Position numbers and translations under genes: made by a program. Below the pieces are notes generated by a model that worked only from the letters and a program-made list of their open reading frames with translations, was not told the DNA's origin and did not search any database. From NCBI GenBank assembly GCA_002707745.1, contig PANU01000028.1, positions 1 through 63,340 on the forward strand: a DNA stretch of 63,340 nucleotides, read 5' to 3'. The stretch is from Flavobacteriaceae bacterium. GTDB taxonomy: Bacteria > Bacteroidota > Bacteroidia > Flavobacteriales > Flavobacteriaceae. Each line of letters begins with the position of its first letter. Position 1 is the stretch's first letter. Of this stretch, positions 1-63,340 are shown piece by piece.

Positions 1-2906
1 CATTTTTAGGGAGCTTACTATCTGAAACTTCAACCAGCTGGTGGAGAGATGTAAAGGTACACAACAACCATGCCTATATAGTTAGTGATGATAATGGAAA
101 TCACGGAATGCAAATTTTTGACTTAACCAAATTGAGAAACGTTACCAATCCCCCTGTTAATTTTAGTGACGATGGCTGGAAAACTTGGGGCTCGGGAAGC
201 AACAGAGGAAGGGCACATAATATTATTATTAATGAGGATTCCGGATACGCCTATGTAGTAGGAACAAGTGGGTACGCAAATGCTGGTGTCGTAATTTTTA
301 ATTTAGCAAACCCCACCAATCCTTCTCAAGTTGCAACCATTAGCGCGTATGGGTATTGTCATGATGCACAGGTTATTACTTATACTGGTCCTGACACGCA
401 GCATCAAGGAAAAGAAATTATGATTGGAAGTTTTAGCGGCTCAGATTTTGTAAGAGTCCTGGATGTTTCTAATAAAAATAATATTGTTCAACTGGGAACT
501 ATAGATTACGGAAATAAGTATTACACACACCAAGGATGGTTTACAGAAGACCAACGTTTTTTTATCGTTGGAGATGAACTTGACGAAACCAACGGTCCTG
601 GATTTAATACCAGAACATTGGTTTTTGACATGACAGATCTTGATAACCCTGTATTACATTACACACATTATGGGGCTACTCCAGCCATTGACCACAACGG
701 CTATGTAAAAGGAAATAGATTTTATTTGGCGAACTATAGAGCTGGATTACGTGTTTTTAAATTTGAAGATTTGTACGACCCCGCGATTACTGAAAATCAA
801 ATGGAAGAGTCAGAGTTTTTCGACACCCACCCAGGTAGCAACAGTGCTGCATATCACGGTGCCTGGAATGTATACCCGTTTTTTGAAAGTGGAAACGTAA
901 TTGTTAGCGATTTGGACGAAGGACTTCTTATTGTAAAAGATCCTAATTATGACACCACACCCCCAACAGCTGTTTGCCAACCGTATACTGCCGTATTAAA
1001 TAAAGCTACCGGAACTGTAACTATTGATGCTTTAGATGTAGATAGTGGCTCAACAGATAATATTGGCATTGTTAAGCGAACTCTAACAGGCCAGAAAACA
1101 TTTACTTGTGCCGATGCAGGAGAAACCTTTATGCTGGAACTTACTGTGGAGGATGACTACGGCCTATCCGACTCTTGTATGGTAACAGTAACCGTTGCAG
1201 GTGAAGAAACAATTTATCAGGGAGGCGGCAGCTGGAGTAACGGCTTGCCAGATATTGGATCCAATGCTAAGATTAGTACACAAGATTACAACACATCCAG
1301 TCCGGGAAATACTAGTTTTTCAGCCTGTACCTGTGAAATTGACACCAACAGAACGCTTACCGTTGATGCAGAAGATTTTATTGAAATTGAAAATGATATA
1401 ACCGTAAACGGATCTCTTATTGTAAAACACACTGGTTCTGTAGTGCAAATTATGGAAGATGCCCAGGTGATAAAAGGAGCTTCTGCTGTTATTAATGTGG
1501 AGCTAACCACTCCCGTACTGCAAACACGCGATTTTATGGTGATGGGAAGCCCTATGACCAATGACACAAGAAACGGAGTATTTCAGGATGCATTTTTAGT
1601 GTTAGACCATCATCCATTAAATTTTATCCCTTATAATGGAGCACCACAAGGAGCTACAAATTTTTCAGACGATAACGGAAATTTCTGGTTACAGTATTCA
1701 GGGGATATAAACCCTGGAGAAGGCTACATTGTAAGACCTCAGGACGGTTATGGAGATCCTGCAAATGAAAATTATTATATGACCTATAATGGCGGCACCT
1801 TAAACAATGGTACTATTACAAGATCGGCCATTTTTAATGGCGCTGTAAACAATCCGGATGGAACACCCATAATTTTTGCCAATCCGTATGCTTCGGCTAT
1901 TTCGGCTTCCGACTTTATTACACACAATACCTTAGTAAACGAACTTTATTTCTGGGAGCACCTTACCCCTCCTTCGGTAATAGTGCCGGGAGACGGACTT
2001 CGATTTGATATGGACGATGTTTCTATGTTCAACAATTCCATGGCACTGCCAGCTGCTAATGACCCTGGAACAGATACTACACCAAATGGAGTAATTTCCA
2101 CAGGACAAGGATTTGCTATAAAATCGTTTGGAGCAGGAGATGTAGAATTTACAAACTCAATGCGCCTTACTACCGGAAACACAACCTTAAGGTCTCAAGA
2201 AAGCGAACCAGAAAGCGAAAATTCTATAGTTTTAAATGTTAGAGGAACTAATTATGAACGAAGCAGTTATACAGGTATCGCATTTAACCCTATGGCTACG
2301 GACCAATTGGATGCAAGATTAGATTCCAAACGTCTTGGAACGGTTATATCTTTATACTCTCAACTGGAAACAGGCGATGACGAACTTGGAATCCAAACGT
2401 TAGGTGCTTTAACCAACGGAACAAAAGTACTCCTTGGATTTCAATCACAAATTGAAGCTGAAGACGAATTTACTATTTCTTTGGCAACGTTTACTGGTGA
2501 ACAACTATCTGAAGCGACTATCTATTTATTTGATAGTGTCACGGGAATCACTACCAATTTAAATGAAAGTAATTATCAGTTCAGAAGTGGAAAATCTAGA
2601 CAAGACCGAAGGTTTACAGTACTTTTTGAAGTAGAAGAAACCATATTAGACACAGGCGTCTTTAACAGCAATAGTGTATTGGTATATCCAAACCCAACCA
2701 AAGACCTTTTAAATATCAATTCACCACAATCGCCTCTTGAACAGGTAATGGTGTACGATTTAAGAGGAAGACTCATTCACAAAGAGATTAAAGAAGAAAA
2801 TGTTACTGAAACAACGCTTGACTTATCACGAATGAAAAGTGGGGTGTATTTTATTCATGTGTATACCAAAGCAGGAGCTATCACAAAAAAGGTTATAAAA
2901 GATTAA
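1..2906 (+). CDS. choice-of-anchor B family protein with C-terminal T9SS type A sorting domain; 5' end outside the window
   Basis: Frame stays open upstream of the listed start (FLGSLLSETSTSWWRDVKVHNNHAYIVSDDNGNHGMQIFDL); C-term VLVYPNPTKDLLNI...MKSGVYFIHVYTKAGAITKKVIKD is a T9SS tail. Confidence 0.85.
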   Translation, partial: FLGSLLSETSTSWWRDVKVHNNHAYIVSDDNGNHGMQIFDLTKLRNVTNPPVNFSDDGWKTWGSGSNRGRAHNIIINEDSGYAYVVGTSGYANAGVVIFNLANPTNPSQVATISAYGYCHDAQVITYTGPDTQHQGKEIMIGSFSGSDFVRVLDVSNKNNIVQLGTIDYGNKYYTHQGWFTEDQRFFIVGDELDETNGPGFNTRTLVFDMTDLDNPVLHYTHYGATPAIDHNGYVKGNRFYLANYRAGLRVFKFEDLYDPAITENQMEESEFFDTHPGSNSAAYHGAWNVYPFFESGNVIVSDLDEGLLIVKDPNYDTTPPTAVCQPYTAVLNKATGTVTIDALDVDSGSTDNIGIVKRTLTGQKTFTCADAGETFMLELTVEDDYGLSDSCMVTVTVAGEETIYQGGGSWSNGLPDIGSNAKISTQDYNTSSPGNTSFSACTCEIDTNRTLTVDAEDFIEIENDITVNGSLIVKHTGSVVQIMEDAQVIKGASAVINVELTTPVLQTRDFMVMGSPMTNDTRNGVFQDAFLVLDHHPLNFIPYNGAPQGATNFSDDNGNFWLQYSGDINPGEGYIVRPQDGYGDPANENYYMTYNGGTLNNGTITRSAIFNGAVNNPDGTPIIFANPYASAISASDFITHNTLVNELYFWEHLTPPSVIVPGDGLRFDMDDVSMFNNSMALPAANDPGTDTTPNGVISTGQGFAIKSFGAGDVEFTNSMRLTTGNTTLRSQESEPESENSIVLNVRGTNYERSSYTGIAFNPMATDQLDARLDSKRLGTVISLYSQLETGDDELGIQTLGALTNGTKVLLGFQSQIEAEDEFTISLATFTGEQLSEATIYLFDSVTGITTNLNESNYQFRSGKSRQDRRFTVLFEVEETILDTGVFNSNSVLVYPNPTKDLLNINSPQSPLEQVMVYDLRGRLIHKEIKEENVTETTLDLSRMKSGVYFIHVYTKAGAITKKVIKD

Positions 2907-2964
2907 GTTATAGCGGTACTTCCCGTTGATAACTTCAACCTACTTTATGAAGTGACCAGGCATA

Positions 2965-3300
2965 TTACAACTGCTTAAAATAATTCAAAAATTCCCAAAA
3001 AGGCCTCTTTTTTAAATAATAGAGGTCTTTTTCGTTTGCGTACGCCTCGCGCTCAAAACTAATATTTCGATAGGCAAGCTTCCTGTTTTTATACTGAAAC
3101 CAACGTATTAAAAATTCAATCCCGTAGCATAGATAAAAAAACAAGATTAATAGTTCTGCTTGTTGTTTTAAATGAATGCGCTCGTGGTTTAGAAATCTAG
3201 CATCTTCCTTTAATTCTTTTTTCCGAAGTATTACAAAAGGCCACAAGGCAATTCCATTAAAGCCTCTTCGAAGTAACCAACGATTCACCAAAACTATCAT
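2965..3300 (-). CDS. hypothetical small membrane protein with an HExxH-like HERIH motif
   Basis: 111-aa ORF, FLNHERIHLKQQAELL followed by a hydrophobic stretch. Confidence 0.55.
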   Translation of the reverse strand: MIVLVNRWLLRRGFNGIALWPFVILRKKELKEDARFLNHERIHLKQQAELLILFFYLCYGIEFLIRWFQYKNRKLAYRNISFEREAYANEKDLYYLKKRPFWEFLNYFKQL

Positions 3301-3333
3301 ACGTACAAGATAAGAAATTGGTATTTTTGTTAC

Positions 3334-3498
3334 ATGTTGTTTCCGAAGAAAAAAATAGAACTAGAAGAAGGGGATTTTTACCTCACCCCAGAAGGTTACA
3401 AATGCTTTACAGAGCAATACCACCTAAAGAGAGGTTATTGCTGCGAGAGCGGTTGCAGACATTGCCCATACGGCTTCAATAAAAAAACATCATCATAG
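3334..3498 (+). CDS. small Cys-rich protein, DUF5522-like (54 aa, not in the ORF track)
   Basis: ATG..TAG reads MLFPKKKIELEEGDFYLTPEGYKCFTEQYHLKRGYCCESGCRHCPYGFNKKTSS. Confidence 0.75.
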   Translation: MLFPKKKIELEEGDFYLTPEGYKCFTEQYHLKRGYCCESGCRHCPYGFNKKTSS

Positions 3499-3547
3499 AA
3501 GCAACCTTATACAAATTTTTAAGACTTCTAAATACAGTAGTTAGTAT

Positions 3548-5524
3548 ATGACATTTAAAGACGAAATTTTACAGGGTATCCCAAAGGAACTTCCAGATGT
3601 AAAAGCATACAATACTGAAGTAAACCACGCACCCAGGCGAAAAAAAATCCTTTCGGCCGAAGAAGAGATCTTGGCATTGAAAAATGCCCTACGCTATTTC
3701 GACTCAAAACACCATGCCACCCTTCTACCTGAATTCAAAAAAGAACTAGCGGATTACGGACGTATCTATATGTACCGCTTTCGCCCGGATCACAAAATAT
3801 ATGCACGTCCTATCTCAGAATACCCCGGCAAAAGCGAGCAAGCCAAGGCAATAATGCTAATGATCCAAAACAATCTGGATCATGCCGTAGCCCAACATCC
3901 ACACGAGTTAATTACGTATGGGGGCAATGGTGCCGTCTTTCAAAATTGGGCACAATACAGGTTGGTACTGCAGTATCTTGCTGAAATGACAGATGAACAA
4001 ACCTTGGTTATGTATTCTGGACATCCACTTGGCTTGTTCCCTTCCCATAAAGATGCGCCACGCGTTGTTGTTACTAACGGAATGATGATTCCCAATTACT
4101 CACAACCAGACGATTGGGAAAAATTTAATGCGCTGGGCGTTACCCAATATGGACAAATGACTGCCGGAAGCTATATGTATATTGGTCCGCAAGGAATTGT
4201 ACATGGAACTACTATTACTGTTTTGAACGGTTTTAGAAAAATTAAAAAATCTCCCAAAGGAGGTTTATTTGTCACTTCTGGATTAGGTGGCATGAGCGGC
4301 GCCCAACCCAAAGCAGGCAACATTGCTGGTTGTGTAACTGTTTGTGCCGAAGTTAACGAAAAAGCCACCAAAACCCGTCATAGCCAGGGTTGGGTAGACG
4401 AAGTAATTAGCGATGTGAGATTGCTGGCAACCCGTGTTAAAGATGCCCTGGCAGCTAAAGAAACAGTTTCCATTGCGTACGATGGCAACGTCGTGGACGT
4501 TTGGGAGCAATTTTATGAAGAAGAAATTAAAATTGACCTGGGTAGCGACCAAACTTCTTTACACAATCCATGGGCTGGCGGGTATTATCCCGTAGGCATG
4601 AGCTATAAAAAAGCCAACGAAATGATGGCTCAAAATCCAGAACAGTTCAAAAAAGAAGTACAACGCTCTTTGCAAAGACATGCTGCCGCTATAAACAAAC
4701 ACACCGAAAGAGGAACTTATTTTTTCGACTACGGAAATGCTTTTTTATTAGAAGCTTCAAGAGCAGGAGCCGATATTATGGCCGAAAACGGAATTGATTT
4801 TAAATACCCTTCTTATGTACAGGATATTATGGGTCCTATGTGTTTTGACTATGGTTTTGGACCTTTCCGCTGGGTATGTGCTTCGGGAAAGCCTGAAGAT
4901 TTAGCAAAAACCGACGCTATTGCCTGTGACGTTTTAGAAGAAATCATGAAATCTTCACCTGCTGAAATTCAGCAACAAATGCAGGATAATATTACATGGA
5001 TAAAAGGGGCGCAGGAAAACAAACTGGTAGTGGGAAGCCAAGCCAGAATCCTATACGCAGATGCCGAAGGGAGAATGAAAATAGCAAGCGCTTTTAACAA
5101 AGCCATTTCAGAAGAAAAAATAGGAACGGTTATTTTAGGGCGCGACCATCACGATGTTTCCGGAACCGATTCTCCGTACCGGGAGACCAGTAATATTTAC
5201 GACGGCAGCCGTTTTACAGCAGATATGGCCATACACAATGTGATTGGTGATAGTTTTAGAGGAGCCACGTGGGTAAGCATTCATAATGGCGGTGGTGTAG
5301 GCTGGGGAGAAGTGATTAACGGAGGCTTCGGTATGGTTCTTGATGGTAGTAAAGACGCACAACGCCGCCTGGAAAGTATGTTATTTTGGGATGTAAATAA
5401 TGGAATTGCAAGACGTAGTTGGGCGCGAAATGAAGAAGCTGTTTTTGCAATTAAACGGGAAATGAAAAGAAACCCTGACTTAAAAGTGACGCTTCCAAAT
5501 TTTGTAGACGAATCTTTATTTTAA
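3548..5524 (+). CDS. hutU: urocanate hydratase
   Basis: 658 aa; ITYGGNGAVFQNWAQYRLVLQYL, MYSGHPLGLFPS, GFGPFRWVCASG, HNGGGVGWGEVINGGFGMVLDG are urocanase signatures. Confidence 0.95.
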   Translation: MTFKDEILQGIPKELPDVKAYNTEVNHAPRRKKILSAEEEILALKNALRYFDSKHHATLLPEFKKELADYGRIYMYRFRPDHKIYARPISEYPGKSEQAKAIMLMIQNNLDHAVAQHPHELITYGGNGAVFQNWAQYRLVLQYLAEMTDEQTLVMYSGHPLGLFPSHKDAPRVVVTNGMMIPNYSQPDDWEKFNALGVTQYGQMTAGSYMYIGPQGIVHGTTITVLNGFRKIKKSPKGGLFVTSGLGGMSGAQPKAGNIAGCVTVCAEVNEKATKTRHSQGWVDEVISDVRLLATRVKDALAAKETVSIAYDGNVVDVWEQFYEEEIKIDLGSDQTSLHNPWAGGYYPVGMSYKKANEMMAQNPEQFKKEVQRSLQRHAAAINKHTERGTYFFDYGNAFLLEASRAGADIMAENGIDFKYPSYVQDIMGPMCFDYGFGPFRWVCASGKPEDLAKTDAIACDVLEEIMKSSPAEIQQQMQDNITWIKGAQENKLVVGSQARILYADAEGRMKIASAFNKAISEEKIGTVILGRDHHDVSGTDSPYRETSNIYDGSRFTADMAIHNVIGDSFRGATWVSIHNGGGVGWGEVINGGFGMVLDGSKDAQRRLESMLFWDVNNGIARRSWARNEEAVFAIKREMKRNPDLKVTLPNFVDESLF

Positions 5525-5534
5525 AAAATATACT

Positions 5535-6080
5535 ATGAAAATCTTGAAATTAACTCCGTTTTTACTGTTGTTTGCAGTGTTTGCTTCGTGTACTTCAGTA
5601 CGGGTGGCAACCGATTACGACCGAAAAGCAAATTTCAGCAACTACACTAGTTTTGCCTTTTACAAACCAGGTGTTGACGAAGCCAAAATTAGCGATCTGG
5701 ATAAAAAACGAATCCTGCGTGCTATAGAAGCTAACTTACAGGCAAAAGGAATGACAAAATCTGAAGCTCCTACCCTGCTGGTTAGTATTTTTACCAAAGA
5801 GCGTGAACGGGTAGATGTATACAACAATAACTTTGGCTACGGATGGGGATGGAATCCTTGGTATTATGGCGGAGGTTTTGGAAATACTGTTTCCCGTTCT
5901 ACAGAGGGCAGCTTGTACATAGATCTTATTGATGCCAGAACAAATGAATTGGTCTGGCAAGGTGTAGGAAGTTCGCAACTCTATACAGGAAGCGATATAG
6001 ACCGTCGGGAAGAAAAAATAAGAGAAATAGTTTCTGAAATTTTAGCTGAATATCCCCCAGGAACAATGGCGAAAAATTAG
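5535..6080 (+). CDS. DUF4136-type lipoprotein
   Basis: Lipobox FASC; TDYDRKANFSNYTSFAFYKPG...EIVSEILAEYPP. Confidence 0.8.
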   Translation: MKILKLTPFLLLFAVFASCTSVRVATDYDRKANFSNYTSFAFYKPGVDEAKISDLDKKRILRAIEANLQAKGMTKSEAPTLLVSIFTKERERVDVYNNNFGYGWGWNPWYYGGGFGNTVSRSTEGSLYIDLIDARTNELVWQGVGSSQLYTGSDIDRREEKIREIVSEILAEYPPGTMAKN

Positions 6081-6107
6081 CGCTTAAAACAAATCACTTA
6101 CAACACA

Positions 6108-6139
6108 AAAAGCCAATCAATGTTACTTGATTGGCTTTT
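6108..6139. terminator. bidirectional intrinsic terminator
   Basis: AAAAGCCAATCAA-tgttac-TTGATTGGCTTTT, 13-bp perfect stem. Confidence 0.85.
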
Positions 6140-6162
6140 GTTTTATTTCCTTACCTCGACTT

Positions 6163-6501
6163 TTAGTTCTTCACGATCTTTTTTGTCACTTGGCCTTCCT
6201 CGCCTTTAACCAGGAAAAAGTAGGTTCCTTTTGCCAGGTTCGACATAGATAACACTTTACTCGTCCCCATTCCCTCAAGACCGATATTTTTTATCAATCT
6301 TCCAGAAACACTGTACACCTCTATTACATTCAAATTGAAATTTGAAGGATTGCTCAAGGTGACAACACCACTGGTTGGATTTGGATGCAGAGAGATGCTT
6401 TTGTTTGTAAAAGTTTCGGTGTCTAAGATAGCATCAACAGTAAGTTGAAAACTACACGTAGCTTCATTTCCATACGCATCTTGGGCTGTTAAGGTAATTT
6501 C
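6163..6501 (-). pseudogene. truncated remnant of a T9SS surface protein (HYR-like end plus type A sorting domain)
   Basis: Minus strand reads EITLTAQDAYGNEATCSFQLTVDAILDTETFTNKSISLHPNPTSGVV...GTYFFLVKGEEGQVTKKIVKN, beginning right after the response-regulator TAA in the same frame. Confidence 0.75.
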
Positions 6502-6879
6502 TTACGAATGCCCCTGCCAGGCTTTTTCAATTTTTTCAATCAAATAATTCATTTCAAAAGGTTTCGCAACAAACCCATTGGCACCGGCAGCTTTAGCCTC
6601 TTCATGAGCTTCTGGATGTGCAGACATTATTATTACCGGAATATTTTTAAGTTGTTCATCTTCCTTAATTGCTATACAAGCATCACAGCCATTAGCTCCG
6701 GACAAAAGCATATCCATTAATATAATTTGCGGTTTAATTTGTGATACATTTTCAATAATAGTATCTAACGATGTAAGAGAAGAAACTTTCCACCCTTCAA
6801 AACCCAGCATTAATTCCAAAAGTTTTAAAATATTTTCTGAGTCTTCTACTATAAGAATGTGTTTTTCCTTGTCTGCCAT
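6502..6879 (-). CDS. response regulator receiver protein
   Basis: ILIVEDSENILKLLELML...ILMDMLLSGANG...VIIMSAHPEAHEEAKAAGANGFVAKPF. Confidence 0.92.
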   Translation of the reverse strand: MADKEKHILIVEDSENILKLLELMLGFEGWKVSSLTSLDTIIENVSQIKPQIILMDMLLSGANGCDACIAIKEDEQLKNIPVIIMSAHPEAHEEAKAAGANGFVAKPFEMNYLIEKIEKAWQGHS

Positions 6880-6885
6880 ATCTAT

Positions 6886-9270
6886 TTAAATATTGTTTAC
6901 TCTGGGAATCTTAAAATAGAATGTAGACCCCTTTCCTTTTGCACTTTCCACCCCAATTTTACCTTTGTGTTTTTTAATAATTTCTGAAGCTACATAAAGT
7001 CCAATTCCAAAACCTGGAAAGGTTTTTTCATCTTTCCCCTCTTCTCTATAAAAGCGCTTAAATATTCGCTTTTGATTCTCTTTATTAATCCCAATACCAT
7101 AATCTTTTACTGAAACAGTAACTTCGTTTGCAGTTACTTCACAATTCACTTCAATTTTGCAAGATTGCGGTGCATATTTTATTGCATTGGTTAAAAAATT
7201 TATAAGCACTTGCCCCAATCGCTCCTGGTCTCCCAGCATTTCAATTTCACACATTTCAGGATACGAAATGGTGTGTTTAGGATTTATTAATTCAATTTGT
7301 CCTATCGTTTTTTTAAGAAGTTCATATAAATTAAAGTAAGATTTGGTTATCTCCAACCCACCAGATTTCATTTTAGAGAGATTCAACAAATCTGTAATCA
7401 GGGAAGTGAGGGTTAAGATATCCTTATCTACTGTTGTTAAGACATTTGTTAAAAAAACATCATCGCTATCCTTATATTTTTTGCAAAGTAACTGAATGTA
7501 TCCTTTAATAGAAGTTACAGGTGTTTTTAATTCATGGCTTGCCATTCCTATGAATAAATCTTTTTGATTTTCCTGGATTTTCATCTCGTGAATATCCATA
7601 AAAGCATGGATGTACCCTTCAAAGTCACCCTGGGAATTATACCGTGGAACGGCGGTATTTTTAACCCACCTAAATCTTCCATCATGTCGTTTTACTCTGT
7701 ATTCAAGTTCAAATACAGTTTCATTTTTATATGCTTTATGATATACGCGATGGCAATTTTTATAATCAGATTTATGTGTGTTTATAAATCCTGGAGTTCC
7801 TATAACTTCAGATAACGGTTTGTTTACAAAAGTTAACCACAGTTTGTTTGCAAAGGTAATATTCCCTTGTATGTCGGTAATTTTAATAAACACAGGAGCG
7901 TTATTAGCCAGTCTTTTAAATCGTTTTTCACTTTCTTCAATTTTAAGAAAAGCTTCTTTCAATTTTGATTGAGCTTCGTGTTGCTTTGTTATATCCTGTA
8001 TAATACCATTAAACCTGTAGGGTTGCTTATGTTCGTCAAACCAGGCTCTACCAATAGTGCGTACCACACGATGTTTTTTTGAAATGGGATGCACCATGGT
8101 ATATTCCATATCATATTCATGATTGGTGTTATAATCTAAAGAATCTGCAATGGCTGCCTTTACCCGATTCCTGTCTTTTGGGAGAATTACTTCTATACCC
8201 TCTTCCAGGGTTATAAGTTTTACTTTAGGCTTACCGTGCCATTCTTTTAAGCGTTGGTTTGCCAAAAAAGTTTTAGTCTTTGGGTCGTAATCCCATGTCC
8301 CTAATTTTGAAGCTTCAATTGCAAAATGTAGCTGGTTCTCTTTTTCTGAAATTTCATCGAATGCTTCTTTTAATTTCTGTTTTTGATAATTTTCTTCAGT
8401 TATATCCTGAACAACACCGTAAAACTTAACAGGGTTTTTGTTTTCATCAAAATGAACTTTACCCATAGCATGTACTACTAATAACGCCTTAGTTTGCTGA
8501 TTAATTAGCTCGTATGTAATATTGTAATCACCCCCAGAATCATAAGACATTGCTTTTTGAATAGCCTGATGTACCCTATTTAAATCTTTAGGGACGATAG
8601 CCTCTCGCAAAACTTGATTCATATCTATGTCTTGTTTTTTATCAAGACCGAACCATTTTTCAAGAAGTATATTACCATTTACTTCCAGGGTTTTCATATC
8701 TACCTCAAAAGTTGCGAGATTTGCACTGTTTACGGCAAGCTCAAGCTTTCTCCTACTTTCTTCAAGCGCATTAAGAGAGTTTACCTTTTCAGTAGTTTCC
8801 ATAACAGTTACCAGTGCTCCTTGTATGTTTGAGTAGTCGTCATAAATCGGGCTGTAACTAAATGTCCAGTACACATCTTCCATCGCCCCGTTTCTAACAA
8901 TAGGGACCAAAAAATCTTCATTCCAGGTTGCTCTTTCTCCAGCTTTAATGGCTTTTATTTTAGGCCCGGCAACCTTATAAAAAACATCACCCCATGCTTC
9001 CTCTCCTTTTGCTCCAAGCATTGCAGGGTGCATGCCATCATTTCCCAAACTAGGTCTGTAAGCATCATTATAAAAGCATATATTGTCTTCTCCCCAAAAA
9101 ATAAACATGGGGAACTTAGAGTTTATAATCAAATTCACTGAAGTGACCAGGCTTTGGGGCCAGGAAGTAATAATACCCAATGAAGTACTGCCCCAATCCT
9201 TTTTGCGGATAAGGTTACCTATTTCTCCACCTTCTCTAATTAAAGGTTCGTGTTTTTTGCTTTCGTGCAT
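6886..9270 (-). CDS. multi-PAS sensor histidine kinase
   Basis: Repeated PAS/PAC segments; H-box MASHELKTPVTSIKGYIQLL; HATPase FGIGLYVASEIIKKHKGKIGVES. Confidence 0.93.
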   Translation of the reverse strand: MHESKKHEPLIREGGEIGNLIRKKDWGSTSLGIITSWPQSLVTSVNLIINSKFPMFIFWGEDNICFYNDAYRPSLGNDGMHPAMLGAKGEEAWGDVFYKVAGPKIKAIKAGERATWNEDFLVPIVRNGAMEDVYWTFSYSPIYDDYSNIQGALVTVMETTEKVNSLNALEESRRKLELAVNSANLATFEVDMKTLEVNGNILLEKWFGLDKKQDIDMNQVLREAIVPKDLNRVHQAIQKAMSYDSGGDYNITYELINQQTKALLVVHAMGKVHFDENKNPVKFYGVVQDITEENYQKQKLKEAFDEISEKENQLHFAIEASKLGTWDYDPKTKTFLANQRLKEWHGKPKVKLITLEEGIEVILPKDRNRVKAAIADSLDYNTNHEYDMEYTMVHPISKKHRVVRTIGRAWFDEHKQPYRFNGIIQDITKQHEAQSKLKEAFLKIEESEKRFKRLANNAPVFIKITDIQGNITFANKLWLTFVNKPLSEVIGTPGFINTHKSDYKNCHRVYHKAYKNETVFELEYRVKRHDGRFRWVKNTAVPRYNSQGDFEGYIHAFMDIHEMKIQENQKDLFIGMASHELKTPVTSIKGYIQLLCKKYKDSDDVFLTNVLTTVDKDILTLTSLITDLLNLSKMKSGGLEITKSYFNLYELLKKTIGQIELINPKHTISYPEMCEIEMLGDQERLGQVLINFLTNAIKYAPQSCKIEVNCEVTANEVTVSVKDYGIGINKENQKRIFKRFYREEGKDEKTFPGFGIGLYVASEIIKKHKGKIGVESAKGKGSTFYFKIPRVNNI

Positions 9271-9387
9271 AGGTAAACAGATCTAACGAAACTATTCTTC
9301 TAATAATGTTTCTTTAGAAATCTTAATACCCAAAAATACAGCATTTCTTTAATTGAATAACCACTATTTATAGTGTTTCTGCATGGT

Positions 9388-11463
9388 TTAGTAGTTCAGT
9401 ATAGCCTCAATCTTAGCTTTCACTTTTTCTATAGAAGGAATCATAGTCTCTTCCAACACCGAATTTAAGGGAATTGCCGGCATATTTTCAGATCCAATAA
9501 CCATTACAGGCGCATCTAATGACTGAAAGCATTCTTCCTGTATTTTTCCTTGTAACGCCCTACTAAAACTATTCTCACTAGGTTCTTCAGTTACCACTAA
9601 ACATTTACCACATTTCTTTACGCTCTTAAAGACCGTTTCATAATCTAACGGATACAAGGTTCGTAAATCTACAATCTCTACCCGGCCTGTAATGCCCAGT
9701 TCTCTTGTGGCATTATATGCCCAATGCACACCCATTCCGTAGGTAATTACAGATAGCGTTTCCTCTTCTTCCTGCGGCCAGATTTCCTGCAACACCCAAG
9801 CTTTCCCAAAAGGCAAGACATAGTCTTCGGCCGGCTCCAAGCTTGTGGCGCCTTTAGTACCTTTTACTTTACTCCAGTACAATCCTTTGTGCTCAAAAAT
9901 CACCACCGGATTTGGGTCGTAATATGCAGCTTTCATCAAGCCTTTTAAATCGGCTCCATTACTTGGATACGCAATTTTTAATCCCCGAATGTTACTTACT
10001 ACACTTTCCATAGAGGAAGAGTGATAAGGGCCACCACTTCCATACGCTCCAATAGGCACACGTAATATCATAGAAACTGGCCACTTTCCATTAGACAAAT
10101 AGCAACTTCTTGAAACTTCTGTAAATAGCTGATTGAGACCCGGCCAGATATAATCGGCAAACTGAACCTCCACAATAGGTTTTAATCCTACAGCACTCAT
10201 CCCAACGGTGGAACCTACAATAAAAGCTTCCTGAATAGGGGTATTAAACACACGGTTATCCCCAAATTTTTGTGCCAGGGTTGCAGCTTCCCTAAACACG
10301 CCCCCTAATCTTCCTCCAACATCTTGCCCGTATAATAAACACTCAGGATGTTTTGCCATGAGTTCTTCAATAGCAAAAAGCGCACAATCTACCATAACTA
10401 CTTTTTCACCTCCTTTTGGAGATCGTTCTCCTACTTCTTCGGTAATTGAGGTAGGTGCAAAGTCATTTGTGAAAAGGTCTTCAGGTTTTGGATCTTCGGC
10501 TTTTAAAGCTTTGTTTAAAGCTTTTTTAATTCCATTTTCAATTTCAGCTTCAATTTTCTTTATCTCCTTTTCTGAAATACCCATACCTGAAAGCAGTTTC
10601 AACATTTTAGGATACGGATCACGGCTACGGGCTTCGTCTAAATCGTCACGATAAAATTCCATTCTAACACCCGAAGTATGATGATTCAGCAAAGGAACTT
10701 TTGCGTGAATTAAAATAGGACGTCGTTCATTTCGTATGGTTTCTATTGCATTTTTAACCGTTGTGTAGCTTTCTTCAAAATCGGTTCCATCAATAGAAAT
10801 TGCTTCCAGTCCATGAAATCCTGCTGCATACTCAGCTGCATTTTGAGCACGTGTTTCTGCAGCATTTGCCGAAATATCCCAACCATTATCCTGTACTACA
10901 TAGAGTATAGGTAATTGTTTTAAAGCTGCCATTTGAAAAGCCTCGGCAATTTCACCTTCGGTTACTGAAGCATCCCCCAGGCTACATACAACAATAGGTT
11001 TAGTAGCTTGATCTTGCCGAAATACTTCCATAGACTCCTTATACCAAAACCCCATGGCAACACCCGTAGCAGGAATTGCCTGCATTCCCGTAGCGCTACT
11101 CTGATGCGGGATTTTTGGTTTGTCATCGTCCCGTAAACTAGGGTGCGAATAATACGTGCGCCCAGCAGAAAAAGGATCGTCTTTTTTTGCCAGCACTTGT
11201 AGCATAAGCTCATAGGGAGTCATACCAATAGCCAATAGCATAGCGTCATCCCTGTAATAAGGAAACATGTAATCCTGAGGTTGCAATTGCATGCCCACAG
11301 CAGTTTGTATCACTTCGTGTCCGCGGGAAGTAGCGTGCACGTACTTTGAAACTACTTTAAAATTTTCTTCATAAATCTCGGTCATCGCTTTTGCCGTGAC
11401 CAGATTTTTGAAGGCTTTTAGGGTTAGTTCTTTGTTTATAGCGTTATCTATTTGTTTACTCAT
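9388..11463 (-). CDS. 2-oxoacid dehydrogenase E1, fused alpha-beta (branched-chain type)
   Basis: Alpha part SLGDASVTEGEIAEAFQMAALKQLPILYVVQDN; beta part GQDVGGRLGGVFREAATLAQKFGDNRVFNTPIQEAFIVG. Confidence 0.92.
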   Translation of the reverse strand: MSKQIDNAINKELTLKAFKNLVTAKAMTEIYEENFKVVSKYVHATSRGHEVIQTAVGMQLQPQDYMFPYYRDDAMLLAIGMTPYELMLQVLAKKDDPFSAGRTYYSHPSLRDDDKPKIPHQSSATGMQAIPATGVAMGFWYKESMEVFRQDQATKPIVVCSLGDASVTEGEIAEAFQMAALKQLPILYVVQDNGWDISANAAETRAQNAAEYAAGFHGLEAISIDGTDFEESYTTVKNAIETIRNERRPILIHAKVPLLNHHTSGVRMEFYRDDLDEARSRDPYPKMLKLLSGMGISEKEIKKIEAEIENGIKKALNKALKAEDPKPEDLFTNDFAPTSITEEVGERSPKGGEKVVMVDCALFAIEELMAKHPECLLYGQDVGGRLGGVFREAATLAQKFGDNRVFNTPIQEAFIVGSTVGMSAVGLKPIVEVQFADYIWPGLNQLFTEVSRSCYLSNGKWPVSMILRVPIGAYGSGGPYHSSSMESVVSNIRGLKIAYPSNGADLKGLMKAAYYDPNPVVIFEHKGLYWSKVKGTKGATSLEPAEDYVLPFGKAWVLQEIWPQEEEETLSVITYGMGVHWAYNATRELGITGRVEIVDLRTLYPLDYETVFKSVKKCGKCLVVTEEPSENSFSRALQGKIQEECFQSLDAPVMVIGSENMPAIPLNSVLEETMIPSIEKVKAKIEAILNY

Positions 11464-11475
11464 TGTGCTAAATTT

Positions 11476-11811
11476 GAAACAAGAATCAGGAAATAAGACC
11501 CAAGACTTATTGGAAATTACAATTTAATTATTTGGGTCTAGTGAATCCATAACTACTGAAACCTTACCCTGGAGTTTACCTGCTTTCATTTCTAATCCTT
11601 AAATTGAAGCTCAGAAATATTTTTTTTATGACATATTGCTAATTGTGTATCCCACTCAAAAGCAGTAGCTAAACTAGCTTCTAAAAATTTGAAAAAGTGA
11701 TGTCTCAAATTCTATTGCTTCATCCCATATTCTTAATTTTTTAAAGGTACACCTTATCATTTCTTTCGCTGCTTTCTTTAGTCTTGTGTTCTGTATCTTG
11801 CTTCCTGTGTC
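11476..11811 (-). repeat. heptad-type inverted array pair flanking a decayed IVP gene (site A)
   Basis: 11476-11507 GAAACAAGAATCAGGAAATAAGACCCAAGACT vs reverse complement of 11780-11811 GACACAGGAAGCAAGATACAGAACACAAGACT, 23/32 identical. Confidence 0.7.
11524..11760 (-). pseudogene. decayed four-helix-bundle (23S rRNA IVP family) gene
   Basis: Three frames hold successive pieces: MIRCTFKKLRIWDEAIEFE / FFKFLEASLATAFEWDTQLAICHKKNISELQFKD / LEMKAGKLQGKVSVVMDSLDPNN*; central part missing. Confidence 0.75.
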
Positions 11812-11817
11812 GAAAAT

Positions 11818-13143
11818 TTAAATCTTTCTATCCACAGTAAACTGCTCCATATAGTCACCCACTCTTCTCAAGAAAGATCCTGCTAAAAATCCGTCAACGA
11901 TTCTATGATCAAACGATAGTGACAGATACATCATACTTCTAATTTCGATGGTGTCGCCTTCTTCTTTCTCCATCACCTCAGCGCGTTTTTTTATAATTCC
12001 TGTGGCAAGAATAGCAGCTTCCGGCTGATTGATAATGGGCGTTCCCATTAAGCTTCCAAAGGTTCCTACGTTACTAATTGTAAAAGTACTCCCCTTCATA
12101 TCATCGCCTTTTAAAGTTCCGGAGCGCGATTTTCCAACCAGTTCATTTGTTGAAGCCGCCAACTCTTTCAGATTTTTTTTATCTGCATTTTTAACCACCG
12201 GAACTATTAAATTACCTGAAGGTAATGAAGTTGCCATCCCAATATTGATATCATCTTTTACAATTATGTTTTTTCCATCCAGAGACGAGTTTATCATTGG
12301 GAAATCTTTAATTGCTTTTGCAACAGCCTCAATAAAGAGCGGAGTAAACGTTAATTTTTCTCCGTGTTTTTCCTGAAACTTTACTTTATTGTTATTTCGC
12401 CATGCAACCATATTGGTTAGATCTGCTTCAATATATGCTGTCACGTGCGGACTCGTATGTTTGCTATACACCATATGGTCTGCAATCATCTCCCGCATCC
12501 GATCCATTTCTACAATTTTACCAGTGCCCTTGTCAAATTTTAAATCGGGCACCTGAAATCCTGACACTTCTGGTACCACCTGTGCAAACTGGAAAGGTCT
12601 CCCTTCGGTTAGGTAATTTGTGATATCGCTTTTACGCAAGCGACCGTCTTTACCAGTACCACTAATTCGAGCCAATTCTTCATAGGAAATATGATGTTTA
12701 CGGGCAATAGCATCTACTAAAGGTGAAATAAAAAGATTTTCGTTTACTTTAAACGACTTTGAAGCTGGAGCTGATTTATCTGGGGTGACCAACTCTCTCT
12801 TGTGCCTTTCTCTCATTCCTGCATCATTCGTCGGAGGCAAGGAGGAATTTTCCTCCTTAGGGAGCGTAGTATCCATCTTTTCAACCCTACTTGAGCTTAC
12901 CTCAGATAATTCTAACACAGCAATAGTCTCCCCTACAGGGACTACATCCTTTGCCGAAACCTTGTGTGCAATCATTTTTCCAGCACTTGGCGCAGGAACT
13001 TCATTATCAACTTTATCGGTTGCAACCTCAACGAGAATATCTCCTTCTTCAAAACTATCACCTTCCTGAACCAGCCAGTTAAGTATGGTTCCTTCGGTAA
13101 TACTTTCGCCCATTTTAGGCATTCTAAATTCTGTTTTTGACAT
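11818..13143 (-). CDS. 2-oxoacid dehydrogenase E2 (dihydrolipoyl acyltransferase)
   Basis: Lipoyl domain EVATDKVDNEVPAPSAG, E3-binding domain, catalytic SLSFDHRIVDGFLAGSFL. Confidence 0.93.
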   Translation of the reverse strand: MSKTEFRMPKMGESITEGTILNWLVQEGDSFEEGDILVEVATDKVDNEVPAPSAGKMIAHKVSAKDVVPVGETIAVLELSEVSSSRVEKMDTTLPKEENSSLPPTNDAGMRERHKRELVTPDKSAPASKSFKVNENLFISPLVDAIARKHHISYEELARISGTGKDGRLRKSDITNYLTEGRPFQFAQVVPEVSGFQVPDLKFDKGTGKIVEMDRMREMIADHMVYSKHTSPHVTAYIEADLTNMVAWRNNNKVKFQEKHGEKLTFTPLFIEAVAKAIKDFPMINSSLDGKNIIVKDDINIGMATSLPSGNLIVPVVKNADKKNLKELAASTNELVGKSRSGTLKGDDMKGSTFTISNVGTFGSLMGTPIINQPEAAILATGIIKKRAEVMEKEEGDTIEIRSMMYLSLSFDHRIVDGFLAGSFLRRVGDYMEQFTVDRKI

Positions 13144-13182
13144 ATAATGTGTCTTTACTATTTTATCAATTCAAAGTTGTGG

Positions 13183-13200
13183 TGTAATTTCAAAATTACA
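13183..13200. promoter_or_regulatory. palindrome upstream of E2, overlapping a TAATTTTG -7-like box
   Basis: TGTAATTT-ca-AAATTACA; minus strand contains TAATTTTG (13191-13198); outer TTGTG/CACAA extends the symmetry. Confidence 0.45.
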
Positions 13201-13260
13201 AGCACAAGCTTTTTATAAATTGTATGGAAGCATTATTTTCTTTTTACATTTTAAACTCAA

Positions 13261-13326
13261 TGTCAGGCTGAGCCTGTCGAAGCCACTATCGCTGAAGGAA
13301 AGCACTTCGACAAGCGCAGTGTGACA
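13261..13326. repeat. intergenic inverted repeat, TTCGACAGGCTCAG type
   Basis: TGTCAGGCTGAGCCTGTCGAAG ... CTTCGACAAGCGCAGTGTGACA, 18/22 pairing. Confidence 0.8.
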
Positions 13327-13338
13327 CCGTTCTATTAT

Positions 13339-13938
13339 TCAATTTTTTGACTTCATCTCTTGAAGGGTTTTATAAAAATCTTCCTGCATCGGTCTTTTTT
13401 TTGGGATCTCCCTTAAAGGCTCCACCTCTCTTAAGCTTTCGTGACAATCTTTTGGCAACTGCTGATATAATTTTGTTCCTGCCGTTTTCCAGGCTATCAT
13501 GTCTTCGGAAACTTCCATGATGGCTTTTGCGGGATTTCCAACTATTAACTGTCTCTTGCCAAAGGTTGCTTCTGCTTTTACAAATGCCATCGCACCTACA
13601 ATACACTCATCGCCTATTTTGGCATCGTCCATGATCACGCTATTCATTCCTATCAAACAGTTTCGCCCCAGGTTTGCACCGTGAATAATAGCTCCGTGTC
13701 CTACATGGGCACCTTCTTTTAACACAATACTTTTTCCGGGAAACATATGTACGGTACAATTTTCCTGCACATTCACCCCATCTTCCAAGATAATCTCCCC
13801 CCAATCGCCACGGATTGCAGCTCCAGGACCGATATAGCAGTTTTTTCCAATTATCACGTTACCCGTTACTGCTGCAAGCGGATGAACGAAACTGGATTCG
13901 TGAATTACGGGTATGTGACCTTTAAAAGAGTAAATCAT
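13339..13938 (-). CDS. paaY: hexapeptide-repeat thioesterase/transferase PaaY
   Basis: Left-handed beta-helix hexapeptides; paa context. Confidence 0.88.
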   Translation of the reverse strand: MIYSFKGHIPVIHESSFVHPLAAVTGNVIIGKNCYIGPGAAIRGDWGEIILEDGVNVQENCTVHMFPGKSIVLKEGAHVGHGAIIHGANLGRNCLIGMNSVIMDDAKIGDECIVGAMAFVKAEATFGKRQLIVGNPAKAIMEVSEDMIAWKTAGTKLYQQLPKDCHESLREVEPLREIPKKRPMQEDFYKTLQEMKSKN

Positions 13939-13942
13939 AGTA

Positions 13943-14457
13943 AGTAGTGAAAGGTTAGTGCGCTTCGTTTTGAGTGGTGAGTTATTTATTTTTGAGATGT
14001 CTCCTTAGTGACGAAATCATTTTAGCTGTTTCTGTCTATCTTCTCCTTTTTTCTTTATCAATTTCAAAAGTAATATAATTTCTAAGCCTGACTTTTGTGA
14101 AAGCAGCTACACATTCATGAGAACTATCCCAAGCCATCTTCAAATATCGATTAAAATTGACATCTGTACTACCTGAGCCTTCGGCAATATTGAAAGCTAT
14201 ACTATCTGCTGCTTTGATGAATGGAGATGACAATTTATAAAGTTCATGTTTGGGAAAACATTCCACTTGCCCATTGACCAATTCACCAAAATGCATAGTT
14301 TTTTGATAGACTTGTAAATCCTCGAATTTAAAATGATATTTACTTTTCATATTCTAAAATTTGAGCGTGCGTGTTGAATTAGTTCCGTTATGTTGAGTCT
14401 AAATCACTCAATTCTCAAAGAAAAGCTACGCTTTTGCACTCACCTCTCACCACTATT
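13943..14457 (-). repeat. heptad-type inverted array pair flanking an IVP gene (site B)
   Basis: Left AGTAGTG AAAGGTT AGTGCGCTTCGTTTTG AGTGGTG AGTTATT; right (complement) AGTGGTG AGAGGTG AGTGCAAAAGCGTAGCTTTTCTTTG AGAATTG AGTGATT. Confidence 0.65.
13982..14350 (-). pseudogene. four-helix-bundle (23S rRNA IVP family) gene with in-frame TAG at 14036-14038
   Basis: FKFEDLQVYQKTMHFGELV...AFNIAEGSG...; after TAG the same frame continues TETAKMISSLRRHLKNK*, a typical IVP C-terminus. Confidence 0.75.
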
Positions 14458-15220
14458 TAAACCTCTTAAGTGTTTCTTTGGTAAAATCACTCAACACCAA
14501 TCTACCCGAAATAACTGCTCTTTCTGCAAGCAATTCATCCCAGTTTTCTGTACCGCTCCACATAATCTTTTTCATTTCCTTCATGGCTTCAGGGTTATAA
14601 TTACAAAGATTTTCAGCAAAAGCTTGTACGGCTTCATCCAAAGCTTCGGTGCTTTCATGGACACTGGCGTAGAGTCCTTTTTGTCGTGCCCATTCGGCAT
14701 CGTAAAAACTATTAGCATCTATGGCAATCTGGCTCATACCTGTTAGCCCTAACTTTCTTTCTACGGCCGGACCTACTACAAAAGGACCAATTCCTATGTT
14801 TAACTCACTTAGCTTGATGCTTGCAAATTTAGATGCCATACAATAATCTGTTGCGCTTGCCACGCCTACACCACCTCCTACTGTCTTACCCTGTATTCTC
14901 CCGATGATAAATTTTGGACACTTACGCATAGCGTTAATCACGTTTGCGAACCCACTAAAAAACACCTTTCCAGTTTCAGCATCATTAATATTAATAAGTT
15001 CTTTAAAGCTGGCTCCGGCACAAAAAGTACGATCGCCCCCACTCTTAAGGATGATTACTTTTACTTCGGGGTTATTACCAGCTTCTGTAATAGTTTTAGC
15101 CAGTTTTGCCAGAATATCGCCAGGCAGGCTATTGTGAGCCGGGTGGAAAAATTCTATGGTTGAGATTCCGTTTTCTATTTGTTCTTTTACGTAGGGTTTG
15201 GTCATCTTTAGTGCTCGCAA
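14453..15220 (-). CDS. enoyl-CoA hydratase/isomerase family protein of the paa cluster
   Basis: Crotonase fold motifs RTFCAGASFKELI, GRIQGKTVGGGVGVASATDYCMAS. Confidence 0.88.
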   Translation of the reverse strand: MRALKMTKPYVKEQIENGISTIEFFHPAHNSLPGDILAKLAKTITEAGNNPEVKVIILKSGGDRTFCAGASFKELININDAETGKVFFSGFANVINAMRKCPKFIIGRIQGKTVGGGVGVASATDYCMASKFASIKLSELNIGIGPFVVGPAVERKLGLTGMSQIAIDANSFYDAEWARQKGLYASVHESTEALDEAVQAFAENLCNYNPEAMKEMKKIMWSGTENWDELLAERAVISGRLVLSDFTKETLKRFK

Positions 15221-15251
15221 AGGCGGGTATCTTTTTAATAGTTAGTATTAT

Positions 15252-15380
15252 TTACAATGAATCGCACAAGTCATCCCAATTTGGATTTGACTTAGTCATT
15301 AGTTTTATTTTCCAATCGCGATTCCATTTTTTTAATTGTATTTTTTTATTAGTGATGATATAAACGGCGTATTTTTTCAA
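15252..15380 (-). pseudogene. internally deleted GIY-YIG nuclease gene remnant
   Basis: Minus strand LKKYAVYIITNK|KIQLKKWNRDWKIKLMTKSNPNWDDLCDSL*: GIY-YIG N-terminus joined to its C-terminus with the middle missing. Confidence 0.75.
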
Positions 15381-15431
15381 ATTAATTATGATTTGTTCTT
15401 GTCATTGCCAAGACACCCGCCTGCGCAGGTG

Positions 15432-15470
15432 CTTTGAGCAATTCAACCTTTTAGGTTGAATTGCTCAAAG
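15432..15470. repeat. perfect 18-bp hairpin overlapping the paaZ stop codon
   Basis: CTTTGAGCAATTCAACCT-ttt-AGGTTGAATTGCTCAAAG. Confidence 0.9.
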
Positions 15471-17986
15471 TGATGATTTAAATGCTTTCTTTCTAATAAA
15501 TACGACTCGTATTTGTCTAGCTCCCCGAAAACCAAATTTTTTAAAACTGCTTCTGGATTTTCTTGAAAAAACTTTAAGTATTTAAATCGTTGTTCCAAAA
15601 ATTTCTCTTTTGCAGTTTGTAAATCGGGGTGTATTAAAGAAGCTAGCGTATCTTTTTCTAACTGCGGAAATTGAGAGTTCTGTGGGAATTTTTCATAATT
15701 GTACAAACTGTCATGAACTTTATCCAAATACTTTTCAGGTGTTGAAATTTCAAAATCCTGAATTTCTCCTCCCGCAATTTTATAGGTATATTCCAAATGT
15801 TCCAACATATGCTGGGGTGTCATAATACCCCATTTTGGTTTTGTATCTTCTGAAAGTTTAGCAAGTGCAGCATTAATTGTTTCATTGGTCATTTCAGTAA
15901 AAACCTCTTGCTTCTTTTCTACCATTGTTAATATGGTTGCAATACAAACTAATGAATCTTCTTTCTCTGCTCCTTCTGGCAAAATTGCATTGGCTGCATC
16001 TACATTGGCATCAAAAATTTCTACATACCATTTTACAATTCCGCTTGGGTGTTCTTGTCCTCTGCTGTCTCTGTCTATTTTTTGTTTGCATGTTAAGCGT
16101 ACATACAGGGTATCATTATGATATATTGGGCGTAAAAAACGGATTTCTTCCAAGCCGTAATTTGCTGCAACAGGTCCCTTATTTGGATATACAAACAATC
16201 CTGCTGCCATCGAAATAATAAAATAACCGTGCGCGGTGCGTTTCTCAAAAATACTGCCGTCAAGGCTGGTAATATCGGTATGTGCGTAAAAATGATCCCA
16301 CGTTAAATTTCCGAAGTTTACAATATCTGTATCTGTAACGGTACGGTTGTGTGTTTTTAAAGACATCCCTGGCTTAATATCTTCCCAATGATATGCAAAC
16401 GGATGTTTTGGCGACTCTTTGTAAGCTGCTTTTGCCTGGTAAATTCCTGTAACTTCGGTTAAACTAGAAGGACTTCCTTGTACAGCACAGCGCTGCAGAT
16501 AATGCTTTATACCGCGCATTCCCCCCATTTCCTCTCCACCACCAGCACGGCCGGGACCTCCGTGAATTAAGCCTGGCAACGGCGAACCGTGTCCTGTGCT
16601 TTGCTTGGCAGATTCACGATTTAATATTAAAATACGCCCGTGGTGTGTTGCCGCGTTTACTGTATATTCTTTTGCAATTGTATTGTCGTTAGTTACAATT
16701 GAGCTTACCAATGAACCTTTTCCCATCTTTGCTAAAGTAACAGCATCTTCCAAATCACTATACGGCATTAACGTACTTACCGGGCCAAAAGCCTCTGTTA
16801 CGTGGGCATTTTCATTTTGTAACGGATTGTCTTCCCGCATTAAAATAGGTTTCATAAAAGCGCCTTTTTTCGAATCTGCACCCATAGCTTCAAAGTCTTC
16901 AAAATTTCCGTAAACCATTTCAGCAGTTTCTGAAAGTTTAGCTACTTGTTCTTTGACACTATTTCTTTGAGCGTCGCTCACGAGACTTCCCATGCGCACT
17001 TCTTTTAACCTTGGGTCGCCAATAATTACCTTATCCAACTGATTTGCCAAGGCAATCTGCACGTCTTCCATGAAGTCCTGTGGAACGATAATACGACGAA
17101 TGGCGGTACATTTCTGGCCACACTTCGTGGTCATTTCATTACGGACCTCCTTAATAAACAAATCGAATTCTGGTGTTCCGGGGATAGCGTCTTTTCCAAG
17201 TATTGCAGCATTTAAACTATCGGCTTCCATGGTAAAAGGCACCGATTCTGCAGTTAATTGCGGATGTGACTTTAACTGCCGGCCAATTTTCGCAGAACCC
17301 GTAAAAGTCACGACATCCTGTGACTGCACAGTATCCAATATGTTTTTAGCTGTTCCCGAAATAAGCTGTAAAGCTCCTTCCGGTAAAATGCCAGAAGCTA
17401 TAATTTCTCGCACAACCGCTTCGGTTAAGTAGGCTGTTTGTGGTGCTGGTAAAACTACTGCGGGCATTCCTGCCATCCAGTTTACTGCACATTTTTCGAG
17501 CATTCCCCATACTGGAAAATTAAAGGCGTTAATGTGTACCGCAACACCTTCGCGAGGCACCATAATATGATGCGCCATAAAGCGTCCGCCACGAGAAAGA
17601 TCGATAGGATCACCTTCTACGTGGTAGGTTTGATTTGGGAATAATTTCCGAAGTGAAGCATTGGCAAACAGATTCCCGAAACCACCTTCAATATCTACCC
17701 AACTATCGCGTTTTGTGGCTCCTGTACGGTAACTGATTTCGTAAAAAGCTTGTTTTCGTTTTGTGAGGTAAAGCGCGAGGCTCTTTAACATATTTCCTCG
17801 TTGCTGAAAGGTCATTTTACGAAGTGCCTCCCCTTTATCCCTTCCATATTGCAAAATGGAAGGTACATCTAAACCTTCAACGGTTGTACTTGTAAAATGT
17901 TCGCCAGTAATGGAGTCAAAAACGGGAGTACCTTCGCCGGTTCCCGATTGCCATTGACCTTGTATATAGTGTTGTGTTTTTTGCAT
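15443..17986 (-). CDS. paaZ: bifunctional PaaZ (aldehyde dehydrogenase + MaoC-like hydratase) with extra C-terminal DUF1569/DinB-like domain
   Basis: ALDH TMEADSLNAAILG / KCGQKCTAIRRI; MaoC NFGNLTWDHFYAHTD; C-terminal ~149 aa (15443-15892) MTNETINAALAKL...MTPQHMLEHLEYTYKIA. Confidence 0.93.
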   Translation of the reverse strand: MQKTQHYIQGQWQSGTGEGTPVFDSITGEHFTSTTVEGLDVPSILQYGRDKGEALRKMTFQQRGNMLKSLALYLTKRKQAFYEISYRTGATKRDSWVDIEGGFGNLFANASLRKLFPNQTYHVEGDPIDLSRGGRFMAHHIMVPREGVAVHINAFNFPVWGMLEKCAVNWMAGMPAVVLPAPQTAYLTEAVVREIIASGILPEGALQLISGTAKNILDTVQSQDVVTFTGSAKIGRQLKSHPQLTAESVPFTMEADSLNAAILGKDAIPGTPEFDLFIKEVRNEMTTKCGQKCTAIRRIIVPQDFMEDVQIALANQLDKVIIGDPRLKEVRMGSLVSDAQRNSVKEQVAKLSETAEMVYGNFEDFEAMGADSKKGAFMKPILMREDNPLQNENAHVTEAFGPVSTLMPYSDLEDAVTLAKMGKGSLVSSIVTNDNTIAKEYTVNAATHHGRILILNRESAKQSTGHGSPLPGLIHGGPGRAGGGEEMGGMRGIKHYLQRCAVQGSPSSLTEVTGIYQAKAAYKESPKHPFAYHWEDIKPGMSLKTHNRTVTDTDIVNFGNLTWDHFYAHTDITSLDGSIFEKRTAHGYFIISMAAGLFVYPNKGPVAANYGLEEIRFLRPIYHNDTLYVRLTCKQKIDRDSRGQEHPSGIVKWYVEIFDANVDAANAILPEGAEKEDSLVCIATILTMVEKKQEVFTEMTNETINAALAKLSEDTKPKWGIMTPQHMLEHLEYTYKIAGGEIQDFEISTPEKYLDKVHDSLYNYEKFPQNSQFPQLEKDTLASLIHPDLQTAKEKFLEQRFKYLKFFQENPEAVLKNLVFGELDKYESYLLERKHLNHHFEQFNLKG

Positions 17987-18022
17987 GGAACTTAAATTAT
18001 ACTTTAGGAGGACATCCCCCTA

Positions 18023-18038
18023 CCCCCTTTAAAGGGGG
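18023..18038. repeat. short intergenic palindrome
   Basis: CCCCCTTT|AAAGGGGG between paaZ and paaJ. Confidence 0.8.
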
Positions 18039-18048
18039 AATTATTCTG

Positions 18049-19263
18049 TTACAAATTTACATTTTCTATAATAGCTGCATACCCTTGCCCTACACCTATA
18101 CACATTGTAACTAATGCATAACGTTTGTTAGTTTCCTGTAATTCCAAGGCTGCAGAATAGGCTATCCTTGTACCTGTAACCCCAAGTGGATGCCCTATTG
18201 CAATAGAACCCCCATTTGGGTTTATTCTTGGGTCATCATCTTCTAATCCCCATTCTCTAATGCAGGCTAAGGCTTGCGATGCGAAAGCTTCATTAAGTTC
18301 AATCACATCCATATCTTCCATGGTTAGTCCTGCTTTTTTTAATGCCTTGTTTGATGCTTCCACCGGACCTATTCCCATAATCCTAGGCTCTACACCAACT
18401 ACCGCTGAAGATACAATTCTTGCCAGTGGTTTCAAATTATATTTTTTTACAGCATCTTCAGAAGCAATAATCGTAGCTGCAGCTCCATCGTTTAACCCTG
18501 AAGCATTTCCTGCGGTTACACTTCCTCCTTCTTTTTTAAAAGCAGGACGTAGTTTTGCTAAAACTTCTTTGGTTGTATTGGGACGGATAAATTCGTCTTC
18601 TTTAAAAACTATCGGATCTTTTTTTCGTTGCGGAATTTCAACTGGAACAATTTCTTTTGCTAACCTTCCATTTTCCTGAGCTTTTGTAGCTTTCATTTGG
18701 CTGTGATACGCAAACGCATCCTGGTCTTCTCTTGAAATATTATGTTTTTCCACTAAATTTTCAGCAGTCACTCCCATTCCATCGGTTCCATAGATTTCTT
18801 GCATCTTTGGATTGATAAACCGCCATCCAAAAGAAGAATCGTACATCTTGCTATCATTCCCGAAGGGAGAAGCACTTTTAGAAATTACCCAGGGACCCCG
18901 TGTCATATTCTCCACTCCTCCCGAAATAAAGACATCGCCGTCACCTGCTTTAATCGCACGATTGGCATGAATAATTGCCGAAAGTCCGCTGCTACACAAT
19001 CTGTTTACCGTTTCACCAGGAACCGTAAAAGGTAATCCTGCCAACAGCAAACTCATTCTTGCAACGTTTCTATTGTCCTCCCCTGCCTGGTTAGCACATC
19101 CCATAATTACATCGTCGTATGCTTCCTGAGGAATATTTGGATTTCGTTTTACAATTTCTTCAATCACAATAGCACCCAGATCATCTGTTCGGACAGCGCC
19201 AAGTGTTCCTTTGTAATTTCCGATGGGCGTTCTTACACCATCAATTATATATGCTTCTTTCAT
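18049..19263 (-). CDS. paaJ: acetyl-CoA acetyltransferase / beta-ketoadipyl-CoA thiolase
   Basis: Thiolase NRLCSSGLSAI, GGSIAIGHPLGVTGTRI, ALVTMCIGVGQGYA; start chosen at MKEAYIIDGVRTPIG. Confidence 0.92.
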   Translation of the reverse strand: MKEAYIIDGVRTPIGNYKGTLGAVRTDDLGAIVIEEIVKRNPNIPQEAYDDVIMGCANQAGEDNRNVARMSLLLAGLPFTVPGETVNRLCSSGLSAIIHANRAIKAGDGDVFISGGVENMTRGPWVISKSASPFGNDSKMYDSSFGWRFINPKMQEIYGTDGMGVTAENLVEKHNISREDQDAFAYHSQMKATKAQENGRLAKEIVPVEIPQRKKDPIVFKEDEFIRPNTTKEVLAKLRPAFKKEGGSVTAGNASGLNDGAAATIIASEDAVKKYNLKPLARIVSSAVVGVEPRIMGIGPVEASNKALKKAGLTMEDMDVIELNEAFASQALACIREWGLEDDDPRINPNGGSIAIGHPLGVTGTRIAYSAALELQETNKRYALVTMCIGVGQGYAAIIENVNL

Positions 19264-19285
19264 ACTCTTATTTTTAAGGACGCAG

Positions 19286-19312
19286 CACCACAACATTATA
19301 AAAGTTGTGGTG
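19286..19312. repeat. 9-bp inverted repeat between paaI and paaJ
   Basis: CACCACAAC-attataaaa-GTTGTGGTG. Confidence 0.75.
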
Positions 19313-19319
19313 TCTTACA

Positions 19320-19733
19320 TCAATTTTCTTCTTCCCAATCTTTGCTGGTTCTGTACACCACTCCTTTAAACAAAGCTACCAATTCTTCATCTCTTTTTAC
19401 TTCCACAACATTAAAACCTACTTTGGTCTTCTGTAAATTTACTGTTGCTTCAGCCGTAATGTAGTCGCCTTCCACCAATGCTTCTATATGATTTATACTG
19501 GTCTCGATGGAAACCGCATATTTCCCATGCGTGTTTGCTGTAAATCCAAAAGCGGTATCTGCAAGGCTGTAACTTATTCCACCGTGAGCTTTGTTCATAC
19601 TGTTGAGCATTTCTTTACGAATGGTCATTCCTACTTTTACACGACCAATTTCACATTCAAGAATTTCGATCCCCAACCATGTGCTAAAGGCGTCTTGGGA
19701 TAACATTTTATATGGGATTTGTTCTCCTTTCAT
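19320..19733 (-). CDS. paaI: hotdog-fold phenylacetyl-CoA-type thioesterase PaaI
   Basis: NSMNKAHGGISYSLADTAFGFTANTHG. Confidence 0.9.
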   Translation of the reverse strand: MKGEQIPYKMLSQDAFSTWLGIEILECEIGRVKVGMTIRKEMLNSMNKAHGGISYSLADTAFGFTANTHGKYAVSIETSINHIEALVEGDYITAEATVNLQKTKVGFNVVEVKRDEELVALFKGVVYRTSKDWEEEN

Positions 19734-19748
19734 TTGTTTAGCTATAAC

Positions 19749-20930
19749 TCACAGCCCAAAGCTCACAACATCTTTCGCCATTTTCCTCAACAAGGGACTA
19801 CAACGATACCTATCTTCGTGGTATTCATTATAAAGCGCATCCATTTTCCCGACACACCAGTCGATTCCTTTTTCGTCTGCCCAAGCAAGAAGTCCTTTAG
19901 GATAGTTTACTCCTTTCGTCATTGCGTTATCAATGTCTTTTGCCGAAGCAATGTTCCAAAACAACGCATCTGCAGCTTCGTTGATGAGCATTACTAAAAT
20001 ACGCTCAAAAATTTTGTTCAATAAGTCCCTGTCTTTTTCAGGCTCTTGTTTGGAGACTTCAGCTCCGTAATGATAATATCCCTTTCCTGATTTTCTACCC
20101 AACCAACCCGCTTCAGCGAATCTTTTTTGAGTAAAAGCAGGTTTGTATCGGGGATCGTAGTAAAAGGCTTCGAAAACGGTTTCGGTTACCGTATAATTTA
20201 CATCGTTTCCAATAAAATCCATTAATTCAAACGGGCCCATTCTGAAACCGCCCACGCTTTTCATAGCATAATCTATGGTAGCAAAGTCTGCAATTCCTTC
20301 TTCATATATTCGCAAGGCTTCCCCGTAAAAGGGTCTTGCTACTCGGTTGACAATAAAACCTGGCGTATCTTTAGCAACAGCAACCACTTTCCCCCAACTC
20401 TTGATTGTTTCTTCTGAAATTTTAAGCACCGCATCGCTTGTCTGAATTGCAGGAATTACCTCCACTAATTTCATTAAAGGTGCCGGGTTAAAAAAGTGAA
20501 TCCCCACACAGCGTTCTGGTTTTTTTAATGCTGAAGCTATGGATGCAATGGAAAGCGACGAAGTGTTTGAAGCAATGATACAATTGTCTGAAACATATCC
20601 TTCCAACTCTTGAAATACTTTCTTTTTAATATCCAGATTTTCAACGATGGCCTCAATGGTCATATCGCTATCTGCCAGTTCTTTTAAAGAATTTACGTAG
20701 CTTATGTTTCCTTCAATTCTGTTTTTTTCTTCGGAATTTATACGACCTTTTTCCACCAAACGGCTCATTATTTTTTCAAGGCTCGTTTTTGCTGTATCTA
20801 GTGCATCTTGGTTTAAATCGAATACTTTTACGGTACACCCAGCTGTGGATGCCACTTGTGCAATTCCAGAGCCCATAGTTCCTGCTCCTATAATACCGAT
20901 CTTATTGATTGTTGATTGTTGATTTGTCAT
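19749..20930 (-). CDS. paaH: 3-hydroxyacyl-CoA dehydrogenase PaaH
   Basis: Rossmann IGIIGAGTMGSGIAQVASTAG; CVGIHFFNPAPLMKLVEVI. Confidence 0.93.
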   Translation of the reverse strand: MTNQQSTINKIGIIGAGTMGSGIAQVASTAGCTVKVFDLNQDALDTAKTSLEKIMSRLVEKGRINSEEKNRIEGNISYVNSLKELADSDMTIEAIVENLDIKKKVFQELEGYVSDNCIIASNTSSLSIASIASALKKPERCVGIHFFNPAPLMKLVEVIPAIQTSDAVLKISEETIKSWGKVVAVAKDTPGFIVNRVARPFYGEALRIYEEGIADFATIDYAMKSVGGFRMGPFELMDFIGNDVNYTVTETVFEAFYYDPRYKPAFTQKRFAEAGWLGRKSGKGYYHYGAEVSKQEPEKDRDLLNKIFERILVMLINEAADALFWNIASAKDIDNAMTKGVNYPKGLLAWADEKGIDWCVGKMDALYNEYHEDRYRCSPLLRKMAKDVVSFGL

Positions 20931-21377
20931 TTTGATTGGAGATTAACGATTGTGGATTGCTGATTTTTGAACTATTATTTTTATTTATTTGAAGCTGTTT
21001 TAATACTTACTACAAAAATAGAAATGAGTTGATTGTTTTCATCTATCAATCTATCTAATTCATCGAGCTTCAAAATTAATTTCGCACCTTTTTGAATTTT
21101 CATATTGACGTGAGATTCTCTTAATTCTTTTAAACTAATTTTCATCTTATGAAGAAAATCTTTAGTTGACTCTCCACTTCTAGCTTCTCCATAATTTAAA
21201 GCGACTGATGTACTTGATCTAATTAGCTGCTTTGTCAAATGCTCGGCTGCAAATGACTTATCCATGCTTTTGCACAGCAATATAATGTCTACAGCAAATT
21301 GAATTAATCTTTCTTCTAATTGGTTTGGTTTCATTTTATTTTTTACTTCAAAAATCAACAATTGTTAATCTCCAATC
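20907..21377 (-). repeat. heptad-type inverted array pair flanking an intact IVP gene (site C)
   Basis: Left: GATTGTT GATTGTT GATTTGT CATTTT GATTGGA GATTAAC GATTGTG GATTGCT GATTTTT GAA; right arm 21347-21377 complements 20934-20971 (29/31) apart from one 7-nt unit. Confidence 0.85.
20981..21334 (-). CDS. four-helix-bundle protein (23S rRNA IVP family)
   Basis: MKPNQLEERLIQFAVDIILLCKSM...AEHLTKQLIRSSTSVALNYGEARSGES..DFLHKMKISLKELRES. Confidence 0.88.
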   Translation of the reverse strand: MKPNQLEERLIQFAVDIILLCKSMDKSFAAEHLTKQLIRSSTSVALNYGEARSGESTKDFLHKMKISLKELRESHVNMKIQKGAKLILKLDELDRLIDENNQLISIFVVSIKTASNK

Positions 21378-21385
21378 GTTAATCT

Positions 21386-22168
21386 TTATTTCCCCTTAAA
21401 CTCAGGTTTCCTTTTTTCAACAAATGCTGCAACACCTTCGGCATAATCTTCGGTGGAGGCAGATTCTATTTGTAATTTACTTTCTAATTTTAACTGCGAT
21501 TCTAAATTGTTGTTCATCGATTCATTTAGCAATCTTTTGGTAAGCCCAAGTGCTTTTGTGGGCATGTTAGCAAGAATCATTGCCTTGGTATTTACTTCTT
21601 CTTCTAAAGTTTCCGAAGACACCATCCTATAGATCATCCCCATTTGCTCTGCTTGTTCTGCAGAAATTTTATCACCCAACATCATAATTGCCGATGCTTT
21701 TCCGAAGCCTATTAACCGGGGCAAGAAAAATGTTCCGGCACTATCGGGAATTAACCCGATCTTACTGAACGCCTGAATAAAACTTGCTTTGTCACTCGCA
21801 ATTACCACATCGCATGCTAACGCAATATTGGCACCTGCACCTGCTGCTACCCCATTTACGCCACAAATGACAGGTTTTTCGATTTTTCTTATCCTTGTAA
21901 TAATAGGATTGTAATGGTCATCCAGAATTTTTTTAAAACCTGGATTTAAATCGGGGTTTGTAATCTCGCCAATATCCTGCCCGGCACAGAATGCCTTACC
22001 GTTTCCGGTTAAGATAATAGCTCTAACAGAATTATCTTTCTCGCAGGCATCTAATTTCTCCTGAAGCAATAATGCCATCTCTCGATTAAAACTATTAAAG
22101 ACTTCCGGACGATTAAGCGTTAAGGTTGCTACGCCTTTGCTGATGTGTTTAGTGATTGATTGGGTCAT
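21386..22168 (-). CDS. paaG: enoyl-CoA hydratase/isomerase PaaG-like
   Basis: Crotonase GKAFCAGQDIGEI, VNGVAAGAGANIALACDVVIAS. Confidence 0.88.
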   Translation of the reverse strand: MTQSITKHISKGVATLTLNRPEVFNSFNREMALLLQEKLDACEKDNSVRAIILTGNGKAFCAGQDIGEITNPDLNPGFKKILDDHYNPIITRIRKIEKPVICGVNGVAAGAGANIALACDVVIASDKASFIQAFSKIGLIPDSAGTFFLPRLIGFGKASAIMMLGDKISAEQAEQMGMIYRMVSSETLEEEVNTKAMILANMPTKALGLTKRLLNESMNNNLESQLKLESKLQIESASTEDYAEGVAAFVEKRKPEFKGK

Positions 22169-22204
22169 AAATTGATAATTATTACAAGGGTTACCTCTTC
22201 CGAA

Positions 22205-22256
22205 TTTTTCGCAAAAAAAGCGAAAAACCCACCTTCCCCTAAAAAAGGGGAAGGTG
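22205..22256. repeat. two adjacent intergenic hairpins
   Basis: TTTTTCGC-a7-GCGAAAAA (22205-22227) and CACCTTCCCCT-aaaaa-AGGGGAAGGTG (22230-22256). Confidence 0.8.
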
Positions 22257-22270
22257 CTATTTTGTTAATT

Positions 22271-22774
22271 TTACTTTAAACATTTAAAGTAATCAAACGG
22301 TTCCTGGCAATCGTCGCATTTAAATAATGCTTTACAAGCCGTAGAACCAAACTGACTGACCAAATGGGTGTTTGTACTGCCACAATTGGTGCATTTTACT
22401 AATTTTTTATTTCCTAGAAGTACATCCTTATCTGCAGTTTCAGACAAGGGTCTGGCAATGCCATATTCCTCCATTTTGTGCAATCCAGCCTCACTAATCC
22501 AGTCGGTACTCCACGCCGGGCTTAACACTAATTCAATTTCAACTTCTTTTCCTGTTTTTTTAAATGCCGCTTTTAAATCGTCTCCAATCACATCCATAGC
22601 CGGACAACCGCTATATGTTGGAGTAAGCTTTATTTTTATAATTCCATTTTCTTCCACAGCTTGCCTAATGACCCCTAAATCCAACACCGTTAAAACGGGA
22701 ATTTCAGGATCATTTACCTGTTCCAGAATTGGAATTAGGTGTGCGTCTATATTTGCCGATTGGGTTATTGTCAT
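22271..22774 (-). CDS. paaD: 1,2-phenylacetyl-CoA epoxidase subunit PaaD
   Basis: DPEIPVLTVLDLGVIRQ; C-term CTNCGSTNTHLVSQFGSTACKALFKCDDCQEPFDYFKC. Confidence 0.93.
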   Translation of the reverse strand: MTITQSANIDAHLIPILEQVNDPEIPVLTVLDLGVIRQAVEENGIIKIKLTPTYSGCPAMDVIGDDLKAAFKKTGKEVEIELVLSPAWSTDWISEAGLHKMEEYGIARPLSETADKDVLLGNKKLVKCTNCGSTNTHLVSQFGSTACKALFKCDDCQEPFDYFKCLK

Positions 22775-22802
22775 AAAAAACTGGAGATTGGAGCGGAACG
22801 AT

Positions 22803-23558
22803 TTACCATTCCATATTAGGATAGGTACGCTGCATGTACTGCATTTCTGCTAAAATGTACCCCATATGTTCGCTATGGGTTCCTTTTTTACCTCCTTTAA
22901 TAAAATATTTACGCTCGGGCACTTCCAGGGTTGCTTCTTTTAATAACGCTGAAACCTCCGTATAATAAACCTCTTTAAATTTTGAAGTATCTATGCCAAT
23001 TCCTTCAGAAATCATTGCTTTATCTGCTTCGGTCTGATCAAAAAGTTCGTCTGTGTACACCCACAATTCATCAATAGCTTCCTGCATTTTTTGGTTACTT
23101 TCTTGCGTCCCATCACCCAATCTTTTTACCCAATCGCCTGAAAATCGTTTGTGGTAGCTTACTTCTTTTATTCCTTTTTTAGCAATGGCAGCAAGGGTTT
23201 CATCGGTACTATTCAATAATTGATTCATAAAAAGCAGGTGAAATACATCAAATAAATACTGACGTCCCATTACGTAACCAAAATGCTCGTTAGGTTGTTC
23301 TACCAATAATACATTTTTGTAATCACGCTCTAAACGTAAAAATGCTATACCGTCCTCAGTCTTTCCTTCTCCTTTTATTTTAGCAGCATACTGATAATAA
23401 TTTCGTGCTTGTCCAATTAAATCGAGTGAGATATTGGTACCTGCTATGTCGGTTTCTAATGTTGGACCGTGACCGCAAAGTTCTCCTAAGCGCTGGGCTA
23501 GTATTAGGGAGTTGTCTGCGATGCCGAGGATGTAATTATATAAATGTGTGTGTTTCAT
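22803..23558 (-). CDS. paaC: 1,2-phenylacetyl-CoA epoxidase subunit PaaC (start revised to MKHTHLYNYILG)
   Basis: YILGIADNSLILAQRLGELCGHGPTLETDIAGTNISLDLIGQAR. Confidence 0.93.
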   Translation of the reverse strand: MKHTHLYNYILGIADNSLILAQRLGELCGHGPTLETDIAGTNISLDLIGQARNYYQYAAKIKGEGKTEDGIAFLRLERDYKNVLLVEQPNEHFGYVMGRQYLFDVFHLLFMNQLLNSTDETLAAIAKKGIKEVSYHKRFSGDWVKRLGDGTQESNQKMQEAIDELWVYTDELFDQTEADKAMISEGIGIDTSKFKEVYYTEVSALLKEATLEVPERKYFIKGGKKGTHSEHMGYILAEMQYMQRTYPNMEW

Positions 23559-23731
23559 TAAATTATTTTTTGAATATGAAAGTAAAGCCGATGTTAAAAA
23601 AACCATCTCAAAACTTATGGTACGGAAGCAACAAAATCTTCGCTTCTGGAATTTACGTCGTACTTCTTCCTCATACAATTAACACGTTTATAAGTAACGC
23701 TTAATTCGTCTTCAGTTTTAAGTCCCAAAGG

Positions 23732-24016
23732 CTACATATGTTTCACATCATCTGGCAGATCATAAAATGTTGGGTGACGATATACTTTATCTTGCGCTGG
23801 TTCAAAGAGCTCTCCATTATGTTCGGGGTTGCTTGCTGTAATGTTTTTACTTTCCACCACCCAGATGCTTACACCTTCACTTCTTCGGGTATATACATCA
23901 CGCGCGTTTTCCAGTGCCATCTCGGCATCTGCTGCGTGCAGGCTACCAAAGTGCCTGTGTTCCAATCCGTTTTTACTTCTTACGAAGATTTCCCAAAGGG
24001 GCCAGTTTTTTGACAT
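23732..24016 (-). CDS. paaB: 1,2-phenylacetyl-CoA epoxidase subunit PaaB (start revised to MSKNWPLWEIF)
   Basis: WPLWEIFVRSKNGLEHRHFGSLHAADAEMALENARDVYTRR. Confidence 0.94.
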   Translation of the reverse strand: MSKNWPLWEIFVRSKNGLEHRHFGSLHAADAEMALENARDVYTRRSEGVSIWVVESKNITASNPEHNGELFEPAQDKVYRHPTFYDLPDDVKHM

Positions 24017-24031
24017 ATGTATATGTGTTTG

Positions 24032-24091
24032 AATCAAGACCGCTACGCTATAGGATTCAAGACACAGGACTAAAAAGTCTTGGATCATGAT
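24032..24091. repeat. solo heptad-type array with inverted repeat (site E), no gene inside
   Basis: AATCAAGAC CGCTACGCTATAG GATTCAAGAC ... GTCTTGGATC (9/10 pairing), related to site A units. Confidence 0.6.
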
Positions 24092-24115
24092 TTCCTTTAA
24101 TCTTGCCTTTATTTT

Positions 24116-25075
24116 TTAACTTACTTTTTTTAGTTCCTTTTTATCCTCTTGCTTTTCAGCATACGCCATGGCTGCATCACGAACCCAGGCTCCACGCTCC
24201 CAGGCTCCTACTCTGTCTTTCATGCGTTTTTTATTAGAGGGGCCGTGACCTTTTACAACTTGCCAGAATTCATCCCAGTCTATCTCTCCAAAATCGTAGC
24301 TTCCTGTTTTTTCATTAAACTTTAAATCCAGATCTGGAATGGTTAAGCCAAGGATATCTGCTTGTGGAACTGTTTGATCTATAAATTGCTGGCGTAGTTC
24401 ATCATTAGACTTTCGCTTTAATTTCCATTTCATCGATTGCTCGGTATGAATACTTTCGGCATCTGTAGGCCCCAACATCATTAAACTTGGCCACCACCAC
24501 CTGTTTAAGGCGTCTTGTGCCATTTCTTTTTGTTCTGGGGTGCCGTTGCAGAGTTTCAGCATAATTTCGAATCCTTGTCGCTGATGGAAACTTTCTTCCT
24601 TACATACCCGAACCATGGCTCTGGCATAAGGTCCAAAAGAGGTATTACAAAGGGGCACCTGATTAATAATTGCCGCGCCGTCTACCAACCAGCCAATAGC
24701 TCCCATATCTGCCCAAGTTACTGTTGGGTAGTTGAAAATGGAAGAGTATTTTGCTTTCCCACTATGTAATTGTTCATATAATTCGTCCCTGGAAATCCCA
24801 AGGGTTTCACAAGCTGAGTATATATACAATCCGTGGCCTGCCTCGTCCTGAACCTTTGCCAGCAAAGCAGCCTTTCTTCTTAACGAAGGCGCTCTAGTAA
24901 TCCAGTTTCCTTCGGGCAACATTCCTACAATTTCGGAATGTGCATGCTGACTCATTTGTCTGATATGTGTCTTTCGATACTTCTCTGGCATCCAGTCTTT
25001 AGGCTCTATTTTTTCATCACGCGCAATGCGGGCTTCAAAAATTTCTTCTAGGTTTTTTATTTGTTCGTTGCTCAT
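24116..25075 (-). CDS. paaA: 1,2-phenylacetyl-CoA epoxidase subunit PaaA
   Basis: [69 protein letters not shown]. Confidence 0.95.
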
Positions 25076-25221
25076 AATTTTGTCTTTATAGTATTAGCCT
25101 GGGCTTTGACCCCTTCCGTCCCCAGATAATTTCTTGATTCGCTGAAATTTTCTGAATACACTTTTCCATGAAAAAGCGGAAGAAACTAATCTCGTTATGT
25201 TAATTTAAATTTTGAATAAGA

Positions 25222-25241
25222 TTCCCGCCTACTCGGGAATA
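25222..25241. repeat. REP-like palindrome
   Basis: ATTCCCG-CCTACT-CGGGAAT in the paaE-paaA gap. Confidence 0.7.
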
Positions 25242-25255
25242 CTCGCCAAAAAGGC

Positions 25256-26329
25256 TCACACATCAAAATCTACTTTTACAGTATCTGTAGTTGGGACAGC
25301 CTGGCAGCTTAACACTAGTTTTTGTGCCACTTCTTTGTCACTCAACGCATAATTTATTTTCATCTCTACGGCTCCATCCAACACTTCGCATTTGCAAGTG
25401 CTGCAAACACCCCCTTTACATGCAAAAGGCAAATCGGCTCCTGCGCCTAGGGCAGCATCAAGAATATTGTCATATTCTTTTGTCATTGTAAATGAGAATT
25501 CTTTTCCACCATCTACAATAGTTACCTGGGTTCCTTCTACGTTTTGTTTTGCCAGGCGCTCTTGTCTTGCAATGTCTTCGTCCGAAAGTCCTGTAACAAA
25601 CAGTTCAAAATGAACGTGTTCTTTTGGCAGTCCTTCATTAATTAAATACTCTGAAACGTAATTGACCATTTTTTCCGGACCACACAAAAAGACTTCATTT
25701 GTATCTGGGATATCGATGAACGTTTTTGTTAATACCTTCATCTTTTCGTCATCAAAACGGCCATTAAAAAGATCAATATCGCGACGTTCTTTGGTTAAAA
25801 AATAATAAATTTCTAACCTTCCAAAATACTTGTTACGCAGTTGTTCCAATTCTTCCTTAAAGATAATGGATTTTGCCGTTTTATTCACATAAAAGAGCTT
25901 ACAAGTAGCGTGAGGTTCAAGTGCCAGGTGACTTTTAACCATAGAGAGTACCGGGGTTATTCCACTACCTGCTGCAAAAAACAAATAGTTTTTTGCCTTA
26001 TCTAGCGAAACTTCTACACCAAAAGTTCCACTGGGAGCCATAACTTCCATATCGTCTCCTGCTTTCAACACTTCATTTACATAGGTTGAAAAGGCACCTC
26101 CCAGAATTTGCTTTACAGCTACTTTCCATTCGCCATCGCCAGGGCTGGAACACAAACTATAGGAGCGACGGGTATCTTTACCGTCAATATCTGCTTTAAG
26201 GGTTAAGTGCTGTCCCTGACGGAATTTAAACTCTTCGGATAGTTCCGAAGGAACATCAAAAGTAATTACAGAACAGTCGTCTGTTTCCTTATAAATGTCT
26301 TTTACTTTAATTGTATGAAATGTGGCCAC
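25256..26329 (-). CDS. paaE: 1,2-phenylacetyl-CoA epoxidase reductase PaaE
   Basis: FNR-like RRSYSLCSSP, FFAAGSGITPVLSMVKS; 2Fe-2S FACKGGVCSTCKCEVLDG. Confidence 0.94.
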   Translation of the reverse strand: MATFHTIKVKDIYKETDDCSVITFDVPSELSEEFKFRQGQHLTLKADIDGKDTRRSYSLCSSPGDGEWKVAVKQILGGAFSTYVNEVLKAGDDMEVMAPSGTFGVEVSLDKAKNYLFFAAGSGITPVLSMVKSHLALEPHATCKLFYVNKTAKSIIFKEELEQLRNKYFGRLEIYYFLTKERRDIDLFNGRFDDEKMKVLTKTFIDIPDTNEVFLCGPEKMVNYVSEYLINEGLPKEHVHFELFVTGLSDEDIARQERLAKQNVEGTQVTIVDGGKEFSFTMTKEYDNILDAALGAGADLPFACKGGVCSTCKCEVLDGAVEMKINYALSDKEVAQKLVLSCQAVPTTDTVKVDFDV

Positions 26330-26352
26330 AGTTTTATGTCGGTTTAATGCTA

Positions 26353-26384
26353 CAAAACTAACGATTGTTAGTTAAAGTTACAAA
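26353..26384 (-). promoter_or_regulatory. paa operon promoter with PaaR-like operator
   Basis: Minus strand TTTG (26381-26384) - N20 - TAGTTTTG (26353-26360); palindrome AACTAAC-gatt-GTTAGTT (26356-26373, + strand) lies across spacer and -7 box. Confidence 0.75.
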
Positions 26385-26441
26385 TCTCTTTCCTAAATCC
26401 ATTTCTTTAATAAAATGAAAGAGCGCTTCAATAGTCTTTTT

Positions 26442-27026
26442 TTAAATAATTCCTTTAATGAGCACAGCCACCATATCTTTTTTCAAAACATTTACATCCA
26501 TTTTGCCTCGTTTTTCATTCCATAAATAGAGGTTTCGAAGGGTTGAAAGAATAGAAAATAAAATTACTTCAGGGTGCTGGGGTTTTATCTCTCCTTGGGA
26601 AAGTCCTTGTTTTATAATCCTTCGGAAATTTTCTTCATAAGCTTCGCGCATCTTTACCACTTGCTTCAAGTCGTCTCCCTCCAGATGCATCCAATCATTA
26701 TTTAAAGTTGCAATGTTTTCTGAATAGTTCACGGTAATATCTATATGAATTTCAATTACCCTTTCAATTTTTTTTAAAGTAGGTAGTGTTTCAGCAGTAA
26801 TTGCGCTCATTTCAGTTGTAAACGCCTCCGCTACTTCAAGAATTAGCGTAGAGAGAATCTCTTGTTTTCCCGAAATATGATTGTATAAGCTCGCCGCTTT
26901 TATATGCATTGCCTGGGCAATGTCTCGCATAGACACCGCACTGTAGCCTTTCTCCTTGAAAAGTGTTGCAGCTACCTGAATAATTTCTTGTTTTCGGGTG
27001 GGTTTTATCACTTTGTAAATATACAT
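26442..27026 (-). CDS. paaR: TetR family regulator, candidate PaaR
   Basis: RKQEIIQVAATLFKEKGYSAVSMRDIAQAMHIKAASLYNHISGKQEIL; divergent from PAH, upstream of paaE. Confidence 0.82.
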   Translation of the reverse strand: MYIYKVIKPTRKQEIIQVAATLFKEKGYSAVSMRDIAQAMHIKAASLYNHISGKQEILSTLILEVAEAFTTEMSAITAETLPTLKKIERVIEIHIDITVNYSENIATLNNDWMHLEGDDLKQVVKMREAYEENFRRIIKQGLSQGEIKPQHPEVILFSILSTLRNLYLWNEKRGKMDVNVLKKDMVAVLIKGII

Positions 27027-27029
27027 GGA

Positions 27030-27128
27030 GATTGATAATTAACGATTTTCGATTGCAGATTTTTGAAATGTACTTATTTACTTCAAAAAACAGTAATCCA
27101 CATTTCACAATCCTTAATCATTGATTAC
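27030..27128. repeat. heptad-type inverted array pair without gene (site D)
   Basis: Left GATTGAT AATTAAC GATTTTC GATTGCA GATTTTT GAA; right TTC AAAAAAC AGTAATC CACATTT CACAATC CTTAATC; 14-nt loop; same family as site C. Confidence 0.75.
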
Positions 27129-27137
27129 TTTTGATAT

Positions 27138-28973
27138 ATGACTGAAGAGACCCACACTCTAACTCCCCTAAAAGAGAGTATTGTAATTGAATCTAACGAA
27201 TTGCTGGACAAACTGCCACCACATTTAAAGCAGTATATCAAGCCACAAAACTATGAGCATTACACGCCCATGAATCAGGCGGTATGGCGCTATGTGATGC
27301 GTAAAAATGTAGCCTATTTGAGCAAAGTGGCACATGAAAGTTATCTTGAGGGGCTAAGAAAAACTGGCATTTCTATCAATGAAATCCCTTCTATGTACGG
27401 GATGAACCGTATCTTAAAAGAGATAGGCTGGGCAGCGGTTGCAGTAGATGGGTTTATACCACCTAATGCCTTTATGGAGTTTCAGGCTTATAAAGTATTA
27501 GTAATTGCAAGCGACATTCGTCAACTTGAAAATATTGAGTATACACCAGCCCCAGACATTATTCATGAAGGTGCCGGGCACGCCCCCATTATTGCAAGTC
27601 CGGATTATGCGGAATATTTACGGCGTTTTGGGGAGATTGGCGCCAAAGCTATTTCCAGTGCGCACGATATAGCGTTATATGAAGCTGTTAGAGAGTTGAG
27701 TATTTTGAAGGAAGCTTCCCTCACCCCAGACGCCTCTTCTGCTGAGAGAGGAGCATATTATAGTAACATTGGCGATGCTGAAAAACGCGTGGAAACACTT
27801 CAGCAAAAAAAAGTTGTACCTTCTGAAATAGCATTAATAAGAAACCTGCATTGGTGGACCGTGGAATACGGGATGGTAGGCACAGTTAAAAACCCTAAAA
27901 TATATGGAGCAGGACTGCTTTCTTCCATAGGGGAAAGCGAATGGTGTATGAAAGAGGAAGTAAAAAAAATACCCTACTCTGTAGAAGCGGCGTACCAGGA
28001 TTTTGACATTACAAAACCTCAACCTCAACTGTATGTAACCCCGGATTTCGCCTATTTACAACAGGTTTTGGAAGAGTTTGCTAACACCATGGCGGTTCGG
28101 AAAGGAGGTTGGCGAGGTCTTAACAAACTCATTGAAAGCAAACAATTAGGGACTATAGAAATTTCTACAGGATTACAAGTTTCAGGAGTTTTTAGCAGAA
28201 TGATTCGCAATGAAGATAACGATGTTGTATATTTTGAAACCAAAGGTAAAACAGCCCTGGCCTACCGCGAAACCGAAGTGATTGGTCACGGAGTGTCAAG
28301 ACATAAAAACGGCTTTAGGAGTCCTCTAGGGAAGCTAAAGGGCATTAACCTTGCCATTGAAAACATGGGACCTCGGGACCTGGCAGCCTATAATTTTTAC
28401 GATGGAAAACCTATTGAATTCGAATTTGAAAGCGGCATTCACGTAAAAGGGATGAATGTTACTGGGATGCGTAACTTAAAAGGTGAATTAATGCTCATTC
28501 AGTTTACAGATTGTACCGTTACCTATAAAGATGAAATATTATTTACGCCTGAAGATGGCGATTTTGACATGGCGGTTGGAAAAGAAATAATTTCTGCCTT
28601 TGCGGGAGCAGCAGATTATTTAAGTTTCGATCTGGTGGAACATGAGTTGAGCTCTTTGGGAGATGTTGCGGAGATGAGTGAGGAAGAAAAGGAGCTAAAT
28701 GGGTTGTATGCAGAGGTAAGAGCGATTCGGGAGGGACATCCTCACCCCCAGCCCCTCTCCTTCGAAGGAGAGGGTAGCAAATTGTCTCTTATATTCAAGA
28801 GAATTTCTGAAAAATTTCCAAACGATTGGTTATTGCCGCTTGAAATTTATGAATTGACAGGAACGGCAGAGGTTTTCGACTATTTACAGGAATTGAAAGA
28901 AAAAAGACCAGAGGTGGCGCATTTAATTGAAGGCGGACTTCAGCTTATTGACAAAACCGGCAACTTAAATTAA
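27138..28973 (+). CDS. aromatic amino acid hydroxylase (phenylalanine 4-monooxygenase)
   Basis: IIHEGAGHAPIIASPDYAEYLRRFGEIG Fe-binding region; GLLSSIGESEWCM. Confidence 0.92.
   Translation: MTEETHTLTPLKESIVIESNELLDKLPPHLKQYIKPQNYEHYTPMNQAVWRYVMRKNVAYLSKVAHESYLEGLRKTGISINEIPSMYGMNRILKEIGWAAVAVDGFIPPNAFMEFQAYKVLVIASDIRQLENIEYTPAPDIIHEGAGHAPIIASPDYAEYLRRFGEIGAKAISSAHDIALYEAVRELSILKEASLTPDASSAERGAYYSNIGDAEKRVETLQQKKVVPSEIALIRNLHWWTVEYGMVGTVKNPKIYGAGLLSSIGESEWCMKEEVKKIPYSVEAAYQDFDITKPQPQLYVTPDFAYLQQVLEEFANTMAVRKGGWRGLNKLIESKQLGTIEISTGLQVSGVFSRMIRNEDNDVVYFETKGKTALAYRETEVIGHGVSRHKNGFRSPLGKLKGINLAIENMGPRDLAAYNFYDGKPIEFEFESGIHVKGMNVTGMRNLKGELMLIQFTDCTVTYKDEILFTPEDGDFDMAVGKEIISAFAGAADYLSFDLVEHELSSLGDVAEMSEEEKELNGLYAEVRAIREGHPHPQPLSFEGEGSKLSLIFKRISEKFPNDWLLPLEIYELTGTAEVFDYLQELKEKRPEVAHLIEGGLQLIDKTGNLN
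28753..28774. repeat. perfect 22-bp palindrome inside the PAH coding sequence
   Basis: CCCTCTCCTTCGAAGGAGAGGG, encoded HPQPLSFEGEG. Confidence 0.88.
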
Positions 28974-29013
28974 AAAACACGGACTAAATCTGCATCAACT
29001 TTGTAAGAAAACT

Positions 29014-29319
29014 ATGGGACTACTTAATTTTTTATTTGGAAATAACACCAAAGCTATTCAGGATTTTAAAAACAGAGATGCGGTTATTCTAGATGTACGC
29101 ACTCAAAAAGAATGGGACGCTGGCCATATGGATGGGGCTAAACATATGCCGTTACAGGAAGTTTCAGCAAAAATTGCAACAATTAAAAATTGGGGAAAGC
29201 CAATAATCACCTGTTGTGCCAGTGGGGTGCGAAGCGGAAATGCGGCTTCAGTTTTGAAAAACAACGGTATTGAAGCCCTAAATGGTGGGGGTTGGAAAGC
29301 GCTACAAAAAAAACTATAG
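29014..29319 (+). CDS. rhodanese-like domain protein
   Basis: DAVILDVRTQKEWDAGHMDGAKHMPL...IITCCASGVRSGNAASVL. Confidence 0.92.
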   Translation: MGLLNFLFGNNTKAIQDFKNRDAVILDVRTQKEWDAGHMDGAKHMPLQEVSAKIATIKNWGKPIITCCASGVRSGNAASVLKNNGIEALNGGGWKALQKKL

Positions 29320-29925
29320 TTTTACCTGTTTTAGTTCTTCTTCAGTAGTAATGGGCGTTTGGTTGTATTGCAAGGTCCACCCCATAGAATTGGTGAGGAT
29401 GTATATTTTTTGTAATTCTGAAATAAGCCTGTTTTGGGCATTGGTTCTTAGTGCAGAGGCTTCAATTTTGGTGCGGAGCGATTTTTCTACCCGCTGTTTT
29501 ATTGTATTGTAATCCTTGGCTTCAAACTGGTTAAAATAATCTTGTGACACGTCGTAATATTCAATGTTCGGATTAATTTTTAGTTCGGGTTCGGGGATGT
29601 TTTTTATAGTAACTGTTTTGGTTGCTTCGTCTATTTCGGTTTCTATTTTACTAAGGTCATAGGAGATGGTGGCTTCAGCATTTACTACAATGAGTGCTTT
29701 TTTATTTGCATCTATAAAGCCCAGTAACTTATTGGTGTCATTATAGGTTAACACCTGGGCGTAATTGCCTTCGGTTACAATTAATTTACCCACGTTTTTT
29801 AGTTGTTTTTGGATCAGCGCAGTACTTTCCAGCAACTGCTCCCGCTCCTCTTTTTGGTGCTCACAATAGCGCAGGCCAAAAACCAGGACAACAGCGATAA
29901 TAATACCTAAAACAATGTTTCGCAT
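29314..29925 (-). CDS. DUF4230 domain-containing protein
   Basis: N-terminal TM helix, VGKLIVTEGNYAQVLTYND, ALIVVNAEATISYDLSKIE. Confidence 0.8.
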   Translation of the reverse strand: MRNIVLGIIIAVVLVFGLRYCEHQKEEREQLLESTALIQKQLKNVGKLIVTEGNYAQVLTYNDTNKLLGFIDANKKALIVVNAEATISYDLSKIETEIDEATKTVTIKNIPEPELKINPNIEYYDVSQDYFNQFEAKDYNTIKQRVEKSLRTKIEASALRTNAQNRLISELQKIYILTNSMGWTLQYNQTPITTEEELKQVKL

Positions 29926-30301
29926 GTTTAAAAAGTTTATTTAAAGATACTGAATAAATAAGAAACTTTTCTTGAATTATTACAAGGAGCATCGAAGAGG
30001 AGTGCAGCGACATTTTTGATAAAACCCTATACGATTGACCAAGGCCCCCTTCCGAATTTCGGGTTTTAAGTGTAGCGTTTCATTAAATTTTGCTGCCGAA
30101 ATCCACCCCGCAATAAAAGTGGGGCAGGCTCTTCCCCAACTCGCAGGACGAAGAATAGAATTGTTATTTAAAAAATTAGCTGCTGGAGGAAAGAGCCAAA
30201 TGGTTGGTTTTGATATAAATTAAAATTTGAGTTTAGTCGTGTTTCAAATCGACTATTTTTTTCTTCATTTTTGACCTCAACTTAACCTTAAGCTTTAACA
30301 C

Positions 30302-33031
30302 CTACAGCTCATATTTCACCACCAACATTAAAATACGGGGCAAAACAAAATATTGAGAGGTGGTATTAAACTGCTCGTTAAAACTATCCTGGTTGGTAAA
30401 CTCAGTATTAAGCAGGTTGTCTGCTTGTAGTTTAAATTCCCACGGACTGTCGCCTTTTTGGTAATATAAATTGGCATTTACAAACGAGTAATTATTTTCT
30501 ACCGTGTTATTAGTATCACTATAATTATAATAGTCCCACTCCGCGCTTAGTGTAAAGTCTTTTAAAAAATTAATATCCACATTGGCATAGGGTCGCTGGG
30601 TATAAAAGGTTTGTTCACGGCCTCCGTTGTTATAGTCGTTTATGGAAAGTCGATATCCAACTTCAAAATTTGGCCAATCCCTAAAGCTACTTCTAATGCT
30701 ACCATTATAACTTTGGGTAAAGCTTTCACTTTCTGTTACCACATTATTAATAAGGTTATTGGATGTACTTAAAGATGCATTTGCCTGCAATGAAAACTGT
30801 AATTTTTTTATGCGTTTACTAAAACGTCCAAAACCAGAAAATGTCTCATCGGGGAAATTACTATCTATATTAAACGGGCTACTTACCTGATTAATAGCAA
30901 TAATTTCAGTATTATTCTTGAAGTTATTAATTGTACGCGAATAACTTACATTACCACTCACGTTGGTGTAATTAAACAGATTAAAGCTGAAATACGTTAA
31001 ATTATACGTATGGGCCAAGGAATTTTCCAGGTTTCTGTTTCCACGGAACAGGCGGTTATAATTATTGAAAACAAAAGCCTCTGCATAGTCGTTTACATCG
31101 GTATATTGTGCCGAGATAGCATAGTTAAACCGGAGGCTCTCGCTCTTTTTAATATTCCATATTGCATTAAAATCTGGTAAAACATTCCATTCGTTTTGGG
31201 TGTTTTCGGTTCCAAGCTGGCTGTCGTTCAAATTGTAATTATGAACTGTTGCTCCCGGAGTAAAAATAAATTGTCCTGTTTTCAGTTTGTAATGCAATCC
31301 TAAAAACACATCGGTAAAGGTGTAGTTTACGTCGTTTCGCAACGAAAGATTCTCCCCGTTAATTGTTGGTGTTTCGTTAAAGGCAAGCTGGTTTCCGTTG
31401 TCCAGCACCTGAAAGATACTACTATCAAATAACTGATTGCTATAGGTGCTTCCTAAGGTAACATTAAGGTTACTGGTATTGTTAAGCACATAATAATAAT
31501 CTACTTTGGCATCCAGCTTATTGGTAATGATATTTTTTTGCTGGTTGGTATTAAAACGATTTTGCAACGTATCTGCCGGAATAATTCCTGCAAAAGGCAA
31601 AATATCGGTAATTGCATTGTAAAAGGGGTCTTCATCCTGATATAAATGCTGCACTTGTGCTGCAAATATGTTTTTATCGTTTAAGGTATAATAAGCATTC
31701 ACATTTTGATTAATGGAGGCTGGTTTATTCTCCTTATTTTCTTCAATATCATTTGTTACAGAGTCAAATTGCGATAACGTATTTGCATTTTCGGTTTGTT
31801 TGGAGGTTTTTACCAACGCATCGTAATCTATTTGCAAATTGGTATTAGGCTTGTAAACCCCACTTAGCTTTAACATAGCCAACTGGCTGCGCTGGTCTGT
31901 AGTACTGGAGGTATTCTCGGTAGCTCCGGAGGCAATGTATTGCCTAATTGAATTGGTAACAATATTGGTGCGGTTATCCGAAAGAATTCCAAAACCACTA
32001 AGATCTAAGGTATTGGAAGCTTTCCAGCTGAAATTTCCTGCAACAAATTTGGTTTCTATTTCATTGGCACGGTTATTTTGCGCCACGGCAAAACCAAGAT
32101 CACTTTCTGAAACATTAAAGCGTGTCCCTCCGCCGCTATTAAAATTCCTAAAACCGCCGGTAAAGTTGAAATAATCCCGAAATGTAAAAGGAACTTCCCC
32201 TATATTATTAAAATCTGTAATAAAATTTAAACTGTATTTTGGACTGTAGTAAAATAGTTTTGGGTGTGCTAAATACCCAAAATCCTCTTCATTTATAGTC
32301 CCGCCACCTGCGGCCACTTCTCCAAACCAAAAGTTCTTTTTGCCTTCTTTCAACTTAATATTTATGGCCACATTATCCTGGTCGTTCCCCAGGCCGCGCA
32401 TTTGGCCCACTTCGTTGTAATTACGAAGTACTTCAACTTTATCCACCGCATCGGCAGGAATGTTTTTGGTCGCCAACTTGGAGTCTCCATCAAAAAAATC
32501 TTTTCCCTCCACCATTACTTTGGAAACAGTTTTACCTTCTACTTGTATTTCGCCATCGTCGTTTACTTCAACACCGGGGAGTTTTTTCATTACATCGCCC
32601 AACTTTCTTTCGTCGCCCGTAGTAAAGCTATCGGCATTATATACAATAGTGTCGCCTTTAACGGTTACAGGCATTTCGTAGGTAATTTCTACGCCATCTA
32701 ATTGGTCTGCGAGGGATTCAAGAATAAAGTCTAAGGTTTTGTCCTCATCGTCTTCAGCAACCACCACAGCTTTTTCTTGCGTGGAATATCCCAAAAAACT
32801 TGCTTTTAAGGTGTAGGTTTCACCTTTGGGCAGATCTAACTGGTACATTCCCTTTTCGTTAGAAATGGCGTACGATTCTATGGCACCGCTACTTGTTACG
32901 GTAGCAACCACGTTGGCAAATTCTAAGGTTTGAGAAACAGTGTCTTTTATTACCCCGCGTACTTTAATACTTTGGGCGGTTAAGGTACTAATACAGCATA
33001 GCAATAATATTGCGGGTAGTAGTTTTTTCAT
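30302..33031 (-). CDS. outer membrane beta-barrel protein, TonB-dependent-receptor-like with CarboxypepD_reg domain
   Basis: IKVRGVIKDTVSQTLEFANVVATVT; VMKKLPGVEVNDDGEIQVEGKTVSKVMVEGKDFFDGDSKLATKNIPADAVDKVEVL. Confidence 0.9.
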   Translation of the reverse strand: MKKLLPAILLLCCISTLTAQSIKVRGVIKDTVSQTLEFANVVATVTSSGAIESYAISNEKGMYQLDLPKGETYTLKASFLGYSTQEKAVVVAEDDEDKTLDFILESLADQLDGVEITYEMPVTVKGDTIVYNADSFTTGDERKLGDVMKKLPGVEVNDDGEIQVEGKTVSKVMVEGKDFFDGDSKLATKNIPADAVDKVEVLRNYNEVGQMRGLGNDQDNVAINIKLKEGKKNFWFGEVAAGGGTINEEDFGYLAHPKLFYYSPKYSLNFITDFNNIGEVPFTFRDYFNFTGGFRNFNSGGGTRFNVSESDLGFAVAQNNRANEIETKFVAGNFSWKASNTLDLSGFGILSDNRTNIVTNSIRQYIASGATENTSSTTDQRSQLAMLKLSGVYKPNTNLQIDYDALVKTSKQTENANTLSQFDSVTNDIEENKENKPASINQNVNAYYTLNDKNIFAAQVQHLYQDEDPFYNAITDILPFAGIIPADTLQNRFNTNQQKNIITNKLDAKVDYYYVLNNTSNLNVTLGSTYSNQLFDSSIFQVLDNGNQLAFNETPTINGENLSLRNDVNYTFTDVFLGLHYKLKTGQFIFTPGATVHNYNLNDSQLGTENTQNEWNVLPDFNAIWNIKKSESLRFNYAISAQYTDVNDYAEAFVFNNYNRLFRGNRNLENSLAHTYNLTYFSFNLFNYTNVSGNVSYSRTINNFKNNTEIIAINQVSSPFNIDSNFPDETFSGFGRFSKRIKKLQFSLQANASLSTSNNLINNVVTESESFTQSYNGSIRSSFRDWPNFEVGYRLSINDYNNGGREQTFYTQRPYANVDINFLKDFTLSAEWDYYNYSDTNNTVENNYSFVNANLYYQKGDSPWEFKLQADNLLNTEFTNQDSFNEQFNTTSQYFVLPRILMLVVKYEL

Positions 33032-33349
33032 AGTTAGTTGAAAATTTTCTTTGATAATTCTTTCTATAAGGCTGAAAGATATGCAGCTAATTGTTTAAAA
33101 ACTGCTTTTGTATTAGTACTAAAAGTATTGTTTTGTTACACTTCTAAAAACAATTAATAAACCAGTTTTAGTTTTACCATTGGTTAATCTTCAAAAAAAA
33201 TGTATTCAAGTTCTTAGAATTTAATGTAGGGTTCGGTAATACTTATAATAAAAAATAAAATTTTAACATTTCACATTAAATTTTATGTTTTCTTTGTTTT
33301 TTGACACACCTCAAAAAGCTTAAAGCTTATACTCTTAAATAAACATATT

Positions 33350-36145
33350 ATGTTGTGTTCCTATTCAAAAATACTTTTATTATGTGTACTACTCACAAAC
33401 ACAATAATACTTGCTCAAGGCGAAGCAAATATCTGGTATTTTGGAGAAAACGCAGGTCTTGATTTTAATTCTGGGTCGCCTGTAGCCTTACTTGATGGGC
33501 AGTTAGACACTTTTGAAGGGTGTGCAACCATATCTAATCCAGAGGGAAGCCTTTTATTTTATACCGATGGTATTACCGTGTGGGATAAAACCCATGTAGT
33601 CATGCCAAACGGCACAGGACTCTCAGGAAACTCATCCAGTACCCAATCTGCCATTGTAGTACCCAGACCTGATTTTCCCGACATCTACTATATATTTGCT
33701 GTAGATGCACAAGCGGGATCAAATGGCTTAACATATTCTGAGGTTGACTTATCCTTGAATGGTGGGAATGGTGCCGTAACGGCAATTAAAAACGTTCCCC
33801 TTGCCACTCCAACCACCGAAAAAATTACCGCTATTGAACAAGCCAATGGAATAGATTTTTGGGTTGTCGGTCACAGATGGGATTCAAACGAATTTATAAC
33901 TTTTGAAGTTACTGCTGCCGGAGTTAATACAACCCCCATTGTAAGTGCTACAGGACAAGTACATACTGGGGATAATGATGGTGCTATAGGATATATGAAA
34001 ATTTCGCCAAATGGTGAAAAATTAGCTCTTGCAAAAACATATGAGAACTCATTTGTAGAGTTATTTGATTTTGATACTGTTACCGGTATTATTTCTAATC
34101 CCATCTTTATAACTGGTATTTTTCAAACCGAGCTTGAAGGTCCTTATGGTATAGAATTTTCTCCTAATAGCAATCTATTATACATTTCTGATGTAAATGC
34201 TTTCGCAAATACAATAGTCCACCAACTGGACATAACATTCAATAATGCAACTGACATTATTAATTCAGACTCCATTCTATACAATGGTCAGAATTTTATT
34301 GCTGCTATTCAATTAGCTCCAGATGGAAAAATATATTTAGCAAATGCTTACCTCCCCTTTTTAGATGTTATTGAAAGTCCTAATGAAATTGGAGCAGCTG
34401 CAGGATATAGCAATCAAGCTATTGACCTCAATGGTAGATTTTCAGTATTTGGTCTCCCTCCATTTATTCAATCATTTTTTAATTTTGATTTTACTGCAGA
34501 AAACTTATGTGCGGGAAATGAAACGGAATTTACTTTAGAAACCAATGAAGACATTATTTCGGTACTATGGGTTTTTGGAGATGGGAGCACCTCTACTGAT
34601 CAGAATCCCACGCATACTTATGCAGCTGCGGGAACCTATACTGTAACAGTTACTGTAAACACCCAAAACAATACCCGAACAATTTCTGATGAAATAACAA
34701 TTTTTGACACTCCTGTTGCAAACAAAATTTCTGATTATTTCTTGTGTGACGACAGCTCCAATGATATGATGGAAGAATTTGACCTAAATACAAAAATTCC
34801 TGAAGTGTTGGGCAACCAATCAGCCGCTCTGTATGAAGTAGCGTTTTATGAAAATCTATCAGATGCAGAGAACGATATAAATAGATTGTCACTTTTATAT
34901 ACCAATACTATTAATAACCAGGAGATCTTTGCCAGAATATTTACTATTGAAAATAATGACTGTAATGCTATAACGAGTTTTCTTCTCATTGTAACAGATC
35001 CTCCCATTGCAAATGAGGTTTCTGATTTTATTGTCTGCGATGACAGTTCGGGTGACATGATCGAGCAATTTGATTTAAACAATAAAATCCCTGAAGTCTT
35101 GGGAGGTCAATCCCCTACGCTCTATGAGGTAGCATTTTATGAAAATCTATCAGATGCTGAAATCGATATAAATAGATTGCCACTTCTATATACCAACATC
35201 ACAAATAATCAAGAAATTTTTGCAAGGATATACACTATTGATGATGCTGATTGTTTTGAAATTACCAGCTTTTTATTAAGTGTAATAGAACCTCCTATTG
35301 CAAACAACGTTGCAGATGTGGAACTGTGCAACGACAACGAACCAATTAACCTGGAGCAGTTTAACGATGACGTGCTGGGACAACAATCTTCAGCAGAGCA
35401 TACAATAACTTTCCATATTTCACAAGAAGACGCAGATAATGATACGGGAGCACTTCCATTAATTTATCAACCCATTTCAAATCCAGAACAGATCTTTGTG
35501 AGGATCGAAAGGGTTACAGATAGCTTTTGTTATGCTACAACCTCCTTTTTCATAACACTTGGCGAAGAGGTTGAAGCCTTTGAACCAGAGGCATTAACAC
35601 TTTGCGATGATGCTACGCTAGATGAAATTGAGGTATTTGATCTTTCACTACAAAATGAGATGATTATAAATGGACAAACAGGCACATACACCATCACATA
35701 TTATACTTCGCAGATAGATGCTACCAGTGGGAGTAATCCAATTAGCAATCAATACACGAATACATCGAATCCACAAACTATTTTCGCCAGGATTGGAGAC
35801 AGCAACAATCCATTTTGTTTTGCTACAACATCGTTCCAACTAATCGTCGAAGATTGTGAATTTTTTATCCCTCAAGGATTTTCACCTAATAATGATGGAC
35901 TAAACGACGTGTTTGAAATAAGTGGACTCAATAAATTTGAAGGATATGAACTTCAAATTTATAATAGATATGGGCAGTTAATTTACAATGGCACTAATGA
36001 ACAGGGATTCTGGAATGGTATACCTAATTACGGGTTATGGAATCGAGACAATTTAGTACCCGTTGGAACATATTATTATGTTCTATTTCTCAACAATCCC
36101 GAAGTCACAGAAAGCCATACAGGAAATGTGTATGTAAATTATTAA
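33350..36145 (+). CDS. PKD-domain protein with T9SS type B (gliding-motility-associated) C-terminus
   Basis: PKD WVFGDGSTSTDQNPTHTYAAAGTYTVTVTV; C-term IPQGFSPNNDGLNDVFEISGL..YELQIYNRYGQLIYNG. Confidence 0.92.
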   Translation: MLCSYSKILLLCVLLTNTIILAQGEANIWYFGENAGLDFNSGSPVALLDGQLDTFEGCATISNPEGSLLFYTDGITVWDKTHVVMPNGTGLSGNSSSTQSAIVVPRPDFPDIYYIFAVDAQAGSNGLTYSEVDLSLNGGNGAVTAIKNVPLATPTTEKITAIEQANGIDFWVVGHRWDSNEFITFEVTAAGVNTTPIVSATGQVHTGDNDGAIGYMKISPNGEKLALAKTYENSFVELFDFDTVTGIISNPIFITGIFQTELEGPYGIEFSPNSNLLYISDVNAFANTIVHQLDITFNNATDIINSDSILYNGQNFIAAIQLAPDGKIYLANAYLPFLDVIESPNEIGAAAGYSNQAIDLNGRFSVFGLPPFIQSFFNFDFTAENLCAGNETEFTLETNEDIISVLWVFGDGSTSTDQNPTHTYAAAGTYTVTVTVNTQNNTRTISDEITIFDTPVANKISDYFLCDDSSNDMMEEFDLNTKIPEVLGNQSAALYEVAFYENLSDAENDINRLSLLYTNTINNQEIFARIFTIENNDCNAITSFLLIVTDPPIANEVSDFIVCDDSSGDMIEQFDLNNKIPEVLGGQSPTLYEVAFYENLSDAEIDINRLPLLYTNITNNQEIFARIYTIDDADCFEITSFLLSVIEPPIANNVADVELCNDNEPINLEQFNDDVLGQQSSAEHTITFHISQEDADNDTGALPLIYQPISNPEQIFVRIERVTDSFCYATTSFFITLGEEVEAFEPEALTLCDDATLDEIEVFDLSLQNEMIINGQTGTYTITYYTSQIDATSGSNPISNQYTNTSNPQTIFARIGDSNNPFCFATTSFQLIVEDCEFFIPQGFSPNNDGLNDVFEISGLNKFEGYELQIYNRYGQLIYNGTNEQGFWNGIPNYGLWNRDNLVPVGTYYYVLFLNNPEVTESHTGNVYVNY
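34712..35584 (+). repeat. tandem ~291-bp (97-codon) repeats in the T9SS type B protein
   Basis: Equivalent positions 34712, 35003, 35294 (291-nt spacing); third unit more diverged. Confidence 0.85.
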
Positions 36146-36173
36146 AGCTGTTTTTATAGACTAAACAAATCTA

Positions 36174-37100
36174 TTAAAATCCTCCACGTCTTCCGCCACG
36201 GCCTCCACTGCCCCGGAAATTTTCACGCATCTCATCCATTTTTTCTTTTACAATTTTATTGTATTCCTCGCGAGTTACTTCGTCGCCTTTTTCGGGCGCT
36301 TCAATTTTGTCTCCTGCTTTGGTGCTTAACACTATTTTGGAACATAAAATGGTGGTTCGGTGCATCGTCATTTCTAAAATTAACCCTGGCAATCCGGCAT
36401 ATTCGCCTGGACCGTTACTTACGGGGATTTGAGGAGTGAACCATGCCGTAACTTCAATTTCTTTAGGCACTTCAATATCGTTCATTGGGTCGTTCTCATC
36501 CTTCTTTTTATCAGTAGTAGTTTCTTCCCCCGTATATTTAATATCATCTGTATCGCCAGCTTCCTCTTCCTTTTTATCACCCTTTTTCTTATCGTTATCC
36601 CTGCTTCTTCTTCGTGCCATACTAAGGTCGTTTTCATCAATCTTTTTAATGGCAGTGGCTTTTACGGCAAGATATTGCCCAATCATTTTCTTTTCATCGG
36701 TCACGTTCCAATCAAGGTTTGTAATGGTGTCATTAATTAAAAACTGTTTTCCAAAAAACTCGCGCTCTTCCAGAATCTGATTTTTTTCCAGATTTTTATA
36801 CTGTACTCCTGCCGAAAAACTATTCATCATCATTCCGAAACCTCCTCCTGCACCTGTCTCTAGTTTTTCTTCTTCTTTGTAAATAGATTCATTCTTGTTG
36901 AAAGTAAGGATATAGGTTTTTTCAAGCATACTCTTCATACGCTCCAGGATCATTTTCTTCATTTGCTCTGTCATTTCCGGACTTCCAAACTCATCCATAT
37001 CTACCGTGGTTTTGGACTCGTAATAGGCTTTTCCACTAATATTCTGTGCAAAAGACACCATCGAAATTAAAGCAATAACTAAAAAAGATAGTAGTTTCAT
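36174..37100 (-). CDS. GLPGLI family protein
   Basis: GPGEYAGLPGLILEM. Confidence 0.88.
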   Translation of the reverse strand: MKLLSFLVIALISMVSFAQNISGKAYYESKTTVDMDEFGSPEMTEQMKKMILERMKSMLEKTYILTFNKNESIYKEEEKLETGAGGGFGMMMNSFSAGVQYKNLEKNQILEEREFFGKQFLINDTITNLDWNVTDEKKMIGQYLAVKATAIKKIDENDLSMARRRSRDNDKKKGDKKEEEAGDTDDIKYTGEETTTDKKKDENDPMNDIEVPKEIEVTAWFTPQIPVSNGPGEYAGLPGLILEMTMHRTTILCSKIVLSTKAGDKIEAPEKGDEVTREEYNKIVKEKMDEMRENFRGSGGRGGRRGGF

Positions 37101-37188
37101 AATAACAATTTTAATAGTGTTAAGTTAGTACCAAGTTTTGGCTTTTGTTACAGAATACTTGGACTATTTTAAAAAAGCAAAGTTTAAT

Positions 37189-38016
37189 TTAACCCCCTAT
37201 TTTAATAGAAAAATTATTTCCGTCACCATTTTTACGACCATCGCTCTGAAAGCGTTCCATCATTTCCTTTGTCTTCTTTTCTTGAATTTCATCAAACTCC
37301 GCTTGTGTAACTTTCTTCCCTTTTTTGGGAACTTCAATTGTCACTTCTTCTTTTGGGTTCAGCACGATTTTAGAACAGAGAATAGTAAGGTCACCATCTT
37401 CCACCTGTAAAATTAATCCTGGCAAGCCCCAGTAAGTATCGGGACCGTGTTGTACGGGAAGGTCTAAAGTATACCAAGCGGTTGTAGTTACCAGTTTCGT
37501 AACTTCAATAAGGCTATCACTTTCTGAGGTCATTTGTTTTTCGGTTACTTCTCTACTCTTGGTGGCTTTAAAACACGTATAATCACCAATGTTCCTGGTC
37601 TCTTTTTCGAGGATCCATGCTGGTTTTTCGAGGGCATCTTTAATTAAAAAAACTTTTCCACTTATTTCGGTTTCGTTGGCATATTCCTTTTGAGGTAGAT
37701 TTCTATACAAAACATCCGCTCCTCCCGAAACCACAATGCTAATGCCTCCGGCTGTTTGTGGGGCGGGTGCATCCAGGCTTTCAACTTCTTCATAAATAGA
37801 TTCATCTTTATTGAAGGTCAATGTATATTCTTTCTGAAATTGCTTCCGCAGTTGTGCTGCAATCTGTTCTTTCATAGCATCGTTCATGCCGTCACCCTCC
37901 ATGTCCAGGTCAACTTTACGGTCGGTTTTATATGTGGCGATGCCTTCAAATTTTTGAGCAGTTGCTACTGTAGCAACACTTAGCAATACAATTACGAGAA
38001 GTATAATGTTTTTCAT
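37189..38016 (-). CDS. GLPGLI family protein, paralog
   Basis: GPDTYWGLPGLILQVEDG; start revised to MKNIILLVIVLL. Confidence 0.88.
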   Translation of the reverse strand: MKNIILLVIVLLSVATVATAQKFEGIATYKTDRKVDLDMEGDGMNDAMKEQIAAQLRKQFQKEYTLTFNKDESIYEEVESLDAPAPQTAGGISIVVSGGADVLYRNLPQKEYANETEISGKVFLIKDALEKPAWILEKETRNIGDYTCFKATKSREVTEKQMTSESDSLIEVTKLVTTTAWYTLDLPVQHGPDTYWGLPGLILQVEDGDLTILCSKIVLNPKEEVTIEVPKKGKKVTQAEFDEIQEKKTKEMMERFQSDGRKNGDGNNFSIKIGG

Positions 38017-38111
38017 GATATAAGTTTTGGTTTTATAAACGACTGAAAAAATGTACCAATGTTTCAAACAACTTAGCACACTTTAGCACGTATTTTGTAT
38101 CTTGACACTCT

Positions 38112-38909
38112 ATGCGGTACTTCTTTTTATTTATAATAGTTTTTACTTACCAGCTTTCGGCACAACCTAAAGTTGCTCTTTCAACAGTAGCACTAAACGC
38201 AACTGTTTACATTGGTACAGACGCTTACAAAAATAGCTATTTTATTACCAAAATGGCCTTTTACAAACAAGGACCGGACGGAACTTTTGTTTTTAAGGAT
38301 TTTTCGTTGGGTCCCATCGAAAAAGTAGATCTTATAAATCCTTTAAAAATCATGCTTTTTTACGAGCAGACTAACACGGTTGTTTTTGTCGACAACAGGC
38401 TTAATGAAGTAGAACGGATTACCTTTAACAATGTACCCGAATTTGTTAACATAGGCGCCGCTGGAAATGCCGGCAACAACAGGCTTTGGGTTTTTAATAT
38501 AGACACCCAACAGCTTGAATTATACGATTATCGTTTGCAGCGAAAATTACAGACATCGCTTCCTATTTCAGGAAAACTAACAGCCCTTACAAGTAATTTT
38601 AACTATTGTTACTTGCTTTTTGAAGATAAACTGGCAACCTATAATGTATACGGCAGTTTCTTATCTGAAATACGCATGAACGGGGGCGATTTTATAGTTC
38701 AAAACGATGAGGATGTCTGGGTGGTAAAAAGCAATGAAGTGTTTAGGTATGCCGAACCCGGCTTGCACTCGCCCGAAAAACCTTCTGAAGTAAAAAAAAT
38801 AAAGCTTCCTGAAATAACCGTGAAACAATTGCACCTTACGCAAGATTTCCTGTATATTTATGACGGAAAAACGCTCCATCAATTTACCAATAACCAACCA
38901 AAGAATTAA
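38112..38909 (+). CDS. hypothetical secreted protein, possible beta-propeller
   Basis: Signal peptide; 265 aa adjacent to deoxynucleoside kinase. Confidence 0.65.
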   Translation: MRYFFLFIIVFTYQLSAQPKVALSTVALNATVYIGTDAYKNSYFITKMAFYKQGPDGTFVFKDFSLGPIEKVDLINPLKIMLFYEQTNTVVFVDNRLNEVERITFNNVPEFVNIGAAGNAGNNRLWVFNIDTQQLELYDYRLQRKLQTSLPISGKLTALTSNFNYCYLLFEDKLATYNVYGSFLSEIRMNGGDFIVQNDEDVWVVKSNEVFRYAEPGLHSPEKPSEVKKIKLPEITVKQLHLTQDFLYIYDGKTLHQFTNNQPKN

Positions 38910-38913
38910 GTAC

Positions 38914-39528
38914 ATGCACGTTGCAATTGCAGGAAATATAGGCTCCGGAAAAACCACCCTTACCCGTTTACTTTCAAAACATTACAAATGGAAAGCGCAT
39001 TACGAAGACGTGGAGGACAATCCATACCTGGACGATTTTTACAATAGCATGGCTCGCTGGAGCTTTAACCTTCAAATTTACTTTTTAAACAGCCGTTTCC
39101 GCCAGATTCTGGAAATTAGAGAGCGTGGTAAAAAAGTAATTCAGGATCGCACCATTTATGAAGATGCCTACATATTTGCTCCCAACCTGCACGCCATGGG
39201 ACTTATGACCAATCGGGATTTTGAAAACTACAGGTCCTTGTTCGATTTAATGGAAAGTGTTACCAAAGGGCCCGATTTGCTTATTTACCTTAGAAGTAGC
39301 ATCCCAAACCTTGTGAAACAGATCCACAAACGCGGACGCGAATATGAAAACAGTATTAGTATAGACTACCTTAGCCGTTTGAACGAACGCTACGAAGCCT
39401 GGATACACGAATACGACAAAGGAAATTTACTTATTATAGATGTAGACAACCTGAATTTTGTAGATAAGCCAGAAGATTTAGGAGCCGTTATTAATAAAAT
39501 TGATGCGGAATTACATGGCTTGTTTTAA
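38914..39528 (+). CDS. deoxynucleoside kinase
   Basis: MHVAIAGNIGSGKTTLTRLL P-loop; QDRTIYEDAYIFAPNLH. Confidence 0.92.
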   Translation: MHVAIAGNIGSGKTTLTRLLSKHYKWKAHYEDVEDNPYLDDFYNSMARWSFNLQIYFLNSRFRQILEIRERGKKVIQDRTIYEDAYIFAPNLHAMGLMTNRDFENYRSLFDLMESVTKGPDLLIYLRSSIPNLVKQIHKRGREYENSISIDYLSRLNERYEAWIHEYDKGNLLIIDVDNLNFVDKPEDLGAVINKIDAELHGLF

Positions 39529-39620
39529 TCTTTTCATAGTATTTCCCAACATACTTCCAGTGATGCTTCTTTTATTTTAATTTTATTTAAATTCGTTTTT
39601 TAACAAAATACATTAAACCC

Positions 39621-40139
39621 ATGAAAATTTTTAAATTTCTTTTCATTTCTATTCTTTTTATTACTGTAACCGCCTGTGGCGATGATGACGATGCTGTACC
39701 TGAGGATACTTCTGGTGACCTGATAGGTACTTGGCAAATGACAGACCTTGATTATTCCGGAACATCTTCATCAGAATTTATGGGAACTCCTTTAAATCAA
39801 ACATTCACAGGTTTTGCTAAGGACATTGACTATAGTATCACCTTTACAGAGAATCCCAATGAATTTGAAGGAAATGGAGGGTACACTATTGAGCTTACCA
39901 CTACAACAGGAGGACAAAGCGCTACTATAGACGAAACAGTGAGTGGAGAAGCAAATGGAACATGGGAATTGAATGGGATGAACCTTACCATTACCGCAAA
40001 TGGACAAACGGAAGATCTCGACATTTTAGTTTTAAATGAAAACACGCTTACCTTCACATCGGAAGTAACAGAAACTATCGATGTAAATGGAATTACTTCA
40101 ACCACAAACGTCACAGTAACTTCCAGCTTTACCAGATAA
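39621..40139 (+). CDS. lipocalin-like lipoprotein
   Basis: Lipobox TACGDDDD; LIGTWQMTDLDYSG. Confidence 0.75.
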   Translation: MKIFKFLFISILFITVTACGDDDDAVPEDTSGDLIGTWQMTDLDYSGTSSSEFMGTPLNQTFTGFAKDIDYSITFTENPNEFEGNGGYTIELTTTTGGQSATIDETVSGEANGTWELNGMNLTITANGQTEDLDILVLNENTLTFTSEVTETIDVNGITSTTNVTVTSSFTR

Positions 40140-40162
40140 TCGCACAAACATATCTTTATATC

Positions 40163-40190
40163 CCCCAGCTATACCAAGCTGGGGTTTTTT
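40163..40190 (+). terminator. intrinsic terminator
   Basis: CCCCAGCT-atacca-AGCTGGGG-TTTTTT. Confidence 0.9.
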
Positions 40191-40235
40191 ATATCTAAAA
40201 ACTTAACATTTCAGCAACACACAAAGGGAGTGTAA

Positions 40236-42305
40236 ATGCCGTATTTTGCAATACGTCTTAAACAACCGTATTCACAAATGGGCAAATTATACAATACCAA
40301 ATATTACCACCGCGACCTTTCCTGGCTGCGGTTTAACCACAGAGTTTTACAGGAAGCAGCAGACAAGCGCAATCCGTTGTATGAGCGCATTAAATTTCTT
40401 GCTATCTTTTCTTCCAATCTGGATGAATTTTTTAAGGTTCGGGTGAGTGACATCAGGCAAATAAAAAAAATTGAAAAGCCCCTTCGAAAAAAATTGATAA
40501 CCAAACCCAATAAGGTACTGCGTGAAATTAAAAAGCAAGTTGAAATTCAGCAGGAAAGCTTTGGACAAATTTTTAATACTGAAATCATACCTGACCTCAA
40601 AAAACACCACATACACCTTATAGATTTTAAGGACTTTTCTACCAATCAAAAAGAAATAGCCAAAACATATTACCAGGAAAACCTCAAGGCAAAAATTGAA
40701 ATTAAAAAATTCAATACTTCCGAAGAAAACCAGGTATTTGTTGAAAACGAAGCCTTGTATTTAACTGCGCAGCTTAGTGAAAATGAATTTGCCGTTATTA
40801 ATATCCCGGAAGACGAACCCCGTTTTTTTACTTTCCCGAAGCACAACGGAAAACATTACATTACCTTTATAGACGACATTTTAAAATATAATCTGCGCCA
40901 AAACCCCAAAATGGAGCGGGACATTACCTTTTATAGTATTAAAAAATCCAGGGATGCCGAGCTTTATATTGAAAACGAACTCTCCGGAAATCTTGCTGAA
41001 AAAATAAAGAATTCCTTAAGTAAACGCGATACGGGACAAGCCACCAGGTTATTAATAGACCAACGCATGCCCAAGGCATTTCAGGAAATTATAAAAAAAG
41101 CTTTAGATGTTTATAATGCCGATATTGTAAATGGAGGAACCTATCATAATTTTAAGGATTTTTTCGGATTTCCCAATCCAGCCGAAACAAATTTAAGTAA
41201 TGAAACCCTCACCCCATTACCCCATCCGGTGTTAGGAAATTGTGACTCCATATTAAGAGAAATTGAGAAAAAGGACCAGTTATTACACTATCCGTATCAG
41301 TCTTTTGAACCGCTTATAAAACTACTGGAAGAAGCTGCCATAGACCCAGAAGTAACTACCATAAAAATGACCATTTACAGGGCAGCATCCGAATCCCGCC
41401 TCAATGATGCCATTGTCACCGCTGCAAAAAACGGTAAAAAAGTAGTAGTTTTTATTGAGGTAAAAGCCCGTTTTGATGAACGCAACAACCTAAAATGGGG
41501 ACAAATTTTTGAAGACAACGGAGCCACCGTAATTTATAGTTTTCCCGATATTAAAATACATAGTAAAATTTTATACATTGAAAAGAAAACCGACGACGGG
41601 AAACAACGTTACGGTTATATTGCTACAGGGAATTTCAATGAAAAAACAGCTAAATTATACACAGACTTTGGCTTAATGACAGCCGATAAAAAAATTACCA
41701 AAGATCTCAACAAAGTATTTTTGGTGTTGCAGCAAAAATTATTAGTTCCTAAAACCAAACGTTTGCTGGTTTCACCCTACACCACCCGGAGTGGCTTTAC
41801 TGAACTGGTACAGACCGAAATGCAATTTGCCAGAGCCGGACAGCCTGCCTCTATCACTCTTAAAATGAACAGTCTGGAAGACAAAGCAATGATAAAACTG
41901 CTCTACCGTGCCAACAATGCAGGGGTAAAAATAAGGTTGCTAATTCGTGGTATTTGTTCTTTGGTTCCCGGCATAAAAGGACAAAGTGAGCATATTTACG
42001 TTACTTCGGTATTGGATCGGTTTTTAGAGCATGGGCGTATCTATATTTTTGGAAATAATGGCGAACCTCAAATTTATATAGGCTCTGCAGATTGGATGAA
42101 ACGAAACCTGAGCCACCGTATTGAGGTAGTAACCCCAATTCTGGATCAGGATCATAAAAAAACAATTCAGGATTTAATTGAGTTACAGCTTAAAGATAAC
42201 GTCAAGGCTCGTATAGTAGATGCGCACCAAAAAAACAAGTACGTTACCAACGATCACAAAAAAATTCAATCTCAATTGGCCACGTATAAGTATTTTAAAA
42301 ACTAG
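40236..42305 (+). CDS. ppk1: polyphosphate kinase 1 (start may be 40278)
   Basis: YYHRDLSWLRFNHRVLQEA; VTTIKMTIYRAASESRLNDAIVTAAKNGKKVVVFIEVKARFDE. Confidence 0.94.
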   Translation: MPYFAIRLKQPYSQMGKLYNTKYYHRDLSWLRFNHRVLQEAADKRNPLYERIKFLAIFSSNLDEFFKVRVSDIRQIKKIEKPLRKKLITKPNKVLREIKKQVEIQQESFGQIFNTEIIPDLKKHHIHLIDFKDFSTNQKEIAKTYYQENLKAKIEIKKFNTSEENQVFVENEALYLTAQLSENEFAVINIPEDEPRFFTFPKHNGKHYITFIDDILKYNLRQNPKMERDITFYSIKKSRDAELYIENELSGNLAEKIKNSLSKRDTGQATRLLIDQRMPKAFQEIIKKALDVYNADIVNGGTYHNFKDFFGFPNPAETNLSNETLTPLPHPVLGNCDSILREIEKKDQLLHYPYQSFEPLIKLLEEAAIDPEVTTIKMTIYRAASESRLNDAIVTAAKNGKKVVVFIEVKARFDERNNLKWGQIFEDNGATVIYSFPDIKIHSKILYIEKKTDDGKQRYGYIATGNFNEKTAKLYTDFGLMTADKKITKDLNKVFLVLQQKLLVPKTKRLLVSPYTTRSGFTELVQTEMQFARAGQPASITLKMNSLEDKAMIKLLYRANNAGVKIRLLIRGICSLVPGIKGQSEHIYVTSVLDRFLEHGRIYIFGNNGEPQIYIGSADWMKRNLSHRIEVVTPILDQDHKKTIQDLIELQLKDNVKARIVDAHQKNKYVTNDHKKIQSQLATYKYFKN

Positions 42306-42342
42306 CTTGTCTGATTATTAAGTATGTTTGGACACCTTGAAT

Positions 42343-43344
42343 TTATTGAACAAATCCCTGTTGTCTAGCATGTTCTATTGCTTCTTTACTGGTTTTTACT
42401 AAAACGGCCGGTACGGTTTTGTAATTTTCAAATAACCCCTGAATTCGCAAAATCTTCTTTTTGTGTTTTACGCTTCTAATGTAAATAGCTTTAATACGAT
42501 TGGGGAAACTCTCAGCTATTTCTATATAAATATCGGGGTCATGCTCACCCCCATCGCCAATTAATATAAACTGTCGTTCTGGATAGCGGTTTAAAATTTC
42601 AATAATCTCTGTTTGCTTTTGGGGTTTTTCTGCTTTTTCCCTTCCGCGCAACGCACCTAGTGTTCTTAACAAAATAGGGCCCTTTGGAAAATTATTTTTC
42701 TGAAGAAAAAGTTCCAGATATCGGTATAGATTCCACGGGCTATGGCTTACGTAAAACACAGGATTAGCTTCCTTTCCACTTGCTCCCCGATGTAAAAGAT
42801 GGTAAAAATTTGCCGCGCCTTCTAAGGGGCTCCTGCTTTCGGCCACTTTAAATAGTGTGTTAAAAATAAGTCGCCATTTTAAAGTTGAAGTAACTCCTGT
42901 ATGTAAAATAGTATCGTCTATATCGCTTATAATCCCAAAACTACTATTGGCCGAAGGAATTAAAATTTCACCTTGAAATCTATTTTCATTCTGAATAATT
43001 CTATCTGAAAAAGTAGTTTCAAAAGACATTTCGTACGCAAGCCAGCCTTCGTCATTTGCCATAGCATCCAATCCTGAAATATCCTCTTTCATTTTAAAAT
43101 AGCCCGCAGCGTCTGCAGTAGTATAGTGTACCGAATCGTCAGGAAATTTAACCCGTAGTTTTACATTTGGAATTTCATCGGCTTCAAAACGTTTCCATGC
43201 AATTTTCAGCAAAGATAAAAATCCGCGTTTAGAGAGGTCTATATTCTCGTCTTCCAGCGCTCTTCCGCGTGCATAAAAATGGGTTGCATCTCCATAACTC
43301 TGAAAAGGAATAATTTGTAAGGGGTCTTTTTTAAACCAAGCCAT
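42343..43344 (-). CDS. App1-like phosphatase (DUF2183)
   Basis: GIISDIDDTILHTGVTS, YVSHSPWNLYRYLE, FILIGDGGEHDPDIY. Confidence 0.88.
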   Translation of the reverse strand: MAWFKKDPLQIIPFQSYGDATHFYARGRALEDENIDLSKRGFLSLLKIAWKRFEADEIPNVKLRVKFPDDSVHYTTADAAGYFKMKEDISGLDAMANDEGWLAYEMSFETTFSDRIIQNENRFQGEILIPSANSSFGIISDIDDTILHTGVTSTLKWRLIFNTLFKVAESRSPLEGAANFYHLLHRGASGKEANPVFYVSHSPWNLYRYLELFLQKNNFPKGPILLRTLGALRGREKAEKPQKQTEIIEILNRYPERQFILIGDGGEHDPDIYIEIAESFPNRIKAIYIRSVKHKKKILRIQGLFENYKTVPAVLVKTSKEAIEHARQQGFVQ

Positions 43345-43363
43345 TCATTTTATTTTGTAATTT

Positions 43364-44632
43364 CTAAAAATGCCATCCTTCGGGCCATAACCACATTAAC
43401 AATAGCCCCGCAATGATCGAGATCCCAAAAGAAAAACCTACCCATTTTGCCAATTGCTTTGTTCCTAAGACAGCCGCCATTATTCCTTTAAAGACAAGAT
43501 TGGATAAGGATGCCAGTAAAATAAGGCGCCAGCCACTGTTAGTATCTAACCCTCCACCTTTCATAAGCTGAGAAAGTGAAAGGGTAATGGCATCTACATC
43601 GGTTAACCCGCTAATAATTGATACCACATACAACGCTTGATTCCCAAATTCTTCTTTTGTAAATGCTACTGCCAATAAAATAAGGCCATATAACAGACCA
43701 AATATAAGAGCACTCTTAAATTGGGCCGGGTTTTTGGGTTCTGGCATTTCATCTTCTTCCGAAGTGTCTTTATTGATCAGGTAAAATAAAATGACACAAA
43801 GAATTGCCATAAAAATAAATTCCACTGCTAATGGAACAATAAGCTGTGGCAGTTTTTCCGGAATTACAACGCCAATTTCCACCATGATTCGTGCTAATGC
43901 GATAGTGGAAGCTACTGTAATTACAAAAGCGGCCATTTTCCCTATATTTTTTGCCTTGGCGGTTTTTCGGGCATAGCTTACCGTTGTAGCGGTACTACTA
44001 ATAAGACCTCCCAACACTCCGTTAGAGATTATACCTACATTTTTACCTACAAATTTATAAATGAAATATCCTACAACGCTTATCCCTACTATGAGTGTCA
44101 CCATCATCCAGATATTCCTGGGATTAAGCACATCTAACGGGCCGTAGGTTTGGTTAGGCAATATGGGAAGAATAACCAGGGAAATCCCCGCAAAGGTCAT
44201 GATTGCAGCCAGATCTTTGTCTTTTAGGTTTTCAATAAAATTATGCAGGTGTTCTTTAACATACAATAAAACCGCCATGGCGCCTCCTACAATCACACCA
44301 ATTACCTGATTTCCTAAAACCAGATATGCACCTATTGCGAACATAAGTAAGGCAGCTACTTCGGTGGTTTGGCCTATATCTGTCTCCTCGAGCTTCTTCA
44401 TTTTTACCATATTTGCCATCACCAACAGAGCAGTAATTGACAAACCAATAGCTGGCAGGATAAATGGGTTATCTAAATCCCTGCTAAGAAATCCGGATAC
44501 TACTCCCAAAATTGAAATTAACGTGAAAGTACGCACCCCCGCCATTTTATTATCGGTATGCTGCCTTTGAAGGCCAACAAGCATTCCAAGCCCAAAAGCT
44601 ATTCCGAGGGTTATGAGATCCTGATAATTCAT
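43364..44632 (-). CDS. MgtC/SapB - DUF4010 family membrane protein
   Basis: LGMLVGLQRQHTDNKMAGVRTFTLISILG; GLTDVDAITLSLSQL. Confidence 0.88.
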   Translation of the reverse strand: MNYQDLITLGIAFGLGMLVGLQRQHTDNKMAGVRTFTLISILGVVSGFLSRDLDNPFILPAIGLSITALLVMANMVKMKKLEETDIGQTTEVAALLMFAIGAYLVLGNQVIGVIVGGAMAVLLYVKEHLHNFIENLKDKDLAAIMTFAGISLVILPILPNQTYGPLDVLNPRNIWMMVTLIVGISVVGYFIYKFVGKNVGIISNGVLGGLISSTATTVSYARKTAKAKNIGKMAAFVITVASTIALARIMVEIGVVIPEKLPQLIVPLAVEFIFMAILCVILFYLINKDTSEEDEMPEPKNPAQFKSALIFGLLYGLILLAVAFTKEEFGNQALYVVSIISGLTDVDAITLSLSQLMKGGGLDTNSGWRLILLASLSNLVFKGIMAAVLGTKQLAKWVGFSFGISIIAGLLLMWLWPEGWHF

Positions 44633-44658
44633 TGTATGAAATTACTAAATTCCATAAA

Positions 44659-44685
44659 AAAACCCCGCCTAGTAGGCGGGGTTTT
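44659..44685. terminator. bidirectional intrinsic terminator
   Basis: AAAACCCCGCCT-agt-AGGCGGGGTTTT. Confidence 0.9.
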
Positions 44686-44773
44686 AGTAGTTATTTAACT
44701 AATAAGGAGGTTAGGGTATTTAAAACTGCCTGCTTAACACGAACATCTTGGTAAGTAACCCGTGTTCCTGTGA

Positions 44774-47278
44774 TTATCCTTTAGTTTTTTTTACATTTAT
44801 TCTTTTCACAACTTTTGCGTCGTCTTCTACCTTTGCTTCAGCATCTTTTAAAGCTTCAATTTTAGCTTTTACCTCTTCTTCGGTTCCTTCAAACATTTGG
44901 GTTTCGGTTGTAGTGTCGCCGTTTTTTGTGGTTTTAATGGTTACTTCGGCTTTTGTTACATTGTCTTCTGTATTCATTTCTACCATGATCTCTTTGGATA
45001 TTTCGGTTCTAACTGCCTTATCAGTTTGCTGCACTGGTTTTTTGGTTAAAACAGATTTGTTACCGTCTTCATCTATAAACACCATTTCTTCGGCAGTAGT
45101 TGTGTCTGCCTCAATATCTGTACTGTGGCCTCCAAGAATAGGAGCTATCACAAGACCCACCAAACAAGTAAGTTTAATAAGAATGTTCATAGAAGGTCCT
45201 GAAGTATCCTTAAACGGATCTCCAACCGTATCTCCAGTTACTGCCGCTTTGTGCGCATCGCTACCTTTGTAGGTCATTTCGCCATTAATCATTACACCAG
45301 CCTCGAAAGATTTTTTAGCGTTGTCCCAAGCACCTCCGGCATTGTTCTGGAAAATTGCCCACATTACACCGCTTACACAAACACCTGCCATATAACCTCC
45401 CAATGGCTCTGCACCAAATAAAAGACCAATTATAATAGGAGTAATAATGGTTAACAACCCGGGTAAGATCATTTCTTTAAGGGCTGCTTTGGTTGAAATA
45501 TCGACACATTTTGCATATTCTGGGGTTCCTGTTCCTTCCATAATTCCTGGAATTTCACGGAATTGACGACGTACTTCCTGTACCATCTCCATAGCTGCTT
45601 TCCCTACACTTTTCATTGCCATTGCTGAAAATACTACGGGAATCATTCCCCCTACAAACAACATTGCCAATACATCGGCGCGGAAAATATTAATTCCATC
45701 AATACCGGTAAACGTTACATAGGCAGCAAATAAAGCCAGTGCGGTTAGTGCAGCCGATGCAATTGCAAATCCTTTACCTACAGCGGCTGTAGTGTTTCCT
45801 ACCGAGTCAAGAATGTCGGTTCTTTCTCTTACGTGAGGTTCCAGTTCGCTCATTTCGGCTACTCCCCCTGCATTATCTGCAATGGGTCCAAAGGCATCAA
45901 TCGCTAATTGCATAGCTGTGGTTGCCATCATTGCCGAAGCTGCCAAAGCTACTCCATAAAATCCTGCCAACTCGTACGAGCCATAAATAGCTGCTGCAAA
46001 CAAGATTACAGAAGCAAACGTAGAGTACATCCCTACTGATAATCCTGCAATAATGTTGGTAGCTGCCCCTGTTGAAGAGTTTTCAACTATATCCATAACA
46101 GGTTTTTTACCTAAGGATGTGTAGTAAGCCGTTACCATAGAAATTAATGCCCCTACGGCAAGTCCGATACAGGCGGCCCAGAATACATTAATAGATGCAA
46201 TCTCTTTTACGCCTTCACCAAAAAATTTCATAGACATCGTTTCCGGAAGCATCCAGTTGATCAAGAAATAACTAGCGATTAATGTTAAGATAATCGCTGC
46301 CCAGTTTCCACGATCTAATGCAGCTTGCACCTTGCTTTCTTTGGCGTCGTTATTTTTAATACTTACCAGAAAAGTACCTATAATAGAAGCCAGTATTCCA
46401 ACTCCTGCAATTACCAATGGTAATAAAATGGGGCCCATATTGTTAAAAGCATCTGAAAAAGTGCCGCCATTTGCAATAGCAATATCTCTAATCACATAGT
46501 TTCCTAAAACCATTGCCGCCAATACTGTTGCTACATACGAACCAAAAAGGTCGGCTCCCATACCCGCAACATCTCCCACGTTATCACCCACATTATCTGC
46601 AATGGTTGCAGGGTTACGAGGATCATCTTCAGGAATTCCTGCTTCAACTTTACCTACAAGATCTGCACCTACATCGGCAGCTTTGGTATAGATACCTCCA
46701 CCCACACGGGCAAATAATGCAATAGATTCTGCTCCCAGTGAGAAACCAGCTAAAGCTTCTAACACTACGGTCATATTATCGTAAAAAGAACCTTCGGTTC
46801 CCATAAATTGTCCTAAAAAGAAAAGGAAAATTAAGCTTAGTCCAAGTACGGCAAGACCTGCTACACCTAATCCCATTACGGTACCTCCCCCAAAAGAAAC
46901 TTTAAGAGCTTGAGGCAAAGAGGTTTTAGCAGCTTCGGCAGTACGTGCGTTTGCTTCGGTAGCAATACGCATTCCTATGTTTCCTGCCAATGCCGAGAAG
47001 ATAGCTCCCAAAATAAAAGCCGGAACAATCATCCAGCTAGTAGATGGTACCAGGGTAGACACTAAAAATAATAAGGCAGAAGCGATAACAGCAAAAATTA
47101 CCAGAAGACGATATTCTGCCGACAAAAATGCCAAAGCACCTTCTTTAATACTTTTTGAAATAAACTGCATACGCTCATTACCAGCGCTCTGTTTTTTTAC
47201 CCAGCTCATTTTAACAAGCATAAACAAAAGGCCTAGAAGGGCCAATGCGATAGGTACATAAATAATATTTTGTTCCAT
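44774..47278 (-). CDS. hppA: membrane-bound ion-translocating pyrophosphatase with ~116-aa hydrophilic C-terminal extension
   Basis: [48 protein letters not shown]. Confidence 0.96.
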
Positions 47279-47330
47279 TTTTTAAGGTTTGATTAAGTGG
47301 GGCAAATGTAATGAAATAGCACAAATTAAA

Positions 47331-47362
47331 AAAGCCCGATAAACTCTTGTTTATCGGGCTTT
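47331..47362. terminator. bidirectional intrinsic terminator
   Basis: AAAGCCCGATAAAC-tctt-GTTTATCGGGCTTT. Confidence 0.88.
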
Positions 47363-47377
47363 TAGAAGTAACCAGAT

Positions 47378-47905
47378 TTAGCGGATACTTACATCTTTTA
47401 CCGGGATATCACTTTCTCGAAATCTATCTACACATTTCGCAACAATCTCTTTTGCTTCGTGTACATCGCCCCAGCCACCAACATCTACTTTCTTTTCTTC
47501 CAGGTCTTTATACACTTGAAAAAAATGCTCAATCTCTTTGATTAAGTGCTCATTTAATTCACTTAGATCGTTTACGCGGCTTGCAATAGGGTCGCTTACC
47601 GGAACACAAATAACTTTTTCGTCTGGTCCTTTTTCGTCTGCCATATGAAAAACGCCGATAGGCTTTACTTCAATTACACACCCAGGAAAGGTAGGCTCGG
47701 TTACCAATACTAACACATCTAACGGATCACCATCCAAAGCCAGGGTTTCTGGCACAAAACCGTAATCTGCCGGATACATCATAGAAGAGAAAATCATACG
47801 ATCGTAGCGTATTTTTTTCAATTCAAAATCGTATTCATATTTATTGCGGCTTCCTTTTGGAATTTCTACTAATACATCAAAGGTGCTTACTTTATCTGCT
47901 GTCAT
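47378..47905 (-). CDS. ppa: soluble inorganic pyrophosphatase
   Basis: VEIPKGSRNKYEYD, YPADYGFVPETLALDGDPLDVLVLV. Confidence 0.95.
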   Translation of the reverse strand: MTADKVSTFDVLVEIPKGSRNKYEYDFELKKIRYDRMIFSSMMYPADYGFVPETLALDGDPLDVLVLVTEPTFPGCVIEVKPIGVFHMADEKGPDEKVICVPVSDPIASRVNDLSELNEHLIKEIEHFFQVYKDLEEKKVDVGGWGDVHEAKEIVAKCVDRFRESDIPVKDVSIR

Positions 47906-48258
47906 GGCTATTATTTTTTTTATTTTATATAGTTTTCAGAATATTGAGAACTATCTACCTTAACCTAAGGATCCTAAGGACATAGTTTTAAAACAACCTT
48001 CGGTTTTGGGGGTGCAAAAGTACGCTTTTTTTGGATTTTAGCCTATTTGATGTAGATTATAATTAATATGAAAGAAAGGATAGCCACTTTCAGTTTTTAC
48101 TGTAAACAAAAGTAATGTTTGTGCAGGCACTGGGGGTTGCTTAAAATTGTAAAACTAGTTTTTATTTAAGGTTCCTTTTTATTCAGATTTCACAGTACAC
48201 ATGATTAAACTAAACGGAAGTCAAGCTTAACAAAGGACAGAAGTTCGATTTCGATTTC

Positions 48259-50739
48259 TTAGAACGAAAACCCAAAAACACCTGTCACCCCAAATTTTCT
48301 GGCCTCAGGATTATCCAGGTAATTACCACGGAAATTAAAGTCTATCCGAAAAATTCTAAAAATATTACCAACCCCAACACTATACTCATAGTAAATGTCT
48401 TCAGGCGCTTGAAGCATTAATCCGTTAGGAGCATTTAGTGCAATGTTTTCATCTGATATTTGACCATATACGGCTCTAAAACCAATTACTTCACGCAAAT
48501 CCAGATCTCTTAAAAACGGAATCCTGGAAAAAATCCTTCCGCCAAAATTGTGCTGTAAGTGCAAGGAAGCATACGTATCGCTCACAAATTCATAATAGTC
48601 GAGATTAGTAAACGCGTTATACAAACTAAAATACGTTTGATTTCCCGGAATTGGACTTAACAGGCCAAGCGGTACCGGATCGAAAATTGTACCAGCTTCT
48701 ACGGTGGTTAACAACCTTCCAATCCCTCCAATATTCCAGGGCTGACTGTACAATGCCTGAAGTTTTGAGTACTCAAAATCTCCCCCAAAAGCATCTTTTA
48801 CTCCGTAGGTATACCCCAAAAAGTAATTAGCGTAATCGCCATCGTTAATTATGGTACGTTCTACACCGTAGCCCGAAGTTTTTCTTTTTGGAGTGTAAAA
48901 AAGTCCGAGTTCAATTTCGGGTTGTGAAATCTGGGATTGCACCACTCCGTTTTCATCAAGATAGTCCAGGCTAAAGGTATCGGTAGCAGACTCTAATGTT
49001 CGGTAAGAGGCTGTGATTCTGGTATTAAAATTTTTAGCCGGCTCAAAAGAAAATCCTGCTGTAGTTAAGTTTACACGTGTTAGCCTGTCGTTTGCCCCTA
49101 CCGAGATTAGCGAAGAAGAGGCCAAACTTCGCCCTAACACGTCATTGCTGGTGGTAAGGCTTGCTCCGGTTTGCTCCACATCTTTCCGGTTTCCGGCAAA
49201 AACGGTAAGCCTGCTTTTTCTATCCAATAACCACTTTGCCGAAAGACCGTATTTAAAACGGTCGTCCCTAAACCCATATGCTCCAAAAACTTCCAAACGC
49301 CACGGATCGTTTTGACTAAAATACGTTCGTCCTCCCAAGCGGATTCGCAACCCTTCAGCTTCATTAAAACCAAATACAGAAAATACTGGACCAAAGTCTA
49401 AATTACCCACTTGGTAATACCCAGTGGCTAAGGTTGCTCCTATTTTATAGAAAGTTTGGAAACGAGGAACGGTCTTTAGGGTATCCAACATTCTATAGAC
49501 TCCCTTTTCATCCTTATTAAGTTCTTCCATCCGTTTTTCTTCCCAAAATGAATCGGGACGGTTGTATATTTCTTCCCGATAGGGATCTACCTGTTCTCCA
49601 TAAAAACTTTCATCTTTTGGAATATTGAACGAATAATTATCGTACAGGGTAGTTCTTCTCCCATACACGCCCTGGGCTTCTTCTTTTTTCCTTAAACTGA
49701 AATCGCTCAAAAAATAATCTCTGGTAATTAAGAAAATAGAATCGTTTAGCACGTCAAATTCCTGTTCAATATAGACCTCGCGAACCCAATTAAGATTGGC
49801 ACTTTTAGAAGCCCGAAGGTTAATTTCCTTGATCGCAAAAGTGGTATCGTTTACCCAAAAATCTCCCTTAAACGTAAGTTCTCCCTTTCGGCGTGGGTAG
49901 TATATAATATTGTAACACCATTTATTATCCCGGTAGGCACTGTCTAACAAAACGTAATTATAAACATCTATTCCTGTTCGTGAAAGCGGACTGGTAAAAG
50001 CTTTATCGAAAAACTTCAGGTAATTCTCATACACGTCATAATCCTTATATAAATCTTTTACAAAAGCAATAAGTGTCTGGTTATTTTCAAATCCGCTGTT
50101 TTTATTCCCTTCTAGAATTTCTTTTTCTTCATTAAGAATATTATCCCCATACACTTTTGAAATGGCTTCGTTTATAAAAATGGGCAGGTAACTATTTCCT
50201 GTAATATTAGAGGTGTCTATCTGATCCCAGATAAATTCCATTCCCTTAAAAATCTTGCTTTTTATTAAGGTAGAATCTATAGTATTAAGATCAAATTCTA
50301 ACTTTTCATATTTATCGTAACTATACTGGTTGAATTTTTTTACTCCATTCTCCCTACGGTTTTCCCATATTTTCCGAAGAATATCCAACGCCGGATTGTC
50401 CTTTTTTGAAGTTTTACCGCTAAATATTACTACTTCGTCCAGGGCAGAGGCTTCTTCAGCAAGTATAATTTCCATTTTATAGGTAGTTCTTTCTTCCAAA
50501 AGAACTTCTTTGGTTTCATACCCTATAAATGAAAACAAGACGGCATCATAATCTTCATCACTTTCCAGATAAAACCGTCCATCTTCATTGGTGATAGTAC
50601 CTACGTTACTGTCTTTAAAAATTACATTGGCAAAAGCAACCGATGTTCCTGTAGCATCTTTTACCACCCCACTCACTTTAGTTTGCGAGAAGGCAAGCGT
50701 AGATACTAATATAAAAAAGAAGAAGTAAAAGTGCTTCAT
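48259..50739 (-). CDS. DUF5686 / carboxypeptidase-like regulatory domain outer membrane protein
   Basis: TKVSGVVKDATGTSVAFANVIFKDSNVGTITNEDGRF; barrel-like C-terminus. Confidence 0.88.
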   Translation of the reverse strand: MKHFYFFFFILVSTLAFSQTKVSGVVKDATGTSVAFANVIFKDSNVGTITNEDGRFYLESDEDYDAVLFSFIGYETKEVLLEERTTYKMEIILAEEASALDEVVIFSGKTSKKDNPALDILRKIWENRRENGVKKFNQYSYDKYEKLEFDLNTIDSTLIKSKIFKGMEFIWDQIDTSNITGNSYLPIFINEAISKVYGDNILNEEKEILEGNKNSGFENNQTLIAFVKDLYKDYDVYENYLKFFDKAFTSPLSRTGIDVYNYVLLDSAYRDNKWCYNIIYYPRRKGELTFKGDFWVNDTTFAIKEINLRASKSANLNWVREVYIEQEFDVLNDSIFLITRDYFLSDFSLRKKEEAQGVYGRRTTLYDNYSFNIPKDESFYGEQVDPYREEIYNRPDSFWEEKRMEELNKDEKGVYRMLDTLKTVPRFQTFYKIGATLATGYYQVGNLDFGPVFSVFGFNEAEGLRIRLGGRTYFSQNDPWRLEVFGAYGFRDDRFKYGLSAKWLLDRKSRLTVFAGNRKDVEQTGASLTTSNDVLGRSLASSSLISVGANDRLTRVNLTTAGFSFEPAKNFNTRITASYRTLESATDTFSLDYLDENGVVQSQISQPEIELGLFYTPKRKTSGYGVERTIINDGDYANYFLGYTYGVKDAFGGDFEYSKLQALYSQPWNIGGIGRLLTTVEAGTIFDPVPLGLLSPIPGNQTYFSLYNAFTNLDYYEFVSDTYASLHLQHNFGGRIFSRIPFLRDLDLREVIGFRAVYGQISDENIALNAPNGLMLQAPEDIYYEYSVGVGNIFRIFRIDFNFRGNYLDNPEARKFGVTGVFGFSF

Positions 50740-50865
50740 AAGTAGGTATCGCGCAAGAAACTATTCAATTTTAGCAACTGTGGCGAACGCAAATAACGTA
50801 ATTATTGGGTTGTTTGCCAATTAAAATAATCTTAAAAAGACTGTTTTGCAGAAAATCTCAATAAG

Positions 50866-50930
50866 AAAAATCCCAAATCACAAAATGAAGTCTCTTGGGA
50901 TCTGGGATTTGATTTTTTGGTGCTTGGGAC
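50866..50930. repeat. solo heptad-type array (site G), beside the pdhB stop codon
   Basis: AAATCCCAAATC (50868-50879) vs GATCTGGGATTT (50899-50910), 11/12 pairing; units TTGGGAT CTGGGAT TTGATTT. Confidence 0.6.
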
Positions 50931-50932
50931 GA

Positions 50933-51913
50933 TTAGTCCTTGTACATGACCTTTTTTACCGCTTTAATTACATCTTCACTATCAGGCAACCATTCTTTTA
51001 GCAACACAGGTGAATAAGGCGCTGGCGTATCTGCGGTGTTAATTTTTATGATGGGAGCATCCAGATAATCGAATATCTGGCTTTGCACCTGGTAGGTTAT
51101 TTCGGTGGCTACATTTCCAAAAGGCCACGCTTCTTCCAAAACTACTAAGCGATTGGTCTTTTTTACCGATTCCAGAATGGCGTCATGGTCCATAGGTCGA
51201 ACGGTACGAAGGTCTATAATTTCACATTCAATGCCTTCTTTAGCGAGCTCTTCGGCTGCTTTGTAGGCTTCTTTTATAATTTTTCCGAAGGAAACAATGG
51301 TCACATCGGTTCCTTTTCTTTTAATATCGGCAACGCCTAACGGAATTAAATACTCCCCTTCTGGCACTTCTCCCTTATCTCCATACATTTGCTCGCTCTC
51401 CATAAAAATTACAGGGTCGTCATCGCGAATGGCACTTTTTAGCAATCCTTTAGCATCTGCCGGATTACTTGGTACTACCACTTTTAATCCTGGCGTATTT
51501 GCAAACCAGCTTTCAAAAGCTTGTGAGTGCGTAGCTGCCAACTGACCAGCTGAAGCTGTTGGCCCTCTAAATACGATAGGGCAATTAATTTGCCCACCAC
51601 TCATTTGTCGGATTTTGGCCGCGTTGTTAATTATCTGGTCTATTCCAACCAGCGAAAAGTTAAAGGTCATAAATTCAACAATTGGCCTGTTGCCAGTCAT
51701 AGTACTCCCTATAGCCACTCCCGCAAAACCAAGTTCCGAAATAGGTGTATCTATAACGCGTTTGGCACCAAACTCGTCCAACATTCCTTTGCTGGCTTTA
51801 TAGGCTCCATTGTATTCTGCGACTTCTTCTCCCATTAAATAAATGGCCTCGTCTTTGCGCATTTCTTCGCTCATTGCTTCGCAGATGGCTTCTCTAAATT
51901 GTAGTGTTTTCAT
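50933..51913 (-). CDS. pdhB: pyruvate dehydrogenase E1 beta subunit
   Basis: REAICEAMSEEMRKDEAIYLMGEEVAEYNGAYKASKGML...VIDTPISELGFAGVAIG. Confidence 0.93.
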   Translation of the reverse strand: MKTLQFREAICEAMSEEMRKDEAIYLMGEEVAEYNGAYKASKGMLDEFGAKRVIDTPISELGFAGVAIGSTMTGNRPIVEFMTFNFSLVGIDQIINNAAKIRQMSGGQINCPIVFRGPTASAGQLAATHSQAFESWFANTPGLKVVVPSNPADAKGLLKSAIRDDDPVIFMESEQMYGDKGEVPEGEYLIPLGVADIKRKGTDVTIVSFGKIIKEAYKAAEELAKEGIECEIIDLRTVRPMDHDAILESVKKTNRLVVLEEAWPFGNVATEITYQVQSQIFDYLDAPIIKINTADTPAPYSPVLLKEWLPDSEDVIKAVKKVMYKD

Positions 51914-52089
51914 GTTTCGACTTCGCTCTGGTGGGTGATAATTTAATTAAACTTATAATAAAAATTACTCAATGCAAGCAACGATTTCATTATTTCAACT
52001 CTAAGTAGGCAAAAGTATAGGACAAAAATAATATTATTTAAGGGTACTTAAACCCTATGAGACAAATTTCTTTATGTCAAATGATTTTT

Positions 52090-52133
52090 TACTATGCACG
52101 CATAGTATTTCTGAATAATATTTGGTATCTTTG
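52090..52133 (+). promoter_or_regulatory. putative etfBA control region
   Basis: TACTATGC-ac-GCATAGTA palindrome (52090-52107), then TATCTTTG (52126-52133) matching TAnnTTTG. Confidence 0.5.
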
Positions 52134-52203
52134 GCATCCACAAATTTAAAGCGTTTCAGCTTTAGATTTTCAACAAGAAATTGTTCAATTTAAAGAAATT
52201 TAT

Positions 52204-52944
52204 ATGAAAATATTAGTATGCATCAGCCACGTGCCGGATACTACTTCCAAGATTAATTTTACCGAGGGTGACACAAAGTTTGACACCAGCGGGGTACAGT
52301 TTGTAATTAACCCTAACGATGAGTTTGGTCTTACCCGTGCTATGTGGTTTAAGGAAAAACAAGGCGCTACTGTACACGTTGTAAATGTGGGAGGCGCAGA
52401 AACCGAACCTACACTTCGCAAAGCTTTAGCTATTGGCGCAGATGAAGCTATTAGAGTAAACACCCCGGCAACCGATGGCTACAGCGTTGCAAAACAACTG
52501 GCAAACGTTGTAAAAGAAGGCGGATACGATCTGGTGATTGGCGGACGAGAGTCCATCGATTATAACGGCGGAATGGTTCCAGGAATGGTTGCCAAAATGA
52601 TAGATGCCAATTTTGTAAACACCTGCATAAGCCTGGAAATTGAAGGCGATAGCGCTACTGCCATTCGTGAAATTGACGGAGGTAAAGAAACTATTAGCAC
52701 CAAACTCCCCCTTGTAGTAGGAGGTCAAAAAGGATTGGTAGAAGAAAGCGACCTGCGTATTCCAAACATGCGCGGGATTATGCAAGCGCGTTCTAAGCCC
52801 TTACATGTCAAGGAGCCAATTGATGCCAATGCCGAAACCAATACAAAAGCCTTCGAAAAACCAGCCCCAAAAGGAGCTGTAAAATTAGTTGACAACGTAG
52901 ATGAGTTGATAGATCTTTTACACAACGAAGCCAAGGTAATATAA
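52204..52944 (+). CDS. etfB: electron transfer flavoprotein subunit beta
   Basis: MKILVCISHVPDTTSKINF; DLVIGGRESIDYNGGMVPGMVA. Confidence 0.94.
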   Translation: MKILVCISHVPDTTSKINFTEGDTKFDTSGVQFVINPNDEFGLTRAMWFKEKQGATVHVVNVGGAETEPTLRKALAIGADEAIRVNTPATDGYSVAKQLANVVKEGGYDLVIGGRESIDYNGGMVPGMVAKMIDANFVNTCISLEIEGDSATAIREIDGGKETISTKLPLVVGGQKGLVEESDLRIPNMRGIMQARSKPLHVKEPIDANAETNTKAFEKPAPKGAVKLVDNVDELIDLLHNEAKVI

Positions 52945-52952
52945 ATCAGGTT

Positions 52953-53014
52953 AGGAGTGTAGAGCCAAGCGTTCACAGAAACTCACAGCTCAAAACTCAT
53001 AACACAAAATCATA
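52953..53014. repeat. solo heptad-type array (site F) between etfB and etfA
   Basis: AACTCAC AGCTCAA AACTCAT AACACAA AATCATA (52980-53014). Confidence 0.55.
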
Positions 53015-53021
53015 AAAAAAC

Positions 53022-53990
53022 ATGAGCGTTTTAGTATATACAGAATCCGAAGACGGATCATTCAAAAAAATAGCCCACGAAGCAGTTTCTTACGCAAAAG
53101 GAATCGCAGATGCAATGGGAACCAGCGTTACCGCAGTTTCAGTAAACGGCGGCGATGCTTCAGAATTAGGAAAATATGGAGCTTCAAAAGTATTGGAAGT
53201 TTCCAACGACAAGTTAAACAACTTTAATGCAGAAGCTTACGCAGATGTATTGGCACAGGCAGCAAATGCTGAAGGAGCCAAAGTAGTAGTGCTTACTTCC
53301 AGTGCAAACAGCAAATTTATGGCACCATTGGTAGCCGTAAATCTGGAAGCTGGATATGTTCCAAATGTAACAGAATTGCCTTCTTCAACATCTCCCTTTA
53401 CCGTAAAGCATAGTGTTTTTACTAACAAAGCTTTTAGTAATACTGAAATAAATACTGAAATAAAAGTACTAGGTTTAGGTAAAAATGCCTACGGAATTAA
53501 AGAGAACGAAACTTCCGCAACAACCGAAGCTTTTTCACCCTCTTTATCTGAAGACGATTTTTCTACCGAAGTAGTTTCGGTAGACAAAGCAACGGACAAA
53601 GTAACTATAGCCGATGCCGAAATAGTTGTATCTGCCGGTCGTGGAATGAAAGGCCCGGAAAACTGGGGAATGATAGAAGAGCTAGCCGAAACCCTGGGAG
53701 CAGCAACCGCTTGTTCTAAACCGGTAAGCGATATGGGCTGGAGACCACACAGCGAGCACGTAGGACAAACAGGAAAACCTGTAGCCTCTAACCTGTACAT
53801 TGCAATTGGTATTTCTGGCGCTATTCAGCACCTGGCAGGAATTAATGCTTCAAAAACAAAAGTGGTTATTAATAACGATCCGGAAGCACCTTTCTTTAAA
53901 GCAGCAGATTACGGAATTGTAGGGGATGCTTTTGAAATTGTTCCTCAACTGGTTGAAAAATTAAAAGAATTTAAAGCTCAAAATAATTAA
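53022..53990 (+). CDS. etfA: electron transfer flavoprotein subunit alpha
   Basis: VVSAGRGMKGPENWGMIEELAETLGAATACSKPVSDMGWRP; ISGAIQHLAGI. Confidence 0.95.
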   Translation: MSVLVYTESEDGSFKKIAHEAVSYAKGIADAMGTSVTAVSVNGGDASELGKYGASKVLEVSNDKLNNFNAEAYADVLAQAANAEGAKVVVLTSSANSKFMAPLVAVNLEAGYVPNVTELPSSTSPFTVKHSVFTNKAFSNTEINTEIKVLGLGKNAYGIKENETSATTEAFSPSLSEDDFSTEVVSVDKATDKVTIADAEIVVSAGRGMKGPENWGMIEELAETLGAATACSKPVSDMGWRPHSEHVGQTGKPVASNLYIAIGISGAIQHLAGINASKTKVVINNDPEAPFFKAADYGIVGDAFEIVPQLVEKLKEFKAQNN

Positions 53991-54102
53991 ATATATAGCC
54001 ACAAAAAGTTGTTATGCTGTTTTAATTTTTGTGTGAAACAAAAAATTTAAAATTGTATCGAAGCAAACAACAGCTAATTTTAGTAATTTGTGCCTCGAAA
54101 TG

Positions 54103-54147
54103 GGCTGTTTAAATTTGCTAAGCTTATTTAAACAGCCTTTTTTTTTT
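54103..54147 (+). terminator. intrinsic terminator after etfA
   Basis: GGCTGTTTAAAT-ttgctaagctt-ATTTAAACAGCC followed by a T run. Confidence 0.9.
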
Positions 54148-54175
54148 ACAGAGTATTGAAAACCGATTACCCAAC

Positions 54176-54802
54176 ATGAGCCTGGTTAGATTAAACATAA
54201 AAGGAATTTCGTACAGCCAAACGCAAAATGGCGCCTATGCACTTATTTTAAATGAAGTAGATGGCGAGCGCAAACTTCCCATTGTTATTGGTGCCTTTGA
54301 AGCCCAGTCCATTGCCATTGCTCTGGAAAAGGAAATAAAACCCCCGCGCCCCCTTACCCACGATTTATTTAAAAATTTTGCCGACAGGTTTGCTATTGTA
54401 GTCAAGCAGGTAATTATTCATAAACTGGTGGACGGTGTTTTTTATTCCAGTATTATTTGCGAACGCGACAATCTGGAAGAAATTATAGATGCCCGAACCA
54501 GTGACGCTATTGCCCTGGCACTTCGGTTTAAAGCTCCCATTTTTACCTATAAGGCTATTTTGGAAAAAGCGGGTATCTATTTAAAATCTACTCCTAGTAA
54601 AAAGAAGAAAATTTCCAAAGAAGAAGAAAGCATCTTAGAAGAACTTATCCTGGGAGATGACACCGAATCCACCCCAAAAAAAGCCGAAGATTTTTCTAAA
54701 TACACCATCAAAGAACTTAACACTATGCTGGATGAAGCTGTGAGTAATGAAGATTATGAACGGGCTGCAAGCATAAGAGACGAAATTTCCAAACGCTCCT
54801 AA
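54176..54802 (+). CDS. bifunctional nuclease (DUF151) domain protein with C-terminal UvrB/UvrC motif
   Basis: YALILNEVDGERKLPIVIGAFEAQSIAIAL; LDEAVSNEDYERAASIRDEI. Confidence 0.92.
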   Translation: MSLVRLNIKGISYSQTQNGAYALILNEVDGERKLPIVIGAFEAQSIAIALEKEIKPPRPLTHDLFKNFADRFAIVVKQVIIHKLVDGVFYSSIICERDNLEEIIDARTSDAIALALRFKAPIFTYKAILEKAGIYLKSTPSKKKKISKEEESILEELILGDDTESTPKKAEDFSKYTIKELNTMLDEAVSNEDYERAASIRDEISKRS

Positions 54803-54821
54803 CGCACCTCTTTTTTTCAGT

Positions 54822-56573
54822 ATGAAAAAATTTCAAAAATTTATTTTTTTATGTTTGATTTTAGGGTGTTTCGGAACTGGATACGGACAATCTATTGAAA
54901 AAAACTGGAACTTTTCAGCCATTGAGGATGCTTCAGGAAATTCACTTTTCAATATTACAAATGAAGATACTTTTTCTCTAAATGAAGGAGTATTTACCTA
55001 CCAGCTCGCAGCAAAAGACAACTTAAAAGCAACGGGAGATTACATCTATCAAAACAACCTTTTGGTTCTTTTCTACAACACCCCTAAAGATACCATTAGG
55101 CGGTACAGAATTACCAAACTCACCGACACCGAGCTTACTTTTACTGAAAACGATATCACGTACCGTTTTTCCAGTCCCTCACAAACCGAAGTATCTGAAG
55201 TTACAACCCCTATTCAAAAAATTGGGGATACTAGCAAAAATAATGTTGCACTAGATGTTTCAAAAGGCTTAGGCATAAGCGTAACAAGTATATCCAGAGG
55301 TATGCTGGGAATGGTTTTTTTACTTCTGGTCTGTTTTTTATTAAGCAGTAACCGAAAAAACATAAACTGGCGCCTGGTAGGAACAGGACTCGCCTTACAG
55401 ATTATTTTTGCTCTGTTAGTTTTAAAAGTGCCCTTTGTAGCCAGTATTTTTGATTGGATTAGCGACAAAGTAGTGACGTTTCTTAATTTCAGTGAAAAAG
55501 GAGCCGAATTTCTCTTTGGGGGCTTGGTAACAGACATGGATACATTTGGGTACATCTTTGCTTTTAAAGTGCTACCTACTATTGTATTCTTTTCGGCATT
55601 TACATCCTTGCTTTATTATTTGGGCATACTACAACTATTTGTAAAGGCTTTTGCCTGGGTTATGAGTAAAACCATGCGTCTTTCCGGTGCCGAAAGTCTG
55701 GCTGCAGCTGCAAACATTTTTATAGGACAAACCGAAGCACCACTTGTAGTAAAACCCTATCTGGATCGCATGACAAAATCTGAAATGCTTTGCTTAATGG
55801 TGGGGGGCATGGCTACCATTGCAGGAGGAGTTTTAGCCGCTTTTATTGCCTTTTTAGGAGGCGATAGCGATGTTGAGAAAATAATTTTTGCAAAACACCT
55901 GTTAACTGCTTCTATCATGTCGGCTCCCGCTGCCATTATAATTGCTAAAATGCTGTACCCAGAAACCAAAACCGTAGATAAAAAACTAGATATTAGTAAA
56001 GAGAAGATAGGAACAAATGTACTTGACGCCATTTCCAGAGGAACTACAGAAGGGCTAAAACTAGCTGTAAATGTTGGAGCCATGCTATTGGTTTTTACTG
56101 CTGTTATTGCCGTTTTTAATTGGATTACAGTAGATATAATTGGCGCCCCTACTGGATTAAATGATGTAATCGCTTCGGCCACTGAAGGACGCTACAACGG
56201 ATTTTCACTCCAATATATTTTAGGAAATGTATTTGCACCTATTGCCTGGATTATTGGAGTACCAACAGAAGATATGATTGTAGTAGGCCAGTTATTAGGT
56301 GAAAAAACTATCTTGAATGAGTTCTTTGCCTATGCTTCCTTAAGTGAATTAAAACAAGCCGGAGCTATTACCAACTATCGCTCTATTGTAATTGCAACGT
56401 ATGCACTATGTGGGTTTGCAAATTTTGCATCTATAGGGATACAGATTGGCGGAATTGGTGTATTGGCACCAAAACAACGTAAAACCTTAGCAAAATTTGG
56501 AATAAAAGCATTAATTGGAGGTACAGTAGCTGCATTACTTACCGCAACAATTGCAGGCATGTTAATTGGCTAG
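54822..56573 (+). CDS. NupC-type concentrative nucleoside transporter with N-terminal extension
   Basis: FIGQTEAPLVVKPYLDRMTKSEMLCLMVGGMATIAGGVLAAFIAFLG; ALCGFANFASIGIQIGGIG. Confidence 0.92.
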   Translation: MKKFQKFIFLCLILGCFGTGYGQSIEKNWNFSAIEDASGNSLFNITNEDTFSLNEGVFTYQLAAKDNLKATGDYIYQNNLLVLFYNTPKDTIRRYRITKLTDTELTFTENDITYRFSSPSQTEVSEVTTPIQKIGDTSKNNVALDVSKGLGISVTSISRGMLGMVFLLLVCFLLSSNRKNINWRLVGTGLALQIIFALLVLKVPFVASIFDWISDKVVTFLNFSEKGAEFLFGGLVTDMDTFGYIFAFKVLPTIVFFSAFTSLLYYLGILQLFVKAFAWVMSKTMRLSGAESLAAAANIFIGQTEAPLVVKPYLDRMTKSEMLCLMVGGMATIAGGVLAAFIAFLGGDSDVEKIIFAKHLLTASIMSAPAAIIIAKMLYPETKTVDKKLDISKEKIGTNVLDAISRGTTEGLKLAVNVGAMLLVFTAVIAVFNWITVDIIGAPTGLNDVIASATEGRYNGFSLQYILGNVFAPIAWIIGVPTEDMIVVGQLLGEKTILNEFFAYASLSELKQAGAITNYRSIVIATYALCGFANFASIGIQIGGIGVLAPKQRKTLAKFGIKALIGGTVAALLTATIAGMLIG

Positions 56574-56935
56574 GCATCTTTAACAACTGTTTTTGACCAA
56601 CCTATAGCATCTTCCATAGTAGTAAAAAAGCTAAAAGCCCCGTCAAATAAAGACTGCTCTATAATTGCCTCTTCACGCACTCCTGCATCTTCAGACACAA
56701 TAGCAATCCCCATAATTGCTTGAGAACGTGCTGCAGTATACACTTCTGGGTTTATATTTTTAGTTAATTTTCTATCAGAAATAACTACACAGGTTCTATT
56801 CTTATAATGTGTATTTAAAACAGCTAAAAACTCTTCAGCTTCTTTAACGCCGTAATCATGACCGGTAAAATCGAATATGGCATAAGTACCATAACATTTT
56901 AATTCACCACTTGATAAGCTATATACTTTTTCCAT
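56570..56935 (-). CDS. hypothetical protein, possible STAS/SpoIIAA-like fold
   Basis: 121-aa ORF, stop codon overlaps the end of the convergent transporter gene. Confidence 0.6.
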   Translation of the reverse strand: MEKVYSLSSGELKCYGTYAIFDFTGHDYGVKEAEEFLAVLNTHYKNRTCVVISDRKLTKNINPEVYTAARSQAIMGIAIVSEDAGVREEAIIEQSLFDGAFSFFTTMEDAIGWSKTVVKDA

Positions 56936-57071
56936 ACTAATAAGTTGACAAGCTAATTTAAGAAATTTTTAACAATTGCAAGAGGTTAATAACTCGTAAT
57001 AAATCCATGGGGTTTCCATTTTTGTAATCGCAAGTGATTAATTACATTTAGCTCCATAAATTATTTGGCAG

Positions 57072-57923
57072 ATGAAGCAATACCACGAATTAGTTAAACA
57101 CGTTTTAGAACACGGTAACGTTAAAAATGACCGCACAGGTACAGGCACAAAAAGTGTTTTTGGATACCAAATGCGGTTCGATTTAAGTGAAGGATTTCCC
57201 ATGGTAACCACTAAAAAACTACATCTTAAATCTATTATTTACGAACTACTGTGGTTTTTAAATGGCGACACAAACATTAAATACCTGCAAGAAAACGGGG
57301 TACGCATCTGGAATGAGTGGGCAGATGAAAAAGGCGATCTGGGTCCTGTTTACGGTCACCAGTGGCGCAACTGGAACAGTGAAGAAATTGACCAGATTAC
57401 CGACATTATTAAAACCCTGAAAACCAATCCAGACAGCCGTAGAATGCTGGTAAGTGCATGGAATCCCAGCGTAATGCCAGACACATCGGTTCCGTTTTCT
57501 GAAAATGTGGCAAAGGGGAAAGCCGCATTGCCTCCATGCCATGCATTTTTTCAATTTTATGTTAGTGCTCCAGAAATAGAAGGTGACGAAAGTACAAGAA
57601 AATTATCCTGTCAACTATACCAACGCAGTGCAGATATTTTCCTGGGAGTCCCCTTTAACATAGCTTCTTACGCGCTCCTTACCATGATGATGGCGCAAGT
57701 TTGTGGCTACCAGGCGGGAGATTTTGTGCATACCTTTGGAGATGCCCATATATACAGCAATCATTTTGAACAATTAGAGTTACAATTGTCCCGGGAAATA
57801 CGTCCATTACCAAAAATGTTGTTAAATAAAGAGATAAAAGATATATTTGGCTTTAAATTTGATGACTTTACACTAGTAAATTACAATCCGCATCCACATA
57901 TTAAAGGTGCTGTTGCGGTATAA
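57072..57923 (+). CDS. thyA: thymidylate synthase
   Basis: [50 protein letters not shown]. Confidence 0.97.
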
Positions 57924-57936
57924 AACCTATACACTT

Positions 57937-58371
57937 ATGAAATACGCCTTAGTTATTTTTAGCCTTTTTCTTTCTACATCACTTTTCGCTCAAGAAGAAT
58001 GGGGAGATGTTCAAAAAAATACCTTAACCATGAAAGAACTGGCCCCTGTCTGGCCAGGGTGTGAATCTGGAAGTGCTACTCAGCGCGATCATTGTTTCAA
58101 ACAAAAATTAGCAACACATATTGCTAAAAATTTCAAGTACCCTACAGATGCTTATAAAAAAAATGAACAAGGGCGTGTGATCGTAGAATTCTTTATAGAC
58201 GAAAAAGGACTTGTAGACATTAAAAAAATCTCAGGAGGAACTACAGCCTTACAAAATGAAGCTAAAAGAAATATTGGTCTTATCCCAAAAATGCAAAAGC
58301 CCGGAATGATGGGCGGAAAGCCAAAACCTATTAAATACGTAGTACCTATTACGTTCAAGACTGGACGCTAA
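57937..58371 (+). CDS. TonB C-terminal-like secreted protein
   Basis: APVWPGCESGSATQRDHCFKQKLATHIAKNFKYP...GRVIVEFFIDEKGLVDIKKI; start revised to MKYALVIFSLFL. Confidence 0.75.
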   Translation: MKYALVIFSLFLSTSLFAQEEWGDVQKNTLTMKELAPVWPGCESGSATQRDHCFKQKLATHIAKNFKYPTDAYKKNEQGRVIVEFFIDEKGLVDIKKISGGTTALQNEAKRNIGLIPKMQKPGMMGGKPKPIKYVVPITFKTGR

Positions 58372-58791
58372 ATGAAGTTTTTACTTCCACTATTGTGCCT
58401 TTTTAGTTTTATAACGGCTCCTGCTCAAACCGAACATTTATCTTTTGAAACAGTTGAAATTCCCCCATTACATAGTGAATGTACGTCAGGCACTGTAGCA
58501 GAAAACAGACAATGTACCCAACAAGCAATTGAAAGTTTTGCAAAGCAAAAGTTTAACGCAGGTCTTTTTAAAAACCTAAACCTAAACGAAAAAAGGATAC
58601 GTGTTTACGCACAATTTACCATAGACAAAACTGGTAAAGCAACCAACATTAAAGTCCGTACAGCCCATCCGCAATTAGAAAAAGAAACCAAAAGAGTTCT
58701 CAATCTGCTACCCAGATTAACCCCTGCCAAACACGATGGTAAACCAGTAGTAACTCAATTTAATTTACCGCTTATATTCATATTAGGCTAG
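58372..58791 (+). CDS. TonB C-terminal-like secreted protein, tandem paralog
   Basis: ATG directly follows the previous TAA; IRVYAQFTIDKTGKATNIKVRTAHPQLEKETKRVLNLLPRL. Confidence 0.75.
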   Translation: MKFLLPLLCLFSFITAPAQTEHLSFETVEIPPLHSECTSGTVAENRQCTQQAIESFAKQKFNAGLFKNLNLNEKRIRVYAQFTIDKTGKATNIKVRTAHPQLEKETKRVLNLLPRLTPAKHDGKPVVTQFNLPLIFILG

Positions 58792-58849
58792 TTTAACAAG
58801 GGTTTAACGAAAATTACAGCCTCTAAAAATTTCAAGAATTAGTATATTT

Positions 58850-58886
58850 AAAGCACAGAAAAATCAACGTTTCTGTGCTTTTTTTT
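58850..58886 (+). terminator. intrinsic terminator or attenuator immediately upstream of egtB
   Basis: AAAGCACAGAAA-aatcaacg-TTTCTGTGCTTT-TTTTT; egtB ATG at 58887. Confidence 0.85.
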
Positions 58887-60047
58887 ATGATTAAAACAAA
58901 AACCCTTCTACAACTATTTACCGAAACCCGAGAACACACCGAAACACTCTGTAAGCCCTTGGAGATTGAAGATTACGTTGTACAACCCATTATAGATGTT
59001 TCCCCGCCTAAATGGCATCTGGGGCACACAACGTGGTTTTTTGAAGAATTTATACTGAAACGCCACAAACCCAATTACAATATATTTCACGAAGATTTTG
59101 CCTTCGTTTTTAACAGCTATTATGAAACCCTAGGTGAACGTGTTATCCGGAGTGATCGCGGCAATTTATCACGTCCCGGAGTTGCCAAGGTGTACGATTA
59201 CAGACACTATGTTACCAATGAACTAAAGGAATTCCTTTCTGCTGAAATTTCCGCAGAAATAGAAGAAGTGCTTCTTATTGGCATACACCATGAAAAACAA
59301 CATCAGGAGTTATTGATGACGGATATAAAATATATTTTTGGCAACAACCCGTTACTCCCTAAATACAACAACCATTTTACTGAACACCTCATAGAAGAAG
59401 AAGCCCAACAATGGCTTCGGTATGAAGAAGGGGTATATGAAATTGGTCACAGCAAGGATTCCTTTTGTTATGATAACGAGTTAGGACGCCACAAAACCTA
59501 TATTCAAAATTTCGAGATTTCGAACAAACTGGTTACCAATGGTGAGTTTATTGAATTTATAGAAGCAGGAGGATACAAAGATTTTAACCACTGGCACGCA
59601 GACGGTTGGGAATGGGTACAGCAAGAAAAGCAAACACAACCCATGTACTGGCATTATGTAGAGGGACACTGGCATCATTACACCTTACAGGGCTTACAAA
59701 AACTTATTCCGGAGGCTCCTTTATGTCACGTTTCCTATTACGAAGCTTTTGCCTATGCACAATGGAAAGGATGCCGCCTCCCTACCGAATTTGAATGGGA
59801 AATAGCACAGCAGGATTTTAAGTGGGGCAACCGCTGGGAATGGACTGAAAGTGCCTACCTCCCCTATCCGGGATACACTAAAGCGCCAGGAGCTATTGGT
59901 GAATATAACGGTAAGTTTATGGTAAACCAGAAAGTATTGAGAGGAGGCTCTGTTGTAACAGCAAACAAACACACCAGACCTACGTATCGTAATTTTTTTC
60001 AACCCAACCTACGCTGGCAATACACTGGTATTAGATTAGCCAAATAA
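58887..60047 (+). CDS. egtB: EgtB-like ergothioneine biosynthesis sulfoxide synthase
   Basis: VSPPKWHLGHTTWFFEEFIL, GIHHEKQHQELLMTDIKY, FGE-type C-terminus GCRLPTEFEWEIA...VLRGGSVVTANKHTRPTYRNFF. Confidence 0.92.
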   Translation: MIKTKTLLQLFTETREHTETLCKPLEIEDYVVQPIIDVSPPKWHLGHTTWFFEEFILKRHKPNYNIFHEDFAFVFNSYYETLGERVIRSDRGNLSRPGVAKVYDYRHYVTNELKEFLSAEISAEIEEVLLIGIHHEKQHQELLMTDIKYIFGNNPLLPKYNNHFTEHLIEEEAQQWLRYEEGVYEIGHSKDSFCYDNELGRHKTYIQNFEISNKLVTNGEFIEFIEAGGYKDFNHWHADGWEWVQQEKQTQPMYWHYVEGHWHHYTLQGLQKLIPEAPLCHVSYYEAFAYAQWKGCRLPTEFEWEIAQQDFKWGNRWEWTESAYLPYPGYTKAPGAIGEYNGKFMVNQKVLRGGSVVTANKHTRPTYRNFFQPNLRWQYTGIRLAK

Positions 60048-60060
60048 CCTCTAACTTTCT

Positions 60061-61038
60061 ATGAGCAGTAAAACAACCCCAGACATTGATACATCTTTTA
60101 AAACTGATGTTCACAAGGGTCTTACCAGTTTTCCTAAATATTTATATTCAAAATATATTTATGACTCAGCAGGGGATAAATTGTTTCAGGATATTATGGA
60201 ACTTCCCGAATATTATCTCACGAGCTGTGAATTCAATATTTTATCATGCCACACACAAGAAATAGCAACATTATTTAATAACCCAAAAACTGGTTTCGAC
60301 CTCATTGAACTGGGAGCAGGCGATGGAAAAAAAACAAAAATAGTATTGCGGTATCTGTCCGATAATAATTTCGACTTTGTTTACAAACCTATAGATATAA
60401 GTCAGAATGCCATTAACTCTTTAGCTGAAACCCTTGCAAACGAACTTCCAGACGTTACTGTAGACGGTGAAAAAGGGATGTATTTTGAAGTGTTGGAACG
60501 CTTACAAAAATACAACTCCCGAAAAAAGGTTTTAATGGTTTTAGGGTCTAATATTGGCAATTTACTACATGACAAAGCCATAGATTTCCTTACCAAGTTA
60601 AAAGACATTATGGGTCCAGAAGACTTATTATTTATGGGCTTTGACCAAAAAAAGAATCCACAAATAATTTTAGATGCCTACAATGATCCCACAGGAGTAA
60701 CAGCAGCTTTCAACAAAAATTTATTACACAGGATTAACCGAGAACTGGAAGCTGATTTTAAAGTAGAAAAATTTAAACACTGGGAAAGTTACGACCCGGA
60801 ATCCGGCACCGCAAAAAGTTTTTTAGTAGCAACCGAAGCTATGAAAGTTTCCATAGAAGCTTTAGGCCTCACTATAGATTTTGACCCCTGGGAAACCATT
60901 CATACCGAAATTTCTCAAAAATATGATGATAAAGTCGTACAATGGCTTGCAGATGCAGCTGGATTAGTAATTGAAACTTCATTTAAAGACGAAAAAGGCT
61001 ACTATAAAGATTATGTTTTCAGAAGAAAATTAGATTAA
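60061..61038 (+). CDS. egtD: L-histidine N-alpha-methyltransferase (EgtD)
   Basis: FPKYLYSKYIYDSAGDKLFQDIMELPEYYLTSCEFNIL; IELGAGDGKKTKIVL. Confidence 0.93.
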   Translation: MSSKTTPDIDTSFKTDVHKGLTSFPKYLYSKYIYDSAGDKLFQDIMELPEYYLTSCEFNILSCHTQEIATLFNNPKTGFDLIELGAGDGKKTKIVLRYLSDNNFDFVYKPIDISQNAINSLAETLANELPDVTVDGEKGMYFEVLERLQKYNSRKKVLMVLGSNIGNLLHDKAIDFLTKLKDIMGPEDLLFMGFDQKKNPQIILDAYNDPTGVTAAFNKNLLHRINRELEADFKVEKFKHWESYDPESGTAKSFLVATEAMKVSIEALGLTIDFDPWETIHTEISQKYDDKVVQWLADAAGLVIETSFKDEKGYYKDYVFRRKLD

Positions 61039-61146
61039 AAGTAATTGATACACTCTTACATAGCGGTTACCAACTCTTTGTATTAGCGGAATAATAATAC
61101 TAAATTTTCAGCTTCTTAGCAAAGCTCTACTTGTAAATTAAACACC

Positions 61147-61428
61147 ATGAAAGCCATTTGGAATAACACTATTATAGCCGAAAGTAATGACACTGTAGTT
61201 GTGGAAAACAACCATTACTTCCCACCCGAAGCAATACATAAAGTATACTTTAAAAAAACCGACACGCATAGCCATTGTCCCTGGAAAGGAGATGCATCGT
61301 ACTACACCATAGAGGTGGATGGGAAGACCAATGAAGACGCAGCCTGGTATTATCCAGAAACCAGTCATGCTGCTAAACCTATAGAAGGGTATATTGCATT
61401 CTGGAAAGGTGTAAAAATTATAGCATAA
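61147..61428 (+). CDS. DUF427 domain-containing protein
   Basis: VVVENNHYFPPEAIHKVYFKKTDTHSHCPWKGDASYYTIEVDG. Confidence 0.93.
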   Translation: MKAIWNNTIIAESNDTVVVENNHYFPPEAIHKVYFKKTDTHSHCPWKGDASYYTIEVDGKTNEDAAWYYPETSHAAKPIEGYIAFWKGVKIIA

Positions 61429-61429
61429 A

Positions 61430-61457
61430 AAAATCCCTTCGTATGAGAAGGGATTTT
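61430..61457. terminator. bidirectional intrinsic terminator
   Basis: AAAATCCCTTC-gtatga-GAAGGGATTTT. Confidence 0.88.
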
Positions 61458-61472
61458 AAAGAATTGCATTTT

Positions 61473-63340
61473 CTATTGTTTTATCAACTGTTTTACAAGC
61501 TGTCCTTCTTCAGAAGTAATAAGTACCATATAGGTAGCACTTGCCAGTTCTGAAATATCTATATGCTGGTCGACACCCATATTTGAAAGATCTACTTTTT
61601 TTATGAGCCTTCCACCCACATCATAAATTGAAACATCATTTAAGGAAATTCCTTGCGGATTTGCCACTGCAAAATAAGTACTGGCTGGGTTAGGATATAC
61701 CAACACCGATCCAATATCTGGAGTATTATCAACCCCTAAAATTCCCTCAATATGCAACTGAAATACACAAATTTCCTCATTATTTGAAGGGTCTGTTACA
61801 CCCATTATAATATTATAGCTACCGGGTAACAGCACAGTACCTGGAGGAGGGGTTTGGGAAAGGGTAAGATTACAATTATCTACACCTACCGCATCGCCAG
61901 TTGCAAAGTAATCTGGCAAGGTGTACGAATCTGTTGCTGGGATATACTGGTCTTCTGGACAGGTTATAGTTGGATCTAAAGAATCTACTACGTGTATAAA
62001 AGCCTGACAGGTATCAATAACCCCGTTTTCGTTCATAACAGTTAGTATTACTGGGATAGGAGGCCCCACATCTTCACAGGTAAATGTATCCAAATCTAAA
62101 CTTAATGTACCATTACAACCAATTCCTAATGAATTATTATTAATAGCTTCTGGCAAAACTGTAACCATTCCGTTTTCTCCTAAGGGAGCTGTAACGTTTT
62201 GGCAAATTGCCATAGGTGGTAAAATAGTTTCCTGAACTGTAACTATAGCAGTACAGGTTGCTGTTTCATCGTTGGAGTTGGTAACTGTAAGCGTTACTTC
62301 ATTTGGTCCAACATCGGCACAGGTAAATGTATCCTGAGACAGGCTCATACTTGTAATATCACAATTATCGAAACTACCGGCATCTACGTCTTCTGGCTCT
62401 ATGGTAACTTCTCCATTATTATCTAGCGTAGCTGTTATATCCTGGCAAAGCACAGTTATTGGAATAGTGTCTTCTACGGTTACAGTAGCTACACAACTAG
62501 TACTATTTCCAGAGTCATCTGTAACTGTAAGTATTACATTGTTAATAAGCCCAACGTTATTACAGTTAAAAGTATCTATGTTTAGCGTTTCGCTTGCAAT
62601 ACCACAATTATCGGTACTTGTACCACCTATATCATTTGGAGTAATGGTAGCCATTCCTGAAGCATCCAGCTGTATGGTAATATCTGTACAGTTTACGATG
62701 GGTGCTTGTGTATCAGTTACAATAACATCAAAAGTACACATGGTGGTAAGTCCCGAAGCATCGGTTACTTCAAAGGTATTTGTAGTAGTTCCAATAGGAA
62801 ATATGCTTCCACTGGCCAATCCGTTGGTTTGGGCAAGTACTTCCCCAGGACAATTGTCGGATACTGGTACGTCAAAGGTTACTACAGCACCACAATCGCC
62901 TGGATCGTTGCCTACTGTAATGTTTCCTGGACAAGAAATTGAGGGCGCTTCTGTATCGTTTACAGTAACATCAAACGTACACGTACTAGTAAGTCCTGAG
63001 GCATCGGTTATTTCATACGAGTTTGTAGTGGTACCTATTGGAAATAAGCTTCCACTGGCCAACCCGCTGGTTTGTGTGAATACCGGATTGGGGCAGTTAT
63101 CCGAAATTGGCACAGTAAAGGTTACAACTGCACCACAACTACCAGGATCGTTACCTACCGTAATAGGTGCAGGACAGGTAATTGCAGGACCTTCTACATC
63201 GTTTACGGTAATGTCAAAACTACATGAAGCAGTATTTCCTGAAGCATCGGTTATCTCAAAAGTATTGGTTGTTGTTCCTACAGGAAAGACACTCCCAGAA
63301 GGTAAGCCAGTAGTTTGCGTTACATCTATGCTTCCGGTGG
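61473..63340 (-). CDS. HYR-repeat surface protein with T9SS type A sorting domain; 5' end outside the window
   Basis: Frame stays open past the listed start to the window edge; repeats CPGNITVGNDPGDCGAVVTFDVPVSDNCPGEV...; C-term GSVLVYPNPASTYFAVANPQGISLNDVSIYDVGGRLIKKV. Confidence 0.9.
   Translation of the reverse strand, partial: TGSIDVTQTTGLPSGSVFPVGTTTNTFEITDASGNTASCSFDITVNDVEGPAITCPAPITVGNDPGSCGAVVTFTVPISDNCPNPVFTQTSGLASGSLFPIGTTTNSYEITDASGLTSTCTFDVTVNDTEAPSISCPGNITVGNDPGDCGAVVTFDVPVSDNCPGEVLAQTNGLASGSIFPIGTTTNTFEVTDASGLTTMCTFDVIVTDTQAPIVNCTDITIQLDASGMATITPNDIGGTSTDNCGIASETLNIDTFNCNNVGLINNVILTVTDDSGNSTSCVATVTVEDTIPITVLCQDITATLDNNGEVTIEPEDVDAGSFDNCDITSMSLSQDTFTCADVGPNEVTLTVTNSNDETATCTAIVTVQETILPPMAICQNVTAPLGENGMVTVLPEAINNNSLGIGCNGTLSLDLDTFTCEDVGPPIPVILTVMNENGVIDTCQAFIHVVDSLDPTITCPEDQYIPATDSYTLPDYFATGDAVGVDNCNLTLSQTPPPGTVLLPGSYNIIMGVTDPSNNEEICVFQLHIEGILGVDNTPDIGSVLVYPNPASTYFAVANPQGISLNDVSIYDVGGRLIKKVDLSNMGVDQHIDISELASATYMVLITSEEGQLVKQLIKQ
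62758..63340 (-). repeat. 243-bp (81-codon) tandem HYR repeats
   Basis: gcatcggtta-type anchor at 62758, 63001, 63244: exact 243-bp period. Confidence 0.9.

Follow-up and report, generated by a model that had tools for sequence, protein, structure and literature searches.

The window analysed here, a 63,340-nucleotide stretch of Flavobacteriaceae DNA, contains three sites, A, B and C, all of which lie between protein genes of operons and not in a 23S rRNA helix, and each of which carries a gene, or the remnant of one, of the four helix bundle or 23S-rRNA intervening-sequence protein family (PF05635/TIGR02436, here IVP) between two inverted arrays of short repeats. An earlier note on this DNA had described IVP genes between inverted arrays at all three sites, all on the operon strand. 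The strand assignment holds throughout, and the gene assignment is borne out by family matches at B (PF05635 59.6 bits, cut-off 33.8; TIGR02436 48.2 bits, cut-off 24) and at C (52.9 and 78.9 bits against the same cut-offs), but at A only a frameshifted remnant is present, a pseudogene with no Pfam match in the genome search. A fourth copy, site D, falls within the region covered by the note, where it was not listed as a site; it has no gene, and has in common with C the GATTNNN units and also the inner TTTTTGAA/TTCAAAAA ends.

Table. Elements and adjacent genes in the window, in order of position; 5' and 3' refer to the transcript.
Feature	Position	Strand	Remarks
Site A 3' arm	11476..11509	-	Eroded version at same junction in G201 (L119)
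Site A decayed IVP gene	11592..11775	-	Frameshifted remnant, e.g. FKKLRIWDEAIEFE, FLEASLATAFEWDTQLAI; six-frame reading
Site A 5' arm, GANNCAR heptads	11779..11811	-	
Site B 3' arm	13941..13994	-	
Site B IVP gene	14036..14350	-	In-frame TAG truncation; one TAG within the PF05635 match (59.6 bits)
Site B 5' arm, AGNGGTG-like, ~2.7 units	14397..14454	-	Arms pair around ORF
paaH-type 3-hydroxyacyl-CoA dehydrogenase gene	19749..20930	-	Downstream of C; heptad-derived N-terminal extension
Site C 3' arm	20907..20970	-	Outer units pass paaH start codon (20930) into CDS
Site C IVP / four helix bundle gene	20981..21334	-	117 aa, ATG at 21334
Site C 5' arm, GATTNNN heptads	21347..21384	-	
Enoyl-CoA hydratase gene	21386..22168	-	Upstream of C; stop codon abuts 5' arm
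Site D, IVP-less element	27028..27128	.	Two GATTNNN arms, loop ~10 nt, between divergent genes
IVP-less filler, AAACTCA-type heptads	52945..53021	+	Between two co-directional genes

When sites A-D were tested singly, each against 300-500 dinucleotide shuffles, the best period was 7 at A (z 3.6), C (z 3.9) and D (z 4.4), no shuffle reaching the observed value in any of these cases; the heptad arms described by the note thus stand for A and C, but at B the heptad signal is weak and period 7 is not significant (z 1.5, p 0.10). Complementarity of the arms on the mRNA strand is significant at A (p 0.006), B and C (both p <0.002), and the arms of D also pair (p 0.004-0.02, with 0.004 on the minus strand). 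Predicted RNA folds place the ORF in a loop at C, with the arms closing it, and at B (z -2.6), in keeping with the note's picture of an ORF in the loop of a stem; the predicted fold of A is weak. The arms of C do differ by one heptad, as had been noticed, and in the RNA fold this difference shows as 8 nt left unpaired on just one side.

The array of site C, within the paa operon, invades the coding sequence of paaH in both G000 and G074, e.g. the paaH product at site C begins MTNQQSTIN-KIGIIGAG, versus MKIKNIGIIGAG in a relative with an empty site. The orthologue of C in G074 is at the same junction, with an IVP dN of 0.031 and dS saturated. On comparison of the orthologous junction, the element is missing in three of five congeners, and the empty sites that the note had proposed to look for are thus found. 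Repeats of this type also occur without a gene. Site D and C24:28278-28485 are copies in this genome that have the same arms but lack an IVP, related IVP-less arms are present within the genus, and the AAACTCA-type filler in the window has both period 7 (z 4.8) and a predicted fold (z -4.0), with a tandem repeat call at 52974-53015. Operon junctions often contain arrays and hairpins with no IVP, so the repeats can exist without the protein.

A survey of 102 IVP (PF05635) genes of the family, with 262 intergenic segments from ~390 kb of stretches as controls, shows the core observation of the note to be real and general. A strong periodic array is present at 54 of the 102 IVP loci versus 7 of the 262 control segments (Fisher 3e-28), and own arms pair better than mismatched arms across the loci (p=2e-33), i.e. 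IVP flanks have the excess of periodicity and arm complementarity over control intergenic DNA for which the note had proposed a check. It had also held that arrays as common without an IVP would count against it; per locus, IVP genes have them ~20 times as often as random intergenic DNA does, although IVP-less arrays do exist. The periods found at the 102 loci are 7 (46), 8 (15) and 9 (2) only, with the genome of the window itself having period 8 at L002, L009 and L012 and period 9 at L005; the 7-nt period proposed as a shared feature is the commonest, but an exact period of 7 is ruled out as a rule, since 8 and 9, and almost nothing else, occur too.

The IVP gene is flanked by two co-directional genes, on the sense strand, at 98 of 102 loci, versus 60% of control genes (p=4e-14), and in two unselected genomes 25 of 28 IVP genes lie between co-directional genes; operon junctions used recurrently include fad, paa, car, acc and atp. 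Of 148 genomes sampled from the phylum, 116 have IVP genes, each with at most 16 copies. The note's restriction to Flavobacteriaceae proved too narrow, the elements occurring in many phyla: outside Bacteroidota arrays are present at 29 of 46 loci, own arms are again favoured over mismatched arms (p=1e-24), and the layout is seen at loci in GC-rich Proteobacteria, Planctomycetes and Desulfuromonadota. The possibility of rRNA-embedded IVPs was considered for ten loci from other phyla, where flanking ORFs are sparse or contigs short, and was rejected, none having an rRNA match. Recent transposition inside a genome was likewise rejected: near-identical IVP copies are absent from G164 and G007, which have 16-19 copies (best identity 63%), and in these two genomes the elements are not recently proliferating. 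The arms have a G-rich-inward polarity (54:8), which is kept as description only and was rejected as a sign of RNA-level function, because both strands of an inverted repeat read the same way; the 5' half of IVP-less fadB^fadA fillers lacks this polarity (13:14).

The fadB^fadA junction, compared as one orthologous junction over 90 genomes, is found in three states, i.e. as a gap of only 1-13 nt (25), with a filler of 32-145 nt (38), mostly heptad hairpins without an IVP, and with a full IVP element (27); a constant target duplication was not seen. The arms co-vary within each element, own arms pairing at -20.0 kcal/mol versus -12.6 for swapped arms (permutation p<2e-4). The state of the junction is scattered near-randomly on the tree (37 changes versus 41.6 shuffled), and several unrelated IVP/arm types are present at it. 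The protein itself is under purifying selection, the median dN/dS of the fadBA IVPs being 0.26. IVPs from one junction resemble each other across genera, with a similarity of at least 0.6 in 154 of 279 same-junction pairs versus 27 of 1737 different-junction pairs. An overall correlation of IVP with arm similarity was rejected, since it lacks significance when every pair is included (Mantel rho 0.07), but a relationship does hold for related IVPs at different junctions, which have arm sequence in common (p<5e-4).

Like the 23S rRNA intervening sequences (IVSs) with an S23p/IVP ORF of Coxiella and Leptospira (PMC4990558), the operon elements have a sense ORF (98/102) between stem-forming terminal inverted repeats. 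The Coxiella IVS has an IVP ORF and a 28-bp stem that is cleaved by RNase III in vitro, with ends mapped within the stem, and its 5' arm contains 2-3 GACAGAT heptamers, variable in number, at the 5' RNase III cleavage site, which lies at the first repeat (PMC4990558); the architecture is the same as that of the operon elements, heptamers included. The conclusion of that study was that Coxiella probably does not produce the IVP (PMC4990558). Fragmentation without religation, a feature of the rRNA IVSs (PMC4990558), would by analogy extend to the operon elements. By contrast with the rRNA IVSs, the latter lie in intercistronic junctions of protein operons, have unit lengths of 7-9 and an IVP under purifying selection, are many per genome, and are common as IVP-less hairpins.

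Intergenic direct repeats of heptamers, TAACTGA among them, have been described near start codons, with no mechanism given (MacGregor 2015, PMC4679880). The present elements resemble these and the cyanobacterial STRRs in having intergenic arrays of tandem direct heptamers (in Bacteroidetes and Cyanobacteria), in whole-unit indels between strains and in near-empty sites in relatives; the inverted partner array is an extra feature, and neither it nor an IVP gene is noted in the description of the heptamers (PMC4679880). It is possible that the present elements are a source for part of the TAACTGA/STRR-type repeats. Site D and the fadB^fadA fillers are, like MITEs and REP elements, small gene-less intergenic hairpins, but their arms are short-period arrays with a unit that differs from element to element, and of the marks of an insertion sequence or MITE neither a transposase between the arms, where the IVP gene is the only one, nor, among the IVP copies of G164 and G007, repeated identical copies were found. 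Avd, a diversity-generating retroelement accessory protein, is a four-helix-bundle relative of IVP (PMC10053308); the window B and C proteins have no Avd match, and one IVP of the same genome scores 24.8 bits to NF033474 (Avd), below the cut-off of 80. Ten window proteins were scanned, of which none is named a reverse transcriptase. Searches of the open-access literature turned up nothing that describes inverted heptad arrays flanking IVP genes, the nearest papers being PMC4990558 and PMC4679880.

We put at roughly one half the probability that these are IVS-like elements, consisting of an IVP gene with inverted arms of 7- to 9-nt repeats, which are located where RNA continuity is dispensable and whose arms form a stem in the transcript. 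Such an element would sit, on the coding strand, in the gap from the stop codon of one operon gene to the start codon of the next, the arms of the polycistronic transcript forming the stem and the IVP reading frame the loop. RNase III would cut the stem as in the 23S rRNA IVSs, and the flanking cistrons would remain functional, since they can be translated without being joined; IVSs would then survive only where an RNA cut needs no religation, i.e. in certain rRNA helices and between cistrons. The IVP, which forms pentamers and is related to the retroelement protein Avd, may bind the repeats in its own element's arms and may protect, spread or regulate that element. The repeats would grow or shrink by whole units, so that the arms stay alike while the unit changes. 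In the note's reading of the sites as relatives of rRNA IVSs in mRNA junctions, what stands is that the heptad layout is characteristic of the IVP family and that the elements have sense orientation in operon junctions; an RNA-specific signature is not supported, since G-U-tolerant pairing does not favour sense over antisense (65 vs 102 elements), antisense being slightly more stable, in a wobble-pair test for sense-RNA selection that is confounded by A-rich gaps.

The near-equal or better pairing of the antisense strand is compatible with a DNA-level element, in which the arrays arise and stay matched through replication slippage and switching of template from one arm to the other, or through a repeat-recognising recombinase, the RNA hairpin being a by-product and the sense orientation being kept because an IVP gene without its own promoter needs operon read-through. 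This proposal is rather unlikely, but it accommodates the whole-unit copy-number difference between the arms of C, the invasion of paaH coding sequence in two genomes, the same-arm IVP-less copies in one genome, and the inverted, templated-looking copies of the end of the upstream gene that surround the stop codon at 12 of 64 IVP loci and 19 of 65 filled fadB^fadA junctions versus 10 of 330 control stops. However, a mechanism acting on DNA would not require nearly all elements to be in sense orientation or to keep to stop-start gaps. The arms enclose no transposase or recombinase gene, and the two genomes tested lack near-identical copies.

The likeness of same-junction IVPs across genera, the repeated use of the fad, paa, car, acc and atp junctions, and the strong purifying selection at site C would fit a resident regulatory cassette, vertically kept and not selfish, in which the IVP binds the mRNA arms and tunes operon stability or translational coupling. 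We consider this improbable, as the fadB^fadA state is scattered nearly by chance, unrelated IVP/arm types share that junction, C is missing in most of the congeners compared, and pseudogenised copies occur, as at A. It is very improbable that slippage-prone heptads simply build up between the genes of AT-rich genomes, with IVP genes being no more than frequent; solo heptad arrays do exist and Bacteroidetes and Cyanobacteria widely contain heptamer repeats (PMC4679880), but such coincidence is refuted by the ~20-fold enrichment over control segments, by the matching units and complementarity of the two arms relative to mismatched arms, and by the presence of the same layout at GC-rich loci outside Bacteroidota.

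Returning to the IVS-like reading, the shared layout suggests that the rRNA IVSs are one branch of a much larger, mRNA-carried hairpin family. It may be, tentatively, that IVPs across bacteria are the protein partners of a large unnamed class of RNA elements in intercistronic gaps, cut from mRNA without religation, with the heptad arms as a recognition code for each element; the rRNA IVSs would then be one special case, the first to attract notice, and a large part of the heptamer-repeat DNA of Bacteroidetes and Cyanobacteria would be derived from such elements. One architecture ties together the S23p ORF in rRNA IVSs, the variable heptamers of the Coxiella IVS and the orphan heptamer repeats of Bacteroidetes and Cyanobacteria, and the 30-year-old question of the nature and persistence of IVSs becomes testable in ordinary culturable flavobacteria.

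The window is one contig of the draft flavobacterial genome G000 (2.76 Mb, 111 contigs). Three sites, A, B and C, had been proposed in the earlier note to carry inverted arrays of heptads (the arms) around a gene for a four-helix-bundle/23S rRNA intervening-sequence protein (IVP, PF05635). Each does occupy a junction in a minus-strand gene cluster, and there is a fourth element, D (see table). C is the best of the window's elements. The upstream end of the site C arms touches a stop codon and the downstream end passes through the start codon of the dehydrogenase, whose N-terminal extension (MTNQQSTIN...) is thereby encoded by heptads. On RNA folding, the arms close around the reading frame in C (z -3.4) and B (z -2.6), while A is unremarkable (z -0.9) and D weakly distinct (z -1.8).

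Elements and other features of the window
Feature	Positions	Strand	Description
Gene cluster	9388-22168	minus	phenylacetate/2-oxoacid degradation
Site A	11476-11811		clear GANNCAR heptads; IVP gene broken
Site B	13943-14457		IVP gene with in-frame stop; arms strongly complementary; heptad signal weak
Site C	20907-21377	minus	enoyl-CoA hydratase/paaH-type dehydrogenase junction; 117-aa IVP gene, GATTNNN heptad arms
Site D	27028-27128		arms of site C, gene absent
REP/BIME-like palindrome	13262-13328		CTTCGAC...GTCGAAG, CTCGAGCGCAGTCGAG; in operon gap
Filler without IVP gene	52945-53021		AAACTCA heptads; both flanking genes co-directional; fold z -4.0
Tandem repeat	62700-63260		period 243, 2.3 copies, 75% match; overlaps a long ORF on the minus strand; probably repeated protein domains

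Empty orthologous sites, which the earlier note had proposed to look for, were found among congeners: C is occupied in G000 and G074, with the GATTNNN unit in both, and absent from G201, G202 and G203, and A is present as an eroded copy in G201 and absent from G074, G202 and G203. Palindromes of the REP/BIME-like type also lie in operon gaps at L104, L107 and L120, and in congeners they occupy junctions empty of A or C. Elsewhere in G000 (C24:28278-28485; loci L319, L358 and L361), a segment bearing the 3' arm of C (TTCAAAAATC-nGCAATC-AACAATC) is present as a tandem pair, with no IVP gene.

The architecture is general. G000 has 12 PF05635 matches, and short-period arrays flank nearly all of them by eye and most by statistics. 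Across 102 IVP loci of the family Flavobacteriaceae (mostly best matches, hence a somewhat biased sample), an array, defined as self-match of at least 66% over 35 nt at any period from 4 to 13, was present at 54, compared with 13 of 609 random segments of the same loci and 7 of 262 intergenic segments from ~390 kb of control DNA and the window. The upstream flank of a locus is also far more complementary to its own downstream flank than to the downstream flanks of the remaining loci (p=2e-33), so the excess of both periodicity and arm complementarity anticipated in the earlier note is borne out. The shared 7-nt period is the commonest (46 flanks) but not exclusive, since periods of 8 (15 flanks) and 9 (two) also occur, with no other period found between 4 and 13. 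In a sample of 80 named loci across the bacterial tree, arrays were present in 29 of the 46 outside Bacteroidota, e.g. in Geobacter, Clostridia, Planctomycetes, Acetothermia, a Gastranaerophilales cyanobacterium, Rhodanobacter (accB-accC-like junction) and a Xanthomonas MAG (carA-carB-like); the periods there were 7 in 38 flanks, 8 in five, 9 in one and 13 in one, and own-pair complementarity was 22.75 versus 10.5 (p=1e-24). Thus, the array layout belongs to the IVP family as such, whether the genome is AT-rich or GC-rich. Some long and nearly perfect heptad arrays (L128:14800, TTAGTTG; L129:12930, GTTATCG; L142:7957, AACCAAG) stand alone, with neither an IVP gene nor an obvious inverted partner close by. 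Arrays may break assemblies, since at one IVP locus (L005, end of G000:C70) a perfect 9-nt array (GCAACAGAA) extends to the contig end.

IVP genes lie between same-strand genes in 98 of 102 cases, against 212 of 351 control genes (Fisher p=4e-14), and in 25 of 28 cases with both neighbours known in two unselected genomes. The IVP gene lies close to both neighbours (median gap 46 nt on the upstream side and 41 nt on the downstream side), i.e. the element fills the junction. Recurrent junctions include that between fadB and fadA (fadB^fadA), that after fadA, and others, e.g. atpA^atpG. In 90 genomes, mostly of different genera, fadB^fadA is minimal in 25 (1-13 nt, typically stop codon, four bases, ATG), intermediate in 38 (32-145 nt) and IVP-bearing in 27 (400-630 nt). 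Intermediate junctions are mostly gene-less hairpins of inverted heptads (best period 7 in 23, 8 in five; median fold z -2.5), and some are GC-rich palindromes of another kind. At L176, L182, L198, L202 and L203, from several genera, the filler (~110-137 nt) is palindromic, with CCTCCCC...GGGGAGG arms of 30-40 nt, and looks like a MITE. On the (poorly resolved) FadB tree the distribution of the three states is close to random, and several unrelated arm types occupy the junction; G000 has an IVP element there and a congener only a hairpin, of different units (L147, L148). In the IVP-bearing group the median pairing energy is -20.0 kcal/mol for own arms and -12.6 for arms swapped between genomes (p<2e-4); thus, the arms of an element covary.

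At the start of many filled junctions the final 5-6 bases of the upstream gene are repeated in inverted orientation, giving a very small hairpin whose loop holds the stop codon (e.g. CGCAA-CTAG-TTGCG, CGTAAT-TAAA-ATTACG, AGAAAC-TAAT-GTTTCT; directly 3' of the fadB stop e.g. in L152, L163, L149, L151, L185 and L229). Its downstream half varies with the codons used at the end of the gene. Stems of at least five pairs occur at stops in 19/65 filled fadB^fadA junctions, 12/64 IVP loci, 10/330 controls and 0/25 minimal junctions. The mini-hairpin may have been left by fold-back synthesis during insertion, or selection may act on it as an RNA feature.

At site C the IVP of G000 and G074 is under very strong constraint (dN 0.031, dS saturated) and fadB^fadA IVPs have a median dN/dS of 0.26, so the protein is no passenger in decay, even though individual copies (A and B) do decay. 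IVP similarity of at least 0.6 was found for 154 of 279 same-junction pairs across genera, versus 27 of 1737 different-junction pairs. Related IVPs at different junctions have arm sequence in common (p<5e-4), so an IVP gene and its arms travel or evolve together. No recent IVP duplicates were found in two genomes with 16-19 copies (best pair 63% identity), which is unlike an active insertion sequence; rare horizontal arrival followed by residence would fit better.

Intervening sequences (IVSs) are excised without religation, and so should survive only at places where the RNA need not stay in one piece. Two such places would be certain 23S helices and the gap between two cistrons, a rule that would account for the sense orientation, stop-start position and stems of the operon elements. 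These may then be IVS-like, cut from mRNA without religation. The link to a known process is drawn from the Coxiella 23S rRNA IVS, which has an IVP ORF and a 28-bp terminal stem; RNase III cleaves it in vitro, its mapped ends fall within the stem, and the 5' arm carries, at the cleavage site, GACAGAT heptamers whose number varies among strains (PMC4990558). A reading at the RNA level was not supported when the sense strand was tested for G-U pair tolerance, and a serious rival, which could coexist with RNA processing, is that the paired arrays arose at the DNA level by slippage and template switching. With respect to the protein, the solved relatives 2GSC and 2RLD have five chains each, the homologue from X. 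campestris has been described as homopentameric (Lin et al. 2006, as cited in PMC4990558), and the family has been related to the retroelement protein Avd (PMC10053308); our guess is that the IVP binds the arms of its own element.

Heptamer direct repeats have been reported in Bacteroidetes, Cyanobacteria and Beggiatoaceae, but with neither an inverted partner nor an IVP gene noted there (PMC4679880). No description of inverted heptad arms as a general IVP-gene feature was found in the open-access full-text literature searched. The pattern is real and general and, as far as the open-access literature shows, undescribed. Membership of the rRNA IVS class was rejected because these elements, when tested, lie outside the defining 23S rRNA location. 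The kind of element, an IVS with an IVP, is already known; its habitat in mRNA junctions, its scale and the heptad code are new.
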